The notes under the pieces: generated by a model | Told to the model about the DNA's origin: nothing | The model's input: only the letters and a program-made list of their open reading frames with translations | Databases searched by the model: none | NCBI RefSeq assembly: GCF_013520865.1 | Contig: NZ_JACDXJ010000003.1 | Span: forward strand, 192,002 to 256,001 | DNA: 64,000 nucleotides | Direction: 5' to 3' | Source of the DNA: Microvirga mediterraneensis | GTDB lineage: Bacteria; Pseudomonadota; Alphaproteobacteria; Rhizobiales; Beijerinckiaceae | Program-made: the position numbers and the translations under genes | Part shown: one piece after another, positions 1 to 64,000 of the stretch | Layout of the letters: each line of letters begins with the position of its first letter | How positions within the stretch are numbered: the stretch's first letter is position 1

Positions 1-549
1 ACCATCGAGCTTTTGCATGGCAGTCCAGACCGCAATGATCATGAACGGCATGAGCACATGCGTCAGGACGATGATGACTCCCGTCATGGTGAACATCAGC
101 TGCGTTGGACGATCGATCAGACCGAGGGAGAGAAGAGTGGAGTTCACCATTCCCTGGCGGCCGAGCAGGATTGACCATCCGAGTGTGCGGACGACCACGG
201 AAATGAGCAAGGGTCCGAGAATGACGACGAAGAACGTTCCCTGCCAAGCCGGTCGCATCTTGGCCAGGATCAGCGTTTCAGGCACCCCAACGATGATGCA
301 AATGAGTGTAACGCCTAGCGACATCGCGCCGGTGCGCAGAAATAATTCATGGTAATAGCCGTCGGACAGAATTTCGATGTAGCTACCGAGGGTATAGTCA
401 GGCTGCACACCGCGCATGCCGTCGAAAACATTGAACGAGAGAATTGCAGTCAGCGCCAGCGGTACGACCAATAACCCCAGAAACAATGCAAGGGCCGGCA
501 GGGAGAGGAGCCAAGGCGTACCGGCCGCGCGGAGCGTCTTATCAGTCAT
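1..549 (-). CDS. ABC transporter permease, PotB-like (3' end outside window)
   Basis: Inner-membrane permease of a spermidine/putrescine- or iron-type ABC importer. The reading frame starts at the ATG at 549-547 and is still open at position 1, so only the first 183 residues or so are present. It begins MTDKTLRAAG, followed by a hydrophobic first helix (WLLSLPALALFLGLLVVPLA), and continues with the alternating hydrophobic segments usual for PotB/PotH proteins. The start overlaps the stop of the upstream ATPase gene by 8 bases, which suggests translational coupling in a binding protein - ATPase - permease operon. The substrate cannot be fixed from sequence alone. Confidence 0.85.
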   Translation of the reverse strand, partial: MTDKTLRAAGTPWLLSLPALALFLGLLVVPLALTAILSFNVFDGMRGVQPDYTLGSYIEILSDGYYHELFLRTGAMSLGVTLICIIVGVPETLILAKMRPAWQGTFFVVILGPLLISVVVRTLGWSILLGRQGMVNSTLLSLGLIDRPTQLMFTMTGVIIVLTHVLMPFMIIAVWTAMQKLDG

Positions 550-1612
550 GTGCCACCTCTGGAGCGATGACCTGCAGATCGCCGTCGTTCCAGCGTATCC
601 CAACGATTTCGCCCTCCATGGGCTGTACGGTACCCTGATTTGGCGTGGTAACGCGCAGTTGCCCGATGTCGCTGTCGATCTCATAGAACCATACGCCGCC
701 AAGAAAGAGGCGCGTCATTACGCGTCCCTTGACGTTGCACTCGTCGACAGCCCCGATACGGAGACGCTCGGGACGAACGAACAGCTTAACATCGGCGCCG
801 ACATGATCCCTGCCAATGTCGGCTGGGAAGGAAATCGGTCCAACGCTCACGGATGCGGTGCGATCATTCCTTGAGGAGATCTTTCCCGTGATGACGTTCG
901 TCTGCCCGAGAAATCTGAATGCAAACTCCGAGACCGGTGCGTCATAGACGTCTTGGGGACTACCCAGCTCGGCAATGCCGCCGTTCGACATGACGGCAAT
1001 CCTATCGCTCATCGTCATCGCTTCGAGTTGATCGTGCGTCACAAGGATGGTCGTGATCCCGAGGCGGCGCTGCAGCGCGCGAAGTTCGACATGCATTTCG
1101 CTGCGGAGCTTGGCGTCAAGGTTGGACATGGGTTCGTCCAACAGCATGACGCGCGGACGTATCGCCAGCACGCGCGCTATCGCGACCCTTTGACGTTGCC
1201 CTCCGGATAACTCACGAGGGTACCGGCCTTCGAGGCCGGACAGGCGCACCATCGCGAGGGCTTCCTCAATGCGATCCCGCAGTTGCGCGCCTTTTATCTT
1301 GCGCATCTCCAGGCCAAAGCCGACGTTCTGTGATACCGTCATATGCGGGAACAGCGCGTAGCTTTGGAAGACAATCCCCATGTCGCGCTTTTCCGGCGCG
1401 ACGTAGGTCATATCCTGTCCTTCAAGCACGATGGTGCCGGCGGTTGGGGGCACGAAGCCCGCAACCATCTGCAACGTTGTGGTCTTGCCGCATCCGGAGG
1501 GACCTAAAAGCGAAAGGAACTCTCCGCTTTCCACGTCTAGATCTAGGCGGCGAACGGCTTGGAAATCGCCGCCATAGGTTTTCGAAAGTCCACGTAGTGA
1601 CAACTTACTCAT
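542..1612 (-). CDS. ABC transporter ATP-binding protein, PotA-like
   Basis: Cytoplasmic ATPase that powers the importer. The 356 residues show a Walker A motif (GPSGCGKTT, about residues 38-46), a Q-loop, the ABC signature LSGGQRQRVAIARVLA and a Walker B (VMLLDEPMSNLD). A C-terminal TOBE-like region follows, as in PotA/FbpC-type ATPases of about 350 residues. It lies between the binding-protein gene (52-base gap) and the permease gene (8-base overlap) on the same strand. The family assignment is firm. Polyamine, iron(III) or another small organic substrate are all possible. Confidence 0.93.
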   Translation of the reverse strand: MSKLSLRGLSKTYGGDFQAVRRLDLDVESGEFLSLLGPSGCGKTTTLQMVAGFVPPTAGTIVLEGQDMTYVAPEKRDMGIVFQSYALFPHMTVSQNVGFGLEMRKIKGAQLRDRIEEALAMVRLSGLEGRYPRELSGGQRQRVAIARVLAIRPRVMLLDEPMSNLDAKLRSEMHVELRALQRRLGITTILVTHDQLEAMTMSDRIAVMSNGGIAELGSPQDVYDAPVSEFAFRFLGQTNVITGKISSRNDRTASVSVGPISFPADIGRDHVGADVKLFVRPERLRIGAVDECNVKGRVMTRLFLGGVWFYEIDSDIGQLRVTTPNQGTVQPMEGEIVGIRWNDGDLQVIAPEVAHD

Positions 1613-1664
1613 CGGATAAGGCTTATGCTCTCTTGGACTGCAGCGATCTCATGGCGAGCTGCGC

Positions 1665-2699
1665 TCATCTTTCGACCGTGCGGTTCCACTGATTGGTCCA
1701 CTCGGCGCGTTGCGGATTGATGACCGGCCAGTCCACGTTGATCAACTTCGACAGCTTTTCCTCGCCATAGGGCAGTTCCGCTGCCAGCGTACCCTCTAGC
1801 TTTGTCTGGCGATTTGTTGGCCCGAAGCCTTGCGTAGCCAATTTCACTTGAACGTCTGGCGATGCTAGATACTGCAGGAGTGCCTGAGACGCCTCTGGCA
1901 ACTTGTTATCGGCAACGGCACAGGCTGAGGCTACGATTGCCGGGGCTCCCTCCTTCGGATAGGCGAACTCGACTGGAAAGCCGGTTTGCTTCAGCGCAAT
2001 CGCTCGGCTGCTTCCCCAGACGGCAACATCGATGTCGCCATTCTGAAACATTTGGGCGAGCTGCGCATTCGACGATGACCAACTCAGCACATTCGGAACA
2101 AGCTTTTCCCGGACGGCCTTGAAGCCCGGCTCGATGTTTTTCTCGCCGCCGCCATTGAGGCGGGCGAACATCAACAGCATGTTGAGACCATAGGTGCCCG
2201 AAATCGGATTCGAGGCGACACGCTGCTCGAACTTTGGGTCAGTGAGGTCGTTCCATGAGGTAGGAGGCGCCCAGCCGTTCTTTTCGAAGCTGTCCTTGTT
2301 GTACGCAATGCCGGTCGCCACCAAACCGACGCCGACTGCACGCCCCCCGAAAGTGGCAGCGCTCGCGACATCGTAGATGTCCTTGTAAACCGGTGCTTCG
2401 GTCACCTTGTCGCAAAATCCAAACTGGATGGCCTGTTGCATCGGCCCGTTGTCGACCAGAATGACGTTTATCTCTTGATTGCCCTTCTGCGCCTGCAGCT
2501 TCGCGAGGACCTCGCTGGAATTGCCCGCTACGTACACAACCTTGACGTTATGCTTGGCCTGAAATTCAGGGATTATTTCCTTCTCGAACATCGTCTGAAA
2601 GTCGCCGGAGTACCCGGCGAAATAGAGCGTCTGTTGAGCCAGTGCGGGTGAGCTGAGCGCTGTCGCGCCAAGTAAAAATAGAGTGCGCAGATGTTTCAT
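1665..2699 (-). CDS. ABC transporter substrate-binding protein (extracellular solute-binding family 1)
   Basis: Periplasmic solute receptor, first gene of the operon. The 344-residue product opens with a clear Sec signal peptide (MKHLRTLFLLGATALSSPALA, cleavage expected after ALA before QQTLYFAGYSG). The body has the layout of PotD/FbpA-like binding proteins, with SGTYGLNMLLMFARLN and DIDVAVWGSSRA segments lining the likely ligand cleft. The ATPase and permease follow on the same strand. The ligand is unknown. Base composition is visibly less GC-rich than in the stress-gene region further right. Confidence 0.9.
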   Translation of the reverse strand: MKHLRTLFLLGATALSSPALAQQTLYFAGYSGDFQTMFEKEIIPEFQAKHNVKVVYVAGNSSEVLAKLQAQKGNQEINVILVDNGPMQQAIQFGFCDKVTEAPVYKDIYDVASAATFGGRAVGVGLVATGIAYNKDSFEKNGWAPPTSWNDLTDPKFEQRVASNPISGTYGLNMLLMFARLNGGGEKNIEPGFKAVREKLVPNVLSWSSSNAQLAQMFQNGDIDVAVWGSSRAIALKQTGFPVEFAYPKEGAPAIVASACAVADNKLPEASQALLQYLASPDVQVKLATQGFGPTNRQTKLEGTLAAELPYGEEKLSKLINVDWPVINPQRAEWTNQWNRTVER

Positions 2700-3199
2700 T
2701 CGTCCCTCTATGGTTCTGATCCTGATACAGGGAGATATGGTTTCTTTGTTTTTAGAACCCCTGTAAGGACTGGGATCATTAACGGCCTTGCCTAGGTCGG
2801 CAAATATAAATTCGTATGGGGTTTATGCGTTCATGATATAGCCACTGGGCGCACCATACTGGCGGGCACTCGAGCAGGATATCGAGACCTTAGCGGCCCA
2901 TTTCTTTGGAACTCCAGCACCAGTTGCGAAACGTTCTATCGCCTATCGTACCAGCTTAAGCGGCAATCCCGTGAGCTCATCGGGCTGCGGTGCGCGACGA
3001 GCCGCCGTGAGATGCCTCAAGGTCGTGCTAACACAGGAGTTTATTCTGGATGGCCAGGGCGCGGGAACGCTTTGGAAGCCAGAGGATCGCCTTCGGGTCA
3101 ATCTGAGTCGTTAAGCGTGGCAGTGTGAAGGTCTCCTTGGCAGGCGGTACCTTGCCCTTAGCTCCACGTGGGTATGGGCGGTTTGCTGTCCGGCATTCC
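2700..3199. other. Intergenic stretch without a recognised gene
   Basis: About 500 bases between the ABC operon and the DUF1612 gene. A short open frame on the plus strand ends at a TAA near 3113 (tail TLWKPEDRLRVNLSR) but has no recognisable family and no good start. It may be a gene remnant left by the IS activity to the right. Confidence 0.4.
2726..2765. promoter_or_regulatory. Inverted repeat upstream of the ABC operon
   Basis: TACAGGG (2726-2732) and CCCTGTA (2759-2765) are perfect inverted halves separated by 26 AT-rich bases. They lie 27-66 bases upstream of the binding-protein start at 2699, where an operator would sit. No regulator gene is adjacent. The function is inferred. Confidence 0.3.
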
Positions 3200-4390
3200 T
3201 TAGACGATGCCCCATGCGCGGTAGCGCCGCCTCCCCGTGAGCTCTCTCGGCAGGGCTCCTCCGAGCTGCGCCAACATGAGGTCGACCGCCTTCGGCGTGA
3301 CCCCGATCAGTTTCGATGCGATCGCCCCCGATACGAGCGGCCGCGACAGGAACAGCTCGATGAGCTGCGGCAGCCGCGAGTTGCTCCGGCAGTCCTTCGC
3401 CCGTCGCAGCATCGTCTCGCGCGCCAGCGCCAGCCGCTGCATGTCCTTCTCGCCTTGGTCCACCGCCTCGTCAACGATCCGGGCGAAGGCCTCGACCTTC
3501 TCGACGCCCCCTTCCCTCCCCTGGAGCCGATAGCGCGAGGCCTTGTAGCCGGAGACGAGCGGCAGGAGGTGCGTGGTCAGTCCCCTCGCCCGCAGGATCG
3601 CCCCGGCCATGATGAGGCCGAGCCAGGGCTGGCGGTGATACATGCCGAGGCCCGTCCAGGCGTCCCAGGCGATGGCGGCCGCCGCGATCGCGGGCCACTT
3701 CTCGGTGCGCTTGACCACGTCGAGCCAGAGGTCCTCGTTCTCGGCCTCGTCGACCTCCGGGTCGTAGACCAGGTGCGATCGGCGCTTCGGAATCGGCGTT
3801 TCGCCCGCGAGCGTCTTGGTGGTGCGGGCCAGGATGGCATCGATCTCCGCAAGGTGGCTCGCCAGCGGATCCTCGTCGTCATGGACCGGCCCATCCTCGG
3901 CCCCGGCCCCCCTATCCTTCCCCAGAGGTTCGACCTCTGGGGAGCCGAGCATCAATCCCCGCAGGGCCGACAGGCCGTCGATGGACAGAGGCCAGGGCGC
4001 TTTGCGGGCGAGCACCATGCGCCGGGCCCGCAGCGCCGCCGCCGCGCGGGTGAGCTCGTGGGTCGGGCTGCGCACGTCCATGCCGGCGTCGTGCAGCACC
4101 ACGTCGCCGATGTCGACGAAGTGGCCGTCGAGGATTAGCGCCCGGGTCGCTTCGATCATGTCGCAGCGGGACTGCCAGCCGGCGGAGAGCCCAGACGCCG
4201 TCAGCCGCGCGTCGAGGTGCATGACGGCGACGGCGGTCCGCTCCAGTTTTCCGGCCAGGGACCACGGCAGCTCCGGCAGGTCGTAGGTCTTTGGCACGAG
4301 CGGCGCGAAGTCCTCGTCGTCATAGCGTCCCCTGCTCTCGAACAGTAACTGGGGCAGTTTGGGGGGCGAGGGATTCCTCCGACTGGACAT
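3200..4390 (-). CDS. RHE_PE00001-family protein (DUF1612 with C-terminal helix-turn-helix)
   Basis: The 396-residue product carries the pattern of the rhizobial RHE_PE00001 family: a central VLHDAGMDVRSPTHELTRA block (about residues 100-118) and a conserved RSHLVYDPEVDEAENEDLWLD block. The C-terminal HTH-like segment (LIGVTPKAVDLMLAQLG) leads to a GRRRYRAWGIV end. Members are frequent on rhizobial plasmids and near IS66-type elements, and their role is not established. The gene is divergent from the IS66 transposase, with only 18 bases between the start codons, so the two may share a control region. The family call is confident; a DNA-binding role is an inference from the HTH-like tail. Confidence 0.8.
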   Translation of the reverse strand: MSSRRNPSPPKLPQLLFESRGRYDDEDFAPLVPKTYDLPELPWSLAGKLERTAVAVMHLDARLTASGLSAGWQSRCDMIEATRALILDGHFVDIGDVVLHDAGMDVRSPTHELTRAAAALRARRMVLARKAPWPLSIDGLSALRGLMLGSPEVEPLGKDRGAGAEDGPVHDDEDPLASHLAEIDAILARTTKTLAGETPIPKRRSHLVYDPEVDEAENEDLWLDVVKRTEKWPAIAAAAIAWDAWTGLGMYHRQPWLGLIMAGAILRARGLTTHLLPLVSGYKASRYRLQGREGGVEKVEAFARIVDEAVDQGEKDMQRLALARETMLRRAKDCRSNSRLPQLIELFLSRPLVSGAIASKLIGVTPKAVDLMLAQLGGALPRELTGRRRYRAWGIV

Positions 4391-4408
4391 TCATGATTCA
4401 ATCTCGGC

Positions 4409-5791
4409 ATGACCTCGCCCGGTGGTTCCAACAAGCCGCTGTCTCAGAAGGCCCTGCGCGAGCTGGTCTCGGATCTGGCCGGCAAGATTGATCGACTGGA
4501 GCAAGAGGTTGAGCAACTGCGCCTCGACAACAGCAACCTGCGCCTCGACAACCAGGCCCTGAAGGACGAGATCGCCCGGCTCAAGCACCTGCCGCCGCGC
4601 CCGCCGTTCAAACCCTCTGGCATGGAGAAAGCCACCCAGCCGCGGCCCACCAGTCCGGGCCGCCCAGGCCGCGGCGCCAAACGGGATCAGGTGACCCGCG
4701 AAATCACGATCCGGGTCGAGGTTCCGCCCGGCTCGCGCTTCAAAGGCTACAAGACGGTGGTGCGCCGGGATCTCGTGTTGGCTGCCGAGATCGTGCGCTA
4801 CAGGCGGGAACGCTGGGTGACGCCCCAGGGCCAGACCATCATCGCGCCGCTGCCGGCGGGGATTGCCGGCGGGTTCGGGCCCGGCGTGCGACGGTTCTGC
4901 CTCGCCCTGCACACGCAAGGCCAGGTCACCACCGAGCGGCTCACCGATCTTCTGAACGGGATCGGCCTGTCGATCTCCAAGCGAGAGGTGGTGCGCCTGC
5001 TCACCTCGGATCTGGAGCCGTTCGAACAGGAGGACCACGCGGTCCTGGAAGCGGGCCTGGTCTCGTCCCCTTACATCACCGTCGATGACACCGGTGCGCG
5101 GCATGCCCGCTGCCCTGGGGTGACCACGCAGATCGGCGGCGAACGCTTTACGGTCTTTCGCACCAGCCGGTCGAAATCGCGCCTGAACTTCCTGTCGCTG
5201 CTGCGGGCTGGCCGTGAGGACTACGTCATCAACGAGGCCGCGCTGGACTATCTGCGCGCACAGCCTGTCGAGGCCGCCGTGATCGCCCGGTTAGCGAAGC
5301 TCCAGGGCCAAGTGTTCTGCTCGCAGATCGAATGGTGGCAGCATCTGGCACGGTGCTCGATCAACATCTTCGACCGGCCTCTGCTCCAGCTGCTGAACGC
5401 GGCTGCCACTTGGGGTGCGATCCGGCACCACGGGCGGATGGCAAACACGGTCGTGGTCTCTGACGATGCCGGCCAGTTCCGCGTTGCCACGCACGCCCTG
5501 TGCTGGGTTCATGCCGAGCGCCACCTCGAGAAGCTGATGCCGACCTCGCCCAAGCAGGCCCAGGCGGTGGAATTGGTCCGCCAGGCAATCTGGTGCTTTT
5601 ACCGCGGTCTGAAGCTGTGGAAGCAGAGTCCCTCACCGGGCGCCGAGGCGTTATTCCGGCGACAGTTCAACCGCATCTTTGGCCAGCGCACGGGCTACAA
5701 GGACCTCGACGAACTGCTCGCCCGCCTGGCCCGGCGGAAAGCCGAGCTGCTGCGGGTGCTCGGAGAGCATGAGGAAGCGTGGGGCAGTTAA
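4409..5791 (+). pseudogene. IS66-family transposase, C-terminally truncated
   Basis: The frame starts with a coiled-coil/leucine-rich leader (LAGKIDRLEQEVEQLRLDN), followed by the basic proline-rich linker and the IS66 catalytic region (SPYITVDDTGARH near residue 220; VVVSDDAGQFRV and LCWVHAERHLEKL near residues 350-375). The 460 residues stop just after LLRVLGEHEEAWG. The family normally continues with the conserved glutamate-containing block (NGSENDIR type), which is absent. The TAA used lies in the end of the oppositely oriented ISKra4-type gene. The element is therefore almost certainly dead. No TnpA/TnpB helper genes are seen. Confidence 0.85.
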
Positions 5792-7191
5792 GCGGCGGCC
5801 TGTCCGTGGTCCTTGGCGTTGTCGTTCATCATGCCAGGATACCAGTGCTCGAATGCGGCACGCAGTGAGCCATCCAGGGTCTTGGTCCGCGTTTGCAGGA
5901 GCAAATGAGCCCCGCGCCGGCTCCACTGCATCTGCTGCTTCTTGGCAAAACGTTTGCTGATCACCGCATTCACCGTCGCCTCGACAAAGGCTGAAGAGAT
6001 CCGCTCGCCGGACCGATAGCGCTCGCCATAGTTGATCAGGCTGGGCTCGTTGCTGGCGATGTAGATCTGGAATTCCCGCATCGCTGTCCTGAACTTGCGC
6101 AGGTTAGGATAGCGACTGTCGAGAGCTTCGAGATCGAGGAGCAGATCATCGATGGCCTCGCGGGCTCGATAGGTGTTGCCGTGCCAGAGGAACCACTTGA
6201 TCCGGCGCAGCTCATCGAGAGCCGCCACCCCATCGTCCTTGTCATGGCGCACCAGTCCCTGAGCAAACTGGCGCAGAACCGAGATCCGCATGGTGATGTG
6301 GAACCAGTCGAGGACGTGCTCGCTGCACGGGCTGATCCGCTCAGCGAGGGTGCGGACCTCCTCCCCGCCGTCAGTGATAAAGGTCAGATCCTGATCGGCC
6401 TGGAAGCCCTGGCGCCTGAGATGGTCGATGATGCGGCGCTGCGGCTTGCGATCATAGCCGTGGACGAAGCCGATGTACCGCGCCTCCCCTTCTTCGGGTA
6501 TGGACCGGCCGACGATGAGCTCGAAGTTCCGCTTTCTGTCGCGCCAATCGCGGATATAGCCGCCGTCCAGGCCGATGACCATCCGACCCTCGGGGACCGA
6601 CAGATCCTCCCAGTCGCGAGGATCTGTGCCCTCGGTAAATGAGGTCCGCTGCTCAGCAAGATCGTCCTCCATTCGCTCGGCGGCGCGGAGCACATGCTGC
6701 CGTACGGTTGTCGCGTTGACGCCACCTCCGATAGGAAGCACGTCGGCTAGGAGATCGGCGGCTGCCGCATAGGAGACAAGCGAGGCCCAGCGGGTCTCGA
6801 GGTACAGGCGCTCCGGCGCAATATGGTCAGGGAGCAACTGCGTTAACGGCGAGATCGTCGCTGGCCCGTTGGTCTGGCGCTCTTTGGGAACGTAGAAGCG
6901 TGGGCTCTTCAGCTGGACATCGCCGAACAAGGTCCGGAAGGTGATCGGGTAACTGCCCTTGCACCGGAGCTTCCGACCAGTGACCTTGCAGTGGCGGTGG
7001 GTCGCGAGCCAGCCATTGACCTGAGCCTCGACGATCCGCTGCTGAGCGGCCGCCAGCAGAGCCTTGCTCTCGGCCAGTGACAGGCCCAGATCTTCGGCTC
7101 CCTCGGTGACCTTCGTCAGGTCTGCGACCTCCTCTGTGGTGCGGATGTTACCGTCGTCGGCGACGATCTGAAGCATGATCTTGACCTGCAT
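5788..7191 (-). CDS. ISKra4-family transposase
   Basis: A 467-residue DDE-type transposase of the ISKra4 family. It has the N-terminal zinc-poor region with YPITFRTLFGDVQLKSPRFY (about residues 80-100), the GRMVIGLDGGYIRDW catalytic block (about 205-219) and the conserved LTFITDGGEEVR and EHVLDWFHITMR segments (about 270-305). The C-terminal MQWSRRGAHLLLQTR motif carries the last acidic/aromatic conserved positions. Length is normal, so this copy may be intact. The passenger gene lies 62 bases upstream on the same strand. Confidence 0.9.
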   Translation of the reverse strand: MQVKIMLQIVADDGNIRTTEEVADLTKVTEGAEDLGLSLAESKALLAAAQQRIVEAQVNGWLATHRHCKVTGRKLRCKGSYPITFRTLFGDVQLKSPRFYVPKERQTNGPATISPLTQLLPDHIAPERLYLETRWASLVSYAAAADLLADVLPIGGGVNATTVRQHVLRAAERMEDDLAEQRTSFTEGTDPRDWEDLSVPEGRMVIGLDGGYIRDWRDRKRNFELIVGRSIPEEGEARYIGFVHGYDRKPQRRIIDHLRRQGFQADQDLTFITDGGEEVRTLAERISPCSEHVLDWFHITMRISVLRQFAQGLVRHDKDDGVAALDELRRIKWFLWHGNTYRAREAIDDLLLDLEALDSRYPNLRKFRTAMREFQIYIASNEPSLINYGERYRSGERISSAFVEATVNAVISKRFAKKQQMQWSRRGAHLLLQTRTKTLDGSLRAAFEHWYPGMMNDNAKDHGQAAA

Positions 7192-7253
7192 GGCCCCTCC
7201 GTACTCTCGCGGGAGGGCTCAAGCACCGTCTTCAGATCAACGGGACTATGGCC

Positions 7254-7952
7254 TCACCACTGTTGATGCATGAGGTCCAGATACTCGGCCCTGCTTAGCC
7301 GAGCGTTGACGTCCTTGCGGGAGAATGGGTTGCCCTGCCATCCTTGGCGTCCTTCAAGGCGCTCCAGAGCCTCCTGAACGTCGTTGATCTCCTCAGCGTC
7401 GATGGACCTGCCTGTGCTCCGCTTCAACGCAAGCTGATCAATGAAACCGGCCAGGACAGCGAGATCATAACCAGCTTCTGGAGTGGTCCAGGCCTCACGC
7501 CGGGCCAGAAAACCGGCCACCCCGCCGCAATCCTCCGGCGGGCAGGATCCATCCCCGTCCAGACAAATGGGATAGCTACTCTTAGGGTCAGCCTCATGCC
7601 GGCTCTCGAGGCGTACCTCGTGCTCCCAGGGACCGTTGAGGTCGTACTCATAGCGGAAACGGGTTCCTTGGTGGAGGCGAAGCTCGGAGAGTGCAACATC
7701 CGGAGACCGGGTCGCCACCTCCATGGAGCCGAACCGTCTGGCCCGGAGCGTGAACTGGAACAGGTGAATGCCCTCCCAGCCCATGGCCACCTGGATGACG
7801 CCGTGCAGCTCACGCAGGGTCATGCTGGCTGGCACCTGAACCCGCCGCCAGATCATGGGGCTGATGCCGAGCAGCCAAACCTTGAACTGCAGGATCTCCG
7901 GAGTTGGAGAAGGATCAGGAGGCCCAGGATTGGACGGGGTGCGCTTTGGCAA
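7254..7952 (-). CDS. Plasmid pRiA4b ORF-3 family protein (IS passenger)
   Basis: A 232-residue member of the pRiA4b ORF-3 / IS1096 TnpR-like passenger family. It is recognised by FKVWLLGISPMIWRRVQVPASMTLRELHGVIQVAMGW near the N-terminus (residues 23-59), FRYEYDLNGPWEHEVRLE (about 102-119) and CPPEDCGGVAGF (about 139-150). Its role is unknown, but it is repeatedly found inside or beside insertion sequences. Here it precedes an ISKra4-type transposase gene in the same direction, which supports one mobile unit. Confidence 0.88.
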   Translation of the reverse strand: MPKRTPSNPGPPDPSPTPEILQFKVWLLGISPMIWRRVQVPASMTLRELHGVIQVAMGWEGIHLFQFTLRARRFGSMEVATRSPDVALSELRLHQGTRFRYEYDLNGPWEHEVRLESRHEADPKSSYPICLDGDGSCPPEDCGGVAGFLARREAWTTPEAGYDLAVLAGFIDQLALKRSTGRSIDAEEINDVQEALERLEGRQGWQGNPFSRKDVNARLSRAEYLDLMHQQW

Positions 7953-8001
7953 AGGAAGGTGTCCCGCAACCTTGTTTAGTCTGGCTTGAAACCTTGTACA
8001 A

Positions 8002-8778
8002 TCAACCCGTTACCAGTTTGCCCCACAACTCCTCATGCTCTCCTAGAAGGGTCCCGTAAGCCTCGCGCACGATCCTATAGCATTCGCATGACGCCGCCTC
8101 GAGGCCAGCCCGGTCGAGCACCCTGATGCACCCCGGCTCCAGCCGGACGATGCCGCGTGTCTGAAGGGACTTGGTCACTCCACTCAAAGTTTGTCGGCGC
8201 GCGCCCAGCATGAGAGCGAGACGAGCCTGGGACATCTGGACCGTCTCTTCCTGGACTGCGCGGTCATGCGCATGGAGCAAACAGCGGGCGCAGCGGGCCT
8301 CGAGGGTGTGGAGATCGTTGCACGCGGCCGCTTGGATGGACTGCGTGAGGAGCACCTTGCTGAATCGCAGCAACAAGTCAGCGAGCGGAACGTACGTTCG
8401 GCTGATCTCCAGAAGGCTGTCGATCGACAAGCGGGTTGCGGTCCCTGGCACCTGAACGAGGGCGCGGCAGAGCGCCCGGTCATCGCTGCCCAGGACTGCC
8501 CAGAAGCCAAGGTACCCTTCCGATCCGACGGCTGCGGTTTCGACGGCGCGCCCGTCACCCATTGGCGCGATCAGGGCGATGACGCCGCTATGCGGGAATA
8601 GAGCTTCCCGCACCGGCTCGCCTACCTCTTGCAGTACTCGCCCGCGAGCTAATGGAACGATGCTTGCCCGCTCCATCAGAGCGGACAAGACGTCTTGGGG
8701 AAGAGCGGCGAGGATGCGGTTCCTGCCACGCTCCGTAGCGTCGGATTGGGTATGCCCCTGGATCGTCACGGCAGCCAT
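8002..8778 (-). CDS. Crp/Fnr-family transcriptional regulator
   Basis: A 258-residue regulator with an N-terminal cyclic-nucleotide-binding-like barrel (LSALMERASIVPLARGRVLQEVGE, then FPHSGVIALIAPMGDGRAVETAAVGSEG, residues about 32-100) and a C-terminal winged helix (QMSQARLALMLGARRQTLSGVTKSLQ, about 180-205). The first two thirds resemble the many rhizobial Crp/Fnr proteins that carry no Fe-S cysteine cluster. The effector is unknown. It stands alone, upstream of nothing obvious, next to the IS patch. Confidence 0.88.
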   Translation of the reverse strand: MAAVTIQGHTQSDATERGRNRILAALPQDVLSALMERASIVPLARGRVLQEVGEPVREALFPHSGVIALIAPMGDGRAVETAAVGSEGYLGFWAVLGSDDRALCRALVQVPGTATRLSIDSLLEISRTYVPLADLLLRFSKVLLTQSIQAAACNDLHTLEARCARCLLHAHDRAVQEETVQMSQARLALMLGARRQTLSGVTKSLQTRGIVRLEPGCIRVLDRAGLEAASCECYRIVREAYGTLLGEHEELWGKLVTG

Positions 8779-9033
8779 TGAAGAGAAGCTTCGGTTGGGC
8801 AGGTAACGCGTCAGGCGGGGGCTGGTTCGAACGCGCGGACAGCAGTGGCGCTTCGTCTCCAGCCAAGCGAGACCGTTCCGATTTATCGACCGAGCATGGA
8901 AAGCATGAAGTTCCCTGAAGATGTGTTCTCGTAGCTCAACAAGTTCTCATTGTGCCATTCCGAGTTCGGGTAGTGATCACCCCAATTTGCAGAATTGCGA
9001 AGTAATAACTGCTCAGCTTCTCGGTCGAGTGTT

Positions 9034-9071
9034 GTCGAAAGGCGACAGGACTGACGATTTTGCAGTCCTGG
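9034..9071. promoter_or_regulatory. Two overlapping hairpins in the leader of the 9161 gene
   Basis: The stretch 8779-9160 holds no recognisable gene but contains structure. TGTCG/CGACA form a stem at 9034-9048. An 8-bp perfect inverted repeat CAGGACTG/CAGTCCTG lies at 9047-9071 with a 9-base T-rich loop. The two stems share bases 9047-9048, so they could compete. A TTGACA box lies at 9080-9085, but no good -10 follows at standard spacing. The role (terminator or attenuator) is inferred. Confidence 0.3.
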
Positions 9072-9160
9072 CCTAGTGTTGACACTTGGTTCATGTCTAG
9101 TGCGCATCTTCAGCCGACGGGAAGGCTGCAACGAGACAGGAATTTGTTAAGGGGTGCACC

Positions 9161-9436
9161 ATGAATGACACGCACATTGGCCAGCGGGGTTCGGTGACCA
9201 AGCTCCACCCGGTTACCACACCACCCGCCGATGAGAACACCGCATCGATGGTCGACCTGCTGCAGGAGCATCTGCGTCTCGCTCGCGAGGGCAAGCTGCG
9301 TTCGCTCGCCGTCGTGTCCGTGTCCGCTGATGGGTCAGCCATTGGGACCCAGTGGTCGTGCGATCCAGGCGACATGGCATCGCTGATCGGCAAGCTTACC
9401 GTCCTCACCCACGATCTCATGGCCGCTCGCAAGTGA
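9161..9436 (+). CDS. Small conserved hypothetical protein
   Basis: A 91-residue protein starting MNDTHIGQRG, with AAGGGG-like ribosome-binding sequence a few bases upstream (ttaaggggtgcacc). A helical segment (ASMVDLLQEHLRLAREGKLRSLAVVSVSADG, about 29-60) leads to a short beta-like stretch and a GTQWSCDPGDMASLIGKL block. I recall similar small proteins next to regulators in Hyphomicrobiales but cannot assign a function. It has one cysteine, and no signal peptide or membrane helix. Confidence 0.65.
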   Translation: MNDTHIGQRGSVTKLHPVTTPPADENTASMVDLLQEHLRLAREGKLRSLAVVSVSADGSAIGTQWSCDPGDMASLIGKLTVLTHDLMAARK

Positions 9437-9700
9437 GCCGCCAGTTTATGCGGAGGCCGGTTCACTGTCGGCCCAAACAGAATGATCAGGTCCAGAAGCT
9501 TCGCATTGATATACCCCCGACGTCGAAGGTGACGGCGTCGCCGACCTTAACGCCGGCCCGTCGATCGCGGCACTCGCCATCGCGCCCGAACCGGGCAGCG
9601 ACAGGATGAACTCGGCGAGCCGTCGGGTCACTTTGGCCTCCGGCATGCGGTTGGATGGCAGCCTGACATCTTGGAGGCTTCCCTGCATGTGGAAGGGTTT
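9437..9700. other. Intergenic stretch, no gene supported
   Basis: 264 bases between two convergent genes. An 80-codon minus-strand frame here contains KVTRRLAEFILSLP, faintly like the start of MmgE/PrpD proteins, but the rest does not match. I do not call it a gene. Confidence 0.4.
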
Positions 9701-10510
9701 TCATGCGGCTTGCAGGAGGGCGTTCCTGACGGTGTGCCAGACATCGCGGTTCTGGGCGACCAGCAAGCCTGGGCGTTGATCCGACGGCCGATACTCCGAG
9801 CCATCGAGGCGCGCGACGTAGCCACCTGCCTCTTCGACGAGGAAGGCACCAGGCGCATGGTCCCATGGCAGGAGCCGCCAGAACATCAGGAAGTTCTGAG
9901 CCCCTGTGATGACTGCGGGGTAGTCGATGCCGGCGCATTTGGCTCCTGGTAGGATCGCCGCGAGCTCGGCTGACCTCACCGTCACCTGCTCCTTCAATTC
10001 TTCAGGCTGGAACCGTGTGAGCACGGAGCCGCGACACTCCTGTGGCGGCAAGGGCACTGTCGGCGTTCGAACCCGGACTCCGTCAATGAACGCACCGCTG
10101 CCACGAGCCGCTACTGACAGTTGACCGCTGGCCGGGTCTAGCAGCCAGGAGACGATCGTCTGTCCTTCCTGCAGGAGCGCAACCATCACCGAGAAGGCTG
10201 GCGATCCAGCCACGAAATTTGCCGTTCCATCGAGTGGGTCAACCAGCCAGACCGTGCCTTCATCAAGCCCGTCGATGAGCTTCGGGTTCATCGCTACGGC
10301 CTCCTCGCCGACGACCCGGGAGCTTGGGAGGAGGGTGGCCAGCTGGGGGCTAATGATCTGCTCGGCCTCTCGGTCCGCGATGGTGACGACCTCACCGGGC
10401 GTTTTCTCCTCGATCTGGCCATCTACCAGCCTTCGGAAGCGAGGCAGCATCACATCCGCCGCGGCCTGGCGCATGATCGCCGTCACCTCGTCTATCAGGC
10501 CCGACCGCAT
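9701..10510 (-). CDS. Inositol monophosphatase family protein
   Basis: A 269-residue Mg-dependent phosphatase of the IMPase/CysQ/FBPase superfamily. Metal-binding residues are visible: the VGEEA glutamates (about residues 67-71), the DPLDGTANF motif (about 91-99) and WDHAPGAFLVEEAGG (about 216-230). Length is normal for the family. The substrate could be inositol phosphate, PAP or a sugar phosphate; the sequence does not decide. It is followed downstream on the same strand by nothing closer than the 9161 gene, and is preceded by the metallophosphoesterase gene 47 bases upstream, so the two phosphatases may form one operon. Confidence 0.9.
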   Translation of the reverse strand: MRSGLIDEVTAIMRQAAADVMLPRFRRLVDGQIEEKTPGEVVTIADREAEQIISPQLATLLPSSRVVGEEAVAMNPKLIDGLDEGTVWLVDPLDGTANFVAGSPAFSVMVALLQEGQTIVSWLLDPASGQLSVAARGSGAFIDGVRVRTPTVPLPPQECRGSVLTRFQPEELKEQVTVRSAELAAILPGAKCAGIDYPAVITGAQNFLMFWRLLPWDHAPGAFLVEEAGGYVARLDGSEYRPSDQRPGLLVAQNRDVWHTVRNALLQAA

Positions 10511-10557
10511 CGGAGCTCCTCTTTCTGGTGCAGTGACCGTCCTGGTCCTGCGTGGAT

Positions 10558-11916
10558 TTAAGTGATGGCGACCATGACCCTTAGGTCCGGTCCGGCGAAG
10601 CGGCGGTCCTGGCTACCATGCTGCCCATATCCGACACTCCACCGTTCCGGCCAGTGGAGCGTCTCCAGCCCTGTCGCAGAGGCTGCCGCAAGCGACGTCC
10701 AGCGGCCCTCGCTCCAAGGGCGGCACAGAACGCCGCCGGGCCCCATGTCGGGGTTGATCGCGAGATGAACGTCGAAGTCCTCCCCGGTTGGAATGTTAGG
10801 ACCGATCCAGTAATGCGGGCTGCGCCCGGGCTCGCGCCCCATGATCAGGGTCAATGTCTGCCGCGGTCCTTGCAACCCGATCCATACCGGAGCGATGCTT
10901 CCAGGCGAGAAGGCGGAAAGAAGCGTCTGCGCCGAGCTAACCGTGTCGGCTGCCGCGCGTCCCCGGAACCGGACCTCAATCCTGCGGCCCTGGCCCAGCC
11001 GTCCGGTGACGGGGGCCTCCTCCTCTCCTCTGGCAAGTTCCCGCCACCGTCGGGCGGAGAACGGTGCCATCGGCCATTCCAGGCGCTCACGCGCGCGCCC
11101 GTCCGTGTCCAGGACCTGATAACGCAGTCCGTCATCGTCGAGAGCCGCCTGCACGCAGTGGAGATACTCGACGCCTTCGGGCATGCGATGGGCCGTTCCC
11201 GCTCCTGCCGTGCAGATCTGGAGCACGCCTCGATGCACCTGCACGTCGAAGGCCAGGATGTGGCTGCAGACATAAGCGAGCACATCCGCCTCCACCAGGA
11301 TATCCCAGAAGCGTCCGGCGTGCTCTGGGCCGATCTCGCGCTGGTACGGTCCGGAGAACCCGTTGACTGGGTAAACCGGATGGTGGCCCAGAACGAGCTT
11401 GTGCCGGGCGTCGGCATGCTGGCGCAGCACGCTCTCCAGCCACTCGGTCTCGACGTGCCCCTCGCCCCCCAGCCCGGTCCAGAGGGTATGGACGAAGACC
11501 AGCAGCAGGTCGCCGCGGCGCACCCAGTACGACAGCCCCTCCTGCCCGGGCGGTCCGTTCCGGGGCAGGTCAAGCATCTCCCGGAACACATCCTCGCTCA
11601 TGGCGTCGTAAGCCGTATGATTTCCGGTAGTGTGCAAGAGCGGGGTGGTCGCGCGATTGAGCCAGCCCATCTCGTGGTCGAGCCAGTGCCGCCATTGCGC
11701 CCGCAGCGCGTCGGCGTCGGCCGTGAGGCCGATGATCTCGTCGCCGGGGAAGAGGATGAACTCCGGCTGCGGCCGTAGCCTCCGGATCACCGCGTTGACG
11801 GAGGCGAACGTGGTCTCATGAAGAGCGCCAGGCACTCCCGAACACGCATCGCCATAGAGGACGAATTGGTGGCCTGGGATGCGCGGCATGAGGGCCGGGA
11901 TTTCGTCTTGTGGCAT
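10558..11916 (-). CDS. Metallophosphoesterase family protein
   Basis: A 452-residue calcineurin-like phosphoesterase. Recognisable metal motifs are YGDACSG (residue about 21), FPGDEI (about 57), TTGNHTAYD (about 96), LGHHPVYP (about 178) and CSHILAFDVQVHRG (about 217). Several depart from the consensus: the first motif lacks the usual D-x-H histidine, GNHT replaces GNHD/E, and the last GHxH is not obvious. Residues 300-452 form a C-terminal region with no family I know. An inner ATG at 11889 (MPRIPGHQF) is an alternative start. It probably forms an operon with the IMPase gene. Confidence 0.8.
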   Translation of the reverse strand: MPQDEIPALMPRIPGHQFVLYGDACSGVPGALHETTFASVNAVIRRLRPQPEFILFPGDEIIGLTADADALRAQWRHWLDHEMGWLNRATTPLLHTTGNHTAYDAMSEDVFREMLDLPRNGPPGQEGLSYWVRRGDLLLVFVHTLWTGLGGEGHVETEWLESVLRQHADARHKLVLGHHPVYPVNGFSGPYQREIGPEHAGRFWDILVEADVLAYVCSHILAFDVQVHRGVLQICTAGAGTAHRMPEGVEYLHCVQAALDDDGLRYQVLDTDGRARERLEWPMAPFSARRWRELARGEEEAPVTGRLGQGRRIEVRFRGRAAADTVSSAQTLLSAFSPGSIAPVWIGLQGPRQTLTLIMGREPGRSPHYWIGPNIPTGEDFDVHLAINPDMGPGGVLCRPWSEGRWTSLAAASATGLETLHWPERWSVGYGQHGSQDRRFAGPDLRVMVAIT

Positions 11917-11961
11917 TTCGGCGACGCGCTGATATGGAAGCCGACAAATGCCCCATCTTTC

Positions 11962-12618
11962 ATGATTTGGGAACCGCCATCATCGTGTAAGCGCCAGCGC
12001 CCCGCTGCTCGGTCGGCAGATACGCCTGGTCTACATACCATCTGCTCCGCAGAAGGTCGGTGCCCCTTCATTGGCGCCAAGCTCGCACAAGAAGGGCGCC
12101 GCCAGCCCGCGTCGTCTGCGCTGCTCGTCGTCGAGGACAATCCGCTGGTGCGTGACTTCGCGGTCACAGCCCTAGAGGACGCCGGCTACCATGTGATCGT
12201 GGCTGAGGACGGGCCGAGTGGCCTCAGGCTGCTGGAGCGGCACAAGGAAGAGATCGCTCTTCTGTTCACAGATGTCGTGCGGGCCGGGCGGATGAACGGC
12301 CGCAAAGTGGCTGACGAAGCTCTCAAGATCTCGTCGAGGTTGAAGGTGCTGTTCACCACGGGCTACACGCGCAATGCCATCATCCACCATGGCCGTTTGG
12401 ATGAAGGCGTGGAGCTGATCACCAAGCCGTTCACAGCCGTGGCCTGGCGGATCGGGTCCATTGGCTCCTCGCTGCCATTTGAGCGTAAACTGCCGACAGC
12501 TCGCCTTATGTTGTTCCCTATAGCGCCGCGCTCTTCGTTCAAGCACGAAGGAGATCGATCCAGGTCGCAGACCTCTGACCCACTGCTCGTCCATACTGTT
12601 CCACCCCCATGTCGATAG
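11962..12618 (+). pseudogene. Response-regulator receiver domain remnant
   Basis: Residues encoded at about 12115-12440 form a typical REC domain of the kind at the C-terminus of rhizobial hybrid kinases: LLVVEDNPLVRDFAVTALEDAGY with the acidic pocket, the phospho-acceptor in LLFTDVVRAGRMNGR, LKVLFTTGYTRNAIIHHGR, and the conserved lysine in ELITKPFTAV. Sequence before and after does not match the family: the last helix is lost after KPFT, and the upstream part looks non-coding. The frame can be extended back to an ATG at 11818, which would run antisense into the phosphoesterase gene. It is probably a decaying fragment; a short free-standing regulator is less likely. Confidence 0.55.
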
Positions 12619-12664
12619 CTTGCAAGCACGCCCCGCACATCCGGCGGGTCTGGAGACTTCCCAC

Positions 12665-14563
12665 TTACGACCTTTCAGCGCTTACGACGGCGCGGTCCGG
12701 GGACCGATGGCGCTCGACCTCAACGTTGGTTTCCCCCGCTTTAGGGAATGAGCTTGCGACAAGTTCCTGCAACTCACCCTCGTCCAAAGTTTCCTTCTCC
12801 AGCAGGCGCCGGGCCGTCCGCTCCAGGACATCCCGCCTCTCCCGCAGGAGCGCGACAGTCTGCTCGAACACCTGGTCCACAATGGCCCGCACCTCGTCGT
12901 CAATCGCAGCCGCGGTCTCATCCGAGTAGGAGCGTTCGCGTGCGCCATTGCCGAGCGGGTTCGGGCTCAGGAATGATCGCTCATCCTTTTCCAGGGCAAC
13001 ATTCCCGAGCTTTTCCGACATGCCATAGCGGGTCACCATCGAGCGGGCGATGTCAGTCACACGCACCAGGTCATCCGACGCGCCGGTGGAGAGATGGTTG
13101 AAGACGATCAGCTCGGCGGCGCGCCCGCCGAGCAGCACCGCCATCTTGTTCTCCAGCTCCTCGCGGGTCATCAGGAAGCGATCTTCGGTGGGCCGCTGGA
13201 TCGTGTAGCCCAGCGCCCCGACGCCGCGCGGGATGATCGACACCTTGTGCACCGGGTCCACGCCGGGGAGCGCCAGGGCGACGAGCGCATGGCCCATTTC
13301 ATGGTACGCCACCACCTCGCGCTCCTTCGGGTTCAGGAGCCGGTTGCGTTTCTCCAACCCGGCGACGATGCGCTCGATGGCGTTGTTGAAGTCCGCCATG
13401 GTCACGGCGTCCGCTCCGCGCCGGGTGGCCAAGAGCGCGGCCTCGTTCACGAGGTTGGCCAGATCCGCACCTGTGAAGCCAGGGGTGAGCGCCGCCACCT
13501 TTTCGGCATCCACATCCGGGGCCAGCTTCGCCTTGCGCATGTGCACCTGGAGGATTTGGATGCGGCCCTTCTTGTCGGGCCGGTCCACCAGCACCTGGCG
13601 GTCGAAGCGCCCGGCGCGCAGCAGCGCCGGGTCCAGGATCTCGGGCCGGTTGGTGGCGCCGAGCAGCACCAGGCCGGTGCGGGAGTCGAAGCCATCGAGT
13701 TCGACAAGAAGCTGGTTGAGCGTTTGCTCCTTCTCGTCATGGCCTCCGGCCAGGCCGCCCATGCCGCGGGCGCGGCCAAGGGCGTCGAGCTCGTCGATGA
13801 AGATGATGGCCGGCGCCTTTTCGCGGGCCTGCTGGAACAGGTCGCGCACACGCGCGGCACCGACGCCGACGAACATCTCGACGAACTCCGAGCCGGAGAT
13901 GGAGAAGAACGGCACCTTCGCTTCGCCGGCCACCGCCTTGGCGAGCAGCGTCTTGCCGGTGCCCGGCGGGCCGACCAGGAGCACGCCCTTCGGCATGCGC
14001 CCGCCAAGCCGGCCGTACTGCTCCGGGTTTCTGAGGAACTCGACGACCTCCCGCAACTCGTCCTTGGCCTCATCGACACCGGCCACGTCCTCGAAGCGTA
14101 CGCCGGTGTCGGCTTCGACATAGACCTTGGCCTTGCTCTTGCCGATCTGCATCAGGCCTCCGCCAAGGCCGCCCGCCCCAGCCATGCGGCGCATGAGGAA
14201 GGCCCAAATCCCGAAGAAGATCAGGACAGGCAGAACCCAGGAGAGGATGTCGCGGAACAGCGTGCTTTCGATCTGTCCAGTATAGGTGACGCCGTATTGC
14301 TGCAGCTCTTGGGCAAAGTCCGGGTCAACGCGGGTCGTCGCGAACCGCGTCTGGCCGCCAGGCAGAGGCTCCTTCAGCCGCCCCTGGATGAAGCGGTCGG
14401 AGATGCCGATCTCGGCCACCTTGCCGCCCCGGAGCAGCTCCTGGAACTGGCTGTAGGGAATAGGCGCGATCTGCTGGGCCGTGCTGAAGACGTACTGGAT
14501 CAGCAGGATGCCCAGGATGGCGGCGATCCAGTACCAGGTGTTGAACTGCTTGCTCTTGTCCAT
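12665..14563 (-). CDS. ftsH: ATP-dependent zinc metalloprotease FtsH
   Basis: Membrane-anchored AAA+ protease that extracts and degrades damaged membrane and cytosolic proteins. The start is taken at MDKSKQF (14563) because GGGGA lies 6 bases upstream; a GTG start at 14590 would add nine residues. Two N-terminal membrane helices ([34 protein letters not shown]) flank the periplasmic part. Then come Walker A GPPGTGKT (about residue 200), Walker B IIFIDE, the [22 protein letters not shown] and the zinc site HEMGH (about residue 421). The 632-residue length is normal. HEMGH instead of the commoner HEAGH suggests an accessory paralog rather than the housekeeping copy. FtsH is a core member of stress-tolerance islands. 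Confidence 0.95.
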
Positions 14564-14895
14564 CGAGGTTCCCCACAGCGGCTCGACCACCAGGACGAGC
14601 CCTCAGACCGGGTCAACGTGAGGCAGCAATCCTGGTTCGATCAGAGCCATGGCGGTGGTACCTTACTGGCCAATCACATCCATTGGTCGTGTTCGATTGT
14701 TCTTCTTCTCTCCATCCGAAACAGACGGGGTGGTCGTAGATAATTGTGCGACGTCGGGTGGACAGCTTCATTGGATGGCTATCCGGAGCCCTGGCCCAAA
14801 TTGCCAACGCCGGTCCCTTCCATCATCCTGCAAGGGACCGACCGGATGGCTGGCCATCATGGTTAAAGGTCCGACAGGACCGTAGGGAGCTAGGG
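14564..14895. other. Divergent promoter region between ftsH and the thioesterase gene
   Basis: About 330 bases with no gene. It must contain the promoters of both divergent genes. No clear sigma-32 or ECF consensus was recognised by eye. Confidence 0.4.
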
Positions 14896-15282
14896 ATGAC
14901 GTCAGAAGAGATGCATGCGCGTTTGCCCGTCATCCGAACAATTGCCATGCCCTCGGACACCAACCCTGCTGGAGACATCTTCGGCGGTTGGCTGATGTCG
15001 CAGATGGACCTTGCCGCCGGCAATGCGGCTGCACGGCGCGCTCGGGGACGCTGCGTAACCGTTGCAGTGGATGGAATGGTATTTCACACTCCAGTGCATG
15101 TCGGTGACGAGGTCTCAGTTTACGCCGACCTGATTTCCACGGGCCGCACCTCCATGAAGTTCCAGGTTGAAGCTTGGCGCCGCTCCCGTGATGGCGACGA
15201 ACAGATCAAGGTGACGGAAGCGGTCTTCACGTTTGTCGCCATCGACAGTGGCTCCCGCCCTCGCCCACTGCCCCCGAGTTGA
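14896..15282 (+). CDS. Acyl-CoA thioesterase, YciA-like hotdog fold
   Basis: A 128-residue single-hotdog thioesterase that hydrolyses acyl-CoA esters. The family signature DTNPAGDIFGGWLMSQMD (residues 20-37) contains the catalytic aspartate. It is followed by GRCVTVAVDGMVFHTPVHVGD and the VTEAVFTFVAID C-terminal strand. The start at 14896 is favoured by GGGAG 7 bases upstream; the frame is open further upstream but that part is not family-like. It is a stand-alone gene divergent from ftsH. Confidence 0.9.
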   Translation: MTSEEMHARLPVIRTIAMPSDTNPAGDIFGGWLMSQMDLAAGNAAARRARGRCVTVAVDGMVFHTPVHVGDEVSVYADLISTGRTSMKFQVEAWRRSRDGDEQIKVTEAVFTFVAIDSGSRPRPLPPS

Positions 15283-15661
15283 GCCCAGTACGATTGATCC
15301 TTACGGAATTCACCCCTCTGAGGAGCGAACAGAGGGCGAAGATTTTCGCTCACCTTATGACTGGGGTCAGGCGGCCTAGGCGGTCGGGTTCTGAGCTGAG
15401 GCTTGCTAATTGACCGCAAACTGAGCACCGACGACGCCGTTCTCCCTCAGGGTTCGCGACCCTCCCTGGAGGCGGGAACGTGTTGTGGCGGCAGAGTCAG
15501 GTGATGGCGGCCATCCACCATGCAAAGCTACCCGATAGCCGAGCTTATCGGCAATCAGCCGCCGAGATCGACATTCTCGGCATCCCGGACGCCTCTGCTT
15601 AATGTGCAATTTTGCAAACAAAGCATTCCCTCAGAAGAACGGTTCGATCTTCACATACGCT

Positions 15662-15684
15662 AGATATGCACCAATTGCATATCT
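15662..15684. promoter_or_regulatory. 9-bp inverted repeat in the DUF1127 upstream region
   Basis: AGATATGCA (15662-15670) and TGCATATCT (15676-15684) are perfect inverted arms with a CCAAT spacer. They sit in an AT-rich island about 115 bases upstream of the DUF1127 start. The decamer TTGCAAACAA also occurs twice (15612-15621 and 15737-15746). This looks like operator or nucleoid-protein sites. The stretch 15283-15798 has no other gene. Confidence 0.4.
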
Positions 15685-15762
15685 GAGCTTCTCTTTCGTC
15701 TGTTTCAGAGCTCACTTCCCGTTCTTATATGTTTGATTGCAAACAAGCAAAGTACGAAATTG

Positions 15763-15779
15763 CCGGCCGCATGGGCCGG
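15763..15779 (+). promoter_or_regulatory. Leader hairpin before the DUF1127 gene
   Basis: CCGGCC (15763-15768) and GGCCGG (15774-15779) form a 6-bp GC stem with a five-base loop, 20 bases before the start codon at 15799. It could affect mRNA stability or ribosome access. Confidence 0.35.
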
Positions 15780-15798
15780 TTAAACACTCAGGATCATC

Positions 15799-15954
15799 AT
15801 GTTCGTAACGATTCTTCTGTCCAAACTCCGCGCTTATCGGCGGTACCGCGAAACGCTTCGCGAGCTTTCCGGTCTCACCGACCGTGAACTCGACGACATT
15901 GGTCTCTCCCGTTCTGAGATCGATGCTATCGCGCATCGCTCGGCTGTCGCGTAA
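15799..15954 (+). CDS. DUF1127 domain-containing small protein
   Basis: A 51-residue basic protein typical of alphaproteobacterial DUF1127: a short amphipathic start (MFVTILLSKLRAYRRYRETL) followed by the signature ELSGLTDRELDDIGLSRSEI and an alanine-rich end. DUF1127 proteins are known to bind RNA and to affect phosphate/carbon uptake and sRNA turnover in some Alphaproteobacteria. It is too short for many gene finders but has the complete family pattern. A terminator-like hairpin follows within 30 bases. Confidence 0.88.
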   Translation: MFVTILLSKLRAYRRYRETLRELSGLTDRELDDIGLSRSEIDAIAHRSAVA

Positions 15955-15955
15955 A

Positions 15956-16177
15956 TCAAGTCATCTCCAGCAATTGCTTCGCCCGCCGCCCGGCGGGCGT
16001 TTGTGCTTCAAGTTGAAGCAAGAGCAGTTGGGTAAGGACCCAGAAGCCCACCATGTAACTTTGCAGCCACTCACACGGGCTGGGGTGGGTTGCGATCGGC
16101 AACGGGATCATCGTGCCTGGCCGGCCATCGAAAGCGAGTTTGCAGGCCGTTTCGGTCACAGCCAACTCGGCTAGCAC
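15956..16177 (-). CDS. Possible small protein, unrecognised
   Basis: A 73-codon minus-strand frame with a GTG start, giving DGRPGTMIPLPIATHPSPC and CEWLQSYMVGFWVLTQLLL. The WLxSYMxGF layout vaguely recalls ribosome-modulation-factor-like small proteins, but I cannot confirm this. It overlaps the terminator of the convergent DUF1127 gene. It could be chance. The rest of 15999-16554 holds nothing I recognise. Confidence 0.25.
   Translation of the reverse strand: MLAELAVTETACKLAFDGRPGTMIPLPIATHPSPCEWLQSYMVGFWVLTQLLLLQLEAQTPAGRRAKQLLEMT
15981..15998 (+). terminator. Hairpin terminator after the DUF1127 gene
   Basis: GCCCGCC (15981-15987), a GCCC loop and GGCGGGC (15992-15998) make a 7-bp perfect GC stem followed by GTTTGTG. 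It lies 27 bases after the DUF1127 stop. Confidence 0.6.
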
Positions 16178-16554
16178 CGCCTTGGCCTGCTCGCATCCGT
16201 CGGCTTGAACCAGGGGCTGAACTTGAGACGCGATGGCTGACCCTCACCCGAGCCAGCTTTGCTCATCGGCTCCCGAATCGATTCATCAAAGTTCCAAGCG
16301 AATTACTGGTGCACGGTGTTGGATCTGAATTTGAGCGCACGCCGACGACCAAGTTGCACATACAATGCTGGAGTTCCGCCACGAGCACCTTCGTGCTGCG
16401 GCTGCCGACCCTAAAGGTACCAGCGATGCGCTGAACACGGCCATCAACACCCAGGACGGGCAGATCATGTCGTCGGTCTAACACATCTTCTTATCCAGTG
16501 ATCTTCCTCTGCCCCCGCGCGTTCTTCGGTGCACGGTGGTCGGGAGATGCGGTC

Positions 16555-18333
16555 ATGGCCGAGCGGCTGTTGTTCGAGATGCTGGTGATTGTGGTGGCGT
16601 CGTTCGCTGTGGTGACGACCCTGGTTCGCCTCCGCTTCTCGCCTGTCACTGGTTACCTGCTCGCCGGCGTTCTGATCGGGCCGCATGGGCTGGGGCTCCT
16701 GCCCGCGACGGAGGGAGTGCGGTTTCTCGGCGAGCTCGGGGTCGTGCTCCTGATGTTTATCATCGGGCTGGAATTCTCCCTGCCACGCATGTTGGCGGCG
16801 CGCTCGCTCGTATTCGGCATGGGCAGCCTGCAGGTTGCTCTCACGACACTGGCTGGTGGCATCCTGGCGTGGGTGGCGGGCCTCGGCTGGGGCGCCGGCG
16901 TTCTGATTGGCGGGGCCATTGCCATGTCGTCCACGGCCATCGCGGCCAAGCAGCTCTCGGACCAGGAGGAGCTGAACACCCAACACGGACGCCTGGCTCT
17001 GGGCATTCTCCTGTTCCAGGATCTCGCCACGCTGCCGTTCCTCATCCTCACCGACGCCTTGAGCGGGCGCGGCGAGGCAAGTCCTGCCTTGGCGGCAGGC
17101 CGGGCTGTTCTTGCGGTGGTCATCTTTCTGGCCATTGCCCTGCTGGCGCGACGCACCTTGGCTCGGTTCTTCGAGATGCTGGCGCGCACCCGTTCGAACG
17201 AGGTCTTCCTGCTCGGCGTCCTCTCGCTCGTCCTGCTGTCCGCCTTCGGGGCCGAGGAGGTTGGGTTGTCCCTGCCGATAGGGGCCTTCCTGGTCGGCAT
17301 GATCATCGGCGAGAGCGACTTCCGGCATCAGGTCGAGGACGAGATCCGCCCGTTCCGGGACGTGCTCCTAGGTCTGTTCTTCATCACGGTGGGCATGGCC
17401 GTCGATCCGCGGACGATCCTCACCCATCCGCTCTCCGTCATCGTCGCCCTGGCAGCCCTTGTTGGTTTGAAGGCGGCCATCGTGTTTGGCGCGGCCCGGG
17501 CCGCCGGCTGGACGGCACCCGCGGCGTTCCGGGGCGGCGTGGTGTTGGCGCATGGCGGCGAGTTCGCCCTTCTGTTGATGACGCAGGCGCTCGCGATTGG
17601 GCTTTTACCGGCGGGGACAGGCCAAGTGGTTCTGGTCACCGTCGTGCTCAGCATGGCGCTGGCCCCGCTTCTGATCCAATGGAATGGGCGCTTGGCCCGC
17701 GGGGTCGGCCTTGGTTCGCCGCAGGCCTTGCCCCACCCGGACGAAGCCGCCCTGGCGGAAGTCGGCGACACCCTGTCCGGGCATGTCATCCTGTGCGGAT
17801 GCGGACGGGTCGGATGCTTGGTCGCCAGGGTACTGGACATCGGCGGCATCCCATATGTTGCCGTCGAGCATGACATGGATCGATTGAGGAAGGCACGCGC
17901 GCAGGGGCATCACGTCGTCTTCGGGGACGCAACCCGGCCCGTCATACTCCGCGCCGCAGGCTTCGACCGGGCCAAGGCCGTGGTGGCCACGTTGGACAGC
18001 CCGTCCGCCTTGGAGCGGCTGGTCCACCGGGTCCGGCACCTGAACCATGCGCTGCCAGTCATCGTCAGCACCACCGACACGACATCAGTGCGAAGGCTGC
18101 TGGAGGTCGGCGCGACCCACGCCCTGCCGGAGAACCTTGCCGCCGGGCTCGGCCTCGCCGAGCACCTGCTCCGGGCTCTTGGAATGCCGCCGCAGGATGT
18201 CGAAGACCGCATCAACCAAGTTCGGACCCTTCTCAGCCCCGCCCCGGTGGACAATGCCGGCCTGAACGTCGCTTCCCGCCCAAAAGATGAGACACTCAGC
18301 GAGGTGCGTTCGGGCCTGCCGGAAAATTCATGA
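16555..18333 (+). CDS. kefB: Monovalent cation:proton antiporter, KefB/CPA2 family with TrkA-N domain
   Basis: Inner-membrane K+/H+ antiporter. The start at 16555 (MAERLLFEML) has GGGAG 7 bases upstream. Residues 1-380 form the CPA2 transporter with about 12 membrane helices, including RFSPVTGYLLAGVLIGPHGLG and the GGAIAMSSTAIAAKQL core. Residues about 405-520 are a Rossmann RCK/TrkA-N domain (VILCGCGRVGCLVARVLD). The 592-residue length matches YbaL/KefB proteins. KefB-type antiporters protect against electrophiles and acidify the cytoplasm on demand. A kefB is one of the standard genes of the transmissible stress-tolerance locus. It is monocistronic here. Confidence 0.92.
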   Translation: MAERLLFEMLVIVVASFAVVTTLVRLRFSPVTGYLLAGVLIGPHGLGLLPATEGVRFLGELGVVLLMFIIGLEFSLPRMLAARSLVFGMGSLQVALTTLAGGILAWVAGLGWGAGVLIGGAIAMSSTAIAAKQLSDQEELNTQHGRLALGILLFQDLATLPFLILTDALSGRGEASPALAAGRAVLAVVIFLAIALLARRTLARFFEMLARTRSNEVFLLGVLSLVLLSAFGAEEVGLSLPIGAFLVGMIIGESDFRHQVEDEIRPFRDVLLGLFFITVGMAVDPRTILTHPLSVIVALAALVGLKAAIVFGAARAAGWTAPAAFRGGVVLAHGGEFALLLMTQALAIGLLPAGTGQVVLVTVVLSMALAPLLIQWNGRLARGVGLGSPQALPHPDEAALAEVGDTLSGHVILCGCGRVGCLVARVLDIGGIPYVAVEHDMDRLRKARAQGHHVVFGDATRPVILRAAGFDRAKAVVATLDSPSALERLVHRVRHLNHALPVIVSTTDTTSVRRLLEVGATHALPENLAAGLGLAEHLLRALGMPPQDVEDRINQVRTLLSPAPVDNAGLNVASRPKDETLSEVRSGLPENS

Positions 18334-18641
18334 GCGGAGCCGTGCGGCGAAACCGAGCGGATTGGATGCTGACCGTGCACCCTGATGTTGATCCCTTATG
18401 TTAGGAGGTAGGGCATACTCCTGCGCCGCCTATGGCTGAGGTGGCGCAGACTGCTGGGCGGATCGCCGCCGGACTGTCAGAAGCCTTCGGGTAGTCGTCA
18501 TGTGGGAGCATGCGATCAGGACTTTGTCTCCGTGTGTGTTAACGGCTGAGTGTCAAAGCCTAGGAAACGCTCTGATATCGGCTGAGCTCCCGGCTACAGG
18601 CTGTCGACCGAGCGAGGCGAACGCGGCTATCGGGGCGCAAG

Positions 18642-18667
18642 GGAACCTTCCCCTCGGGTTTTGCGTC
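18642..18667 (+). promoter_or_regulatory. Possible EcfG-type general stress promoter
   Basis: GGAAC (18642-18646), a 17-base spacer and CGTC (18664-18667) resemble the alphaproteobacterial EcfG consensus GGAAC-N16/17-CGTT, with one mismatch in the -10 element. It lies about 50 bases upstream of the small gene at 18716. Suggestive only. Confidence 0.35.
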
Positions 18668-18700
18668 AGTGCCTTTGTTAACGTCAGTGCCTTTGTTAAC
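18665..18700 (+). repeat. Perfect 18-bp tandem duplication in a 5' leader
   Basis: GTCAGTGCCTTTGTTAAC occurs twice head to tail with no gap (18665-18682, 18683-18700), ending one base before the AGAGGAGG ribosome-binding site of the gene at 18716. A perfect two-copy repeat suggests a recent slippage or duplication event. Confidence 0.95.
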
Positions 18701-18715
18701 AGAGGAGGCTCATCC

Positions 18716-18931
18716 ATGGCAGACAAAACCGGCACCAACGACCCCACCTATAACCTTATCAGCGTCCTGTATCACGCCCTCCAGGGGGCGGAGACCTACG
18801 AGAAGTACGCCAGCGACGCTGGAAGCGATCAGGATCTCGCCAACTTTTTCCGGGAAGTCCAGCAGCAGGAGAAGCAACGGGCCGACCGCGCCAAGCAACT
18901 CTTGGCCACACGCCTCCAGCAGGGTGGATAA
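18716..18931 (+). CDS. Small helical ferritin-like hypothetical protein
   Basis: A 71-residue protein with a strong ribosome-binding site (AGAGGAGG, 18701-18708). The sequence (YNLISVLYHALQGAETYEKY, then LANFFREVQQQEKQRADRAKQLL) predicts two long amphipathic helices, as in half of a ferritin-like bundle. Similar short proteins are common in Hyphomicrobiales, with no assigned role. The leader carries the 18-bp duplication and a possible EcfG promoter, and the two universal stress genes follow, so a stress role is likely but inferred. Confidence 0.75.
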   Translation: MADKTGTNDPTYNLISVLYHALQGAETYEKYASDAGSDQDLANFFREVQQQEKQRADRAKQLLATRLQQGG

Positions 18932-19056
18932 GGTTCCAGACGACAGCCATTTGGTCTGTCGAGCCGTTGAGAGGCAGCGAGGGATCGCTGATTTGCGGAC
19001 CAACTTTGGTGAGCCCGTGATACGTGGGCTCGCCTCTACGGCAATGGACGGCGCCC

Positions 19057-19875
19057 ATGGCGTTCAAGGATGTTCTTGTCCTGCTTGATGAGAGATCCAA
19101 CCAAGCCAAGCAGTATGCAGCTTTGCTCGCCACTGCGTTCGACGCGCATGTCACGGCTGCCGCTTTGGCTCCGGATCCAGGGACAAGCGGTGGCTTCCTC
19201 GATGACGGCGCCGCGTTCCTCATACCCGCCCTCGAGGAAGCGAGACACGCAATCCTTCAGATGTTGGAAGAGTTCGCAACCTCTTTCCGACGTTCCGGAG
19301 CCAGAGTGGAAACGGAGGTGTTCACCGAGGCATCTGGTACGGCCGATCGCGCGCTCGGTCCGCTGGCCCGCAACTTCGACTTGATCGTTGCCGAGCAGCC
19401 CGACCCCGACCTCCCCGACGAGAGGCGAAGCATGATCGAGGCCGTCCTGTTCGCCTCCGGGCGCCCCGTGCTTGTGGTCCCTTCCAAGGAGGGCGTCTTG
19501 GGCAAACTGGAAAACGTGCTGGTTGCCTGGGACGGGAGCGCGACGGCCGCAAGGGCTGTGGGCGACGCCATTCCGTTCCTTGCACGCGCCCGGCGGGTTG
19601 AGCTCGTCACAGCGGTTGATGCCGTCGACAAAACCGCCGGATCCAGTCCGCGGATTGTTCGTCATTTGGCCCGCCATGGGGTAGAGGCAGCGTTTCACAG
19701 GCTTCCGATCGCGGATGATGTTGCGAGCACCCTTCTCTCGCATGCCTCTCACGCCGCGGCTGACCTGATGGTGATGGGCGGCTATGGGCATTCTCGCTTG
19801 CGCGAACGGATGCTTGGCGGAGCCACCCGAGGCGTTCTTGAAGCGATGACGTTGCCGGTATTGATGGCGCATTGA
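19057..19875 (+). CDS. Universal stress protein, tandem UspA domains (copy 1)
   Basis: A 272-residue protein with two UspA-like folds. The first half starts MAFKDVLVLLDERSNQAKQY. The second begins near residue 150 with LENVLVAWDGSATAARAVGDA and ends with the ATP-binding-type loop LMVMGGYGHSRLRERMLGGATRGVLE. The start at 19057 was chosen because homology begins there, although the ribosome site is weak. Usp proteins bind nucleotide and help survival under stress by unclear means. A second similar gene follows 256 bases later. Confidence 0.9.
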   Translation: MAFKDVLVLLDERSNQAKQYAALLATAFDAHVTAAALAPDPGTSGGFLDDGAAFLIPALEEARHAILQMLEEFATSFRRSGARVETEVFTEASGTADRALGPLARNFDLIVAEQPDPDLPDERRSMIEAVLFASGRPVLVVPSKEGVLGKLENVLVAWDGSATAARAVGDAIPFLARARRVELVTAVDAVDKTAGSSPRIVRHLARHGVEAAFHRLPIADDVASTLLSHASHAAADLMVMGGYGHSRLRERMLGGATRGVLEAMTLPVLMAH

Positions 19876-19905
19876 AGCGCGACAGGAACTAGGACCTACG
19901 TCATG

Positions 19906-19943
19906 GCAGCCCCACGGGCCCGCCTTCAGGCACATGGGGCTGC
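19906..19943 (+). terminator. Long inverted repeat after the first usp gene
   Basis: GCAGCCCCA (19906-19914) and TGGGGCTGC (19935-19943) are perfect arms around a 20-base GC-rich loop, 30 bases after the stop. No U-tract follows, so termination is uncertain. The stretch 19876-20131 has no gene. Confidence 0.4.
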
Positions 19944-20131
19944 GATCGGGTGCCCCTCTGCCATAGACCCGAGAAGGTAGCAATAGGGCTAATGCGGGAG
20001 GCGGAAATGGCCGCCGGCACTCCGAACCTCGTTGAGCAGTCGTGCCGGCAGCTCCGAGGGGCGTGTCGATGGGAACTGATGAAGCGATACAATCATAATC
20101 ATATACCGACACGATGGGAGGGGACGCTCCA

Positions 20132-20950
20132 ATGGCCATCAAAGACATCGTCGTTGTGCTCGACACCAGTTCCAGGACAGTGGGCCCGTATGCGACTTCG
20201 CTGGCGGCCCTGTTTAAGGCGCACCTTACCGCCACTATGCTCGTGCACGACCCGATCACGAGCGTCACCTGGCCGGAAGCATCCATCCCCCTGCTGACAT
20301 CGGTGATTGAAGCCACACGGGAGGAGGCGCGTCAGACCCTTGAGGCGTTCGCCACAACGAGCCGGGCGCTCGGCATTACGGCCGAGACGGAGGTCATCGA
20401 GGTCACGCTTGGCTTGCCAGGCCGAGCGCTTGGTCCTCTGGCACGCCGCTTCGATCTTGCGGTGATCGAACAGCCGAACCCGGACGCACAAAACGACCGG
20501 GAGATCATGGCGGAATCGGTTCTGTTCGAGTCCGGCCGGCCTGCCCTGATTGTCCCATATGTGGCGCTCACGCCGTTCCGGCTCGAGACAGTGTTGATCG
20601 CCTGGGACGGCAGCGCCACGGCGGCACGTGCGCTTGGCGATGCGATGCCGTTTCTGGCCCGAGCCAAACAGGTCGAGATTCTCACGGTCGCTGACGAGCC
20701 GAGCGAGGCTGAAGCCTCCGGCCAGCAGATGGTCCGCCACCTGGAGCGCCACGGCGTCGCTGCGCAGTTCCGCGGGCTTCCTAGGGCCGGCGGTATTGCG
20801 AGCACGCTGCTGTCGCACGCGTTTGACGCACAAGCCGATCTGATGGTGATGGGAGGCTATGGGCACTCCCGCATGCGCGAATTCATCCTGGGCGGGGCCA
20901 CTCGTGAGGTGCTCGAGACCATGACCCTGCCGGTACTGATGTCACATTGA
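20132..20950 (+). CDS. Universal stress protein, tandem UspA domains (copy 2)
   Basis: Also 272 residues and collinear with copy 1: MAIKDIVVVLDTSSRTVGPY at the start, LETVLIAWDGSATAARALGDAM at mid-protein, and LMVMGGYGHSRMREFILGGATREVLE at the end. The second UspA domain is nearly the same as in copy 1 while the first has drifted, so the pair arose by an older tandem duplication. GGGAGGGGA lies 9 bases before the ATG at 20132. A separate promoter is likely because of the intervening hairpin. Confidence 0.92.
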   Translation: MAIKDIVVVLDTSSRTVGPYATSLAALFKAHLTATMLVHDPITSVTWPEASIPLLTSVIEATREEARQTLEAFATTSRALGITAETEVIEVTLGLPGRALGPLARRFDLAVIEQPNPDAQNDREIMAESVLFESGRPALIVPYVALTPFRLETVLIAWDGSATAARALGDAMPFLARAKQVEILTVADEPSEAEASGQQMVRHLERHGVAAQFRGLPRAGGIASTLLSHAFDAQADLMVMGGYGHSRMREFILGGATREVLETMTLPVLMSH

Positions 20951-21029
20951 ACGACACGGACATGGCTTGAGGCGGGGCCGCGTGTCAGGACGCAAGTCAC
21001 CGAGCGGGGCGGCGCGTTCCGGTTTCGTT

Positions 21030-21043
21030 GGCGGCGCGCCGCC
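21030..21043. terminator. 14-bp perfect palindrome after the second usp gene
   Basis: GGCGGCGCGCCGCC is self-complementary over 14 bases, 80 bases after the usp stop and 77 before the next start. No U-tract is present. It could end the usp transcript or be a binding site. Confidence 0.3.
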
Positions 21044-21120
21044 GCCACTCGCCTTAGACCGTCTTCTTGGAGCCGATCGCTCAGGTTTTGCGATTTCCGC
21101 GTTCCACAGGGGAGAAGCCT

Positions 21121-22485
21121 ATGACGGATGTCACCCGTAGCCCCTCGCGTGAGGTGCGTGCCGACCGGCAGCCAACCAGGATTCCCTTGTTCCTGTTCGC
21201 GACCGGCATCGAGAACAGCTATCCCACCATCCAGAACGGCCGGGTGCGCCGCGACCAGATGGAGGAGTGCGGCCATTATTTCTTCAGGGAGCGGGATTTC
21301 GACCTCCTCGACGAGCTCGGTATCCGCTTCCTGCGCTATGGCCCGCCCTTGTACCAGACCTTCCTCGGCCAGGGCCGGTACGCTTGGGAGTTCACCGACC
21401 TGACGTTCGCCCGGCTGAAGGAGCGCGACATCGTTCCCATCGTCGACCTGTGCCATTTCGGTGTGCCGGACTGGATCGGCAACTTCCAGAACCCCGATTT
21501 CCCAGCGCTGTTTGCGGAATACGCCGGCGCCTTCGCGCGCCGCTTCCCGTGGGTCCAGCTCTACACCCCCGTCAACGAGATGTTCATCTGCGCCACGTTC
21601 TCGGCGGCGACCGGGTACTGGAACGAGCAGCTGAAAAGCGACCATGGCTTCGTCACCGCCCTCAAGCACCTCGTCAAGGCGAACGTGCTGGCCATGCACG
21701 CCATCCTGGAGGAGCGGCCCGACGCGATCTTCATCCAGAGCGAGTCGACCGAGTATTTCCACGCCGAACACCCGCAGGCGATCAAGCCCGCGGAGATCCA
21801 GAACGCCCGGCGGTTCCTCTCGCTCGACCTGAACTACGGCCGCCCGGTCAATTCGGAGATGCACGAGTTCCTGCTCGATAACGGCATGACGCGGGAGGAA
21901 TACCACTTCTTTCTCGACAACACCCTGCGCCACCACTGCATCATGGGCAACGACTTCTACCACACCAACGAGCACCGGGTGGACCCCGGCGGGCAGATCC
22001 GGCCCGCCGGCGAGGTGTTCGGCTATGACGAGATCACGCGCCAGTACCACGACCGCTATGGCCTGCCGGTCATGCACACCGAGACCAACTTCGACCAGGG
22101 CCCGGAGGGAGACGAGGCGGTCGACTGGCTGTGGAAGCAGTGGGCCAACGTCCTACGCGGGCGCAACAACCGTGTGCCCATCGTCGGCTTCACATGGTAC
22201 TCGCTCACCGACCAGATCGACTGGGACGTCGCTCTTCGCGAGCAGCGGGGCCGGGTGAACCCGCGCGGGCTGTACGACCTCGCCCGCAACGTCCGGCCCG
22301 TCGGGGAAGCCTACAAGAAACTTCTGTCCCAGTGGCGCGAGGTGTTGCCGACGCAGAGCGTCTGCCTGTTCGTGCCGGTGGTGTTGCCGAGCGAGTACGA
22401 CGAACCCATGGCGGTGCGACGGCGCGAGGGATGGCGTCGATACCTCCGCCACGAAATGAGGGCAAAGCCCAAGGTCAGGAATTAG
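21121..22485 (+). CDS. Glycoside hydrolase family 1-like protein
   Basis: A 454-residue (beta/alpha)8-barrel protein related to beta-glucosidases. The acid/base region reads YTPVNEMFICATF (about residue 152) in place of the classical TFNEP, and the nucleophile region reads VMHTETNFDQGPEG (about 318) in place of I/VTENG. HHCIMGNDFYHTNEH and IVGFTWYSLTDQIDWD (about 360) match GH1 features. The start at 21121 has GGGGAG 7 bases upstream. The altered motifs put it in a divergent GH1 branch whose substrate I cannot name. Its presence among stress genes suggests trehalose- or compatible-solute-like substrates, but that is a guess. Confidence 0.75.
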   Translation: MTDVTRSPSREVRADRQPTRIPLFLFATGIENSYPTIQNGRVRRDQMEECGHYFFRERDFDLLDELGIRFLRYGPPLYQTFLGQGRYAWEFTDLTFARLKERDIVPIVDLCHFGVPDWIGNFQNPDFPALFAEYAGAFARRFPWVQLYTPVNEMFICATFSAATGYWNEQLKSDHGFVTALKHLVKANVLAMHAILEERPDAIFIQSESTEYFHAEHPQAIKPAEIQNARRFLSLDLNYGRPVNSEMHEFLLDNGMTREEYHFFLDNTLRHHCIMGNDFYHTNEHRVDPGGQIRPAGEVFGYDEITRQYHDRYGLPVMHTETNFDQGPEGDEAVDWLWKQWANVLRGRNNRVPIVGFTWYSLTDQIDWDVALREQRGRVNPRGLYDLARNVRPVGEAYKKLLSQWREVLPTQSVCLFVPVVLPSEYDEPMAVRRREGWRRYLRHEMRAKPKVRN

Positions 22486-22505
22486 GCTCGCTCACGGATC
22501 CCTGG

Positions 22506-22709
22506 CTAGCTGCTGACGACATCAATGTCGTCCTCCGGGGCAATGGGCGGCAGCACGCCCGTGCCAGGCGTTGCAAGCGGATCTATGGGTTCCGGAGCAT
22601 CGTGGGGGCCCGCAGGAGGAATGGGCGGTACCTTGCCGGCTGGAGGCTTCCCGGCGCCGGCATGGGGAGCATCCGGCCCAACGTGCTCTTGCGCGTCCGA
22701 CTTCGCCAT
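22506..22709 (-). CDS. Small proline-rich disordered protein
   Basis: A 67-residue protein rich in Pro, Ala, Gly and Asp (MAKSDAQEHVGPDAPHAG, then PPAGKVPPIPPAGPHDAPEP, ending DDIDVVSS). GGAGAG sits 5 bases upstream of the ATG, which supports translation. No hydrophobic core is present, so it should be intrinsically disordered. It is convergent with the GH1-like gene. The function is unknown; a hydrophilin-like stress role is possible. Confidence 0.6.
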   Translation of the reverse strand: MAKSDAQEHVGPDAPHAGAGKPPAGKVPPIPPAGPHDAPEPIDPLATPGTGVLPPIAPEDDIDVVSS

Positions 22710-22894
22710 GAGGGCTCTCCGAACCTATCTCCAAGACAACGAGCTAGCTTCTTTCCAGGATCAAGCGAAAACAGGCAGGCGCGCGCAAAGGTTCATTCGT
22801 CAAGCAACTCCGCGGGTCCGGCTGGAAAAGTCCTGGGCAGCAAGCCGGCCTTGCGCGTTGACTTCCCAGTTTCGCCCGCGTTCGAGGATCCGCT

Positions 22895-24061
22895 GTGCAC
22901 GACACCAACCCTGTGACATCCATCGCTCAGATTGCCCTCACCTTTTCCGACTGGAGGCCGCTGCGGCATGTGGACGACCCGCTCCACAAGGACCTCTCTG
23001 CCGTCACCCGGATCGGCGAGTGCCTCTTTCTGGCCTGCGATGAGACCGCAAGCGTCGAGCGCCTCCAGCGGCTGGACGATGGCTGCTTCGGCGAGCACCG
23101 GCACTTCGCCCTCTCAGATCTGGTCGACTTGCCCGCCGGGCCTGACGGTGAGATGGACATTGAGGGGTTGTGCGCTGCCAATGGCTTCCTCTGGATTGTT
23201 GGCTCGCACTCCCTGAAGCGGTGCAAACCCCGGAAGGATGACGGAGACCGCGAGCACGCCCTCCAACGCATGGAGCGGATCCAGCACGAGCCCAATCGCT
23301 ACTTTCTGGGCCGGGTCCCGCTCGCTGAGGAGGCTCCAGGGCTGTTCGTGCCCGTCCGATCAGATGGCGGGCGGTCGTCCGCTTGGTTCAAGCTCGGCAA
23401 GAAGCGGAGCGCCTTGGCCAAGTGGCTTGGTGGTGACCCGCACCTTGGGCCGTTCGTGAGCATTCCCTCGAAAGAGAACGGCTTGGATGTCGAAGGCTTG
23501 GCTGTGAGCGGCAACCGGGTTTGGCTCGGCTTACGTGGTCCCGTCCTCCGTGGCCATGCTGTCGTTCTCGATCTGCAGATCAAAGCAAAAGCCGAAAGCC
23601 GGCTGAAGGCCCGCAGGGTCGACGGCGACCGGCGCTACCGCAAGCACCTGCTCGACACCCGGGGTTTGGGGATCCGGGACATGCGGCTCGACGGTGACGA
23701 CCTTCTCCTGCTGGTTGGCCCTACCATGTCGCTGGAGGGGCCTGCCTTCGTCCTCCGCTGGCGTGACGCGGTTCATGACGATGCGTCGGGCGTGATTGCC
23801 CCTGGCCGCATCGAAACCGTGGCCGAACTGCCCTACCAGCTGCACGTCGATCATCCGGAGGGGCTTGAGCTCTGGCCTGAGGCTGGCCCCGGGGCCCTGT
23901 TGATCATCTACGACGCCCCGGCCCCGGAGCGGACCGACCCTGACACCTTCACGGTTCGGGCGGACGTGATCTGCCCAAGCGGTGCAGAGACGGGTTTCCT
24001 GGGTCGCCTAATGGATGCAGCCGGAACGCGCCCTGAAAGGGCCGATGATCAGAGCCAGTGA
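22895..24061 (+). CDS. DUF3616 domain-containing protein
   Basis: A 388-residue protein with a GTG start (MHDTNPVTSIAQIALTFSDW). It shows the DUF3616 layout of a beta-propeller-like protein: LSAVTRIGECLFLACDETASVERL, MDIEGLCAANGFLWIVGSHSLKR, NGLDVEGLAVSGNRVWLGLRGPVLRGHA and HPEGLELWPEAG. No enzyme activity is known for the family. The 3' end overlaps the convergent corA gene by 13 bases. Confidence 0.85.
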   Translation: MHDTNPVTSIAQIALTFSDWRPLRHVDDPLHKDLSAVTRIGECLFLACDETASVERLQRLDDGCFGEHRHFALSDLVDLPAGPDGEMDIEGLCAANGFLWIVGSHSLKRCKPRKDDGDREHALQRMERIQHEPNRYFLGRVPLAEEAPGLFVPVRSDGGRSSAWFKLGKKRSALAKWLGGDPHLGPFVSIPSKENGLDVEGLAVSGNRVWLGLRGPVLRGHAVVLDLQIKAKAESRLKARRVDGDRRYRKHLLDTRGLGIRDMRLDGDDLLLLVGPTMSLEGPAFVLRWRDAVHDDASGVIAPGRIETVAELPYQLHVDHPEGLELWPEAGPGALLIIYDAPAPERTDPDTFTVRADVICPSGAETGFLGRLMDAAGTRPERADDQSQ

Positions 24062-25062
24062 TTCCGGCGGAAGCGCCAGTACAGGACGGAGCAGAAGGCT
24101 CCGATCATTACGAGAACCAGGAGGTAACCGTATCGCCATTGCAGCTCCGGCATGTGCTCGAAGTTCATGCCGTAGATGCCGGCCACCGCCGTCGGCACTG
24201 CCAGGATGGCGGCCCAGGCGGCGAGCTTGCGCGTGATCTCGGTCTGCTGCGCCTGGCCCGTCATCAGACTGGTCTCGAACGCGAAGGCCAGCACCTCGCG
24301 CAAGGACTCGATCTCCTCCTGCACCCGGCGGATGTGGTCCGAGACGTCCCGAAAGAGCGGCTGCATCGACGCATTGATCCCCGGCAGACCCGGCTGCTCC
24401 AGGCGCCGGCAGACCTCCACCAGCGGGACGGCGGCGTTGCGCAGGCGCAGGAGATCGCGACGGAGCTGGTACAGGCGGCGCACATGGGATTGGGTGGAGG
24501 TCTCGGCCAGGATGCAGTCCTCGATCTCCTCCACCTCCGCCTGGATGGTCTCGATCACGGGCATGTAGTTGTCGACGATGAAGTCGAGGATGGCATAGAG
24601 GATGAAGTCTTCGCCTTCCAACAGGGCCTTCGGAGAGGCCTCGCAACGCTCGCGCACCGGCGTGTAGGATGTCGAGGCGCCGTGGCGGACCGTCACCACA
24701 TAGCCGTGCCCGACGAACAGGTGGGTCTCGCCAAAGGAAATCCGGCCGTCGAGCATCTGAGCCGTCCTGGCGACAACGAAGAGAGCGTCGCCGTATTGTT
24801 CAAGCTTGGGCCGCTGGTGCGCCTTGAGCGCATCCTCGATAGCTAGGTCATGCAGGCCGAATTCCGCCTGAAGCCGCCGCAGCAGCTCCAAGCTGGGCTC
24901 GTGCAGGCCGATCCAGACCACATGGCCCGGACGGCGGGACCACTCCCCGGCCTCCTCCACCATGATTTCGGCCACCCGGCGCCCGCCCGCGTATGCGGCG
25001 GCGGCAACCACGCTGGACTCGCGCGCCGGTAGCGGGTGAAGGGATTTAATCGGCTGATCCAT
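24049..25062 (-). CDS. corA: Magnesium/cobalt transporter CorA family
   Basis: A 337-residue divalent-cation channel. It has a long cytoplasmic N-terminal domain with a coiled coil (HIRRVQEEIESLREVLAFAFET, about residues 240-261). The first membrane helix ends with the YGMNF signature (about residues 298-302), then comes a short periplasmic loop and a second helix (GYLLVLVMIGAFCSVLYW), with a basic tail FRRNHWL. All CorA hallmarks are intact. It would supply Mg2+ homeostasis in the stress region. Confidence 0.93.
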   Translation of the reverse strand: MDQPIKSLHPLPARESSVVAAAAYAGGRRVAEIMVEEAGEWSRRPGHVVWIGLHEPSLELLRRLQAEFGLHDLAIEDALKAHQRPKLEQYGDALFVVARTAQMLDGRISFGETHLFVGHGYVVTVRHGASTSYTPVRERCEASPKALLEGEDFILYAILDFIVDNYMPVIETIQAEVEEIEDCILAETSTQSHVRRLYQLRRDLLRLRNAAVPLVEVCRRLEQPGLPGINASMQPLFRDVSDHIRRVQEEIESLREVLAFAFETSLMTGQAQQTEITRKLAAWAAILAVPTAVAGIYGMNFEHMPELQWRYGYLLVLVMIGAFCSVLYWRFRRNHWL

Positions 25063-25198
25063 GGTGATCTAACGCCGGCCGCCCCGTGCGGTGCCGCGGC
25101 TCGACCAGCCAGAGCGAATTTGAAGCGATCATGAACCAAGGCCAATCCTGGATTGTTAGTTTGATGTTCGACTTGGTTCAAGCGGAACGGGGATGATC

Positions 25199-25987
25199 AT
25201 GCGCCCATATGAGCAAAACCAACACGCCTATGGCACCGGCTTTGCCCGGACGGCGGCTCAGGTCGATCAAGGCCTGCGCGCCTTCATGCTCGGCGTCTAC
25301 AACAACATGGTCCTGGGCCTTGCCATCTCGGCCCTGGTCGCGCTTGGCATCAACATGCTGGCCACCACGAGCGATCCGTCGCAAGCGGTCGCCCGGATGG
25401 GCGGTATCGGCCTGACCCAGTTCGGGGCGACCCTGTATGGCTCGCCCCTGATGTGGGTCGTGGCGCTGGCGCCTTTGGCTTTCATCTTCTTCTTCTCGTT
25501 CCGGATGGACCGGATGTCGGCGGCTTCTGCCCGCACCACCTTCTTCGCCTTCGCGGCGGTGATGGGTGCTTCGCTCTCGACGCTTCTCATCCGCTACACC
25601 GGTGCGAGCGTCGTGCAGGTGTTCTTCATCACGGCGGCGGCCTTCGGCTCGCTGTCCCTGTGGGGCTACACCACGAACCGCAGCCTGTCGGGCATGGGCT
25701 CGTTCCTGATGATGGGCCTCGTCGGCCTGATCCTGGCCTCGATCGTGAACATCTTCGTGGCATCGAGCATGCTGCAGTTCGGCATCTCCGTGATCGGCGT
25801 GCTGATCTTCGCCGGCCTCACGGCCTACGATACGCAGAAGCTGAAGGAGATGTACCTGTACGGCAACTTCGATACCGAAGCCGCCGCCAAGGTCTCCGTG
25901 TTCGGCGCCCTGACGCTGTACCTGGACTTCATCAACATGTTCCAGTTCCTGCTGGCTCTCGTGGGTAACCGCAACGAGAACGGGTAG
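25199..25987 (+). CDS. Bax inhibitor-1/YccA family membrane protein
   Basis: A 262-residue integral membrane protein with about seven helices: FMLGVYNNMVLGLAISALVA near residue 30, then MSAASARTTFFAFAAVMGASLSTLL, and a C-terminal LYLDFINMFQFLLALVG block including the conserved aspartates of the pH-sensing BI-1 fold (LTAYDTQKLK, about 213). The ATG at 25199 has GGGG at a proper distance; an in-frame ATG at 25193 is also possible. Bacterial BI-1 members such as YbhL and YetJ act as ion leak channels or as FtsH modulators, which fits a window that also carries ftsH. Confidence 0.92.
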   Translation: MRPYEQNQHAYGTGFARTAAQVDQGLRAFMLGVYNNMVLGLAISALVALGINMLATTSDPSQAVARMGGIGLTQFGATLYGSPLMWVVALAPLAFIFFFSFRMDRMSAASARTTFFAFAAVMGASLSTLLIRYTGASVVQVFFITAAAFGSLSLWGYTTNRSLSGMGSFLMMGLVGLILASIVNIFVASSMLQFGISVIGVLIFAGLTAYDTQKLKEMYLYGNFDTEAAAKVSVFGALTLYLDFINMFQFLLALVGNRNENG

Positions 25988-26031
25988 ACCGGCAGCATTC
26001 GCCACGTATCTGAACGACAGCGGAGGAATCC

Positions 26032-27072
26032 ATGGCAGTGGTGGCGGAGCGGACAGAACGTGCGAAGCGGCGCGTGCCAAAGTGGTCAAAGGACGTCGCG
26101 GCCGAGCAGCCCTCATTCACCCGGGAGCAGGACCTGTCCGCCTACGAGGACATGCTTCTGATCCGGCGCTTCGAGGAGAAGTCCGGCCAGATGTACGGCA
26201 TGGGCCTGATCGGCGGCTTCTGCCACCTCTATATCGGCCAGGAAGCGGTCGTCGTCGGCATGCAGATGGCGACGAAAGAGGGTGACCAGGTGATTACCGG
26301 CTACCGGGATCACGGCCACATGCTCGCCTGCGGCATGGATCCGAAAGGCATCATGGCCGAACTCACGGGGCGGCGTGGTGGTGTGTCAAAGGGCAAGGGC
26401 GGCTCCATGCACATGTTCTCCAAGGAGAAGCACTTCTATGGCGGCCATGGCATCGTCGGCGCACAGGTGTCGCTGGGCACCGGCATTGCGTTCGCCAACC
26501 ACTACCGCGAGAACGGCAATGTCTGCCTCACCTATTTCGGCGACGGCGCGGCCAATCAGGGCCAGGTCTACGAGAGCTTCAACATGGCGCAGCTCTGGAA
26601 GCTGCCCGTGGTCTACGTGATCGAGAACAACCGCTACGCCATGGGAACGTCAGTGAGCCGCGCCTCGGCCCAGACCGATTTCTCCAAGCGCGGCGTGTCC
26701 TTCGGCATTCCCGGCGAGCAGGTGGACGGCATGGATGTCCGGGCGGTCTATGCTGCCGGCCAACGTGCTATCGAGCATGCCCGCTCAGGCAAGGGGCCGT
26801 ACATCCTCGAGATGCAGACCTACCGCTATCGCGGCCATTCCATGTCCGATCCGGCGAAATACCGCACGAAGGACGAAGTGGCCCGCATGCGCGAGGAGCA
26901 CGATCCGATCGAGCAGTCCCGCCGCCGTCTGCTGGAGCGCTGGAAGCTGTCGGAAGACGAGTTGAAGGCCATCGACAGCCGGGTGCGCGAGATCGTCAAC
27001 GAGGCGGCCGAGTTCGCCACGCACGATCCGGAGCCCGATCCGTCCGAGCTCTGGACGGATGTTCTGCTTTAA
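26032..27072 (+). CDS. pdhA: Pyruvate dehydrogenase E1 component, alpha subunit
   Basis: A 346-residue thiamine-diphosphate enzyme subunit. The TPP-binding block is plain: FGDGAANQGQVYESFNMAQL followed by VYVIENNRYAMGTSVSRAS (about residues 165-215). The phospho-loop-like YRYRGHSMSDPAKYR and RGGVSKGKGGSMHMF are typical. The GGAGGAATCC site lies just upstream of the ATG. No beta subunit (pdhB), E2 or E3 gene follows, unlike the usual pdhA-pdhB-pdhC operon. It may be a stand-alone paralog or may pair with a chromosomally encoded beta subunit. Confidence 0.93.
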   Translation: MAVVAERTERAKRRVPKWSKDVAAEQPSFTREQDLSAYEDMLLIRRFEEKSGQMYGMGLIGGFCHLYIGQEAVVVGMQMATKEGDQVITGYRDHGHMLACGMDPKGIMAELTGRRGGVSKGKGGSMHMFSKEKHFYGGHGIVGAQVSLGTGIAFANHYRENGNVCLTYFGDGAANQGQVYESFNMAQLWKLPVVYVIENNRYAMGTSVSRASAQTDFSKRGVSFGIPGEQVDGMDVRAVYAAGQRAIEHARSGKGPYILEMQTYRYRGHSMSDPAKYRTKDEVARMREEHDPIEQSRRRLLERWKLSEDELKAIDSRVREIVNEAAEFATHDPEPDPSELWTDVLL

Positions 27073-27398
27073 CTGCGAGCCAACGGGATTCTGCAAAGAC
27101 CGGGAATGCTCATCGACCTGATCAAGAACGTGGCTGAACCCAGCGGATAGTGAAATCACGAGACGCCAGCTTAGCTTCGACTTCCGAGGCGCCACAGCCG
27201 GCGCTGGAGAAGCGCTCGCGATCCGAGTTGGTGCAACCGTATTTCGGGAGGATCACGCCAGAAGTCTTTGGATCGTTGCGGGAACAGAAACGGTGATCGG
27301 CCCTTAACTATGAGATCTTTCTGGAGCAGCCGTGGCGCTCCAATTCGCGATGGCCTGCCTTAGGTTAGTGTATCATATGGAAGTGAGCAGAAACCTCC
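27073..27398. other. Intergenic stretch without a gene
   Basis: 326 bases after pdhA. Nothing recognisable on either strand. Confidence 0.4.
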
Positions 27399-27611
27399 GT
27401 GCAGACCCTATTCCGGCTTTTTCTTATCTTGACTTTGCCTGTTGGCAGCCTCCTTGCCGCGATGGTTGCGTTGGCGACCTTTGTCCAACCTACCGAGCGA
27501 GATTTCCGTCGTCGTTTCGAAGGATCGATTATCTCCATCGGCGCGCTGACGTGCATTTGGCCATCGGGCGCGACCGCCAGCAATGAGATCGTTGCGGTGA
27601 GCGTGTCTTGA
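27399..27611 (+). CDS. Possible small membrane or secreted protein
   Basis: A 70-codon frame with a GTG start. It begins with a signal- or anchor-like stretch (LFRLFLILTLPVGSLLAAMV) and continues with VQPTERDFRRRFEGSIISIG and one cysteine. I do not recognise it, and the ribosome-binding site is poor. The charged-then-hydrophobic start is the only support. Confidence 0.3.
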   Translation: MQTLFRLFLILTLPVGSLLAAMVALATFVQPTERDFRRRFEGSIISIGALTCIWPSGATASNEIVAVSVS

Positions 27612-27748
27612 ACTTGGTTCGAAGTGGGCTTTGGCCGGCATGCAGCCAAGGGCAAGTCTTCAAGACGTTCGGTTGACGCACTCAGCAGCAGTGGAACAGC
27701 CCACCGCGTCAGGAACATGCATGAGCCGCTTTGCGTTCGGTCTCAACT

Positions 27749-28504
27749 ATGGTCCCCGTTCGCACCTCTGTACCGACCCGCTATCCTCCTTGGGGGACAT
27801 ACGGCCTGATCGCCGTCAACAGTTTCGTGTTCCTGTTCCAGACGACGCTGCCGCCGGGAGCAGAGGAGGTTTTCATCTATTTCTACGGTCTTGTGCCCGC
27901 CCGCTACACGGATCCGGGATGGGCCATGCAGATCGGGCTCCCACCGGATAATTACCTGCCGTTTTTGACAACCATGTTCCTGCACGGAGGCTGGCTGCAT
28001 CTCATCCTGAACATGTGGACGCTGTGGCTATTCGGCGGCGCCGTGGAGGACCGGCTAGGGCACGGGCGCTATCTCGCATTCTATCTCGCCTGCGGTCTGG
28101 CGGCTAGTTTTGCCCACGCCTTTGTTAATGCTGGGTCGACCATACCGGCTGTTGGAGCCTCGGGTGCGATCGCCGGCGTAACCGGAGCTTATGCGCGCTT
28201 GTTCCCACGCTCTTGGATTGTCCTGCTGGTTCCTATCTTCTTTATCCCGTTCTTCTTCGAGCTGCCTGCGCTCCTCTACATTGCTTTCTGGTTTTTCATG
28301 CAGGTTTTGCAGGGCACGGCTGGGTTGATGATGCCCGAGGCTGGTGGCGTTGCTTGGTGGGCTCATATCGGCGGTTTCGTGGCTGGCATTCTGCTGGCTC
28401 CGGTGATCCACCGACCGCGTCCGAGCTACCGTCACTTCTATCCCGATGAAGGCGTGTTAGGCTATGGGCCGGCTGGTCAACGGTCGCTCCCACGGAGGTT
28501 CTGA
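27749..28504 (+). CDS. Rhomboid-family intramembrane serine protease
   Basis: A 251-residue polytopic protease that cleaves membrane helices. Catalytic serine is S138 in VGASGAIAG and catalytic histidine H206 in WWAHIGGFVAG. The oxyanion asparagine is in LHLILNMW (N88). Homology starts at MVPVRTSVPTRYPPWGTYGL, so 27749 is preferred over a TTG at 27731. The gene is 3 bases upstream of the Clp-fold membrane protease gene, in the same direction, so the pair is almost surely one operon for membrane protein turnover. Confidence 0.92.
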   Translation: MVPVRTSVPTRYPPWGTYGLIAVNSFVFLFQTTLPPGAEEVFIYFYGLVPARYTDPGWAMQIGLPPDNYLPFLTTMFLHGGWLHLILNMWTLWLFGGAVEDRLGHGRYLAFYLACGLAASFAHAFVNAGSTIPAVGASGAIAGVTGAYARLFPRSWIVLLVPIFFIPFFFELPALLYIAFWFFMQVLQGTAGLMMPEAGGVAWWAHIGGFVAGILLAPVIHRPRPSYRHFYPDEGVLGYGPAGQRSLPRRF

Positions 28505-28507
28505 GCG

Positions 28508-29344
28508 ATGAGCGCCATCGACCTCTTCTGGATTTTTATCGCTCTGGTTTCCCTGCAGCCTGTGATCAGTCAGCGGATGCTGGGAGCGATGCGTCAGCGC
28601 AAGATCGCCGAGATCGAGAAGAAGCGGGGCTCGCGTGTGATCCTTCTGGTGCATCGTCAGGAAACGATGCGCCTGCTTGGCTTCCCACTGATGCGCTACA
28701 TTGACGTGAACGACGCCGAGCAGGTCATGCGGGCAATCCATATGACGGATCCCGATACACCTCTCGATCTCGTGCTTCATACCCCTGGCGGCCTTGTTGT
28801 GGCCTCGCTCCAGATCGCGCGCGCACTCAAGCTCCATAAGGCCAAGACAACTGTGTTCGTTCCGCACCTTGCCATGTCAGGCGGGACACTGATCGCGCTT
28901 GCCGCGGACGAGATCGTCATGTGCCCGCACGCAGTGCTCAGTCCCGTCGACCCACAGATCAATGGGTTCCCGGCGGCCTCCATCATCCGCGCCGCAGAGG
29001 ATAAGCCGATCGCCGAAGTTGACGACCAGACCTTGATGCTGGCTGACGTCGGTCGCAAGGCAGTTGCTCAAATCAGAGCAGCTGTGAGCGAACTCCTGCA
29101 GGAGCATCTTCCAAAGGAACAGGCCGACCAGATCGCCGACCGCCTGAGCCGGGGCGAGTGGACGCACGATTACCCGATTGCGCCCACCGAAGCGCAATCC
29201 CTGGGACTTAAGGTGAGCACGGACCTGCCCGGCAACGTGCTGGAGCTGATGGGTCTTTATCCTCAGCCCGTCCGCACGCAGCAGACCGTTGAATACCTCC
29301 CACGTCAGAGATCCGGTGGGGACCGGCCCCCGTTGGCTGGTTAG
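28508..29344 (+). CDS. SDH-family Clp-fold serine protease, membrane anchored
   Basis: A 278-residue protein of the serine-dehydratase-like/Clp-crotonase protease family (PF01972). An N-terminal hydrophobic anchor (IDLFWIFIALVSLQPVI, residues 4-20) is followed by the Clp fold: LDLVLHTPGGLVVASLQIARAL (about 87-108), nucleophile serine in HLAMSGGTLIALAADEIVM (about 120-138) and SPVDPQINGFPAASI. Family members act as membrane-bound proteases related to the NfeD/STOMP-linked group. It is translationally adjacent to the rhomboid gene. The substrate is unknown. Confidence 0.88.
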   Translation: MSAIDLFWIFIALVSLQPVISQRMLGAMRQRKIAEIEKKRGSRVILLVHRQETMRLLGFPLMRYIDVNDAEQVMRAIHMTDPDTPLDLVLHTPGGLVVASLQIARALKLHKAKTTVFVPHLAMSGGTLIALAADEIVMCPHAVLSPVDPQINGFPAASIIRAAEDKPIAEVDDQTLMLADVGRKAVAQIRAAVSELLQEHLPKEQADQIADRLSRGEWTHDYPIAPTEAQSLGLKVSTDLPGNVLELMGLYPQPVRTQQTVEYLPRQRSGGDRPPLAG

Positions 29345-29482
29345 CAAGCTCCCAGGCCGTGAGGAGCGTTCGTCATCTCTCTCCTTGAAGAAAACCGCCT
29401 GTGCAGTTCAGCGGATCGACATCACTGGTTCGCTGCCTTCTATTCTCAATAACGCTGTAATGTGCTTGGTTCAGGCGCACAG

Positions 29483-31906
<2,424 letters not shown>

Positions 31907-31918
31907 GGCGGACTCTCC

Positions 31919-32317
31919 TCAGGACACTTTGCGGAGGCTGATGATCAGGCAACCATCACCGGCGACACGCAGGACGGCGTCGTAGCGACCGGGAGGCAGC
32001 GGGATGCGGCGCTCGAACCGACCCTGCGGCAGCTCCAACCGGTGGATGACAGCGGTGCGGAGCTGGGGCGGCAGAACCCGGCGGCCGGAGACGACAAGGG
32101 TTCCATCCTCGATCACTGCCTCGACCTGGTCCGGCGCCACGCCCGGCAGGGCGATGAGAATGAGAACCTCCTGCTCCGTCTCCAGAACATCGACGGGTGG
32201 CTCCCAGGCTGGCCGGCGCGTGGCCGAAGGCGGCTGGAACATTTGCCGGTGCAGGCGCTCGGCGCGAGCGAGGGCTTGAATCGCTTCCGAGAGCATCCAG
32301 TCTGCAGGATCACGCAT
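31919..32317 (-). CDS. Hsp20/alpha-crystallin small heat-shock protein (divergent)
   Basis: A 132-residue small heat-shock protein. The start at 32317 (MRDPADWMLSEAI) is preferred to 32422 because the extra residues are not family-like. The alpha-crystallin domain starts near residue 38 (WEPPVDVLETEQEVLILIALPGV), with GTLVVSGRRVLP and LELPQGRFERRIPLPPG. The end (VLRVAGDGCLIISLRKVS) has a weak version of the GVLxVxxPK strand motif and no IxI tail. It sits just upstream of lon, suggesting delivery of bound clients to Lon. Confidence 0.85.
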   Translation of the reverse strand: MRDPADWMLSEAIQALARAERLHRQMFQPPSATRRPAWEPPVDVLETEQEVLILIALPGVAPDQVEAVIEDGTLVVSGRRVLPPQLRTAVIHRLELPQGRFERRIPLPPGRYDAVLRVAGDGCLIISLRKVS

Positions 32318-32640
32318 GGCCGAGCATGCCTCAGGGTTGCGGTCCCTGCCCGGGCGCGGGTCTCCCGCCTTGGCGTCGGGAGCGCCCCGGCACAGAACCA
32401 GTTGGAACAGGAACCCTGTCAATGCGCAGGCACGCCGTTTTGTTCGTGATTGTCTTTATTGCGAGACACGTGGATCCAAGTTGGCCCTCATACGCGTTTG
32501 TTGGTCGCGAACGCTACGGAAATTACCTGCCAAGATCCCGGGAGTTCGGCGTTGAACCAGCTGATGGTAGCCGGGCCGATCAATGCGAAAGGAGACGGCA
32601 GCGGCGGGGCGCGCCTGAAATTCGATCGAAGGAGAGCACC
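32318..32640. other. Divergent control region between hsp20-lon and the 32641 gene
   Basis: About 320 bases with no supported gene. It must contain promoters for both directions. I could not assign a sigma factor consensus by eye. Confidence 0.4.
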
Positions 32641-32907
32641 ATGCAGCCCAACGATCCAAGACCTGATGATATCGATCCTGTCGAAGAGGCAAGCCTAGAA
32701 TCCTTCCCGGCCAGCGATCCACCGGCGTGGATCCCGACGCGCACCGGCCCAGTGGATGTCTCCGCGCTTCTCGACGCGACGACCGAGGCCCGGGCCGTCT
32801 GGAACGAGGCGCTCGAGCAAGCAGCCCAGATGGCTGATGGGAGTGGATCGGCCGAGCTGTCATCGCAGATCCGATCCCTGAAACGTTCCGAGTCGGGCGA
32901 TGCCTGA
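32641..32907 (+). CDS. Small acidic protein with ESFPASDPP motif
   Basis: An 88-residue protein with GGAG about 8 bases before the ATG. Residues 12-32 read DPVEEASLESFPASDPPAWI, a short motif also found at the C-terminus of the NDUFS4-like protein at 36790. The rest is a predicted helix (ARAVWNEALEQAAQMA) and a serine-rich acidic tail. The motif occurs in many small proteobacterial proteins whose function is not known to me. It is the first gene of a plus-strand run towards clpK. Confidence 0.75.
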   Translation: MQPNDPRPDDIDPVEEASLESFPASDPPAWIPTRTGPVDVSALLDATTEARAVWNEALEQAAQMADGSGSAELSSQIRSLKRSESGDA

Positions 32908-32937
32908 CATCATGCTTTGAACAACGGAGGTGAGAGC

Positions 32938-33348
32938 ATGAACTTCAGCCCAAAGATCTATGATCGCGAAAGGTCAAGCCACCATCGGAATTCTTCCCAT
33001 CATGAGTGGACCATCGTCGAGACAGTCGACGCGGTGCTTGCCGTGATGCTGATCGTCTCTCCCTGGACGTTTCGCTACTCGGATACTTCGGCCGCGACCT
33101 GGAGTGCAGTTGTCCTCGGGCTCTTGTTGGGAGCCGTAACCGCCACCCGCGTGGTTGACGTTGGAGACTGGCAAGGCTGGGCCAGTATCGCGCTGGGAGC
33201 CTGCGCGCTTCTGGCTCCCTGGATCCTCGGCTTCAGCGAGATCAAGAATGCGGCGGGCATCCATGTTACGGCAGGCTTCGTGGTGCTGACGATGACCCTG
33301 ATCACGTTCTGGGTTCATTACCTTGATCAGCCTAACAGCCCAGCGTGA
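32938..33348 (+). CDS. SPW-repeat membrane protein
   Basis: A 136-residue membrane protein with a strong GGAGGTGA site 7 bases before the ATG at 32938. After a histidine-rich start come four hydrophobic helices arranged as two repeats, each containing the family S/A-P-W motif (AVMLIVSPWTFRYSD at about 38-52; GACALLAPWILGFSE at about 90-104). SPW proteins (PF03779) have no proven function. In other stress-tolerance islands the small membrane protein HdeD occupies a similar niche, but this is a different family. Confidence 0.88.
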   Translation: MNFSPKIYDRERSSHHRNSSHHEWTIVETVDAVLAVMLIVSPWTFRYSDTSAATWSAVVLGLLLGAVTATRVVDVGDWQGWASIALGACALLAPWILGFSEIKNAAGIHVTAGFVVLTMTLITFWVHYLDQPNSPA

Positions 33349-33417
33349 TCGATGGCCTTACCATTCGGCGTCACCATGATCTGATGAGTTGCAACCGCGA
33401 CGAAAAGGTTTGGAGCG

Positions 33418-33663
33418 ATGAACTTGAGCGAGATCGCCTGCGAGATTCTGGATCTATTCCGGGAAACGCACCGCCGGCCCGGCGCCCGCATGCTGATCAC
33501 CACCCTCGATCATCGCCTCGGCACGGACCCGGCCGTTACGGTCGCCATCTCTGAGCTGAAGGATGCAGGCTATCTCGTCGCCCCCGATGCCGAGACGGTG
33601 GAGCTGACTGCCGTGGGATTCGATGCGATCCAAAGTGGCCGCTACCATGCAGCTTCCGATTGA
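33418..33663 (+). CDS. Small winged-helix-like hypothetical protein
   Basis: An 81-residue protein (MNLSEIACEILDLFRETHR). The order of helices and the short hairpin (VTVAISELKDAGYLVAPDAETVELTAVG) resemble a minimal winged-helix DNA-binding fold. GGAG lies close to the ATG. Not recognised as a named family. It sits between the SPW gene and clpK on the same strand and could regulate that group. Confidence 0.6.
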   Translation: MNLSEIACEILDLFRETHRRPGARMLITTLDHRLGTDPAVTVAISELKDAGYLVAPDAETVELTAVGFDAIQSGRYHAASD

Positions 33664-33674
33664 ACGTCCAGCCG

Positions 33675-33690
33675 CTGCTGAAATCAGCAG
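33675..33690 (+). terminator. Short inverted repeat before the clpK leader
   Basis: CTGCTG-AAAT-CAGCAG forms a 6-bp stem 12 bases after the stop at 33663. A second inverted repeat ATGCCT/AGGCAT follows near 33707-33726. The 210-base leader of clpK (33664-33873) has no gene and ends in a T-rich stretch around 33783-33800. Confidence 0.35.
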
Positions 33691-33873
33691 AGTGGAGTTG
33701 CGGTGTTATGCCTGAATCATGAGGCATGCTGCTAAGCCGGGCGGGCATCGATCCGACCAACGTACGAAACCGTACAAACGAGGTTTTTGCATTTTTTCAT
33801 CGGCCACGCTGAAACAAAACCAACTCCCAGCAATTCAGTTGGCACACGAAAGCGTGATGAGGGAGCGGCAATC

Positions 33874-36744
<2,871 letters not shown>

Positions 36745-36789
36745 GGCACCGGACGAGCATTAGGACAGCGAACTCTGGAGTGAGCACCC

Positions 36790-37404
36790 ATGGCTGAGGC
36801 ATCCATCAGTCGGGATCACAATCTCTCGCGGGCAGCGCCGATCCTTCCCGGCACGTCGTCGCCCGCGGGCGGGGAGCTTCCACTTGCGCGCATCCATCAG
36901 CCCGGACGCTCCGCGACGTCGTCGGGTCCACCCCGCAAGGGATGGGTGCTGGAGTTCGAGCGCAGCTCGGCTCCCACCATCGAGCCCCTGATGGGCTGGA
37001 CCGCAGGCGATGATCCCTTCGCCACAATCCGGCTGACCTTCCCGGACCTGCAGAGCGCCATCGGGTTCGCCGAGCGGCATGGTTGGCGATACCGGGTCGA
37101 GGAGCCGCCACCGCGGCGGCTGATGCTCAAGTCCTATGCCGACCGGTTCCGATACGACCTCGCTGAGGCGGTCCAGCGGGCTGCACCCTATGCCGGGCCG
37201 GCGGTGACCGAAGCCGCCCGAGCGCGGATCGACGAAATGGCGGGAGGCAGTCAGGGCCGGGACGGTGAGAACCGGCCGCAGCTGAACTCAAGCGGAGGAG
37301 ACGCGGAGAGCGACAACGACGCCATCGACCTCGTTGAGGAGGCATTGCTCGAATCGTTTCCCGCTTCAGATCCGCCCGTATGGACGGGAGCCGCCATCCG
37401 ATAG
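36790..37404 (+). CDS. NDUFS4-like (ETC complex I subunit) domain fused to an ESFPASDPP tail
   Basis: A 204-residue protein. Residues about 48-110 match the NDUFS4/ETC complex I 18-kDa subunit family: KGWVLEFERSSAPTIEPLMGWT, DDPFATIRLTFPDLQSAIGFAERHGW and YRVEEPP. Residues about 175-200 (IDLVEEALLESFPASDPPVW) repeat the motif of the small protein encoded at 32641. No other complex I gene is nearby. It follows clpK by 45 bases and precedes hsp20 by 39, so it looks like part of the chaperone operon. A role in protecting or repairing complex I under heat is an inference. Confidence 0.82.
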   Translation: MAEASISRDHNLSRAAPILPGTSSPAGGELPLARIHQPGRSATSSGPPRKGWVLEFERSSAPTIEPLMGWTAGDDPFATIRLTFPDLQSAIGFAERHGWRYRVEEPPPRRLMLKSYADRFRYDLAEAVQRAAPYAGPAVTEAARARIDEMAGGSQGRDGENRPQLNSSGGDAESDNDAIDLVEEALLESFPASDPPVWTGAAIR

Positions 37405-37443
37405 GAACCAAGCATCCATCTTTCAAAGCAAGAGGAACTGATC

Positions 37444-38037
37444 ATGGCCCGTAATCCGCTAACGCCCTCCCGCACCGGGTTTGGCTTGCTGGGCGGGAAC
37501 GATCCCTTCCTGTCGCTTCACCGCGAAATGAACCGCCTGTTCGACGACGTGCTGCGCGGTACGGGGTTGCCTGCCGCCGGAGGGCAAAGCCAAGGCGGTG
37601 TCGGCAACTTCGTCAACGCCAGCATGAATGTGTCGGAAACCGAGAACGAGATCCGCATCACCGCGGAACTGCCCGGCGTCACCGAACAGGACATCGATGT
37701 GAGCCTCGACGACGACGTGCTCACCATCCGGGGCGAGAAGAAGTTCGAGCAGAAGAACGAAAAGGAGAACTTCCATTTCGTCGAGCGCTCCTACGGCACC
37801 TTCCAACGCTCCGTGCGCCTGCCCTTCCCGATCAACCCGGAACAGGTGCAGGCGCACTTCGAGAACGGGGTGCTCCCCGTGCCCCTGCCGAAGACGGCCC
37901 AGCAGGAGCGCTCCCGCCGCATTCAGGTTCAGGCCCGCGGGGCCGGAGGCCAGAGCGCCCAAGGAGGTCAGGACGCTTCCGGCAGCACCGGTGGCGCAGG
38001 AGGCGAGAGCGGCCAAGGTGGTCAGAGCGGTGCATGA
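37444..38037 (+). CDS. Hsp20/alpha-crystallin small heat-shock protein (copy 1)
   Basis: A 197-residue holder chaperone. N-terminal arm with DPFLSLHREMNRLFDDVLRG, alpha-crystallin domain at about 55-145 (NVSETENEIRITAELPGV; VLTIRGEKKFEQ; FHFVERSYGTFQRSVRLP), and a Gly/Gln/Ser-rich tail. The usually invariant strand motif reads GVLPVPLPK instead of GVLTVTLPK: two Thr-to-Pro changes caused by A-to-C changes at 37876 and 37882 compared with the otherwise identical copy at 53566. The prolines could break the dimer-groove strand. The gene lies between the NDUFS4-like gene and the DUF1269-groESL genes. Confidence 0.92.
   Translation: MARNPLTPSRTGFGLLGGNDPFLSLHREMNRLFDDVLRGTGLPAAGGQSQGGVGNFVNASMNVSETENEIRITAELPGVTEQDIDVSLDDDVLTIRGEKKFEQKNEKENFHFVERSYGTFQRSVRLPFPINPEQVQAHFENGVLPVPLPKTAQQERSRRIQVQARGAGGQSAQGGQDASGSTGGAGGESGQGGQSGA
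37465..37964 (+). repeat. 500-bp duplication shared with 53587-54086 (copy A)
   Basis: Offset is exactly 16122 bases. By eye the two blocks differ at only two positions (37876 and 37882, both C here and A in the other copy). Outside the block the two hsp20 genes diverge at once, including the first 20 bases of the coding region and the tail. Confidence 0.95.
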
Positions 38038-38176
38038 GACAAGCGCCCCGGCCCTATCACGCCGCCATAAATCAACGCCAGCCCGAGACGGTCCATCCCG
38101 CCCCCGAGTTCAAGTTTGAGAGCACCCAGAGCCGCTGACGCTGGCGCCATGCCGGCATTTTGAGAGGAGGATACCC

Positions 38177-38782
38177 ATGGCAGAACTGATTGTGGTTGGC
38201 TTCGACGATCCGAACGAAGCGGATCGCGCCCTGACCGAACTGGCGCGCCTGCAGAAAGAATACCTCGTCGACCTGGAGGACGCGGTGGTGGCGATCCGCG
38301 GTCCCGACGGCAAGCTGCGGCTGAAGCAGAGCGTCGACTTGGTGGGTGTCGGCGCCGCCTCAGGCAGCCTCTGGGGCGCCATGTGGGGCTCGCTCGTCGG
38401 CCTGCTGTTCTTGAACCCCCTGCTCGGGATGGCGACCGGGGCCGCCTTGGGGGCCGGAGCCGGAGCGCTGTCTGGCAAGCTCGCCGACTACGGCATCGAC
38501 GACGAGTTCATCCGCTCGATTGGCGAAACCCTCCAGCCCAACAGCTCGGCACTGTTCGTCCTCCTCCGCAAGGTGCAGCCGGAGAAGGTGCTGGAGGAGC
38601 TGAAGCGATTCCGCGGACGGGTTCTGCGCTCCTCACTCTCGCCTGATCAGGAGGCCCGGCTACAGGCTGCCCTGTCAGGCTCCAACGTGTCGATGCCCGG
38701 CAGCACCAGCACCGCGCCTGAAACCACCAATCCGACGTCCAGTGACACAAGCGCCACCCCTGTCCAAGGAGCCGCATCATGA
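38177..38782 (+). CDS. DUF1269 domain-containing protein
   Basis: A 201-residue protein starting [19 protein letters not shown]. The central glycine-zipper hydrophobic region ([20 protein letters not shown], then [22 protein letters not shown], about residues 68-115) probably inserts into membrane. It is followed by [17 protein letters not shown] alpha/beta sequence and a Ser/Thr-rich tail. DUF1269 members are common in stress clusters with no assigned biochemistry. The stop overlaps the groES start by four bases (ATGA, 38779-38782), so expression is coupled to GroES. Confidence 0.85.
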
Positions 38783-39066
38783 GGTTCAGACCGCTCCATG
38801 ACCGTGTCGTGATCCGTCGTGTCGAGGCTGAGGAGAAGACGGCCGGCGGCATCATCATCCCGGACACTGCCAAGGAAAAGCCCCAGCAGGGAGAGGTCGT
38901 CGCCGTTGGCCCAGGCGCCCGCGACGAGAGCGGCAAGGTTGCCCCCCTCGACGTCAAGGCCGGCGATCGCGTCCTGTTCGGCAAGTGGTCCGGCACCGAG
39001 GTGCGCATCGATGGCGAGGACCTCCTCATCATGAAGGAGTCCGACATCCTAGGCGTGGTCGGATGA
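38779..39066 (+). CDS. groES: Co-chaperonin GroES
   Basis: A 95-residue lid of the GroEL chaperonin. It begins [20 protein letters not shown] and contains the mobile loop [19 protein letters not shown] and the closing [16 protein letters not shown]. Length and motifs are standard. Translation is coupled to the DUF1269 gene (4-base overlap). groEL follows after 48 bases. No CIRCE element was found upstream, so HrcA control is unlikely here. Confidence 0.97.
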
Positions 39067-40749
<1,683 letters not shown>

Positions 40750-40844
40750 GCGCCTGCGGCTGGAAGGCTTCGCCCGAGGCCTCCCAGCCCGCACGCCGTC
40801 GATGGCCGACGAGCCGGAGCAACTGTGAAGGGAAAGGAGACGCT

Positions 40845-41384
40845 ATGGCCGCATTGGCTATTCCCATCACGGGTGAGGATCATCTCCAGGGTCGCGAGGG
40901 CGCCCCGCTCAAGCTCGTGGAATACGGCAACTACGAGTGCCGGCGTTGCGGGGCGGCCCACCCCATCGTCAAGGCGATCTTAGAGCATTTCGGACCGGAG
41001 ATCGTCTTTGTGTACCGGCACTTCGCCCTTCTCGAGGGCTATCCGAATGCCGAGCGGGCGGCGGAAGTCGCGGAACTTGCTGCGGCGCATGGCCGGTTCT
41101 GGGAAATGCATGACCTCCTGTACGCCAATCAGGAGCATTTGACCGGATTGCTCCCGGTCACTCTGGCGCGCCAATTGGCTCTGCCCGAGAACGAGATCCA
41201 GGAGGCGCTGATCGGGAAGCGCTTCGCCGTCAAAATCCACACTGACTTCACCGGGGGCTTGCGGAGCGGCGTGACCAGCACGCCGACGTTCTTCATCAAC
41301 GGCCTTGGATACGAGGGCCCCGCCGAATTGGAGCCGCTCACCGCTGCCATCGAAGCTGAGCGATCTGGAAGCGGATCGTCGTGA
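40845..41384 (+). CDS. DsbA-like thioredoxin-fold protein (CRRC active site)
   Basis: A 179-residue protein of the DsbA/thioredoxin_4 group. The redox motif is CRRC in LVEYGNYECRRCGAAHPIV (about residues 24-42). The helical insert (FWEMHDLLYANQEHL) and the cis-proline loop SGVTSTPTFFING (about 143-155) are typical. There is no signal peptide, so it probably works in the cytoplasm. It follows groEL by 95 bases on the same strand. A thioredoxin-fold gene is also a standard member of the transmissible stress locus. Confidence 0.88.
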   Translation: MAALAIPITGEDHLQGREGAPLKLVEYGNYECRRCGAAHPIVKAILEHFGPEIVFVYRHFALLEGYPNAERAAEVAELAAAHGRFWEMHDLLYANQEHLTGLLPVTLARQLALPENEIQEALIGKRFAVKIHTDFTGGLRSGVTSTPTFFINGLGYEGPAELEPLTAAIEAERSGSGSS

Positions 41385-41540
41385 ACGGATTGAATGCCTT
41401 AGCTTGCCAATTGAAGAAGGAGATGACGCACGGATCACATCGAACAACGGTACCTATCATCAATGCCCCTTGTCGTTCCCGGACAATGGTTATCGTCTCC
41501 CGATTTGATCGGGCGTAGACGGCTGCGAGACACGACTGTG

Positions 41541-41559
41541 CTCCCGCTCCAAGCGGGAG
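41541..41559 (+). promoter_or_regulatory. Hairpin that covers a ribosome-binding site
   Basis: CTCCCGCT (41541-41548), loop CCA, AGCGGGAG (41552-41559): a perfect 8-bp stem whose right arm contains the likely ribosome-binding GGGAG of the GTG start at 41566. It could hide the site, or be the terminator of the upstream transcript. The gene behind it is broken. Confidence 0.45.
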
Positions 41560-41565
41560 AGAGCC

Positions 41566-41967
41566 GTGTCCGCTCCTCAGCAATCCTCCGTTCGCAATCA
41601 GTTGCTCGCCGCTCTCCCGCGCGAGGACTTTGTGGCGTTTCAGCCGCATCTGGAGCGGGTCGAGTTTGAGCTGCGCCGTGTGCTGATCGAGCCCAACGAA
41701 CTCATCGAGAGTGTCTACTTCCCGGAAGTGGGCTACCCGTCCGTCGGCACCAATGCCAATGACGGCAAGTTTCAGATCGGCATCATTGGGCGCGAGGGTA
41801 TGGTCGGCGTTATTGTGGCCCTTGGCGTGAGGCAGCCAGAAATTCCTGCCTCGTTTAACCTGAGTGAAGGCTGCAGCCCTGCGAAAGGAGCATTGTCACA
41901 ATTGTGGGTTGGTTCTTTTCAAATCTCTCGGCATCAATCCGCAGCCCAACTATGCCTAAACGCCTGA
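41566..41967 (+). pseudogene. Crp/Fnr-family regulator, truncated
   Basis: The first 90 codons or so encode the start of a Crp/Fnr protein (NQLLAALPREDFVAFQPHLERVEFELRRVL, IEPNELIESVYFPEVGYPSVG, IGIIGREGMVGVIVALG). After about 41835 the sequence no longer matches and runs to a stop at 41967. The effector-domain end and the winged helix are missing. It is a decayed copy. Confidence 0.8.
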
Positions 41968-42092
41968 TCTTATGGTGAAGAGCTCCCTCACCGGTCACCG
42001 CCGGTGGGAGAGTCCTTACTGGCCACCCCAAAAACGGCTCAGGTCAGCGTAGGTGAACGCCAACCCCTCTCCCCTGCTATTGCGGTGAGATC
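41968..42092. other. Short intergenic stretch with hairpin
   Basis: CACCGG/CCGGTG with flanking CTCC/GGAG makes an imperfect stem around 41984-42011, terminator-like but without a U-tract. No gene. Confidence 0.3.
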
Positions 42093-42488
42093 ATGAGCCA
42101 AGAAACGGCAGATCAGCCCTGCTGCCTCATCATCGAAGACCAAGCGCTCATTGCTATGTCGATTGAGACCTACCTTGCGGATACCGGCATGGTCGTCCAG
42201 ACAGTGGGCTCTATGGCCGAGGCACGCACCTGGTTAGATGCCGGTATGGCGGACATCGCCATTCTCGATTACATTCTCAAGGACGGCCCTGCCACAGAGC
42301 TGGCAGGGGAGCTGAACCGACGTGAGATTCCCTTCCTCATCTATTCCGGGTACCCGCGCAGGCATGACATGCCCTGTGAACTCCGGGGCGTGCCCTGGCT
42401 TGAAAAGCCGACAAGGCGTGAAGACTTGCTGAAGGCCCTCGTGGCACTAACAGCTAAAGATCTATCTGCCCCTCTTCTCCGTTCCTGA
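42093..42488 (+). CDS. Single-domain response regulator
   Basis: A 131-residue stand-alone receiver. The acidic pocket is in CCLIIEDQALIAMSIE, the phospho-acceptor aspartate in DIAILDYILKDGPA (about residue 55), the switch serine in IPFLIYSGYP (about 90) and the lysine in VPWLEKPTRREDLL (about 105). No output domain. It could serve an HWE kinase such as the one at 62358, whose partners are often single-domain receivers. It is flanked by two Crp/Fnr fragments. Confidence 0.9.
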   Translation: MSQETADQPCCLIIEDQALIAMSIETYLADTGMVVQTVGSMAEARTWLDAGMADIAILDYILKDGPATELAGELNRREIPFLIYSGYPRRHDMPCELRGVPWLEKPTRREDLLKALVALTAKDLSAPLLRS

Positions 42489-42619
42489 TTGCACTGTCTC
42501 CACGAACCGGACTTCACGGAACGGGCTGTTGCGGACCATCGGCAGACGAGTAGGTTCGCGGTGCCGTGGCATGGAATAAGTCACTGCAGAGGCGTTTGTC
42601 CCAACTACGCTGGCACATT
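42489..42619. other. Short stretch without a gene before the Crp/Fnr fragment
   Basis: 131 bases in which no reading frame matches a known family. Confidence 0.3.
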
Positions 42620-42790
42620 TCATTGCTTGAGGGATCCTCCAGCAAGCGCCAAGTCATCGACTTCATCATCCCGGGCGACCTGTGTGACTTGAGCGCGCTG
42701 GTTACGAGCTCAATGGATCGTAGCATCAGCACGCTGACGCCTGCAAGTGTAGCCTTGATCGCTGGCGAGGCTCCAGAAGGCCGCGGCCTG
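42620..42790 (+). pseudogene. Crp/Fnr-family fragment
   Basis: About 50 codons in the plus frame read SSSKRQVIDFIIPGDLCDL followed by LVTSSMDRSISTLTPASVAL. This is the middle of the cyclic-nucleotide-binding barrel of rhizobial Crp/Fnr proteins (GRRQILDFxxPGDLCDL pattern). Nothing before or after matches. Remnant of a second or the same broken regulator. Confidence 0.65.
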
Positions 42791-42955
42791 CACTCCGGAA
42801 TACCTGTTCATCACCCCGGAAAACAGGAACACAGATTTACACAAGCCGGCGCAGTCTGGGCTGATCCTGGACCAAACGTTCAGGTTCGAGATTGTTCCTT
42901 TACGGCTAATCCGCATCCGGCCAGAAGGAGGAAAACGGGAGGCTGGCAAACTCGG

Positions 42956-43531
42956 CTACTCGGGTCCACGCTCGCGCGACCTCTCCTCTGCCGGTGCACC
43001 AGTCCAGCCCATCCCTCGCCAGACAGCGATCCGCTCATCCATGTCGATGGCACCAGCTTGATCCAAGAGTTGGACGACCTCCTCGACGTTGTCCTCGCTG
43101 GTCCGCACCACAACCAGGGTGCCGCCGCGCCGGACGCCTTCCTCATAGGCCTTTGCCCAATCCACACCGATGCCTGCATCCACGAGCGAGCCAGCAAGAG
43201 CACCGAAGGCAGCGCCAGCGCCGCCTCCGATGAGAGGAGTCAGGACGGCACCTGCTCCGAGTACAGGGCCTACCCCAGGAAGCAACATCAGCGCCAATCC
43301 AGCCAAGAGGCCGGCACTTCCACCCAGAATGGCGCCGACGGTAGTCCCGACATCGTCCTTGTCGTCGCTGCTGTTCGCTAAGCGTGTCATCGCCTGTGAG
43401 GAGCGCTCATCCTGATTGTTCGCGATGATGCTGACCTCGATTTGGCGCGGACCGTTCCGCTCGAGGTGTCTCACCGCAGCAGCCGCGGTTTCGAACTCAT
43501 CGAACAGCGCTGCGATCGTCCTATCGCTCAT
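42956..43531 (-). CDS. Glycine-zipper stress protein (general-stress-17M-like)
   Basis: A 191-residue protein starting with IAALFDEFETAAAAVRHLERNG. The centre is a long glycine/alanine-rich hydrophobic stretch (VGAILGGSAGLLAGLALMLL and GGGAGAAFGALAGSLVDAGI, about residues 64-122), and the end has GGTLVVVRTSEDNVEEVVQLLD. The layout (two alpha/beta halves with a glycine zipper between) matches the YflT/general-stress-protein 17M-like group, similar in plan to the DUF1269 protein at 38177. The function is unknown; membrane association is likely. Confidence 0.75.
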   Translation of the reverse strand: MSDRTIAALFDEFETAAAAVRHLERNGPRQIEVSIIANNQDERSSQAMTRLANSSDDKDDVGTTVGAILGGSAGLLAGLALMLLPGVGPVLGAGAVLTPLIGGGAGAAFGALAGSLVDAGIGVDWAKAYEEGVRRGGTLVVVRTSEDNVEEVVQLLDQAGAIDMDERIAVWRGMGWTGAPAEERSRERGPE

Positions 43532-43598
43532 AGGCCAGTCCTCAACCCTTCACATGACGGGACACCGCTCCTTTCCGAGCACTGCTTCCTGAGCCCCA

Positions 43599-44645
43599 TC
43601 ATCCCTGGCAACGTCGCGGCTTCTGAAGACTCCGTATGATTGCCTGCGCGAATTCGGGCGTGCGGAGCGAGCCTCCCAGATCGCGCGTCTTTTCTCCCGC
43701 CTGCAGGGTGGCCAGGATGGCAGCGCGAAGGTGGTTCGCCTTTGCGGTTTCTCCGACATGATCCAGCATCATGCCGACCGCCATCAGGAGCGCCGTCGGG
43801 TTGGCGACTCCCTTGCCAGCGATGTCCGGCGCCGATCCGTGGACCGCCTCGAAGATCGCCGCCTTGTCGCCGATGTTGGCTCCTGGCGCCAGCCCCAGTC
43901 CGCCGACAAGGCCGGCGATCAGGTCCGAGAGGATGTCGCCAAACAGGTTGGTGGTGACGATCACGTCGAAGCGCTCCGGCGCCATGACGAGCTGCATGGC
44001 GCAGGCGTCCACGATGCTCTCGTCGAGGGTCACCCGGCCGTGATAGTCCCGGGCGACCTCCTGCGCCGCCTCGAGGAAGACGCCCGACAGGATCTTGAGG
44101 ATGTTGGCCTTGTGGACGACAGTGACCCGCTTACGCCCGAGACGGACGGCGAGATCGAAAGCGTACCGGATGACCCGGTGGGCTTCTTCCTTCGTGTTGA
44201 TGCCAATGCCCACGCCAACCGCGTGGGGGTCGGCGCCGACGCCGATGTAGTGCTCGCGCCCGACATAGAGACCTTCCAGGTTCTCCCGCACCAGGATGAT
44301 GTCGACGTTGTCGTACCGGCCGGGTATGATGGTCTTGCCCGGACGGACGTTGGCGTAAAGGTCGAATGCCTCGCGCATCCGCACCGTGACCGAGCGATAG
44401 CCGCCGCTCGAAGGGGTCGTCAGGGGCCCCTTGAGGGCAAGTCCCGTTCGCCGGATGCTCTCCAGCGTGGCGTCGGGCAAGGGGTCGAGGCCTGCCTCGA
44501 CGGCAGTCGTGCCAGCCTGCTGCACGTCCCACACGAACGGGGCCCCGAGAGCCTCCAGGACCTGCAGGACGGCTTCAGTGATCTCGGGGCCGATGCCATC
44601 GCCTGGGATCAGGGTCGCTTCCATTGTCCGACTTCTGTTCGCCAT
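43599..44645 (-). CDS. Isocitrate/isopropylmalate dehydrogenase family protein
   Basis: A 348-residue NAD(P)-dependent beta-decarboxylating dehydrogenase. It has the ATLIPGDGIGPEITEAVLQV start, substrate-binding arginines in the SVTVRMREAFDLYANVRP block (about 87-104), VVHKANILKILSG (about 176) and the metal aspartates in NLFGDILSDLIAGLVGGLG (about 231-249). GGAGLAPGANIG-like and EAVHGSAPDIAGKG confirm the family. The EGLYVGREHYI segment favours NAD-isocitrate dehydrogenase over LeuB. The start at 44645 has GAGGGA 6 bases upstream. It is a lone gene. Confidence 0.9.
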   Translation of the reverse strand: MANRSRTMEATLIPGDGIGPEITEAVLQVLEALGAPFVWDVQQAGTTAVEAGLDPLPDATLESIRRTGLALKGPLTTPSSGGYRSVTVRMREAFDLYANVRPGKTIIPGRYDNVDIILVRENLEGLYVGREHYIGVGADPHAVGVGIGINTKEEAHRVIRYAFDLAVRLGRKRVTVVHKANILKILSGVFLEAAQEVARDYHGRVTLDESIVDACAMQLVMAPERFDVIVTTNLFGDILSDLIAGLVGGLGLAPGANIGDKAAIFEAVHGSAPDIAGKGVANPTALLMAVGMMLDHVGETAKANHLRAAILATLQAGEKTRDLGGSLRTPEFAQAIIRSLQKPRRCQG

Positions 44646-44701
44646 GCCCGTCCCTCATCCTGTGAGGCCATGCGAAAATATGACCGGGAAGGGAAAACTC
44701 G

Positions 44702-44941
44702 ATGCGAGAGGTAAGGTTCGTTCTCGACGTCTATGGGTCCGACGGGGGCGCGTTGTTCACGGTTGACGCGGCAACCCCATTCGCTGCCATGAACAAGGGG
44801 GACATCGTGCACATCGATCCCATTGCCGGGTTCGCGGCAACCGGCATTTCGGCACGGATCGGGCAAATCGAACATGTTCTGTCGGCTGTCGACCCGGAGA
44901 CTATTGAACACAAGATTGTCCTTCGTCTTGAGGACATTTGA
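44702..44941 (+). CDS. Small hypothetical protein
   Basis: A 79-residue protein (MREVRFVLDVYGSDGGALFTV) with AAGGGAA upstream of the ATG. Alternating pattern (GDIVHIDPIAGFAATGISARIGQIEHVLS) predicts mostly beta strands. Not recognised. Divergent from the dehydrogenase gene. Confidence 0.6.
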   Translation: MREVRFVLDVYGSDGGALFTVDAATPFAAMNKGDIVHIDPIAGFAATGISARIGQIEHVLSAVDPETIEHKIVLRLEDI

Positions 44942-45014
44942 TGGGCCGTGATAGTTGCGGCTCGGCCTGGGAGCCTCCTTTCGCGATAGGTTCCTCTGCG
45001 AGCTGCGAGGATCG

Positions 45015-45626
45015 TCAACCCTGGATCTTGTGCCTTGCCTCGAGAAGAAACTCCTGCGCCCTGGCAACCGAAGTGCCTGTGACGAAAGCCACCTGTTGGA
45101 TCGAGATGCCGTGGCGATCGTGCATGACCAAGATGCGGCGCGCCGGCTCTGACAGGGAGCCGGGCTGCCCCTCGACAGCGGCGATCATCTCGTCCGCGGA
45201 TGTGCGCGGATCGGGGATAACGTCCTCCCAGCTCTCGAAGTCGTCGGGCTGCCGCCATCCGGGTGCGGCACCACCATCACTGGGAGGCGCGTCCAGCGAA
45301 ACGCGCACCAGATCTCCCGTGCCCTTTTGCTCGCTCACCAACCTGTCAGCGGTCCGATGCAACAGCCCAAACAGCCAAGCCTTGAGGTCGAGGGTTTCGG
45401 GTTTGCGCTGTCGCTCGTCCCAAGCCTTGAGCAGGACCTCGGCCACGAGGTCGTCGGGGCTGACTGATCCGGTGCCCAGATCACCGACGCAGACGTGATA
45501 GGTGATCTCGTGTTCGGCGGCCTTGCGGAGTTCGGCAAGGTATGGCTCGACAAGGCGCCGGAACGCGTCCTTGTCTCCGGCCTTGATCTTCTGCCAATCC
45601 TGGGTGGTCGTTTGGGTGGCGGTCAT
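45015..45626 (-). CDS. ECF-like RNA polymerase sigma factor
   Basis: A 203-residue sigma-70-family protein. Region 2 is about residues 10-85 (DAFRRLVEPYLAELRKAAEH, PDDLVAEVLLKAWDERQ, LDLKAWLFGLLHRTADRLV), and region 4 is about 155-200 (LSEPARRILVMHDRHGISIQQVAFVTGTS). The start at 45626 has CAGGAG 6 bases upstream; the frame extends to 45671. There is no anti-sigma gene beside it. A 17-base palindrome upstream could be its operator. It may drive the stress genes in this region, which is an inference. Confidence 0.85.
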   Translation of the reverse strand: MTATQTTTQDWQKIKAGDKDAFRRLVEPYLAELRKAAEHEITYHVCVGDLGTGSVSPDDLVAEVLLKAWDERQRKPETLDLKAWLFGLLHRTADRLVSEQKGTGDLVRVSLDAPPSDGGAAPGWRQPDDFESWEDVIPDPRTSADEMIAAVEGQPGSLSEPARRILVMHDRHGISIQQVAFVTGTSVARAQEFLLEARHKIQG

Positions 45627-45901
45627 TGGCATCTCCTGGACTTTGAGCCAACACCAGGGTGATCGTTCCACGGGAAGGAATTTCCTTCCGGCGGGGTCCG
45701 GCGTTCTTCGAGCTTGTCGATTAGGAGGAGAGTCCTGTCATGGTCCTCGAGCGCCTCAAAACGCCGCCGGACCGCGCCGGCGAGCTGGTCGACTAGCATG
45801 TCGCGGCTTCTGACGCTGCCGTTCGGCAAGGCACGGAGGATGGCGCCGCACGGGTCGGCAACGTCGGCATGGTCGCTCGTGCTCAGCTGCCAAAGCTCCA
45901 T
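45623..45901 (-). pseudogene. Hemerythrin-domain protein fragment
   Basis: From the ATG at 45901 the frame reads MELWQLSTSDHADVADPCG and ILRALPNGSVRSRDMLVDQL, nearly matching the first 75 residues of the hemerythrin protein at 61323. Seven residues are deleted after RRRFEA (EEESLFD is missing, with two iron ligands). It loses similarity after LIDKLEERR, and runs into the sigma factor start. Clearly a dead paralog. Confidence 0.8.
45673..45689. promoter_or_regulatory. 17-base palindrome upstream of the sigma factor gene
   Basis: GGAAGGAA-T-TTCCTTCC is perfectly symmetric and lies 47-63 bases upstream of the sigma factor start codon. Position and symmetry suit an operator for autoregulation or for a dimeric regulator. 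Confidence 0.45.
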
Positions 45902-46180
45902 CCGACTGTTCCGTCGAACTGATGCGAGTACCAACGGGCACCCGTCACGGGCAGTTCCCGGCGGCGATCGCGCTGGAGAACGCATAAATCGGCTTGGAGC
46001 TTCCGGCCGAATACGCCGCAATCCGCTCTCGGACCGCCCGCCCTCTGCCCTGAACAAGGAGCCGAACCTGGCCTCCGCTTGGTCGTTAAGCATCCTGAGC
46101 AGCCCGTGATTGGATCGCGAGTGGCGGAGGAGTCAATGCCGGGTGCGGACCTTTGGTTATGAAGCGCATTCGCTGTTCTC
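45902..46180. other. Decayed stretch without a complete gene
   Basis: About 280 bases between the hemerythrin fragment and terC. Open frames exist but match nothing I know. Probably remains of the same decay that broke the hemerythrin copy. Confidence 0.35.
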
Positions 46181-47164
46181 GTGGTAGCGCTTCTCGTGCT
46201 CGACCTCGGCGTCCTGCACTGGGAGGCGCGCGCCATCGGTGTCGGGGAGGCCCTGTGGCTGAGCCTCGGCTACCTCGTCCTCGCTCTCCTGTTTGCCGGC
46301 GGGGTGTACTGGTTCCTCGGCGGGCAGGCTAGCGTCGAGTTCCTGACCGGCTACTTCATCGAGAAGTCGCTCTCCATCGACAACATCTTCGTCTTCGTCC
46401 TGATCTTCTCCAACTTCGGGGTTCCCGCCGCCTACCAGCACCGGGTGCTGTTCTGGGGCGTGCTCGGCGCTCTGGCGCTCCGCGCCGTGCTCGTCTTCGT
46501 CGGCGTTCAGCTCCTCCATGCGTTCGCCTGGATGACGCTTGTTTTCGGCGCCTTTCTGGTCATCACCGGGATCCGAATGCTGTTCGCGGCCGAGGGGACG
46601 CCGGACCTCCACAACAACACGGTCCTCAAGCTTCTCCGCCGTTTGCCGGTCACCGAGGACTACGAAGGAGCCACCTTTCTGGTCCGGCGCGACGGCGCGC
46701 TCTATGTGACGCCGCTGTTCCTCGTGCTGGTGATGGTCGAGTTCACCGACTTGGTGTTCGCGGTCGACCCCATCCCGGCGATCCTGGCGATCACGCAGGA
46801 CCCGTTCATCGTCTACACATCCAATGTGATGGCGATCCTCGGGCTGCGGGCGCTCTACTTCGCGCTCGCCGGGATCGTGAAGCGGTTCGTTTATCTTAAA
46901 TACGCGCTGTCGCTCATCCTCGTGCTGGTCGGCGCCAAGATGACGGTCAATCATCTCTACGGCGGCAAGGTCATTCCTACAGAGGCCGCGCTGCTCGTCA
47001 CGGCCATCCTGATTGGCGGCGCAATCGCCCTATCTCTCTTGCGCACGCGCGCGCAAGCCCGAAGACGAGGTCAGGCTGCCCACTGGCTGGGTGCCGGGCA
47101 GCAGGTCGCAACCCAGAGCCACGCCGGCGGCCGATCTGTCCGGCAGGCCCGAAAAACAGGGTGA
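46181..47164 (+). CDS. TerC/Alx-family membrane protein
   Basis: A 327-residue protein with about eight to nine membrane helices and the family acidic motifs: FLTGYFIEKSLSIDNIFVFV (about residues 55-74) and LVMVEFTDLVFAVDPIPAIL (about 181-200). TerC/Alx proteins export Mn2+ and are linked to tellurite and pH stress. The GTG start at 46181 leaves a shorter first helix than usual, and an in-frame stop lies 24 bases upstream, so the N-terminus may be slightly truncated. The C-terminus (about 40 residues, Arg/Gln-rich) is not conserved. Confidence 0.9.
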   Translation: MVALLVLDLGVLHWEARAIGVGEALWLSLGYLVLALLFAGGVYWFLGGQASVEFLTGYFIEKSLSIDNIFVFVLIFSNFGVPAAYQHRVLFWGVLGALALRAVLVFVGVQLLHAFAWMTLVFGAFLVITGIRMLFAAEGTPDLHNNTVLKLLRRLPVTEDYEGATFLVRRDGALYVTPLFLVLVMVEFTDLVFAVDPIPAILAITQDPFIVYTSNVMAILGLRALYFALAGIVKRFVYLKYALSLILVLVGAKMTVNHLYGGKVIPTEAALLVTAILIGGAIALSLLRTRAQARRRGQAAHWLGAGQQVATQSHAGGRSVRQARKTG

Positions 47165-47316
47165 GGCTCAACACATGTGATTTCGCACGCACTGATGCAG
47201 TCGCGACAGACGTGTCCTTTGGGCAGACACCTGCGCCAGCATACTGCTCGCGTGGTCCACGTAAGCGCACGGCCAAATCCTCCTTCTCCAATGTGTCAGC
47301 TTGGAAGGATCATGCA

Positions 47317-47935
47317 ATGTTGGACACTGCCGCCTCGGCCCTTGTGCTTCTGTTCGTGACGATCGGTCCGGTTGAGATTGCAGCGGTCTTCGCTGTGCTT
47401 ACTGCGGGTGTCCGGCCCCGGAAAGGCGACGTCTTTCCTTGAGCGGGGTGCTGGTTGCAGGTTTCGTCCTGCTGATCTTTGCTCTTCTTGGAAACGGTCT
47501 GCTCGATTGGCTCCACGTCTCCCTTCCAGCGTTCCGGATCCCCGGAGGAGCCTTGCTCATGCTCCTGTCCGTCGATCTGGTCTTTGCGCATCCATCAGGC
47601 CTGGCCTCGATTACAGCCGGCGAGAGGCAGGAAGCCAAGCAGCCCGGGGACGTCGCCGTCTTTCCGCTCGGCATACCGCCCATCGCAGGGCCTGGCAGCA
47701 TGACGGCCATCGTGCTCCTGATGGGACAGGCCGGAGCCGATATCGTCAGAGCCGTCACTGTGCTCGCCATGCCGGCAGGCTGCCTTGGAGCGACCTATCT
47801 GGCCCTGCTTCTCGTTTATTGACCCACTCGCCTGCTTGGGATCACGGGGACCAATGTAGTCGCGCACATTTCAGGCATCCTGTTGGCGGCGTCTTTGTGG
47901 ACTCCAAGGGCCTGCTTTCAACTGTTTGGGCGAAG
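47317..47935 (+). pseudogene. marC: MarC-family membrane protein, frameshifted
   Basis: Codons from 47317 (good GGAAGGA site) encode MLDTAASALVLLFVTIGPVEI and reach a frameshift near 47440. The next frame continues with LVAGFVLLIFALLGNGLLDW, FPLGIPPIAGPGSMTAIVLL and ends at a TGA (47820-47822) inside LALLLVY. The expected MarC continuation RLLGITGTNVVAHISGILLA is then readable past the stop, followed by another frame change near 47890. At least three lesions; inactive. Confidence 0.85.
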
Positions 47936-48059
47936 CAGGTAGCAGTCCGTAAGGTGGACGCGAGTTCCACACACCTGTGAAAATTTATGTGTCTTGGCCC
48001 ACCGAAACCAACCTCTGACCTCGGAATTGGTAGGGAAACCTGATCATGGAGTGGGTGTG

Positions 48060-48371
48060 ATGAAGGCCTCAGGGGCTTCTGCTCGTAGACGAATTTCGCC
48101 GCTCGGCGGCGCTCTCAGGATCATGGCTGTTCTAGCTGTTGCGATCGGCTTCGGTCTGGCTGCGGAACGCACGGATGCTGTTGATGCGGGGCACCGCGTG
48201 GCGGCCAAGCCCGGCAAGGAGCCCGCAACCGTGGTCGCAGCTTCGGATGTGGAGACCACATCGTCAATCGAGACGAAATCGCCTGACGATGCGTCCTGCG
48301 ACATTTCCCGCAAACGCCTGTTCGTGGAAAGTGAGGGGTGGATCGTCCGCCGGGTGACCACCTGCTACTGA
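48060..48371 (+). CDS. Small secreted or anchored hypothetical protein
   Basis: A 103-residue protein with a basic start and one hydrophobic helix (LRIMAVLAVAIGFGLAAERTD, about residues 19-39), then a disordered linker and a conserved-looking end CDISRKRLFVESEGWIVRRV. Two cysteines (C80, C102) could form a disulfide in the periplasm. I recall similar tails in small proteins of Methylobacterium and Bradyrhizobium but know no function. A terminator follows. Confidence 0.65.
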   Translation: MKASGASARRRISPLGGALRIMAVLAVAIGFGLAAERTDAVDAGHRVAAKPGKEPATVVAASDVETTSSIETKSPDDASCDISRKRLFVESEGWIVRRVTTCY

Positions 48372-48401
48372 TCGGCGGCTTTGCCTAAAGCCAAAAGAAA
48401 T

Positions 48402-48421
48402 GCTCCGCCGTGTGGCGGGGC
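48402..48421 (+). terminator. Hairpin terminator after the 48060 gene
   Basis: GCTCCGCC (48402-48409), loop GTGT, GGCGGGGC (48414-48421), one G-U pair, followed by TTTCCC. It lies 31 bases after the stop codon. Confidence 0.6.
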
Positions 48422-48621
48422 TTTCCCGCGACGGCCTTCGGGCCACCTGGCGCTTCGTGCGGACCGGAAGGGCCGCCCTGAAGGATGTGCTCCTTGACGA
48501 GGGAGCGTTCGTCCCACAAATGGATCCACTTTCAAGTCCAATGCTTGAGGATCAGGCGAATGGTCTGGCCTTCAATCTGGAACGGCCTTGGTGAGAGACA
48601 GGAGTTTATGTCAGTGCTGGC

Positions 48622-49401
48622 TCACGCGAAGGCGACGTCCAGGATCATCATGGTCGGAAGCCCCAGCATAAAGCCGCCTGTTGCAAGTCTCTCGTGCCCA
48701 CGTCGATGGGTTTCGGGAATGATCTCATGGCTGATGACGAACAGCATCGCACCAGCCGAGAAACCCATCCCCCAGGGCAGAATCGGCCCGGCAAAGGTAA
48801 CGGCAGTCACGCCCAAAAGCCCGCCGAGAGGTTCGACGAGGCCGGTTCCAAGCGCAAGGGCTACAGATGCCAGCCGCGAATAGCCCAAGGTCAGCAGTGA
48901 TCCTGCCACGGCCAGTCCCTCGGGCAGGTTTTGAGTTCTGATCGCGATGGCGAGCGAGGCAGCCTGGGCCATATCGTTCCCGCCGAAGCCGACGCCGACC
49001 GCGAGCCCCTCAGGCACGTTGTGGAGCGTAATCGCGATGACAAACAGCCAGACGCGCTTGAGATCGGCAGTTGACCGGCCCTGACGCCCATGAATGAAGT
49101 GCTCGTGCGGTGCGTACCATTCAATCAGTCCGATCACCACCGCGCCCGCGAGAAGCGCTGCCGCAACGCTTGCGACAGGGGCGACTTGTCCCTCGATCTG
49201 GGCGCGGGCGGCATCAAGCCCGGGCAGGAGCAGCGAGAAGAACGCAGCCGCTGTCATCACGCCAGCCGCGAAGCCGAGCATAGCGTCCTCGGTTCTCGGG
49301 GAGATGCGCTTGACCAGCAGCAGAGGCAGGGCCCCGAGCCCGGTAGCGGCGCCGGCAGCCGCGCTGGCACCAACAGCAATGAGAACGTTCGAGGCCATCA
49401 T
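48622..49401 (-). CDS. ZIP-family metal transporter
   Basis: A 259-residue transporter with about eight membrane helices and the paired ZIP metal sites: ITLHNVPEGLAVGVGFGGND (helix IV, about 135-154) and IRTQNLPEGLAVAGSLL (helix V, about 164-180; N takes the place of the usual first H). The histidine-bearing loop HEHFIHGRQGRS lies between helices III and IV, and SHEIIPETHRRGHE lies near the end. It imports Zn, Fe or related ions. The start at the ATG pair 49401/49398 is favoured, since the longer frame to 49461 adds non-family sequence. Confidence 0.9.
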   Translation of the reverse strand: MMASNVLIAVGASAAAGAATGLGALPLLLVKRISPRTEDAMLGFAAGVMTAAAFFSLLLPGLDAARAQIEGQVAPVASVAAALLAGAVVIGLIEWYAPHEHFIHGRQGRSTADLKRVWLFVIAITLHNVPEGLAVGVGFGGNDMAQAASLAIAIRTQNLPEGLAVAGSLLTLGYSRLASVALALGTGLVEPLGGLLGVTAVTFAGPILPWGMGFSAGAMLFVISHEIIPETHRRGHERLATGGFMLGLPTMMILDVAFA

Positions 49402-49574
49402 CACATCACCGAGCTCATGGTCAGAACTAACAAACGCTGCGACCACCACGTATGGATTCACCGGATCCCGGCGTGTCTTGCGAAATCACAGAGGCATCAA
49501 AGTTGCCCGACGAGGCTACCAGATGTGTAGGGAAACTTCAGATGGGGTTCATGGGAAGCGGGGCGGCAGATCGA

Positions 49575-50009
49575 TCAATAGGTCAGGACATCCGGAGCAC
49601 GCCGACTGCTCGGGTCATAAAGAGCCCCATATGTCCTCCCGAGCACAACGCCGAAAAGCAGGTGAAGCGCAAGGGAACCTATGTTGATCGGAGCATACGC
49701 ACTCGGCTCGACGTACCAAGCCCCAGCTAAGCCCACGCACCAAATGATGGCTCCAAACAGTGCACCCTTGCCCCAAGAGGGACCAGGGAGGATAGGGCTT
49801 AAAAGCGCAAACAACATGCCCCAGAGAAATGTTCCCACCCCGAAGTGGATGACCCAACTCAACCCGATGGGCTGAATGACAATTCCATTGGTGATGAGGA
49901 GCGGGTCCGGCTCAGGGAAGACGCCGACCGTCCAACCAAGCACGATGACCGCGGACACGACACCTGCGGCAACAAGCCCTGAGATTGTGCCTCTGCCGAG
50001 ATCAATCAT
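49575..50009 (-). CDS. Four-helix membrane protein (DUF6789-like)
   Basis: A 144-residue membrane protein with GGAGGAG 4 bases before the ATG at 50009. Helices: ISGLVAAGVVSAVIVLGWTV, LSWVIHFGVGTFLWGMLFAL, GKGALFGAIIWCVGLAGAWY and LALHLLFGVVLGRTYGALYD. The pattern resembles small proteins grouped under DUF6789, which is a tentative match from memory. No function known. Confidence 0.7.
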   Translation of the reverse strand: MIDLGRGTISGLVAAGVVSAVIVLGWTVGVFPEPDPLLITNGIVIQPIGLSWVIHFGVGTFLWGMLFALLSPILPGPSWGKGALFGAIIWCVGLAGAWYVEPSAYAPINIGSLALHLLFGVVLGRTYGALYDPSSRRAPDVLTY

Positions 50010-50216
50010 CACTCCTCCTTCCGGCAACGCTGAAGTTCGTCCGATCCCAATATGATCCGACACCTAATGGATGGATGGTGGCAGCCGTCCCGTCGCGCCT
50101 GTAACGACAGCAAGGTCCTCCAAGCAGGGCCACGGAAATCTGCTGGTCGGCTGCAGCCGAGCGAAACGTACTTGGAGCTTGTTCGTGATGTGACGTTCGG
50201 CTTGGATGCATGGGTC

Positions 50217-51107
50217 TCACCAGGAGCTCTGGCGCGAGCGCGCAGCTCGCTCGCGCCCCTGAGTGGTGATTTCAACAATACGGCCACGTCCGGTCTCTTC
50301 GGGTCTGAACACGCGCACCAAGCCTTGGCGTTCAAGGGCCGCCACGAGCGAGTAGGTTGTCCCAAGAGGAAGCTGCAGGCGCGACGAGATATCCTGAACG
50401 GGCGTGCGCGTGCGTCGTGCGACATCCCTCAACACATCGGGGCCATGGATCCGGACAGCTCGCCCCCCGCGACTGAAGAGGCCCGAGAGCCGGTTCGTCA
50501 CCGGCAGGCGGGACAGGAGACGCTGCGCTGGACGAGCCGCGGGGAGCCTCTGCAAGGAGCCGCTGCGCCACGCTATGAATGCGAGCGCTCCGGCAGCTGC
50601 GCTGGCAAGCGCCCCCACCATCAGGCCGGATGGGAGATCGCCTAAGGCGCCATGCCGTCTCTTGCGAAACTCCTCGATCTTCTCCTCCGCGAATACATGG
50701 CGTATCGCTCGGATCGCTTCCGGGTTCAGGACCTCGCGTGCCAACGGCTGCAGCTCGTGCTGCTCCCGATGAAAATGGCGATCAAGCAGGTAGGTGAAAT
50801 CCTCGAACTGCTGGGTCCATTCTCGGCTGCTCTTGTCACCGATCCGGGAAAGGTGCCTGAGCTGCTTCTTAATCTGCTTGTGCTCATCTTCGAGCTCATC
50901 GATCAGGCGCTTCGCCCGCTTATCATCCTCGAGAGCGTCATAGAGGCTGTCCTCCTCAGCCTCGATATGTCGCCGGAGCTCGCCGTCGAGTTCATCGAAC
51001 AGTCGGTCGCGGCTCCTGACACCAGCGCCCGGGATCGCGCGGAGGATATCCTTATGAAGGCTCACGATATTGGCATGATCGTTCGCGATCAGGTGCCAGA
51101 ACTCCAT
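50217..51107 (-). CDS. Hemerythrin - membrane helix - winged-helix fusion protein
   Basis: A 296-residue protein starting at 51107 (GAGGAG 7 bases upstream). Residues 1-155 form a hemerythrin-like four-helix bundle, with candidate di-iron ligands H11, H47, E51, H76, H111/H113 and E115. Residues about 159-180 are a hydrophobic glycine/alanine-rich membrane segment (GLMVGALASAAAGALAFIAW). Residues about 215-290 form a winged-helix domain (ISSRLQLPLGTTYSLVAALE, then GLVRVFRPEETGRGRIVEIT) like MarR/IclR-type readers. This would be a membrane-tethered sensor of oxygen, NO or redox state that binds DNA. The paralog at 61323 lacks the winged helix. Confidence 0.82.
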   Translation of the reverse strand: MEFWHLIANDHANIVSLHKDILRAIPGAGVRSRDRLFDELDGELRRHIEAEEDSLYDALEDDKRAKRLIDELEDEHKQIKKQLRHLSRIGDKSSREWTQQFEDFTYLLDRHFHREQHELQPLAREVLNPEAIRAIRHVFAEEKIEEFRKRRHGALGDLPSGLMVGALASAAAGALAFIAWRSGSLQRLPAARPAQRLLSRLPVTNRLSGLFSRGGRAVRIHGPDVLRDVARRTRTPVQDISSRLQLPLGTTYSLVAALERQGLVRVFRPEETGRGRIVEITTQGRERAARSRQSSW

Positions 51108-51251
51108 TGCGTCGCTCCTCGGTCTGAAGGCGAGGATCAACGGAAGGATGCGAGCCCCGGTTCCGGCCTCGAAACTGGCTATCTCGAGTGGATGAACCTT
51201 TTACCCGGCCGGGACTTGATCCCGTCGATGGCAGACGGGACATGGTGAGCC

Positions 51252-52043
51252 ATGATCATTCGGTGTTACCTGCTCGCGTCTTCGCTGGCACGGTTGATCC
51301 ATCGGGAGCGCGGGACGGCCCGCGTGGTGGAAGGATCCTTCCGCACGCGGTCGGGCCAGATTCTGAGCGTGCAGGTGGAGAATGACGTTGGTCGTCTTGA
51401 TCTGGTTCATGGCGTAGCCCAGCCATGGCCGAGAGTGAACCGCAGCCCGGTGCCGCCCGGGCACGCGGACGCGCTCCTGGATGTGGCTGAGGGAAGGATC
51501 GCCTACGAGCGCTCGCGGATGGTCGTCGCCGGACGCGAGATCCTGATTGACAGGGTTGGAACCGCGTCGGAGCCGGGTCGTATCGTCATCGAGTTCGACA
51601 ATGAGGATCAGGCCGGACACTTTGCTCCGCCGCAATGGTTCGGACCTGAGATCACCCCGATGGACCGCACTTCTGCGGCCGAGGGGATCCGAGTGGACGA
51701 CGATGAACTCATCTCAGATGCGGCGCTTAATGATCTGCTGGATGTCTTGGAGGGCTTTGAAGGCTTAGGGCCAGGACGTTCCTCCGCGCCGGCGTCCGAC
51801 CGAATCAGCCGTCCCGATTCCCCGAGAGATGCCGTTTCCGATGAGATCCACAGGAAGGCAACAGATGGATCTGCGGACGTTCGAGCCGCTCCTGCAACGA
51901 TCACGGCTACGCTGCGAGAGGCTTCGTCAGCGCAAGTCGTCTTCAAGGAAGGGGCGCAGAGCACGCAGGTTCAGATCAACGCAATCCGGGTCCGGGAGAC
52001 CGCGATCCTACTCCAGGAGGGAGAGGAGGAACCGGATGCCTGA
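51252..52043 (+). CDS. CYTH-like domain protein
   Basis: A 263-residue protein. Residues about 1-130 look like a CYTH (adenylate-cyclase/thiamine-triphosphatase) fold: MIIRCYLLASSLARLIHRERG, ERSRMVVAGREILIDRVG and IVIEFDNEDQAGHFAPPQW, ending FGPEIT. The usual N-terminal ExExK motif is not seen, so catalysis is doubtful. Residues 150-263 are acidic, Ser/Arg/Asp-rich and unrecognised. It lies 62 bases before degP on the same strand and may be part of its operon. Confidence 0.6.
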   Translation: MIIRCYLLASSLARLIHRERGTARVVEGSFRTRSGQILSVQVENDVGRLDLVHGVAQPWPRVNRSPVPPGHADALLDVAEGRIAYERSRMVVAGREILIDRVGTASEPGRIVIEFDNEDQAGHFAPPQWFGPEITPMDRTSAAEGIRVDDDELISDAALNDLLDVLEGFEGLGPGRSSAPASDRISRPDSPRDAVSDEIHRKATDGSADVRAAPATITATLREASSAQVVFKEGAQSTQVQINAIRVRETAILLQEGEEEPDA

Positions 52044-52105
52044 CACGGCATTCACTCCGAGCCTTCAACGCCGATGCAGGCCAACCCGACCGCCACGAGG
52101 TTTCC

Positions 52106-53539
<1,434 letters not shown>

Positions 53540-53565
53540 TCCATCTCTGAAAGGAGGATACGAGA

Positions 53566-54174
53566 ATGGCCCGCAATCCCCTCACACCCTCCCGCACCGG
53601 GTTTGGCTTGCTGGGCGGGAACGATCCCTTCCTGTCGCTTCACCGCGAAATGAACCGCCTGTTCGACGACGTGCTGCGCGGTACGGGGTTGCCTGCCGCC
53701 GGAGGGCAAAGCCAAGGCGGTGTCGGCAACTTCGTCAACGCCAGCATGAATGTGTCGGAAACCGAGAACGAGATCCGCATCACCGCGGAACTGCCCGGCG
53801 TCACCGAACAGGACATCGATGTGAGCCTCGACGACGACGTGCTCACCATCCGGGGCGAGAAGAAGTTCGAGCAGAAGAACGAAAAGGAGAACTTCCATTT
53901 CGTCGAGCGCTCCTACGGCACCTTCCAACGCTCCGTGCGCCTGCCCTTCCCGATCAACCCGGAACAGGTGCAGGCGCACTTCGAGAACGGGGTGCTCACC
54001 GTGACCCTGCCGAAGACGGCCCAGCAGGAGCGCTCCCGCCGCATTCAGGTTCAGGCCCGCGGGGCCGGAGGCCAGAGCGCCCAAGGTGGGCATGGCCCCA
54101 CAGAAGGCGGGAGCGGTCAGGGTGGACAGGGTGGCGGAACGCCGGACAACACCCCGGGCGGCGCCAGCACCTGA
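53566..54174 (+). CDS. Hsp20/alpha-crystallin small heat-shock protein (copy 2)
   Basis: A 202-residue holder chaperone, 26 bases after degP with an AAGGAGGA site. Same N-terminal arm and alpha-crystallin domain as the copy at 37444, but the strand motif is the canonical GVLTVTLPK. The tail differs (Gly/Gln-rich, ending in TPGGAST). It shares a 500-base block with copy 1 that differs at only two bases. This is presumably the functional version. Confidence 0.95.
   Translation: MARNPLTPSRTGFGLLGGNDPFLSLHREMNRLFDDVLRGTGLPAAGGQSQGGVGNFVNASMNVSETENEIRITAELPGVTEQDIDVSLDDDVLTIRGEKKFEQKNEKENFHFVERSYGTFQRSVRLPFPINPEQVQAHFENGVLTVTLPKTAQQERSRRIQVQARGAGGQSAQGGHGPTEGGSGQGGQGGGTPDNTPGGAST
53587..54086 (+). 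repeat. 500-bp duplication shared with 37465-37964 (copy B)
   Basis: Offset 16122 from copy A. The two differences are at 53998 and 54004 (A here, C in copy A). Confidence 0.95.
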
Positions 54175-54192
54175 GCAGACGGACCGCGCATT

Positions 54193-54768
54193 ATGCAACC
54201 ATCTGAAGAGGGGGATCACCCCAGCACCAACGGGACCGATCCCCGCTCGCCGATGGGCACCGGCCGGGCCGCCGCGGCCGTGGACCACGCCCTGCGCGAA
54301 ACCCGTGAGGCGTGGCCGGGCCTGAGCACCTACGAGCGCTTCGAGCAGGTCGTCTCGCTCGTCCTGACCGGCCTGATCAGCCTTGTGATCGCGGCGGCGC
54401 TCGTGAACCTGACGTTCCGCATCCTCATGTTGGTGCTGTTCGGGCTGCTCGACCCGGCCGAGACCGGCGTGTTCCAGGCGATCTTCGGCATGATCTTCAC
54501 CGTGCTGATCGCCCTGGAGTTCAACCACTCGATCATCGGCGTCCTGCACCGCAAGGAAAGCATCGTGCAGGTGCGCACGGTGGTGCTGATCGCCTTGTTG
54601 GCGCTCGTGCGCAAGTTCATCATCCTGGACGCGACCAAGACCGAGCCGCTCACCATCATCGGCTTGGCCGCGGCCATCCTGGCGCTGGGCTCAGTGCACT
54701 GGCTTGTGCGCGACCAGGACCGGAAGGACGCCGCGGTTAGGGAGCATGAAGGCACAGCGGCAGAATAA
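54193..54768 (+). CDS. psiE: PsiE-family phosphate-starvation-inducible membrane protein
   Basis: A 191-residue protein with four membrane helices in residues about 55-170 (VSLVLTGLISLVIAAALVNL; FGMIFTVLIALEFNHSIIGV; VVLIALLALVRKFIILDAT; IIGLAAAILALGSVHWLV). The EFNHSI and RKESIVQVRTVVLIALLALV segments are the PsiE signature. The role is unknown, but a psiE gene is part of the stress-tolerance locus next to kefB and degP. Here it directly follows degP and hsp20 (18-base gap). Confidence 0.9.
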   Translation: MQPSEEGDHPSTNGTDPRSPMGTGRAAAAVDHALRETREAWPGLSTYERFEQVVSLVLTGLISLVIAAALVNLTFRILMLVLFGLLDPAETGVFQAIFGMIFTVLIALEFNHSIIGVLHRKESIVQVRTVVLIALLALVRKFIILDATKTEPLTIIGLAAAILALGSVHWLVRDQDRKDAAVREHEGTAAE

Positions 54769-54794
54769 GTCACCTCCGTTGGCTTCGGGTCTGG

Positions 54795-55316
54795 TCACCA
54801 ACCGAGATACTCCGACAGCCCTGCTCCCGGTGCAAGGAGAGCGAACGCCCAGATGAGGGCCGAGGCGACGTTCACTGCCATGAACAGCGGCAACTGCATG
54901 CCGAAAACGCCCGCGACCAGGGGAACCACAGCCCGCGCCGGACCGAAGAAGCGGCCGATGAACACGCCCCAAATGCCGTGTCGGCAGAAAAAGCGCTCAC
55001 CCTTGCCAACAAGCTGCGGGTGGGTTGAGAGCGGCCAGATCCTGTAGATGGACGTCTTGAAGCGCCGGCCGAGCGTATAGGACACCACGTCGCCGGTGGC
55101 TGCCCCAATGGCCGCGCCGAGCCAGAGCGGCCAGAACTCCAGGTCGGCCACCCCAATGAAGGCGCTGATCGCAATCAGGATTACAGTGGCGGGCACAAAC
55201 AGCGACAGGAAGGCGACCGACTCGCCGAACGCCAGCGCAGCGACGATGAAAGGCGCCCAGGACTGGTTCTGCCGCACGAACTCGACAATGCTGGTCTGGA
55301 TCGTTTCAATGTCCAT
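54795..55316 (-). CDS. DedA-family membrane protein
   Basis: A 173-residue protein. Recognised by FGESVAFLSLFVPATVILIA, the WLGAAIGAATGDVVSYTLGR block (about 65-84) and the FIGRFFGPARAVVPLVAGVF block (about 115-135) with the conserved arginines. DedA/YqjA proteins recycle undecaprenyl phosphate and support membrane stress resistance. Slightly shorter than the usual 200 residues. The start overlaps the end of the upstream gene by 11 bases, which implies coupling. Confidence 0.9.
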   Translation of the reverse strand: MDIETIQTSIVEFVRQNQSWAPFIVAALAFGESVAFLSLFVPATVILIAISAFIGVADLEFWPLWLGAAIGAATGDVVSYTLGRRFKTSIYRIWPLSTHPQLVGKGERFFCRHGIWGVFIGRFFGPARAVVPLVAGVFGMQLPLFMAVNVASALIWAFALLAPGAGLSEYLGW

Positions 55317-55611
55317 GGGTAGCCTGCACTTTCCGCCTGAACACGTCCTTGATGGCCTCGGGCTGCATTGCCCAATCCGGTGCGACGGGCCGCCCCTCCC
55401 AGTCCAACAGCCGATGCAGCATCGCGTCGAACAGAGCTTTGGCCGCCGCGTCGCGCCTGGCCTGCCGCCGGATGCGCGCACCCACCCGGTTATCGATCGG
55501 CCGCACGATCTCCATTGGATCCCCGTGAACCGGTGCCGCCACGACGTGATCAGCGACGAGCTTCAGCTGCTGATACCAGTCAAGCAAGTTGAGCCGGGCA
55601 TGCTGGTCCAC
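55306..55611 (-). CDS. Small hypothetical protein, coupled to dedA
   Basis: A 101-residue protein with a GTG start and AGGA 7 bases upstream. It reads MDQHARLNLLDWYQQLKLVA and PVAPDWAMQPEAIKDVFRRK. Mostly helical, with many Arg and Ala. Not recognised. Its stop overlaps the dedA start by 11 bases. Confidence 0.6.
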   Translation of the reverse strand: MDQHARLNLLDWYQQLKLVADHVVAAPVHGDPMEIVRPIDNRVGARIRRQARRDAAAKALFDAMLHRLLDWEGRPVAPDWAMQPEAIKDVFRRKVQATHGH

Positions 55612-55640
55612 GACGTGTCCTGCAATGGTGGTCTTGCCGG

Positions 55641-56093
55641 TCAGCCGGAACTTATTGCGCGACGATCTGGATCAGAGGAACTTCCAGCCTGATCGCCGCG
55701 CGCCAGGAACTGGCGCGCCAGCCGTTCGGCTGTCTCGAACAGGTGGTCATGGCCTTTCCTAGTGCCAAAGATCGCAGCCACCTCGTTGGAGAACTGGTGC
55801 CTTCGACGGGACCGTTCGTCGAGTGTCAGAGGCCACTCATCGTAGTAGCCATCGTTGATCCGACGCCGAACCTCCGAATAGAGATCAAGCTTCGGCTCTG
55901 TCCTGACGAGGCCATGGACATTGTAGGGATTGGCCTCGATCACCTTGGTGCCGGACGGGAACTCATACTGGATGGCGGCCACATACTCGGCCTCTTCGCG
56001 CGTGTCGGCATCGACGATCACCGACAAGGTGCGGCAGCTGCCGGGTGGCCTGTAATGAACACGGAATTCCAAACCGGCCTCCCGGAGCACCAC
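55641..56093 (-). CDS. Hypothetical protein
   Basis: A 150-residue protein: MVLREAGLEFRVHYRPPGSC, VIVDADTREEAEYVAAIQYE, then charged helices (KLDLYSEVRRRINDGYYDEW; RSRRRHQFSNEVAAIFGTRK). Not recognised. The pattern of an N-terminal alpha/beta part and a helical C-terminus suggests a soluble cytoplasmic protein. It precedes the dedA pair by 29 bases and may be in that operon. Confidence 0.6.
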   Translation of the reverse strand: MVLREAGLEFRVHYRPPGSCRTLSVIVDADTREEAEYVAAIQYEFPSGTKVIEANPYNVHGLVRTEPKLDLYSEVRRRINDGYYDEWPLTLDERSRRRHQFSNEVAAIFGTRKGHDHLFETAERLARQFLARGDQAGSSSDPDRRAISSG

Positions 56094-56153
56094 GAATAAA
56101 CACCGAGACGGGCTTCGTGTGCCCTCGCCCTCGCGGCTTCGGTTACGCTACCT

Positions 56154-57332
56154 CTAAGCCTTGGCGGGTCCGATGTTGTCGGCCATCTGGGCTCCGCGGG
56201 TGCCCAGCGGCTGGGGCGGACCCTCCGTCGTGTCCTGCGCCGTCTGGTGCTCCATCTCGGCGTTGATCTCGGCGCCCAGCAGCACGATGACGCTCGACAG
56301 CCAGATCCAGGTCATGAAGCCGATGGCGGCGCCGAGCGAGCCGTAGGTCTCGTTGTAGCTGCCGAAGTTCGAGACATACCACGAGAACAGCATCGAGCCG
56401 GCAAGCCATAGCACCGCCGCCACGATGCCGCCGGGCGTCACCCATTTCCACTCGGCCTTGTCGCGGCTTGGCCCATAGCGGTAGAGCACCGCCAATCCCG
56501 CAACCACCACGGCCAGGAGGATTGGCCAGCGGGCCAGGGAGAGAAGCCACTCAACGGCCGCGCCCAAGCCGACGAAGTCGAGCACGACCGGCAGCACGAC
56601 AATGCCGGCCAGTGCGACAAGCACGAACGCGATGGCGGCGAGCGTGAACGTGAGGGACTGGGCATTCAACCACAGGAAGCTGCGTTTCTCCTCCTCGTCG
56701 TAGACGATGTTGAGGGCGTCGAAGACCGCCTTCATGCCGGCATTGGCACTCCAGAGTGAGATTACGAGGCCGATGATGAAGCTGAGCCCCAGCTTGCCTC
56801 CGCCCGCCGAGGCGATGCGCTTCACCTGCTCGCCGATGATCTCCATGGCGCCGCCCGGCAGCACGCCCGAGAGGGCATTGAGATGGTCCTGGATGGTCAC
56901 TGGGTCAGCAAACAGGCCGTAGATCGACACCAGCGCGGCAATGGCGGGGAAAATGGCCAGCAGGGCGTAGTAGGTCACGCCAGCAGCGACCGACATGATC
57001 CTGTCTTGGCTGAACTCCTCGTAGGTCCGCCACAGGATGTCCTTCCAGCCGAGGCTCGGGATCTGGGTCGGGGTGTTGGCCTCGCGACCGCGCCCCTTCT
57101 CGTCCGCAGCCTCCCTAGGAGCATGGGCCTTGCCCCCGAACCCGGCTGCCTGTCCTTCGGACGTGCGCTCAGCCTGCCGCGCTAGGGGCTTGGCTGTCGC
57201 TCGGTTTCCGGGCGATCCGCCGATGACAAGCCTGATCAGCGCCCAGCCCAGAACGGCGGCTCCGACCGTCGACAACATGGATGGGCCTTGTCCATTCGGG
57301 CGCCCCTGGGGTGGTGGAGTGATGGCGGTCAT
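56154..57332 (-). CDS. YihY/BrkB-family membrane protein
   Basis: A 392-residue protein with a variable, disordered N-terminal part (about 95 residues) and a YihY/virulence-factor BrkB core: WKDILWRTYEEFSQDRIMSV, AAGVTYYALLAIFPAIAALV, GKLGLSFIIGLVISLWSANA, then four further helices up to GSLGAAIGFMTWIWLSSVIV and LLGAEINAEMEHQTA. The family is often called RNase BN by mistake; its true function is unknown. The length is normal. Confidence 0.9.
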   Translation of the reverse strand: MTAITPPPQGRPNGQGPSMLSTVGAAVLGWALIRLVIGGSPGNRATAKPLARQAERTSEGQAAGFGGKAHAPREAADEKGRGREANTPTQIPSLGWKDILWRTYEEFSQDRIMSVAAGVTYYALLAIFPAIAALVSIYGLFADPVTIQDHLNALSGVLPGGAMEIIGEQVKRIASAGGGKLGLSFIIGLVISLWSANAGMKAVFDALNIVYDEEEKRSFLWLNAQSLTFTLAAIAFVLVALAGIVVLPVVLDFVGLGAAVEWLLSLARWPILLAVVVAGLAVLYRYGPSRDKAEWKWVTPGGIVAAVLWLAGSMLFSWYVSNFGSYNETYGSLGAAIGFMTWIWLSSVIVLLGAEINAEMEHQTAQDTTEGPPQPLGTRGAQMADNIGPAKA

Positions 57333-57553
57333 GGCAAGCGAAATCCTTGAGTCGAAAAGCCGCTCGCGAAGAGCTTGGCAGGCGATCCAACCACGGACGG
57401 CGGCCGACGGTTCCAGGCGGCATTACCCTTGGGCGACGCCAGTTCTTAGGCCAAGGATCACAGGGTTGGCTCCTAAGGGGCGGCTACAATGGGACCTGCT
57501 TTTGGTAAGGTTCAGGTTGGCACCATGTTGCCAGCTCGAAGCGGAGGAAAAGG

Positions 57554-57790
57554 ATGGACGCGCTCGTCTTCGTGAGCCGGGGCACCATTGGACGATGGGA
57601 CATCTACGCCCGCGATCCGAAGGACCTGCTCCTCGGCACGATTGAACAGGAGGACAACCAGCTGCTCTACATCGATGCGGCGACTGATCCGCTGACCGGG
57701 GTCAACGAGGGCCCGTATCCCGATCTCGACGCCGCCATGAGGGCTGTGGCCGACCGGATCCAGGGGACATGCGTGAAATGGGTCCCCTGA
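57554..57790 (+). CDS. Small hypothetical protein
   Basis: A 78-residue protein with a strong GGAGGAAAAGG site before the ATG. MDALVFVSRGTIGRWDIYAR, LLYIDAATDPLTGVNEGPYP and AMRAVADRIQGTCVKWV give a mixed alpha/beta pattern. Not recognised. Lies alone between two minus-strand genes. Confidence 0.6.
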   Translation: MDALVFVSRGTIGRWDIYARDPKDLLLGTIEQEDNQLLYIDAATDPLTGVNEGPYPDLDAAMRAVADRIQGTCVKWVP

Positions 57791-57895
57791 TCGGCCGCCC
57801 TTGCCCTGACGGTTGGGGACGCCGGCGCCTTATAGCAGGGCCTCGACTGGGATTAGGTCCAAACCCGAACCGGGCCCGGGCACGTTGTGAAACCG

Positions 57896-58567
57896 TCAAA
57901 ACAGGCCGTTGCGGCGCTTCTTGTGGCGCTCCTCGATCAGGGGACGGCATGTCTGCTCGATGGCCTTCACGGCCGAGTCGAGCCGTTTCTTGAGCGGATC
58001 CCCCTCCCCTTCGCCCCAGCCGATGGCTGCTTCCCATCGGCCGCGTTCTGCCTCTTCCGAGCCCGTCGGATCCTCGCCGTAGGTGCGGATCAGATTGTGG
58101 GCCGAGTCGATGACCTCGGTGTGGATGGCCCTGATCTCCTCGAAGGGCCGTGCGGCCTCCTCCCCGAAATAGGCCATGAAACGGTAGCGGCTGGCCTGAA
58201 GCTCGGAGAACACTTGGCTCTCCTTCGTCAGCCGGTCGACGGGGGTGAAGATCTCGCTCCGTTCAAGCTCGTCGTCATCGGCTCCCGAGCCGGCGCGAAC
58301 CTCATCCCGCCCCTCATCCTCATCGTCCTCGGATGCGGGAAAGCGCGCCCATGTCAGGACGTCCCTGGCGCGATAGAACTGCGCCAGCACCTCCTCGGCA
58401 AGCTCGGTCTTGCGTCGACCGACCGTTTCCGCGCGCCAGGCATTAAGCCCCCGGATGCCAGCCCAACCCGCCACGACGGCCGACAGGCCCATCATAAGAT
58501 TTGCCCAGGCGGAGACCCATTCAGGTGTCACGATCCATCTCTCCTGCGCACCGGTTATGTCACTCAC
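57896..58567 (-). CDS. Hypothetical membrane-anchored protein
   Basis: A 223-residue protein with one N-terminal hydrophobic segment (WANLMMGLSAVVAGWAGIRG, about 21-40) followed by a long charged helical cytoplasmic or periplasmic region, including an acidic stretch (ASEDDEDEGRDE) and LTKESQVFSELQASRYRFM. Plan similar to small phage/plasmid DUF4760-like proteins, but I cannot confirm that. Function unknown. Confidence 0.55.
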   Translation of the reverse strand: MSDITGAQERWIVTPEWVSAWANLMMGLSAVVAGWAGIRGLNAWRAETVGRRKTELAEEVLAQFYRARDVLTWARFPASEDDEDEGRDEVRAGSGADDDELERSEIFTPVDRLTKESQVFSELQASRYRFMAYFGEEAARPFEEIRAIHTEVIDSAHNLIRTYGEDPTGSEEAERGRWEAAIGWGEGEGDPLKKRLDSAVKAIEQTCRPLIEERHKKRRNGLF

Positions 58568-58672
58568 CCAAGCGTGTCCCAGCCCCTCCGCCTAGACTCA
58601 AGCTCACACGGGCGCCGGTCGCCGAATGGGACGTGAACCGCGGGGACGGCGTTTGGAGGGCTGCCCGGACCA

Positions 58673-60205
58673 TCACCCTCCGGCCCAAGGCCCCTTGATC
58701 GCTTGGGCATCGGACGGGAAAGGCCGTGGCGCATGCTGGACGGTGATCCAATGATCCGTGGTGAACGCCTCAACAGCCCACCTCCCGTTGAAGCGGCCGA
58801 TGCCGGAGTTCTTCTCGCCGCCGAACGGGTTGAACGGCAAATCGTTCACGGGCTGATCGTTGACGTGGGCCATGCCCGTCTGCATCCGCTGGGCGAAACG
58901 CACCCCGCGCTCGACATCCCGCGTGAAGACGCAGCTTGACAACCCGTAGTCCGTATCGTTTGCGATCAGGAGGGCATCCCTCTCCCCTTGCGCCTGAATG
59001 ACTGGCGCGATGGGCCCGAACAGTTCCTCCTGGGCGACCGGCATCTCGCTCGCGACATCGGCAAAGACATGCGGCGGCATGAGAAGCCCGTCGGGCTTGC
59101 CTCCCATCACCTGGCGGACACCTGACGCCCGTGCTTCTACGATGCGATCCTGCAGGCCTTCGAGCTGGCGCTGGTTGATGATTGGTCCGATCATCGTGTC
59201 CGGCTGGTCCGGATCGCCGACGCGAAGCCCCTTCACCCGCTCCACGAAGCGGTCCAGAAACTCCTCATAGACAAGCTCGTCCACGATGAAGCGGTTGGCG
59301 ATCATGCAGATCTGGCCCTGATGCAGGAACTTGCCGAACACCGCCGCCTCGACGGCTTGGTCGAGATCGGCATCGTCCAGCACGACGAAGGGGCTGTTGC
59401 CGCCCAACTCGAGATCAAGCCGCTTGAGGATCGGGGCTTCGGCCGCGAGGCGCATGATGCTCCGGCCCACGGGCGTGGAGCCCGTGAACGAGATGACGCG
59501 CGGCACAGAGTGTTGGACGAAGGCATCTCCGATCTCACTCCCGGCGCCCACGACCACACTGAGCACCCCTTCAGGAAGACCGGCCTCCTCAAAGATCCTG
59601 GCCAGAAGCAGACCGCCTGTCACCGGCGTGTCGCTCGCCGGCTTGACCACGACGGCATTACCGACCGCCAGGGCGGGCGCGAGAGAACGGTTCGTCAGCT
59701 GCATCGGCCAGTTCCACGGGCTGATCACGGCTACGACGCCAACCGGCTTGCGGTAGACCCGGCTCTCCTTGCCAGGCACGTCGGCGGGAAGGATCCGGCC
59801 CTCGACGAGGTAGGGTACCGAGGCGGCCTCGAGCATGCCGGCATGCACCGCCTCCCATTCGAGGGTGGCCTTGATCCGGGTGCTGCCCGACTCCCGGATG
59901 AGCCAGGAGACGATCTCCTCTCGGCGGGCCTCCATCCCCCGGGCGGCCCGCCGCATCACCTCGGCCCGTTCGGCCGGCAGGCGGGCGGCCCAGTCGACCT
60001 GCGCCTTGGCGGCCCCGAAATAAGCGATGTCGAGATCGTCCGGGCTGGCCTGTGGGATCTCCGCCAGCACGCCGCCTGTATAGGGGTTCAGGTCCCGGTT
60101 GACCGTTTCGGATCGGCCCTTGCGCCACATGCCGCCGAGAGGGAGCGTTTCGAAGTCCGTGTAGGGGTTCGGATGCGCACGCTGCTGCTGGACATCCATT
60201 GCCAC
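58673..60205 (-). CDS. Aldehyde dehydrogenase family protein
   Basis: A 510-residue NAD(P)-dependent aldehyde dehydrogenase. [20 protein letters not shown] (about 157-176), [12 protein letters not shown] (about 240-251), the general base E266 in [20 protein letters not shown] and the nucleophile C300 in [15 protein letters not shown] are all intact. The motif set resembles benzaldehyde/vanillin-type dehydrogenases. The end ([20 protein letters not shown]) is complete. An ATG at 60199 is an alternative start. Probably detoxifies aromatic or lipid aldehydes. Confidence 0.92.
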
Positions 60206-60677
60206 CGTCTCCCCTCTCGGTCAAACAGATCAAGCCAGGTCGCCAATCAGGCTGCGGAAGGCCACAACTGAAGTGCGCGGAGGGCACCCCCCCAGGATCC
60301 TTACGGTTCAGTCAGGGAAGAGCGCAGCGGGTCCTCTCGTAACCATGACAACCAAACTTGGACGTTGGCTGCGGGTTCCCAGCTCAACCTCACCCTAGAA
60401 GCTCCTCGGACGCGACGTAACCGTCTGGGCTGCACCTGGCATCTTGGCGGCGGGTTGTACGGCAACTGGTGCGGCCCTGCGGGAATGCGGAGAGCCCCTG
60501 GCAAAAATGAGGAACTCCACACCTGACGCGCCGCTTTTCATTATCGTCTGGCGTCAGGTTTCATCAGGACGGGCTCGGGGCCATCGTGCATCTGTTCCAG
60601 AAGGGAAACATGGCTGTGCAGACAAGTTGCGATGGACATCGCGCTGACGCAACGACGACAGCCAGACAACTCTGAAG
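60206..60677. other. Divergent intergenic stretch without a gene
   Basis: About 470 bases between aldehyde dehydrogenase and the MltR-like gene. No supported gene. A weak GGAAA-N17-GTTG pattern near 60604-60629 is not convincing as an EcfG promoter. Confidence 0.35.
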
Positions 60678-61196
60678 ATGGACGCCATGAACTTGGACAG
60701 GCTCTATCTCGCCAACCGCAACGCCTATCTAACGGCGGTAAATGGGGAGAGTCCGCGAGGCAAAGTATTCTTCGCTGCTAACATCCTTCACGACCAGCTC
60801 GCCACCTGCCTGAAGGCCTTTCTCATCGAAGATGCGGTCGCAAACGGGCTCACTGATGATCCAAGGGGGCCGCTCGCAACATTCTCGGCCAGAGCGAGCC
60901 TGGCCTATGCTCTGGGCCTGATTTCAAAAGAAGAATATGAAGACTGTGACACCATCGGCAGAATTAGAGACGAGTTTTCTAAAAGTCTGAAAGCTGATTT
61001 CGAGACAGAGGAGATACGCGATCTATGTCAAGACTTGAGGTGCGGGCTTGAGGCTACGGGAGGCATCACGCCACTAGCCGCTCCCCATGGAATGAACAAG
61101 TTTGTCACAACCGCTGTTTCGCTCATCTCGAGGTTCTCCGTTCGTCACCACTACATCTCCCGAAAACGAGCAACGTACTCAGGCCAGCCGTATTAG
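60678..61196 (+). CDS. MltR-like (mannitol repressor family) protein
   Basis: A 172-residue protein. The block GPLATFSARASLAYALGLIS, followed by KEEYEDCDTIGRIRDEFSKS (about residues 64-105), is the core of the MtlR/MltR repressor family. The family represses mannitol operons in enterobacteria, but many members sit in unrelated contexts. No mannitol genes are nearby. The base composition is less GC-rich than that of the neighbours, which suggests separate acquisition. Confidence 0.75.
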   Translation: MDAMNLDRLYLANRNAYLTAVNGESPRGKVFFAANILHDQLATCLKAFLIEDAVANGLTDDPRGPLATFSARASLAYALGLISKEEYEDCDTIGRIRDEFSKSLKADFETEEIRDLCQDLRCGLEATGGITPLAAPHGMNKFVTTAVSLISRFSVRHHYISRKRATYSGQPY

Positions 61197-61322
61197 AGAC
61201 CTGCCCGCAGCATACCCCCGCAAACAAGCTTCGTTCCCGCGGCAGGATGTGCGTTACCTATCGGTTGCAGGGACTGTCAGACCTCCGCGGGTGCAGAAGG
61301 CGAGCATCCGTCGCGGCACGTC

Positions 61323-61994
61323 TCATTTGAGAGCCGGGTTACGGAGCCGCTCGGCGCGATTCATGCGTGACCGAAGCTTCACATTCGAGTACCACGACAA
61401 GTGACGCTGCCGCTCCACAGGGCTTCTTTCAGATGCCCTGGTGAAGCCGGAGCGCCAGGCCGCGAAGGCGAGCGCGCCGGCTGCCGCGCCGACCAGAACC
61501 CCCAGCAGCAGGCCGGATGAGGCGGCACTCCCCTGGCGATGGTGCCTGCGCAAATGCTCGATCTTCTCCTCGGCGAACTCATGCCGGAGTTCCCAAACCT
61601 GCTCCTCACTCAGGATCTCGCGCGCGTCGGGCAGGAGTTCGTCCTCCTCCCGTCGGAAATGCTCCTCGAGCAAGGTCGCCAAGCTGCGGAAATCAAGGGT
61701 CCAGTTCTGGGAGCCCTTGTCCGGCACGCGGACAAGCTCGGCGAGCCGGCGCTCGATCTCCTCGTGCTCGTCTTCCAGCTCATCGATCAGGCGGCGGGTT
61801 CTGTCATGGTCTTCGAGGGCGTCGAACAGGCTTTCCTCCTCAGCCTCGAAGTGCCGCCGGAGTTCGCTGTCGAGCTCGTCGACTAGCCTGTCGCGGCTTC
61901 TGACGCTGCCGTTCGGCAGGGCACGGAGGATAGCGCTGCACAGGTCGGCAACGTTGGCGTGGTCGTTGGTGATCAACTGCCAGAGGTCCATCAC
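61323..61994 (-). CDS. Hemerythrin-domain membrane-anchored protein
   Basis: A 223-residue protein. Hemerythrin-like bundle (residues 1-150) with candidate ligands H12, H48, E52, H77, H112 and E116, then a hydrophobic anchor (GLLLGVLVGAAAGALAFAAW, about 161-180) and a basic tail of about 40 residues. It is the paralog of the 50217 protein without its winged helix, and the intact version of the fragment at 45623. GGAG lies 7 bases before the first ATG. It could bind oxygen, NO or iron. Confidence 0.85.
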   Translation of the reverse strand: MMDLWQLITNDHANVADLCSAILRALPNGSVRSRDRLVDELDSELRRHFEAEEESLFDALEDHDRTRRLIDELEDEHEEIERRLAELVRVPDKGSQNWTLDFRSLATLLEEHFRREEDELLPDAREILSEEQVWELRHEFAEEKIEHLRRHHRQGSAASSGLLLGVLVGAAAGALAFAAWRSGFTRASERSPVERQRHLSWYSNVKLRSRMNRAERLRNPALK

Positions 61995-62357
61995 ACGGCT
62001 CCACGGAGGGTGGGCAGTAAACCAACTCCTGAGGTGCCGGGTTCCGCGCCTTCTGAAACGCTAACCTAGAAGCCGGGAGCCGAGAAGCTGAACAGGTTCA
62101 GCTTCGCAACCGAGGCCACCCAGCACCGTTGGCCATCGGTCGGTATCGCCTTCGTCTAGGCGAATTCGTCAGAGGCAGGGAGCAAAAGCTGCCAGAGGCA
62201 AGCTTGGGTGAGAAGCGTCCTGAACCAGTCCGGATCAATGCTCCTGACTGCTTGCGTCGGAAAAAAGCCACCACAGGCGCTGCAAGGCGCGAAACGGCAA
62301 GAGTTCGCTGGTCCGCCGAGACGTCGATAGGTGGGGAGCTCCGACCAGAGAGACAGG
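61995..62357. other. Intergenic stretch without a supported gene
   Basis: About 360 bases between the hemerythrin gene and the sensor kinase. A plus-strand frame here extends antisense into the kinase 3' end and has no family features. Confidence 0.35.
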
Positions 62358-63803
62358 CTAGACGTCACGAACGCGCCGACGGGAGCTCGCTGCGTCTGGC
62401 TCAGGGGACGGGCCTGACAATAGCGGGGCCTCGACCCAGACATGCACGCCTTCCGGAGCGTAGTCTATCTTAACGTGACCATTGAGCTGACGTCCAAGCA
62501 CCCGCTCCAGTAGCAAGGTCCCAAAGCCTTTGCGCGCGGGCTCGTGCACGGGAGGTCCGCCGCTTTCAATCCACTCCAGGACCAAGCAATGATCGTGCCC
62601 CTCCTTAAGGGACCATCTGACCTTCACCCTGCCGTAGGGCGTTGACAACGCACCGTACTTCACCGCATTGGTCGTCAGCTCGTGGGCCGCCATACCCAGA
62701 GCAAGCGCAACTTCTGCGGACAGCTTGACCCGCGGCCCCTCCAGCTGGACCCTCCCTTTGGGAGCCTCATCGTAGGCCGCCAGCTCCGCGCGGAACAGGT
62801 CTTCGACTGTCGCTCCACCCCACTCGTTGTTCACGAGCATGGTATGCGTTCGGGCCAAGGAAACGATACGGTCGGTCACGCGGTGGTAGAACTCCTCAAT
62901 GCTGGTCGCCTGCCTGGCGGTCGAGCCAATGATGGCCTGCACCGTGGCGAGGGTGTTCTTCACCCGATGGTGAAGCTCCCGCGTCATCAGATGTTGACGT
63001 TCTTCTGCGGCTTTCAGGTCTGAGATGTTGGTACTTGTCCCAAAGATGCGGACAATCTCGCCCTCTTCGTTCCGTTGGGCCGACGCACGCGCCTGGAACC
63101 ACTGGTAATCACCATCTTTGCTCCGAAGCCGGTACTCGATGTCATAGGGCGCAGACCCTTGGACGAACAAAGCCCAGGCTTTAGACGTCGGATCCCGGTC
63201 AGCAGGGTGGACCACGTCGAGCCATCCTGTCCCATAATGACGCTCTACGGGCACTCCGGTGTATTCAGCCCATTTGGCGTTGAGGTAATCGCAATAACCA
63301 TCGGGTCGCGTGGACCAGACCAACTGCGGGATCACCTCAGCCAAAGCACGAAAGCGAGCTTCGGATTCAGCGAGAGCTTCCTCGGCCGCTTTCCGCGCGG
63401 AGATATCCTGGATCGTCAGAACGCTTCCGGTAACGACTCCATTCCGCACGATAGGTGCGTTGGAGCAGGAGACATCGATCGGGGAGCCATCCTTGCGGAA
63501 GAACACGTCTTCATGCCCTGTGAGGGGTTCCCCGGCTCTATAGCTTTGGGCTACCGGGCACTCTTCCTTGGGGTAAGGCCGTCCGTCAGGGTAGTGATGG
63601 TGAAGTGCATCATGAAGATTTCGCTCAAGGAGCTCGCTTTGCGTCCAGCCAAACATCCGTTCGGCAGCGGGGTTCGCGAACGTGATCCTTCCGGCGGCAT
63701 CCATGAGGAAGATAGCATCTGCCGCATGTTTGGCCACTACGGCAGCGATTTCTGCGGATTGATCCCGTTCAGTCGCTGCCGAGAGCAAGCTTTCATCATT
63801 CAC
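62358..63803 (-). CDS. PAS-domain HWE-family sensor histidine kinase
   Basis: A 481-residue kinase with two PAS domains (about residues 18-135, AADAIFLMDAAGRITFANPAAERMF; and about 148-265, VIPQLVWSTRPDGYCDYLNA), each followed by a PAC-like segment. The HWE kinase core starts with the phospho-acceptor helix MTRELHHRVKNTLATVQAII (about 280-299) and ends with the ATPase domain (MAAHELTTNAVKYGALS; FGTLLLERVLG). No membrane helix, so a cytoplasmic sensor. HWE kinases of Hyphomicrobiales often signal to single-domain regulators such as the one at 42093 and to general stress control. Confidence 0.92.
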   Translation of the reverse strand: MNDESLLSAATERDQSAEIAAVVAKHAADAIFLMDAAGRITFANPAAERMFGWTQSELLERNLHDALHHHYPDGRPYPKEECPVAQSYRAGEPLTGHEDVFFRKDGSPIDVSCSNAPIVRNGVVTGSVLTIQDISARKAAEEALAESEARFRALAEVIPQLVWSTRPDGYCDYLNAKWAEYTGVPVERHYGTGWLDVVHPADRDPTSKAWALFVQGSAPYDIEYRLRSKDGDYQWFQARASAQRNEEGEIVRIFGTSTNISDLKAAEERQHLMTRELHHRVKNTLATVQAIIGSTARQATSIEEFYHRVTDRIVSLARTHTMLVNNEWGGATVEDLFRAELAAYDEAPKGRVQLEGPRVKLSAEVALALGMAAHELTTNAVKYGALSTPYGRVKVRWSLKEGHDHCLVLEWIESGGPPVHEPARKGFGTLLLERVLGRQLNGHVKIDYAPEGVHVWVEAPLLSGPSPEPDAASSRRRVRDV

Positions 63804-63887
63804 GAAATGAACCTTGGACTATCGTTAAGCTTTTTCAACTCTTCAAATAACATCGTGTTCCGGCTTGGAAAGGTGATCTTCCCGCGA

Positions 63888-64000
63888 TTGAGTGGACACC
63901 GGGTTAGCTCGCTTTTCTCTCAGCTTCTTCGGGTGTGAGATACCCGAGGGCCGAGTGAATGCGCTGCCGATTGTAGTAGCCCTCAATGTAGCCGAAAAGA
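63888..64000. mobile_element. Left end of an IS3-family element
   Basis: Runs from the putative terminal repeat around 63888-63900 (ATTGAGTGGACACC) through the transposase end to the window edge. It lies just upstream of the sensor kinase start (63803) and marks the right side of the stress region seen here. Confidence 0.7.
63904..64000 (-). CDS. IS3-family transposase, C-terminal end (5' part outside window)
   Basis: The last 32 codons before a TAA at 63906-63904 read FGYIEGYYNRQRIHSALGYL followed by TPEEAERKAS. This is the C-terminus of the IS3-family DDE transposase (OrfB), with the YYNxxRxHSALGYxTP signature. The 5' part lies beyond the right edge. The probable element end, with a GAGTGGACACC-like terminal sequence, is near 63890. 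Confidence 0.9.
   Translation of the reverse strand, partial: LFGYIEGYYNRQRIHSALGYLTPEEAERKAS

Follow-up and report, generated by a model that had tools for sequence, protein, structure and literature searches.

Background

The transmissible locus of stress tolerance (tLST), known from gut bacteria, is a mobile island that confers tolerance to heat, pressure and chlorine. It is a compact locus of 14–19 kb, for which a DNA conservation of more than 80% between hosts serves as a criterion and whose origin was called unknown in a review (PMC8290217). Besides the tLST of the E. coli plasmid KY416992 (L092), compact plasmid-borne copies can be found in alphaproteobacteria (P. yeei, L090; Agrobacterium, L091 and L255; Shinella, L253), together with partial ones in Roseomonas (L113 and L254), AM1 (L112) and Caulobacter (L114). 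Most long pieces of the compact alphaproteobacterial tLST are 87–95% identical to the Agrobacterium copy (80–83% between Limimaricola and Agrobacterium), and it carries MarR, HdeD and TrxC. The available part of PMC10641755 describes that the N1 domain of the disaggregase ClpG coordinates zinc and targets aggregates. The thermotolerance of Microvirga has been ascribed broadly to genes of the heat-shock response and of DNA repair (PMC7022394).

Here we analyse a stretch of 64,000 nucleotides (the window) at the end of the 256-kb plasmid contig C3 (256,001 bp) of Microvirga sp., which a preliminary description had taken for an expanded version of the tLST. We consider it probable that the region is a modular island of the genus Microvirga, borne on a plasmid and devoted to proteostasis and envelope stress, resembling the tLST in its working and assembled separately from it.

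Results and discussion

Gene content of the island

The contig can be assigned to the repABC plasmids through its RepC (C3:100303-100803, 157 bits in a profile search). Families were called by Pfam and NCBIfam scans of the window proteins:

5763..8042, no strand: putative insertion element with 24-nt inverted ends; similar end adjoins the transferred block in G012
12665..14590, minus: FtsH, island class, AAA and M41 protease (TIGR01241, 800 bits)
16498..18333, plus: KefB/CPA2 antiporter with TrkA-N domain (PF00999, PF02254)
19024..20950, plus: two universal stress proteins (PF00582 in both)
21067..22485, plus: GH1-like protein, recurrent in related islands (PF00232)
24049..25062, minus: CorA Mg2+ transporter (PF01544)
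25193..25987, plus: BI-1 family membrane protein (PF01027)
27731..28504, plus: rhomboid protease, first in a tandem pair (PF01694; GASG and AHIGG motifs)
28508..29344, plus: SDH-type Clp-fold membrane protease (PF01972), clade separate from tLST copies
29483..31906, minus: Lon, ClpK-linked class (TIGR00763)
31919..32422, minus: third Hsp20, upstream of lon (open reading frame; tblastn similarity at 31922-32206)
33418..33663, plus: small conserved gene upstream of clpK (58–78% counterparts close to ClpK at several Microvirga loci and at G298)
33787..36744, plus: ClpK/ClpG-type disaggregase, likely start 33874 (NF033606, 1563 bits; cut-off 1900)
36790..37404, plus: NDUS4-like protein (PF04800)
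37444..38037, plus: Hsp20, copy a (PF00011)
38177..38782, plus: DUF1269 membrane protein (PF06897)
38779..39066, plus: GroES, 4-bp overlap with the DUF1269 gene (groES annotation in matching DNA)
39115..40749, plus: GroEL (TIGR02348, 857 bits)
40845..41384, plus: DsbA/thioredoxin-fold protein (PF13462; CRRC motif read)
42093..42488, plus: single-domain response regulator (PF00072)
45015..45671, minus: sigma-factor-like protein (PhyR_sigma2 and Sigma70_r4_2, each below cut-off)
46181..47164, plus: TerC membrane protein (PF03741)
48622..49461, minus: ZIP metal transporter (PF02535)
50217..51140, minus: hemerythrin-domain protein (PF01814)
52106..53539, plus: DegP/Do protease, island class (TIGR02037, 485 bits; tree)
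53566..54174, plus: Hsp20, copy b (Hsp20-family matches below curated cut-offs)
54193..54768, plus: PsiE (PF06146)
54795..55481, minus: DedA/VTT protein (PF09335)
56154..57332, minus: BrkB/YihY membrane protein (PF03631), common to G044, G006 and G012

All core families named in the preliminary description (FtsH, KefB-type antiporter, ClpK-type ATPase, Hsp20s, CRRC protein, DegP and PsiE) were found, and degP, hsp20 and psiE are indeed contiguous, with gaps of 26 and 18 bp. The profiles likewise bore out Lon, GroEL, the rhomboid, the SDH-type Clp-fold protease, two Usp, BI-1, CorA, ZIP, TerC and VTT/DedA, while the GroES claim agrees with the annotated groES in matching DNA. Two of the three Hsp20 genes it had counted came from the profile scan and the third, just upstream of lon, from tblastn similarity (E 2e-6 to 5e-11). 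Copies a and b are identical in 489 of their first 495 nt (98.8% over 165 residues). What we take to be the active-site motifs are intact by sequence in FtsH, Lon, DegP, the rhomboid and the SDH protease.

The cell-envelope module YfdX1/YfdX2/HdeD, which had been reported as missing, gave no tblastn match at E<=1e-3 with queries from P. yeei, Azospirillum and E. coli, whether in the window, in the remaining C3 or in plasmid C2, and the window contains no match to cardiolipin synthase.

ClpK and the relation to the tLST

The window ClpK consists of Clp_N, AAA, AAA_lid_9, AAA_2 and ClpB_D2-small domains, and thus has the ClpG/ClpK layout of N1 before N2 and AAA1-M-AAA2. Its N1 region (CDVC...CDVDY, i.e. 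Cys-x2-Cys...Cys) aligns with ClpK of the E. coli and alphaproteobacterial tLST, suggesting that these cysteines may bind zinc. Domain plan and cysteine pattern are common to the ClpG/ClpK disaggregases as far as the available parts of PMC10641755 and PMC8024975 describe them; unlike those, however, the window protein stays below the NCBIfam cut-offs of 1900 bits (ClpK 1563, ClpG 1362). In the tree, from which the Limimaricola, R. phaseoli and NGR234 rows were dropped, the Microvirga clade (support 99) is sister to alpha- plus gammaproteobacterial tLST ClpK (81) within a joint clade (92), so that the window ClpK lies outside the tLST clade proper.

The window FtsH, which is 84–93% identical to other Microvirga island FtsH and 48–52% to housekeeping FtsH, groups with tLST FtsH (support 80), distant from the housekeeping copies. 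For ClpK and FtsH the kinship proposed in the preliminary description therefore stands, and both appear from these trees to be sister lineages of the tLST proteins; for KefB and PsiE it does not. The tLST KefB clade (81) is separate from that of the window (100), with long branches, and the SDH protease and PsiE also fall outside the tLST clades. DegP lies outside two tLST-locus rows (Agrobacterium and Limimaricola), thin evidence as these rows are not one clade themselves and the tree holds no E. coli tLST DegP.

At the DNA level, window and tLST are 76–78% identical in ClpK and FtsH and 67–75% in shorter or weaker pieces, the rhomboid and protease genes being the only neighbours aligned as one piece. 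A between-host conservation above 80% is thus not reached, a weak criterion since Agrobacterium and E. coli tLST also show 76–78%. The core families are dispersed among other genes across some 42 kb, and gene order differs from the tLST. An hsp20-clpK core is present, clpK-NDUS4-hsp20 occupying 33787-38037 with hsp20 downstream of clpK and one gene between them; the NDUS4 gene lies downstream of clpK in alphaproteobacterial tLST as well.

As an observation counting against a separate assembly, window DNA is no further from alphaproteobacterial tLST (78% to Agrobacterium in ClpK and FtsH) than the latter is from E. coli tLST.

The region could also represent a true tLST lineage, with an ancient entry or origin in this group followed by breakup and the gain of extra genes, as the preliminary description implied. 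ClpK, FtsH, Hsp20, NDUS4, PsiE, Kef, DegP, rhomboid and Clp-fold protease families are common to both, the trees group ClpK and FtsH with the tLST lineages, and the distances in these two genes equal those within the tLST, where gene order also differs. We nevertheless regard this as quite unlikely: KefB, SDH protease and PsiE form separate clades, YfdX and HdeD are missing, and ClpK is inherited independently of island FtsH and DegP (see below). The idea of an expanded tLST is not borne out either, on the same separate clades and independence. Nor are the rhomboid and Clp-fold protease an extra uptake here, because the compact alphaproteobacterial plasmid tLST already has both.

Recurrence in Microvirga

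Apart from the window, 19 Microvirga ClpK places were found, of which 18 were examined (17 fetched plus M. terrae pR24_1) and the fragmentary G015 place was left out. Eleven of the 18 contain one or more of island FtsH, Lon, PsiE, island DegP, KefB, NDUS4 and Hsp20, and seven (six fetched plus M. terrae) contain none of these; contig ends cut some neighbourhoods short, and the identity thresholds are our own choice. ClpK has two or more of FtsH, DegP, PsiE and KefB within 45 kb in M. thermotolerans HR1 (G044), G011, G006 and G046, the last being the only other Microvirga genome with KefB near ClpK. At G298 (86% ClpK) only the small upstream gene and a kinase were seen of the window genes, and the plasmid ClpK loci of Rhizobium phaseoli and Shinella oryzae lack the partners within 15 kb. 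These bare loci, like the scarcity of KefB, count against the reading that we favour.

ClpK alone at some loci would fit a plasmid on which unrelated housekeeping genes had accumulated by chance. This is extremely improbable and already disfavoured, as the neighbourhoods are repeated in several species, the island copies are distinct from housekeeping FtsH, DegP and Lon, and 37 window proteins searched against 24 control stretches of 20 kb (480 kb; 20 from the chromosome of this genome, four from G044) gave 6 matches in 5 stretches, all to HWE kinase, Crp or aldehyde dehydrogenase. The same queries found 22 of 37 in 100 kb of G044 and 11 of 37 in 45 kb of the Phenylobacterium plasmid; these other loci are the fair comparison, since 37 of 37 in the window is true by construction. 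The region is a real, recurring neighbourhood. Scattered chromosomal genes sharing no neighbourhood, which the preliminary description had named as the finding that would speak against a locus, are not what the four genomes above and the tracking of ClpK by PsiE show.

Modules, transfer and promoters

Among the matches listed for 48 genomes, 13 of the 14 genomes with PsiE have ClpK (p = 1.5e-7), the two genes being no more than 50 kb apart in 11 of the 13, and island-class FtsH and DegP are associated with each other (p = 7e-5); ClpK showed no genome-wide association with island FtsH (p = 0.75) or island DegP (p = 0.76), in presence tables that are gappy (8 of 48 genomes show no FtsH at E<=1e-150, where a housekeeping gene should be present) and that score a limited number of candidates per genome. 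All six genomes with a Lon match of at least 92%, the window's own included, carry it within 2 kb of ClpK. In Microvirga, ClpK accompanies PsiE and a special Lon, FtsH accompanies DegP, and the window unites both modules. The rhomboid-Clp-fold protease pair is also present in two genomes without a ClpK match.

One island end has recently moved between species, beside an insertion-element end. Window 49070-57704 is 99.5–99.8% identical to G012:C21:357-8936, bar a 49-nt unmatched gap, G012 having no ClpK match; in G012 the block adjoins an element that matches the putative one at window 5763-8042 in its kind of ends and its 2280-bp span.

Another point against the favoured reading is that no common promoter is apparent: EcfG-, FNR- and RpoH-type patterns were not above chance in scans of the window, CIRCE sites are absent from it and no clear conserved promoter precedes clpK. 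EcfG-like sites lie upstream of the hemerythrin gene (likewise in G044, G006, G011 and G012) and the BrkB gene, and at the rhomboid gene (27712-27737).

The hemerythrin and BrkB sites, together with genes for Crp, HWE kinase and a sigma-like protein in the vicinity (the last with a 60% copy on plasmid C2), would suit a general stress cluster of alphaproteobacterial plasmids, of the type seen in Phenylobacterium, that is linked to hypoxia or the general stress response and has ClpK as optional cargo. Similar sets without ClpK on plasmid stretches of Phenylobacterium zucineum, Rhizobium sp. Kim5 and Bradyrhizobium point the same way, as does a second island on C2 with many of the same families and a ClpB-type protein instead of ClpK. 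Of these, the Phenylobacterium and Kim5 stretches also speak for the modular island that we favour. However, ClpK, PsiE and the special Lon are closely coupled in Microvirga and FNR-type sites are at chance level, which makes a general cluster rather unlikely, if less so than a true tLST lineage.

A possible mode of action

For the modular island that we favour, expression as operons, a division of labour and tolerance to heat or oxidants can be suggested. Small Hsp20s would hold unfolding proteins, ClpK would dock on aggregates by means of its own N1 domain to extract chains, and GroESL would refold these. The genes clpK-NDUS4-hsp20-DUF1269-groES-groEL-thioredoxin-fold, all on the same strand, probably form one operon. 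Lon, FtsH, DegP, the rhomboid and the Clp-fold protease may clear unsalvageable proteins from cytoplasm, membrane and periplasm, and KefB, CorA, ZIP, TerC, PsiE, DedA and BI-1 may maintain ion and membrane balance. At least two modules (ClpK-Lon-PsiE and FtsH-DegP) would have been gained and lost separately.

Such islands are a concrete candidate for the basis of the thermotolerance of Microvirga discussed in PMC7022394. Tentatively, alphaproteobacterial plasmid stress islands may have been the workshop in which the tLST originated, different subfamilies having repeatedly been combined there into one kind of machine, with a holding chaperone, a stand-alone disaggregase, membrane proteases, a Kef antiporter and PsiE. 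Of its products, the tLST would be the one that turned compact and went on to reach beta- and gammaproteobacteria, with the Microvirga island as an independent sister product. Parallel islands offer comparison points for that origin, separating recurrent genes from dispensable ones (YfdX, HdeD).

Comparison with known systems

With the E. coli KY416992 tLST the window has in common ClpK with its N1 region, Hsp20s, a Kef-type antiporter, a related FtsH lineage and the plasmid location, but it spans 42 kb instead of 14–19 kb, lacks YfdX, HdeD and cardiolipin synthase matches, has a KefB from another clade and aligns at the DNA level only in ClpK and FtsH (76%). The compact alphaproteobacterial tLST differs in gene order and is 77–78% identical in ClpK and FtsH; both contain ClpK, FtsH, Hsp20, NDUS4, PsiE, Kef and the rhomboid-SDH protease pair.

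The plasmid cluster of Phenylobacterium zucineum HLK1 (L262; available part of PMC2529317) shows no ClpK or PsiE match in the 45 kb examined, and its antiporter is only 33% identical, but like the window it contains Hsp20-lon, FtsH, Hsp20, DegP, a Kef-type antiporter, GroESL and TerC, with the GH1-like gene near the latter two. The M. thermotolerans HR1 island is chromosomal, is fused to a block whose counterpart sits on plasmid C2 here, and has no KefB, rhomboid or SDH protease match in the 100 kb examined; over about 54 kb, however, it comprises Lon, GroESL, Hsp20, NDUS4, FtsH, ClpK, DUF1269, TerC, Usp, GH1, DegP, Hsp20, PsiE, DedA and BrkB, and so has much of the gene set in common with the window, at 96% identity for ClpK, 90% for DegP and 92% for PsiE.

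Gene content and plasmid setting

The window constitutes the final 64 kb (bases 192002-256001) of contig C3 (256,001 bp), in a source genome of 5.35 Mb in 8 contigs. C3 is most likely a repABC-type plasmid, because RepC is carried on it; a relaxase of the MobA_MobL family, the family searched for, was found on C2, another plasmid of this genome, only. Within the window no tRNA gene was found, the inverted repeats in three stretches were weak or far-apart pairs alone, and a PHROG scan of ten ORFs gave no match. The gene at 43599-44645 we take to encode an isocitrate/isopropylmalate dehydrogenase. C3 additionally carries a third-class FtsH (63%) at 36305-38074.

Every gene family named in the preliminary description, which saw in 12665-54768 an expanded alphaproteobacterial relative of the transmissible locus of stress tolerance (tLST, or LHR), was found in the window, including a third Hsp20 upstream of lon, and degP, hsp20 and psiE are indeed contiguous, with gaps of 26 bp and 18 bp. 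A further run of genes lies on the plus strand:

Plus-strand run, with the gap to the following gene
clpK, 45 bp
NDUS4-like gene, 39 bp
hsp20, 139 bp
DUF1269 gene, -4 bp
groES, 48 bp
groEL, 95 bp
CRRC thioredoxin-fold gene

Given the common strand and the small gaps, a single transcript for this run is plausible. Several Microvirga and Methylobacterium plasmids carry groESL copies, and in the two Pseudomonas ClpK loci fetched (L009 and L010, at about 9.2 kb) a 44-45% relative of the CRRC thioredoxin-fold protein is encoded directly upstream of ClpK.

The two long Hsp20 genes are identical in 489 of their first 495 nt, whereas the 60 nt preceding them agree at 20/60 positions, which suggests gene conversion or recent copying of the coding part. 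At the site where copy b has GVLTVTLPK, copy a (37444-38037) has GVLPVPLPK; the change falls close to where the alpha-crystallin domain ends and may weaken this domain.

Distribution in Microvirga and beyond

Of the 48 Microvirga genomes, 17 have ClpK, 14 have PsiE and 13 have both (p = 1.5e-7), and in 11 of these 13 PsiE lies at most 50 kb from ClpK (exceptions G015 and G018). Lon of at least 92% identity was found in six genomes including the own one, each time less than 2 kb from ClpK; a second Lon, 46-52% identical, is present in every one of the 48. The island FtsH (at least 84%) is found in 15 genomes and the island DegP (at least 63%) in 18, with both in 12 (p = 7e-5), the FtsH absences being not all real, as 8 of the 48 genomes have no FtsH whatsoever at E<=1e-150. 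Since FtsH and DegP co-occur, yet show no association with ClpK (p = 0.75 and 0.76, respectively), two separately inherited modules meet in the window. KefB of the window type occurs in one other genome only (G046), where it adjoins FtsH.

When the 37 window proteins were used as queries against 24 control stretches of 20 kb, 6 matches in 5 stretches were obtained, to large families only. The same proteins gave 22 matches in 100 kb of M. thermotolerans (G044), and 16 in 60 kb, 14 in 42 kb and 11 in 60 kb of three other Microvirga genomes (G011, G006 and G046). Core partners are missing altogether at 7 of the 18 Microvirga ClpK loci examined (G025, G032, G047, G018, G010, G009:C197 and M. terrae pR24_1), and this weakens the claim that ClpK depends on them.

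The closest plasmid-borne ClpK to that of the window, among 60 listed of 2295 plasmid records, is that of M. terrae pR24_1 (92.8%); 13 of these 60 were opened, plus 7 further stretches. Among the best 120 ClpK proteins listed, sequences closer than the tLST ClpK also come from Methylorubrum, Methylobacterium, Bradyrhizobium, Sphingomonas, Phenylobacterium and others; the window ClpK lineage is therefore not genus-specific. It may correspond to the 'ClpH' of a 2021 review.

The second island and signs of transfer

A parallel stress island is located on plasmid C2 of the same cell, at 113-187 kb:

Genes of the C2 island
FtsH
Hsp20
NDUS4
GroESL
MarC
Lon
ClpB-type protein
BI-1
Usp
sigma-like
BrkB
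Crp
HWE

With a DNA identity of at most 84%, it is ruled out as a fresh copy of the window. Its thioredoxin is 50% identical to that of the E. coli tLST. On the M. thermotolerans chromosome a C2-like block adjoins a window-like block.

Window positions 49070-57704 recur with 99.5-99.8% identity at the beginning of contig C21 in G012, a Microvirga genome without a ClpK match, and the G012 block abuts an element whose inverted ends resemble those of a putative element at 5763-8042 of the window. The near-identical block and the abutting element with like ends are good evidence that the degP-hsp20-psiE end has moved recently. The 24-nt inverted ends, TGCCCCAC...CATGCTCTC, bound the putative element both in the window and in G012 (L264, 8937 and 11193). 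The short kefB of two alphaproteobacterial tLST has similar sequences at its 3' end (L091, 24483; L253, 24492).

Regulation and possible function

Scans for EcfG, FNR and RpoH promoter patterns across the window gave no result, CIRCE was not found in it, and footprinting of the clpK upstream region yielded no regulatory site for this gene. EcfG-like sites precede hemerythrin twice in the window and once in each of G006, G011, G012 and G044. They also precede BrkB in the window, in G012 and in both other plasmid stretches of the own genome and, in the window, rhomboid. Altogether 11 distinct sites were counted in about 208 upstream stretches, those of the window and G012 being near-identical copies and not independent; shuffles lead one to expect about 1.6 per 229 stretches, and the other strand gave 4 matches.

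The cysteines of the window ClpK align with those of the N1 region of tLST ClpK. The N1 domain of ClpG is described as binding zinc and targeting aggregates (PMC10641755), and the window cysteines might likewise bind zinc, in which case ClpK would be expected to work without DnaK. Holding, refolding and disposal would be completed by GroESL, the Hsp20s, Lon, FtsH, DegP and the membrane proteases, and the transporters might limit membrane damage.

M. thermotolerans HR1 is reported to grow at 15-50 C, with heat-shock genes named (PMC7022394). Of the six tags in that report, four lie between HR2563 and HR2592, probably within the island of this species; Clp, GroE, chaperone and genomic island are terms that it does not use. 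The tie between island and thermotolerance is a hint, a correlation from one strain.

Relation to the tLST

A compact island is carried on plasmids of Agrobacterium, Shinella and P. yeei, with parts in Roseomonas, AM1 and Caulobacter. Here psiE and three hsp20 face the series marR-ftsH-clpK-sigma-like-hdeD-hypothetical-NDUS4-rhomboid-Clp-fold protease-trxC-kefB. We call it a tLST because HdeD and TrxC lie inside and YfdX nearby in P. yeei, AM1 and R. mucosa; alphaproteobacterial tLST-like loci are already noted in the 2021 review (PMC8290217). Most of its long pieces, across several orders, match the Agrobacterium copy (L091) at 87-95%, which is evidence for a recent spread; lower values were obtained for two pieces of R. 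mucosa (78-81%), for Limimaricola (80-83%) and for E. coli (76-78%). Copies were observed on plasmids or contigs of several orders (L090, L091, L112, L113, L253, L254, L255, L337 and L338). On pNGR234b of Sinorhizobium fredii NGR234 (L258, 24594-29998) a ClpK gene matches as two pieces about 2.6 kb apart, neighboured by rhomboid and its adjoining Clp-fold protease, PsiE, three Hsp20 and a Kef gene.

An order-wide search of 397 genomes (E<=1e-300), with two candidates scored per genome, gave ClpK in 12. Three of the 11 other genomes were inspected: G331 and G131 have the compact order, the G131 stretch without a Kef match, and G298 does not hold it. At E<=1e-60 the Clp-fold membrane protease occurs in 6 of 101 order-sample genomes, the own one included; rhomboid adjoins it in four of the five others and is absent beside the most distant copy (G083). 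These pairs lie less than 3 kb from ClpK in G059 and G131 and outside the order-wide ClpK matches in G067 and G090, and the pair was therefore rejected as proof of tLST descent.

Compared with the alphaproteobacterial tLST, the window reaches 76-78% identity in ClpK and FtsH; rhomboid-protease, PsiE and smaller pieces align at 67-75%, and the gene order is different. In ClpK and FtsH it is about as distant from the Agrobacterium tLST as the latter is from E. coli, and on DNA identity alone it could therefore belong to a broad tLST family.

Trees were quick ones, with SH-aLRT support, no bootstrap and long branches; rows with a sign of an in-frame stop or below 60% of the query were dropped. 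For ClpK (45 of 52 pieces kept; Limimaricola, R. phaseoli, NGR234 and L225 lost) a Microvirga clade (99) stands beside the alpha- and gammaproteobacterial tLST clade (81), joined at 92. For FtsH (58 of 65; G012, Limimaricola and one control lost) the window copy groups with plasmid FtsH of rhizobia, Bradyrhizobium, Phenylobacterium and Roseomonas (99), and then with tLST FtsH (80). The window PsiE (29 of 31) falls with Azospirillum and R. rhododendri (90), separate from the alphaproteobacterial tLST clade (100), and KefB (7 of 12) and the Clp-fold protease (7 of 9) are not within tLST clades. DegP (46 of 51) lies outside the tLST rows, of which just two are present; gammaproteobacterial tLST rows are absent from the PsiE and DegP trees. 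For NDUS4, 12 of 22 pieces were kept.

The idea of an expanded tLST relative thus holds for ClpK and FtsH, which stand beside tLST lineages, but not for PsiE, KefB and the Clp-fold protease, which fall in other clades, nor for the gene order. Given these tree positions and the differing gene content, the window is more likely a cousin of the tLST than a derivative. That it represents a true tLST lineage gained some weight from the DNA identities, and we nevertheless consider it rather unlikely; the same result lowered our confidence in the reading that we still hold to be the probable one, namely a plasmid-borne, tLST-like proteostasis island of Microvirga that was assembled separately. In the open-access literature, judged by title and start of abstract, we recognised no paper describing it. 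A bolder reading would make alphaproteobacterial plasmids the source of the tLST.
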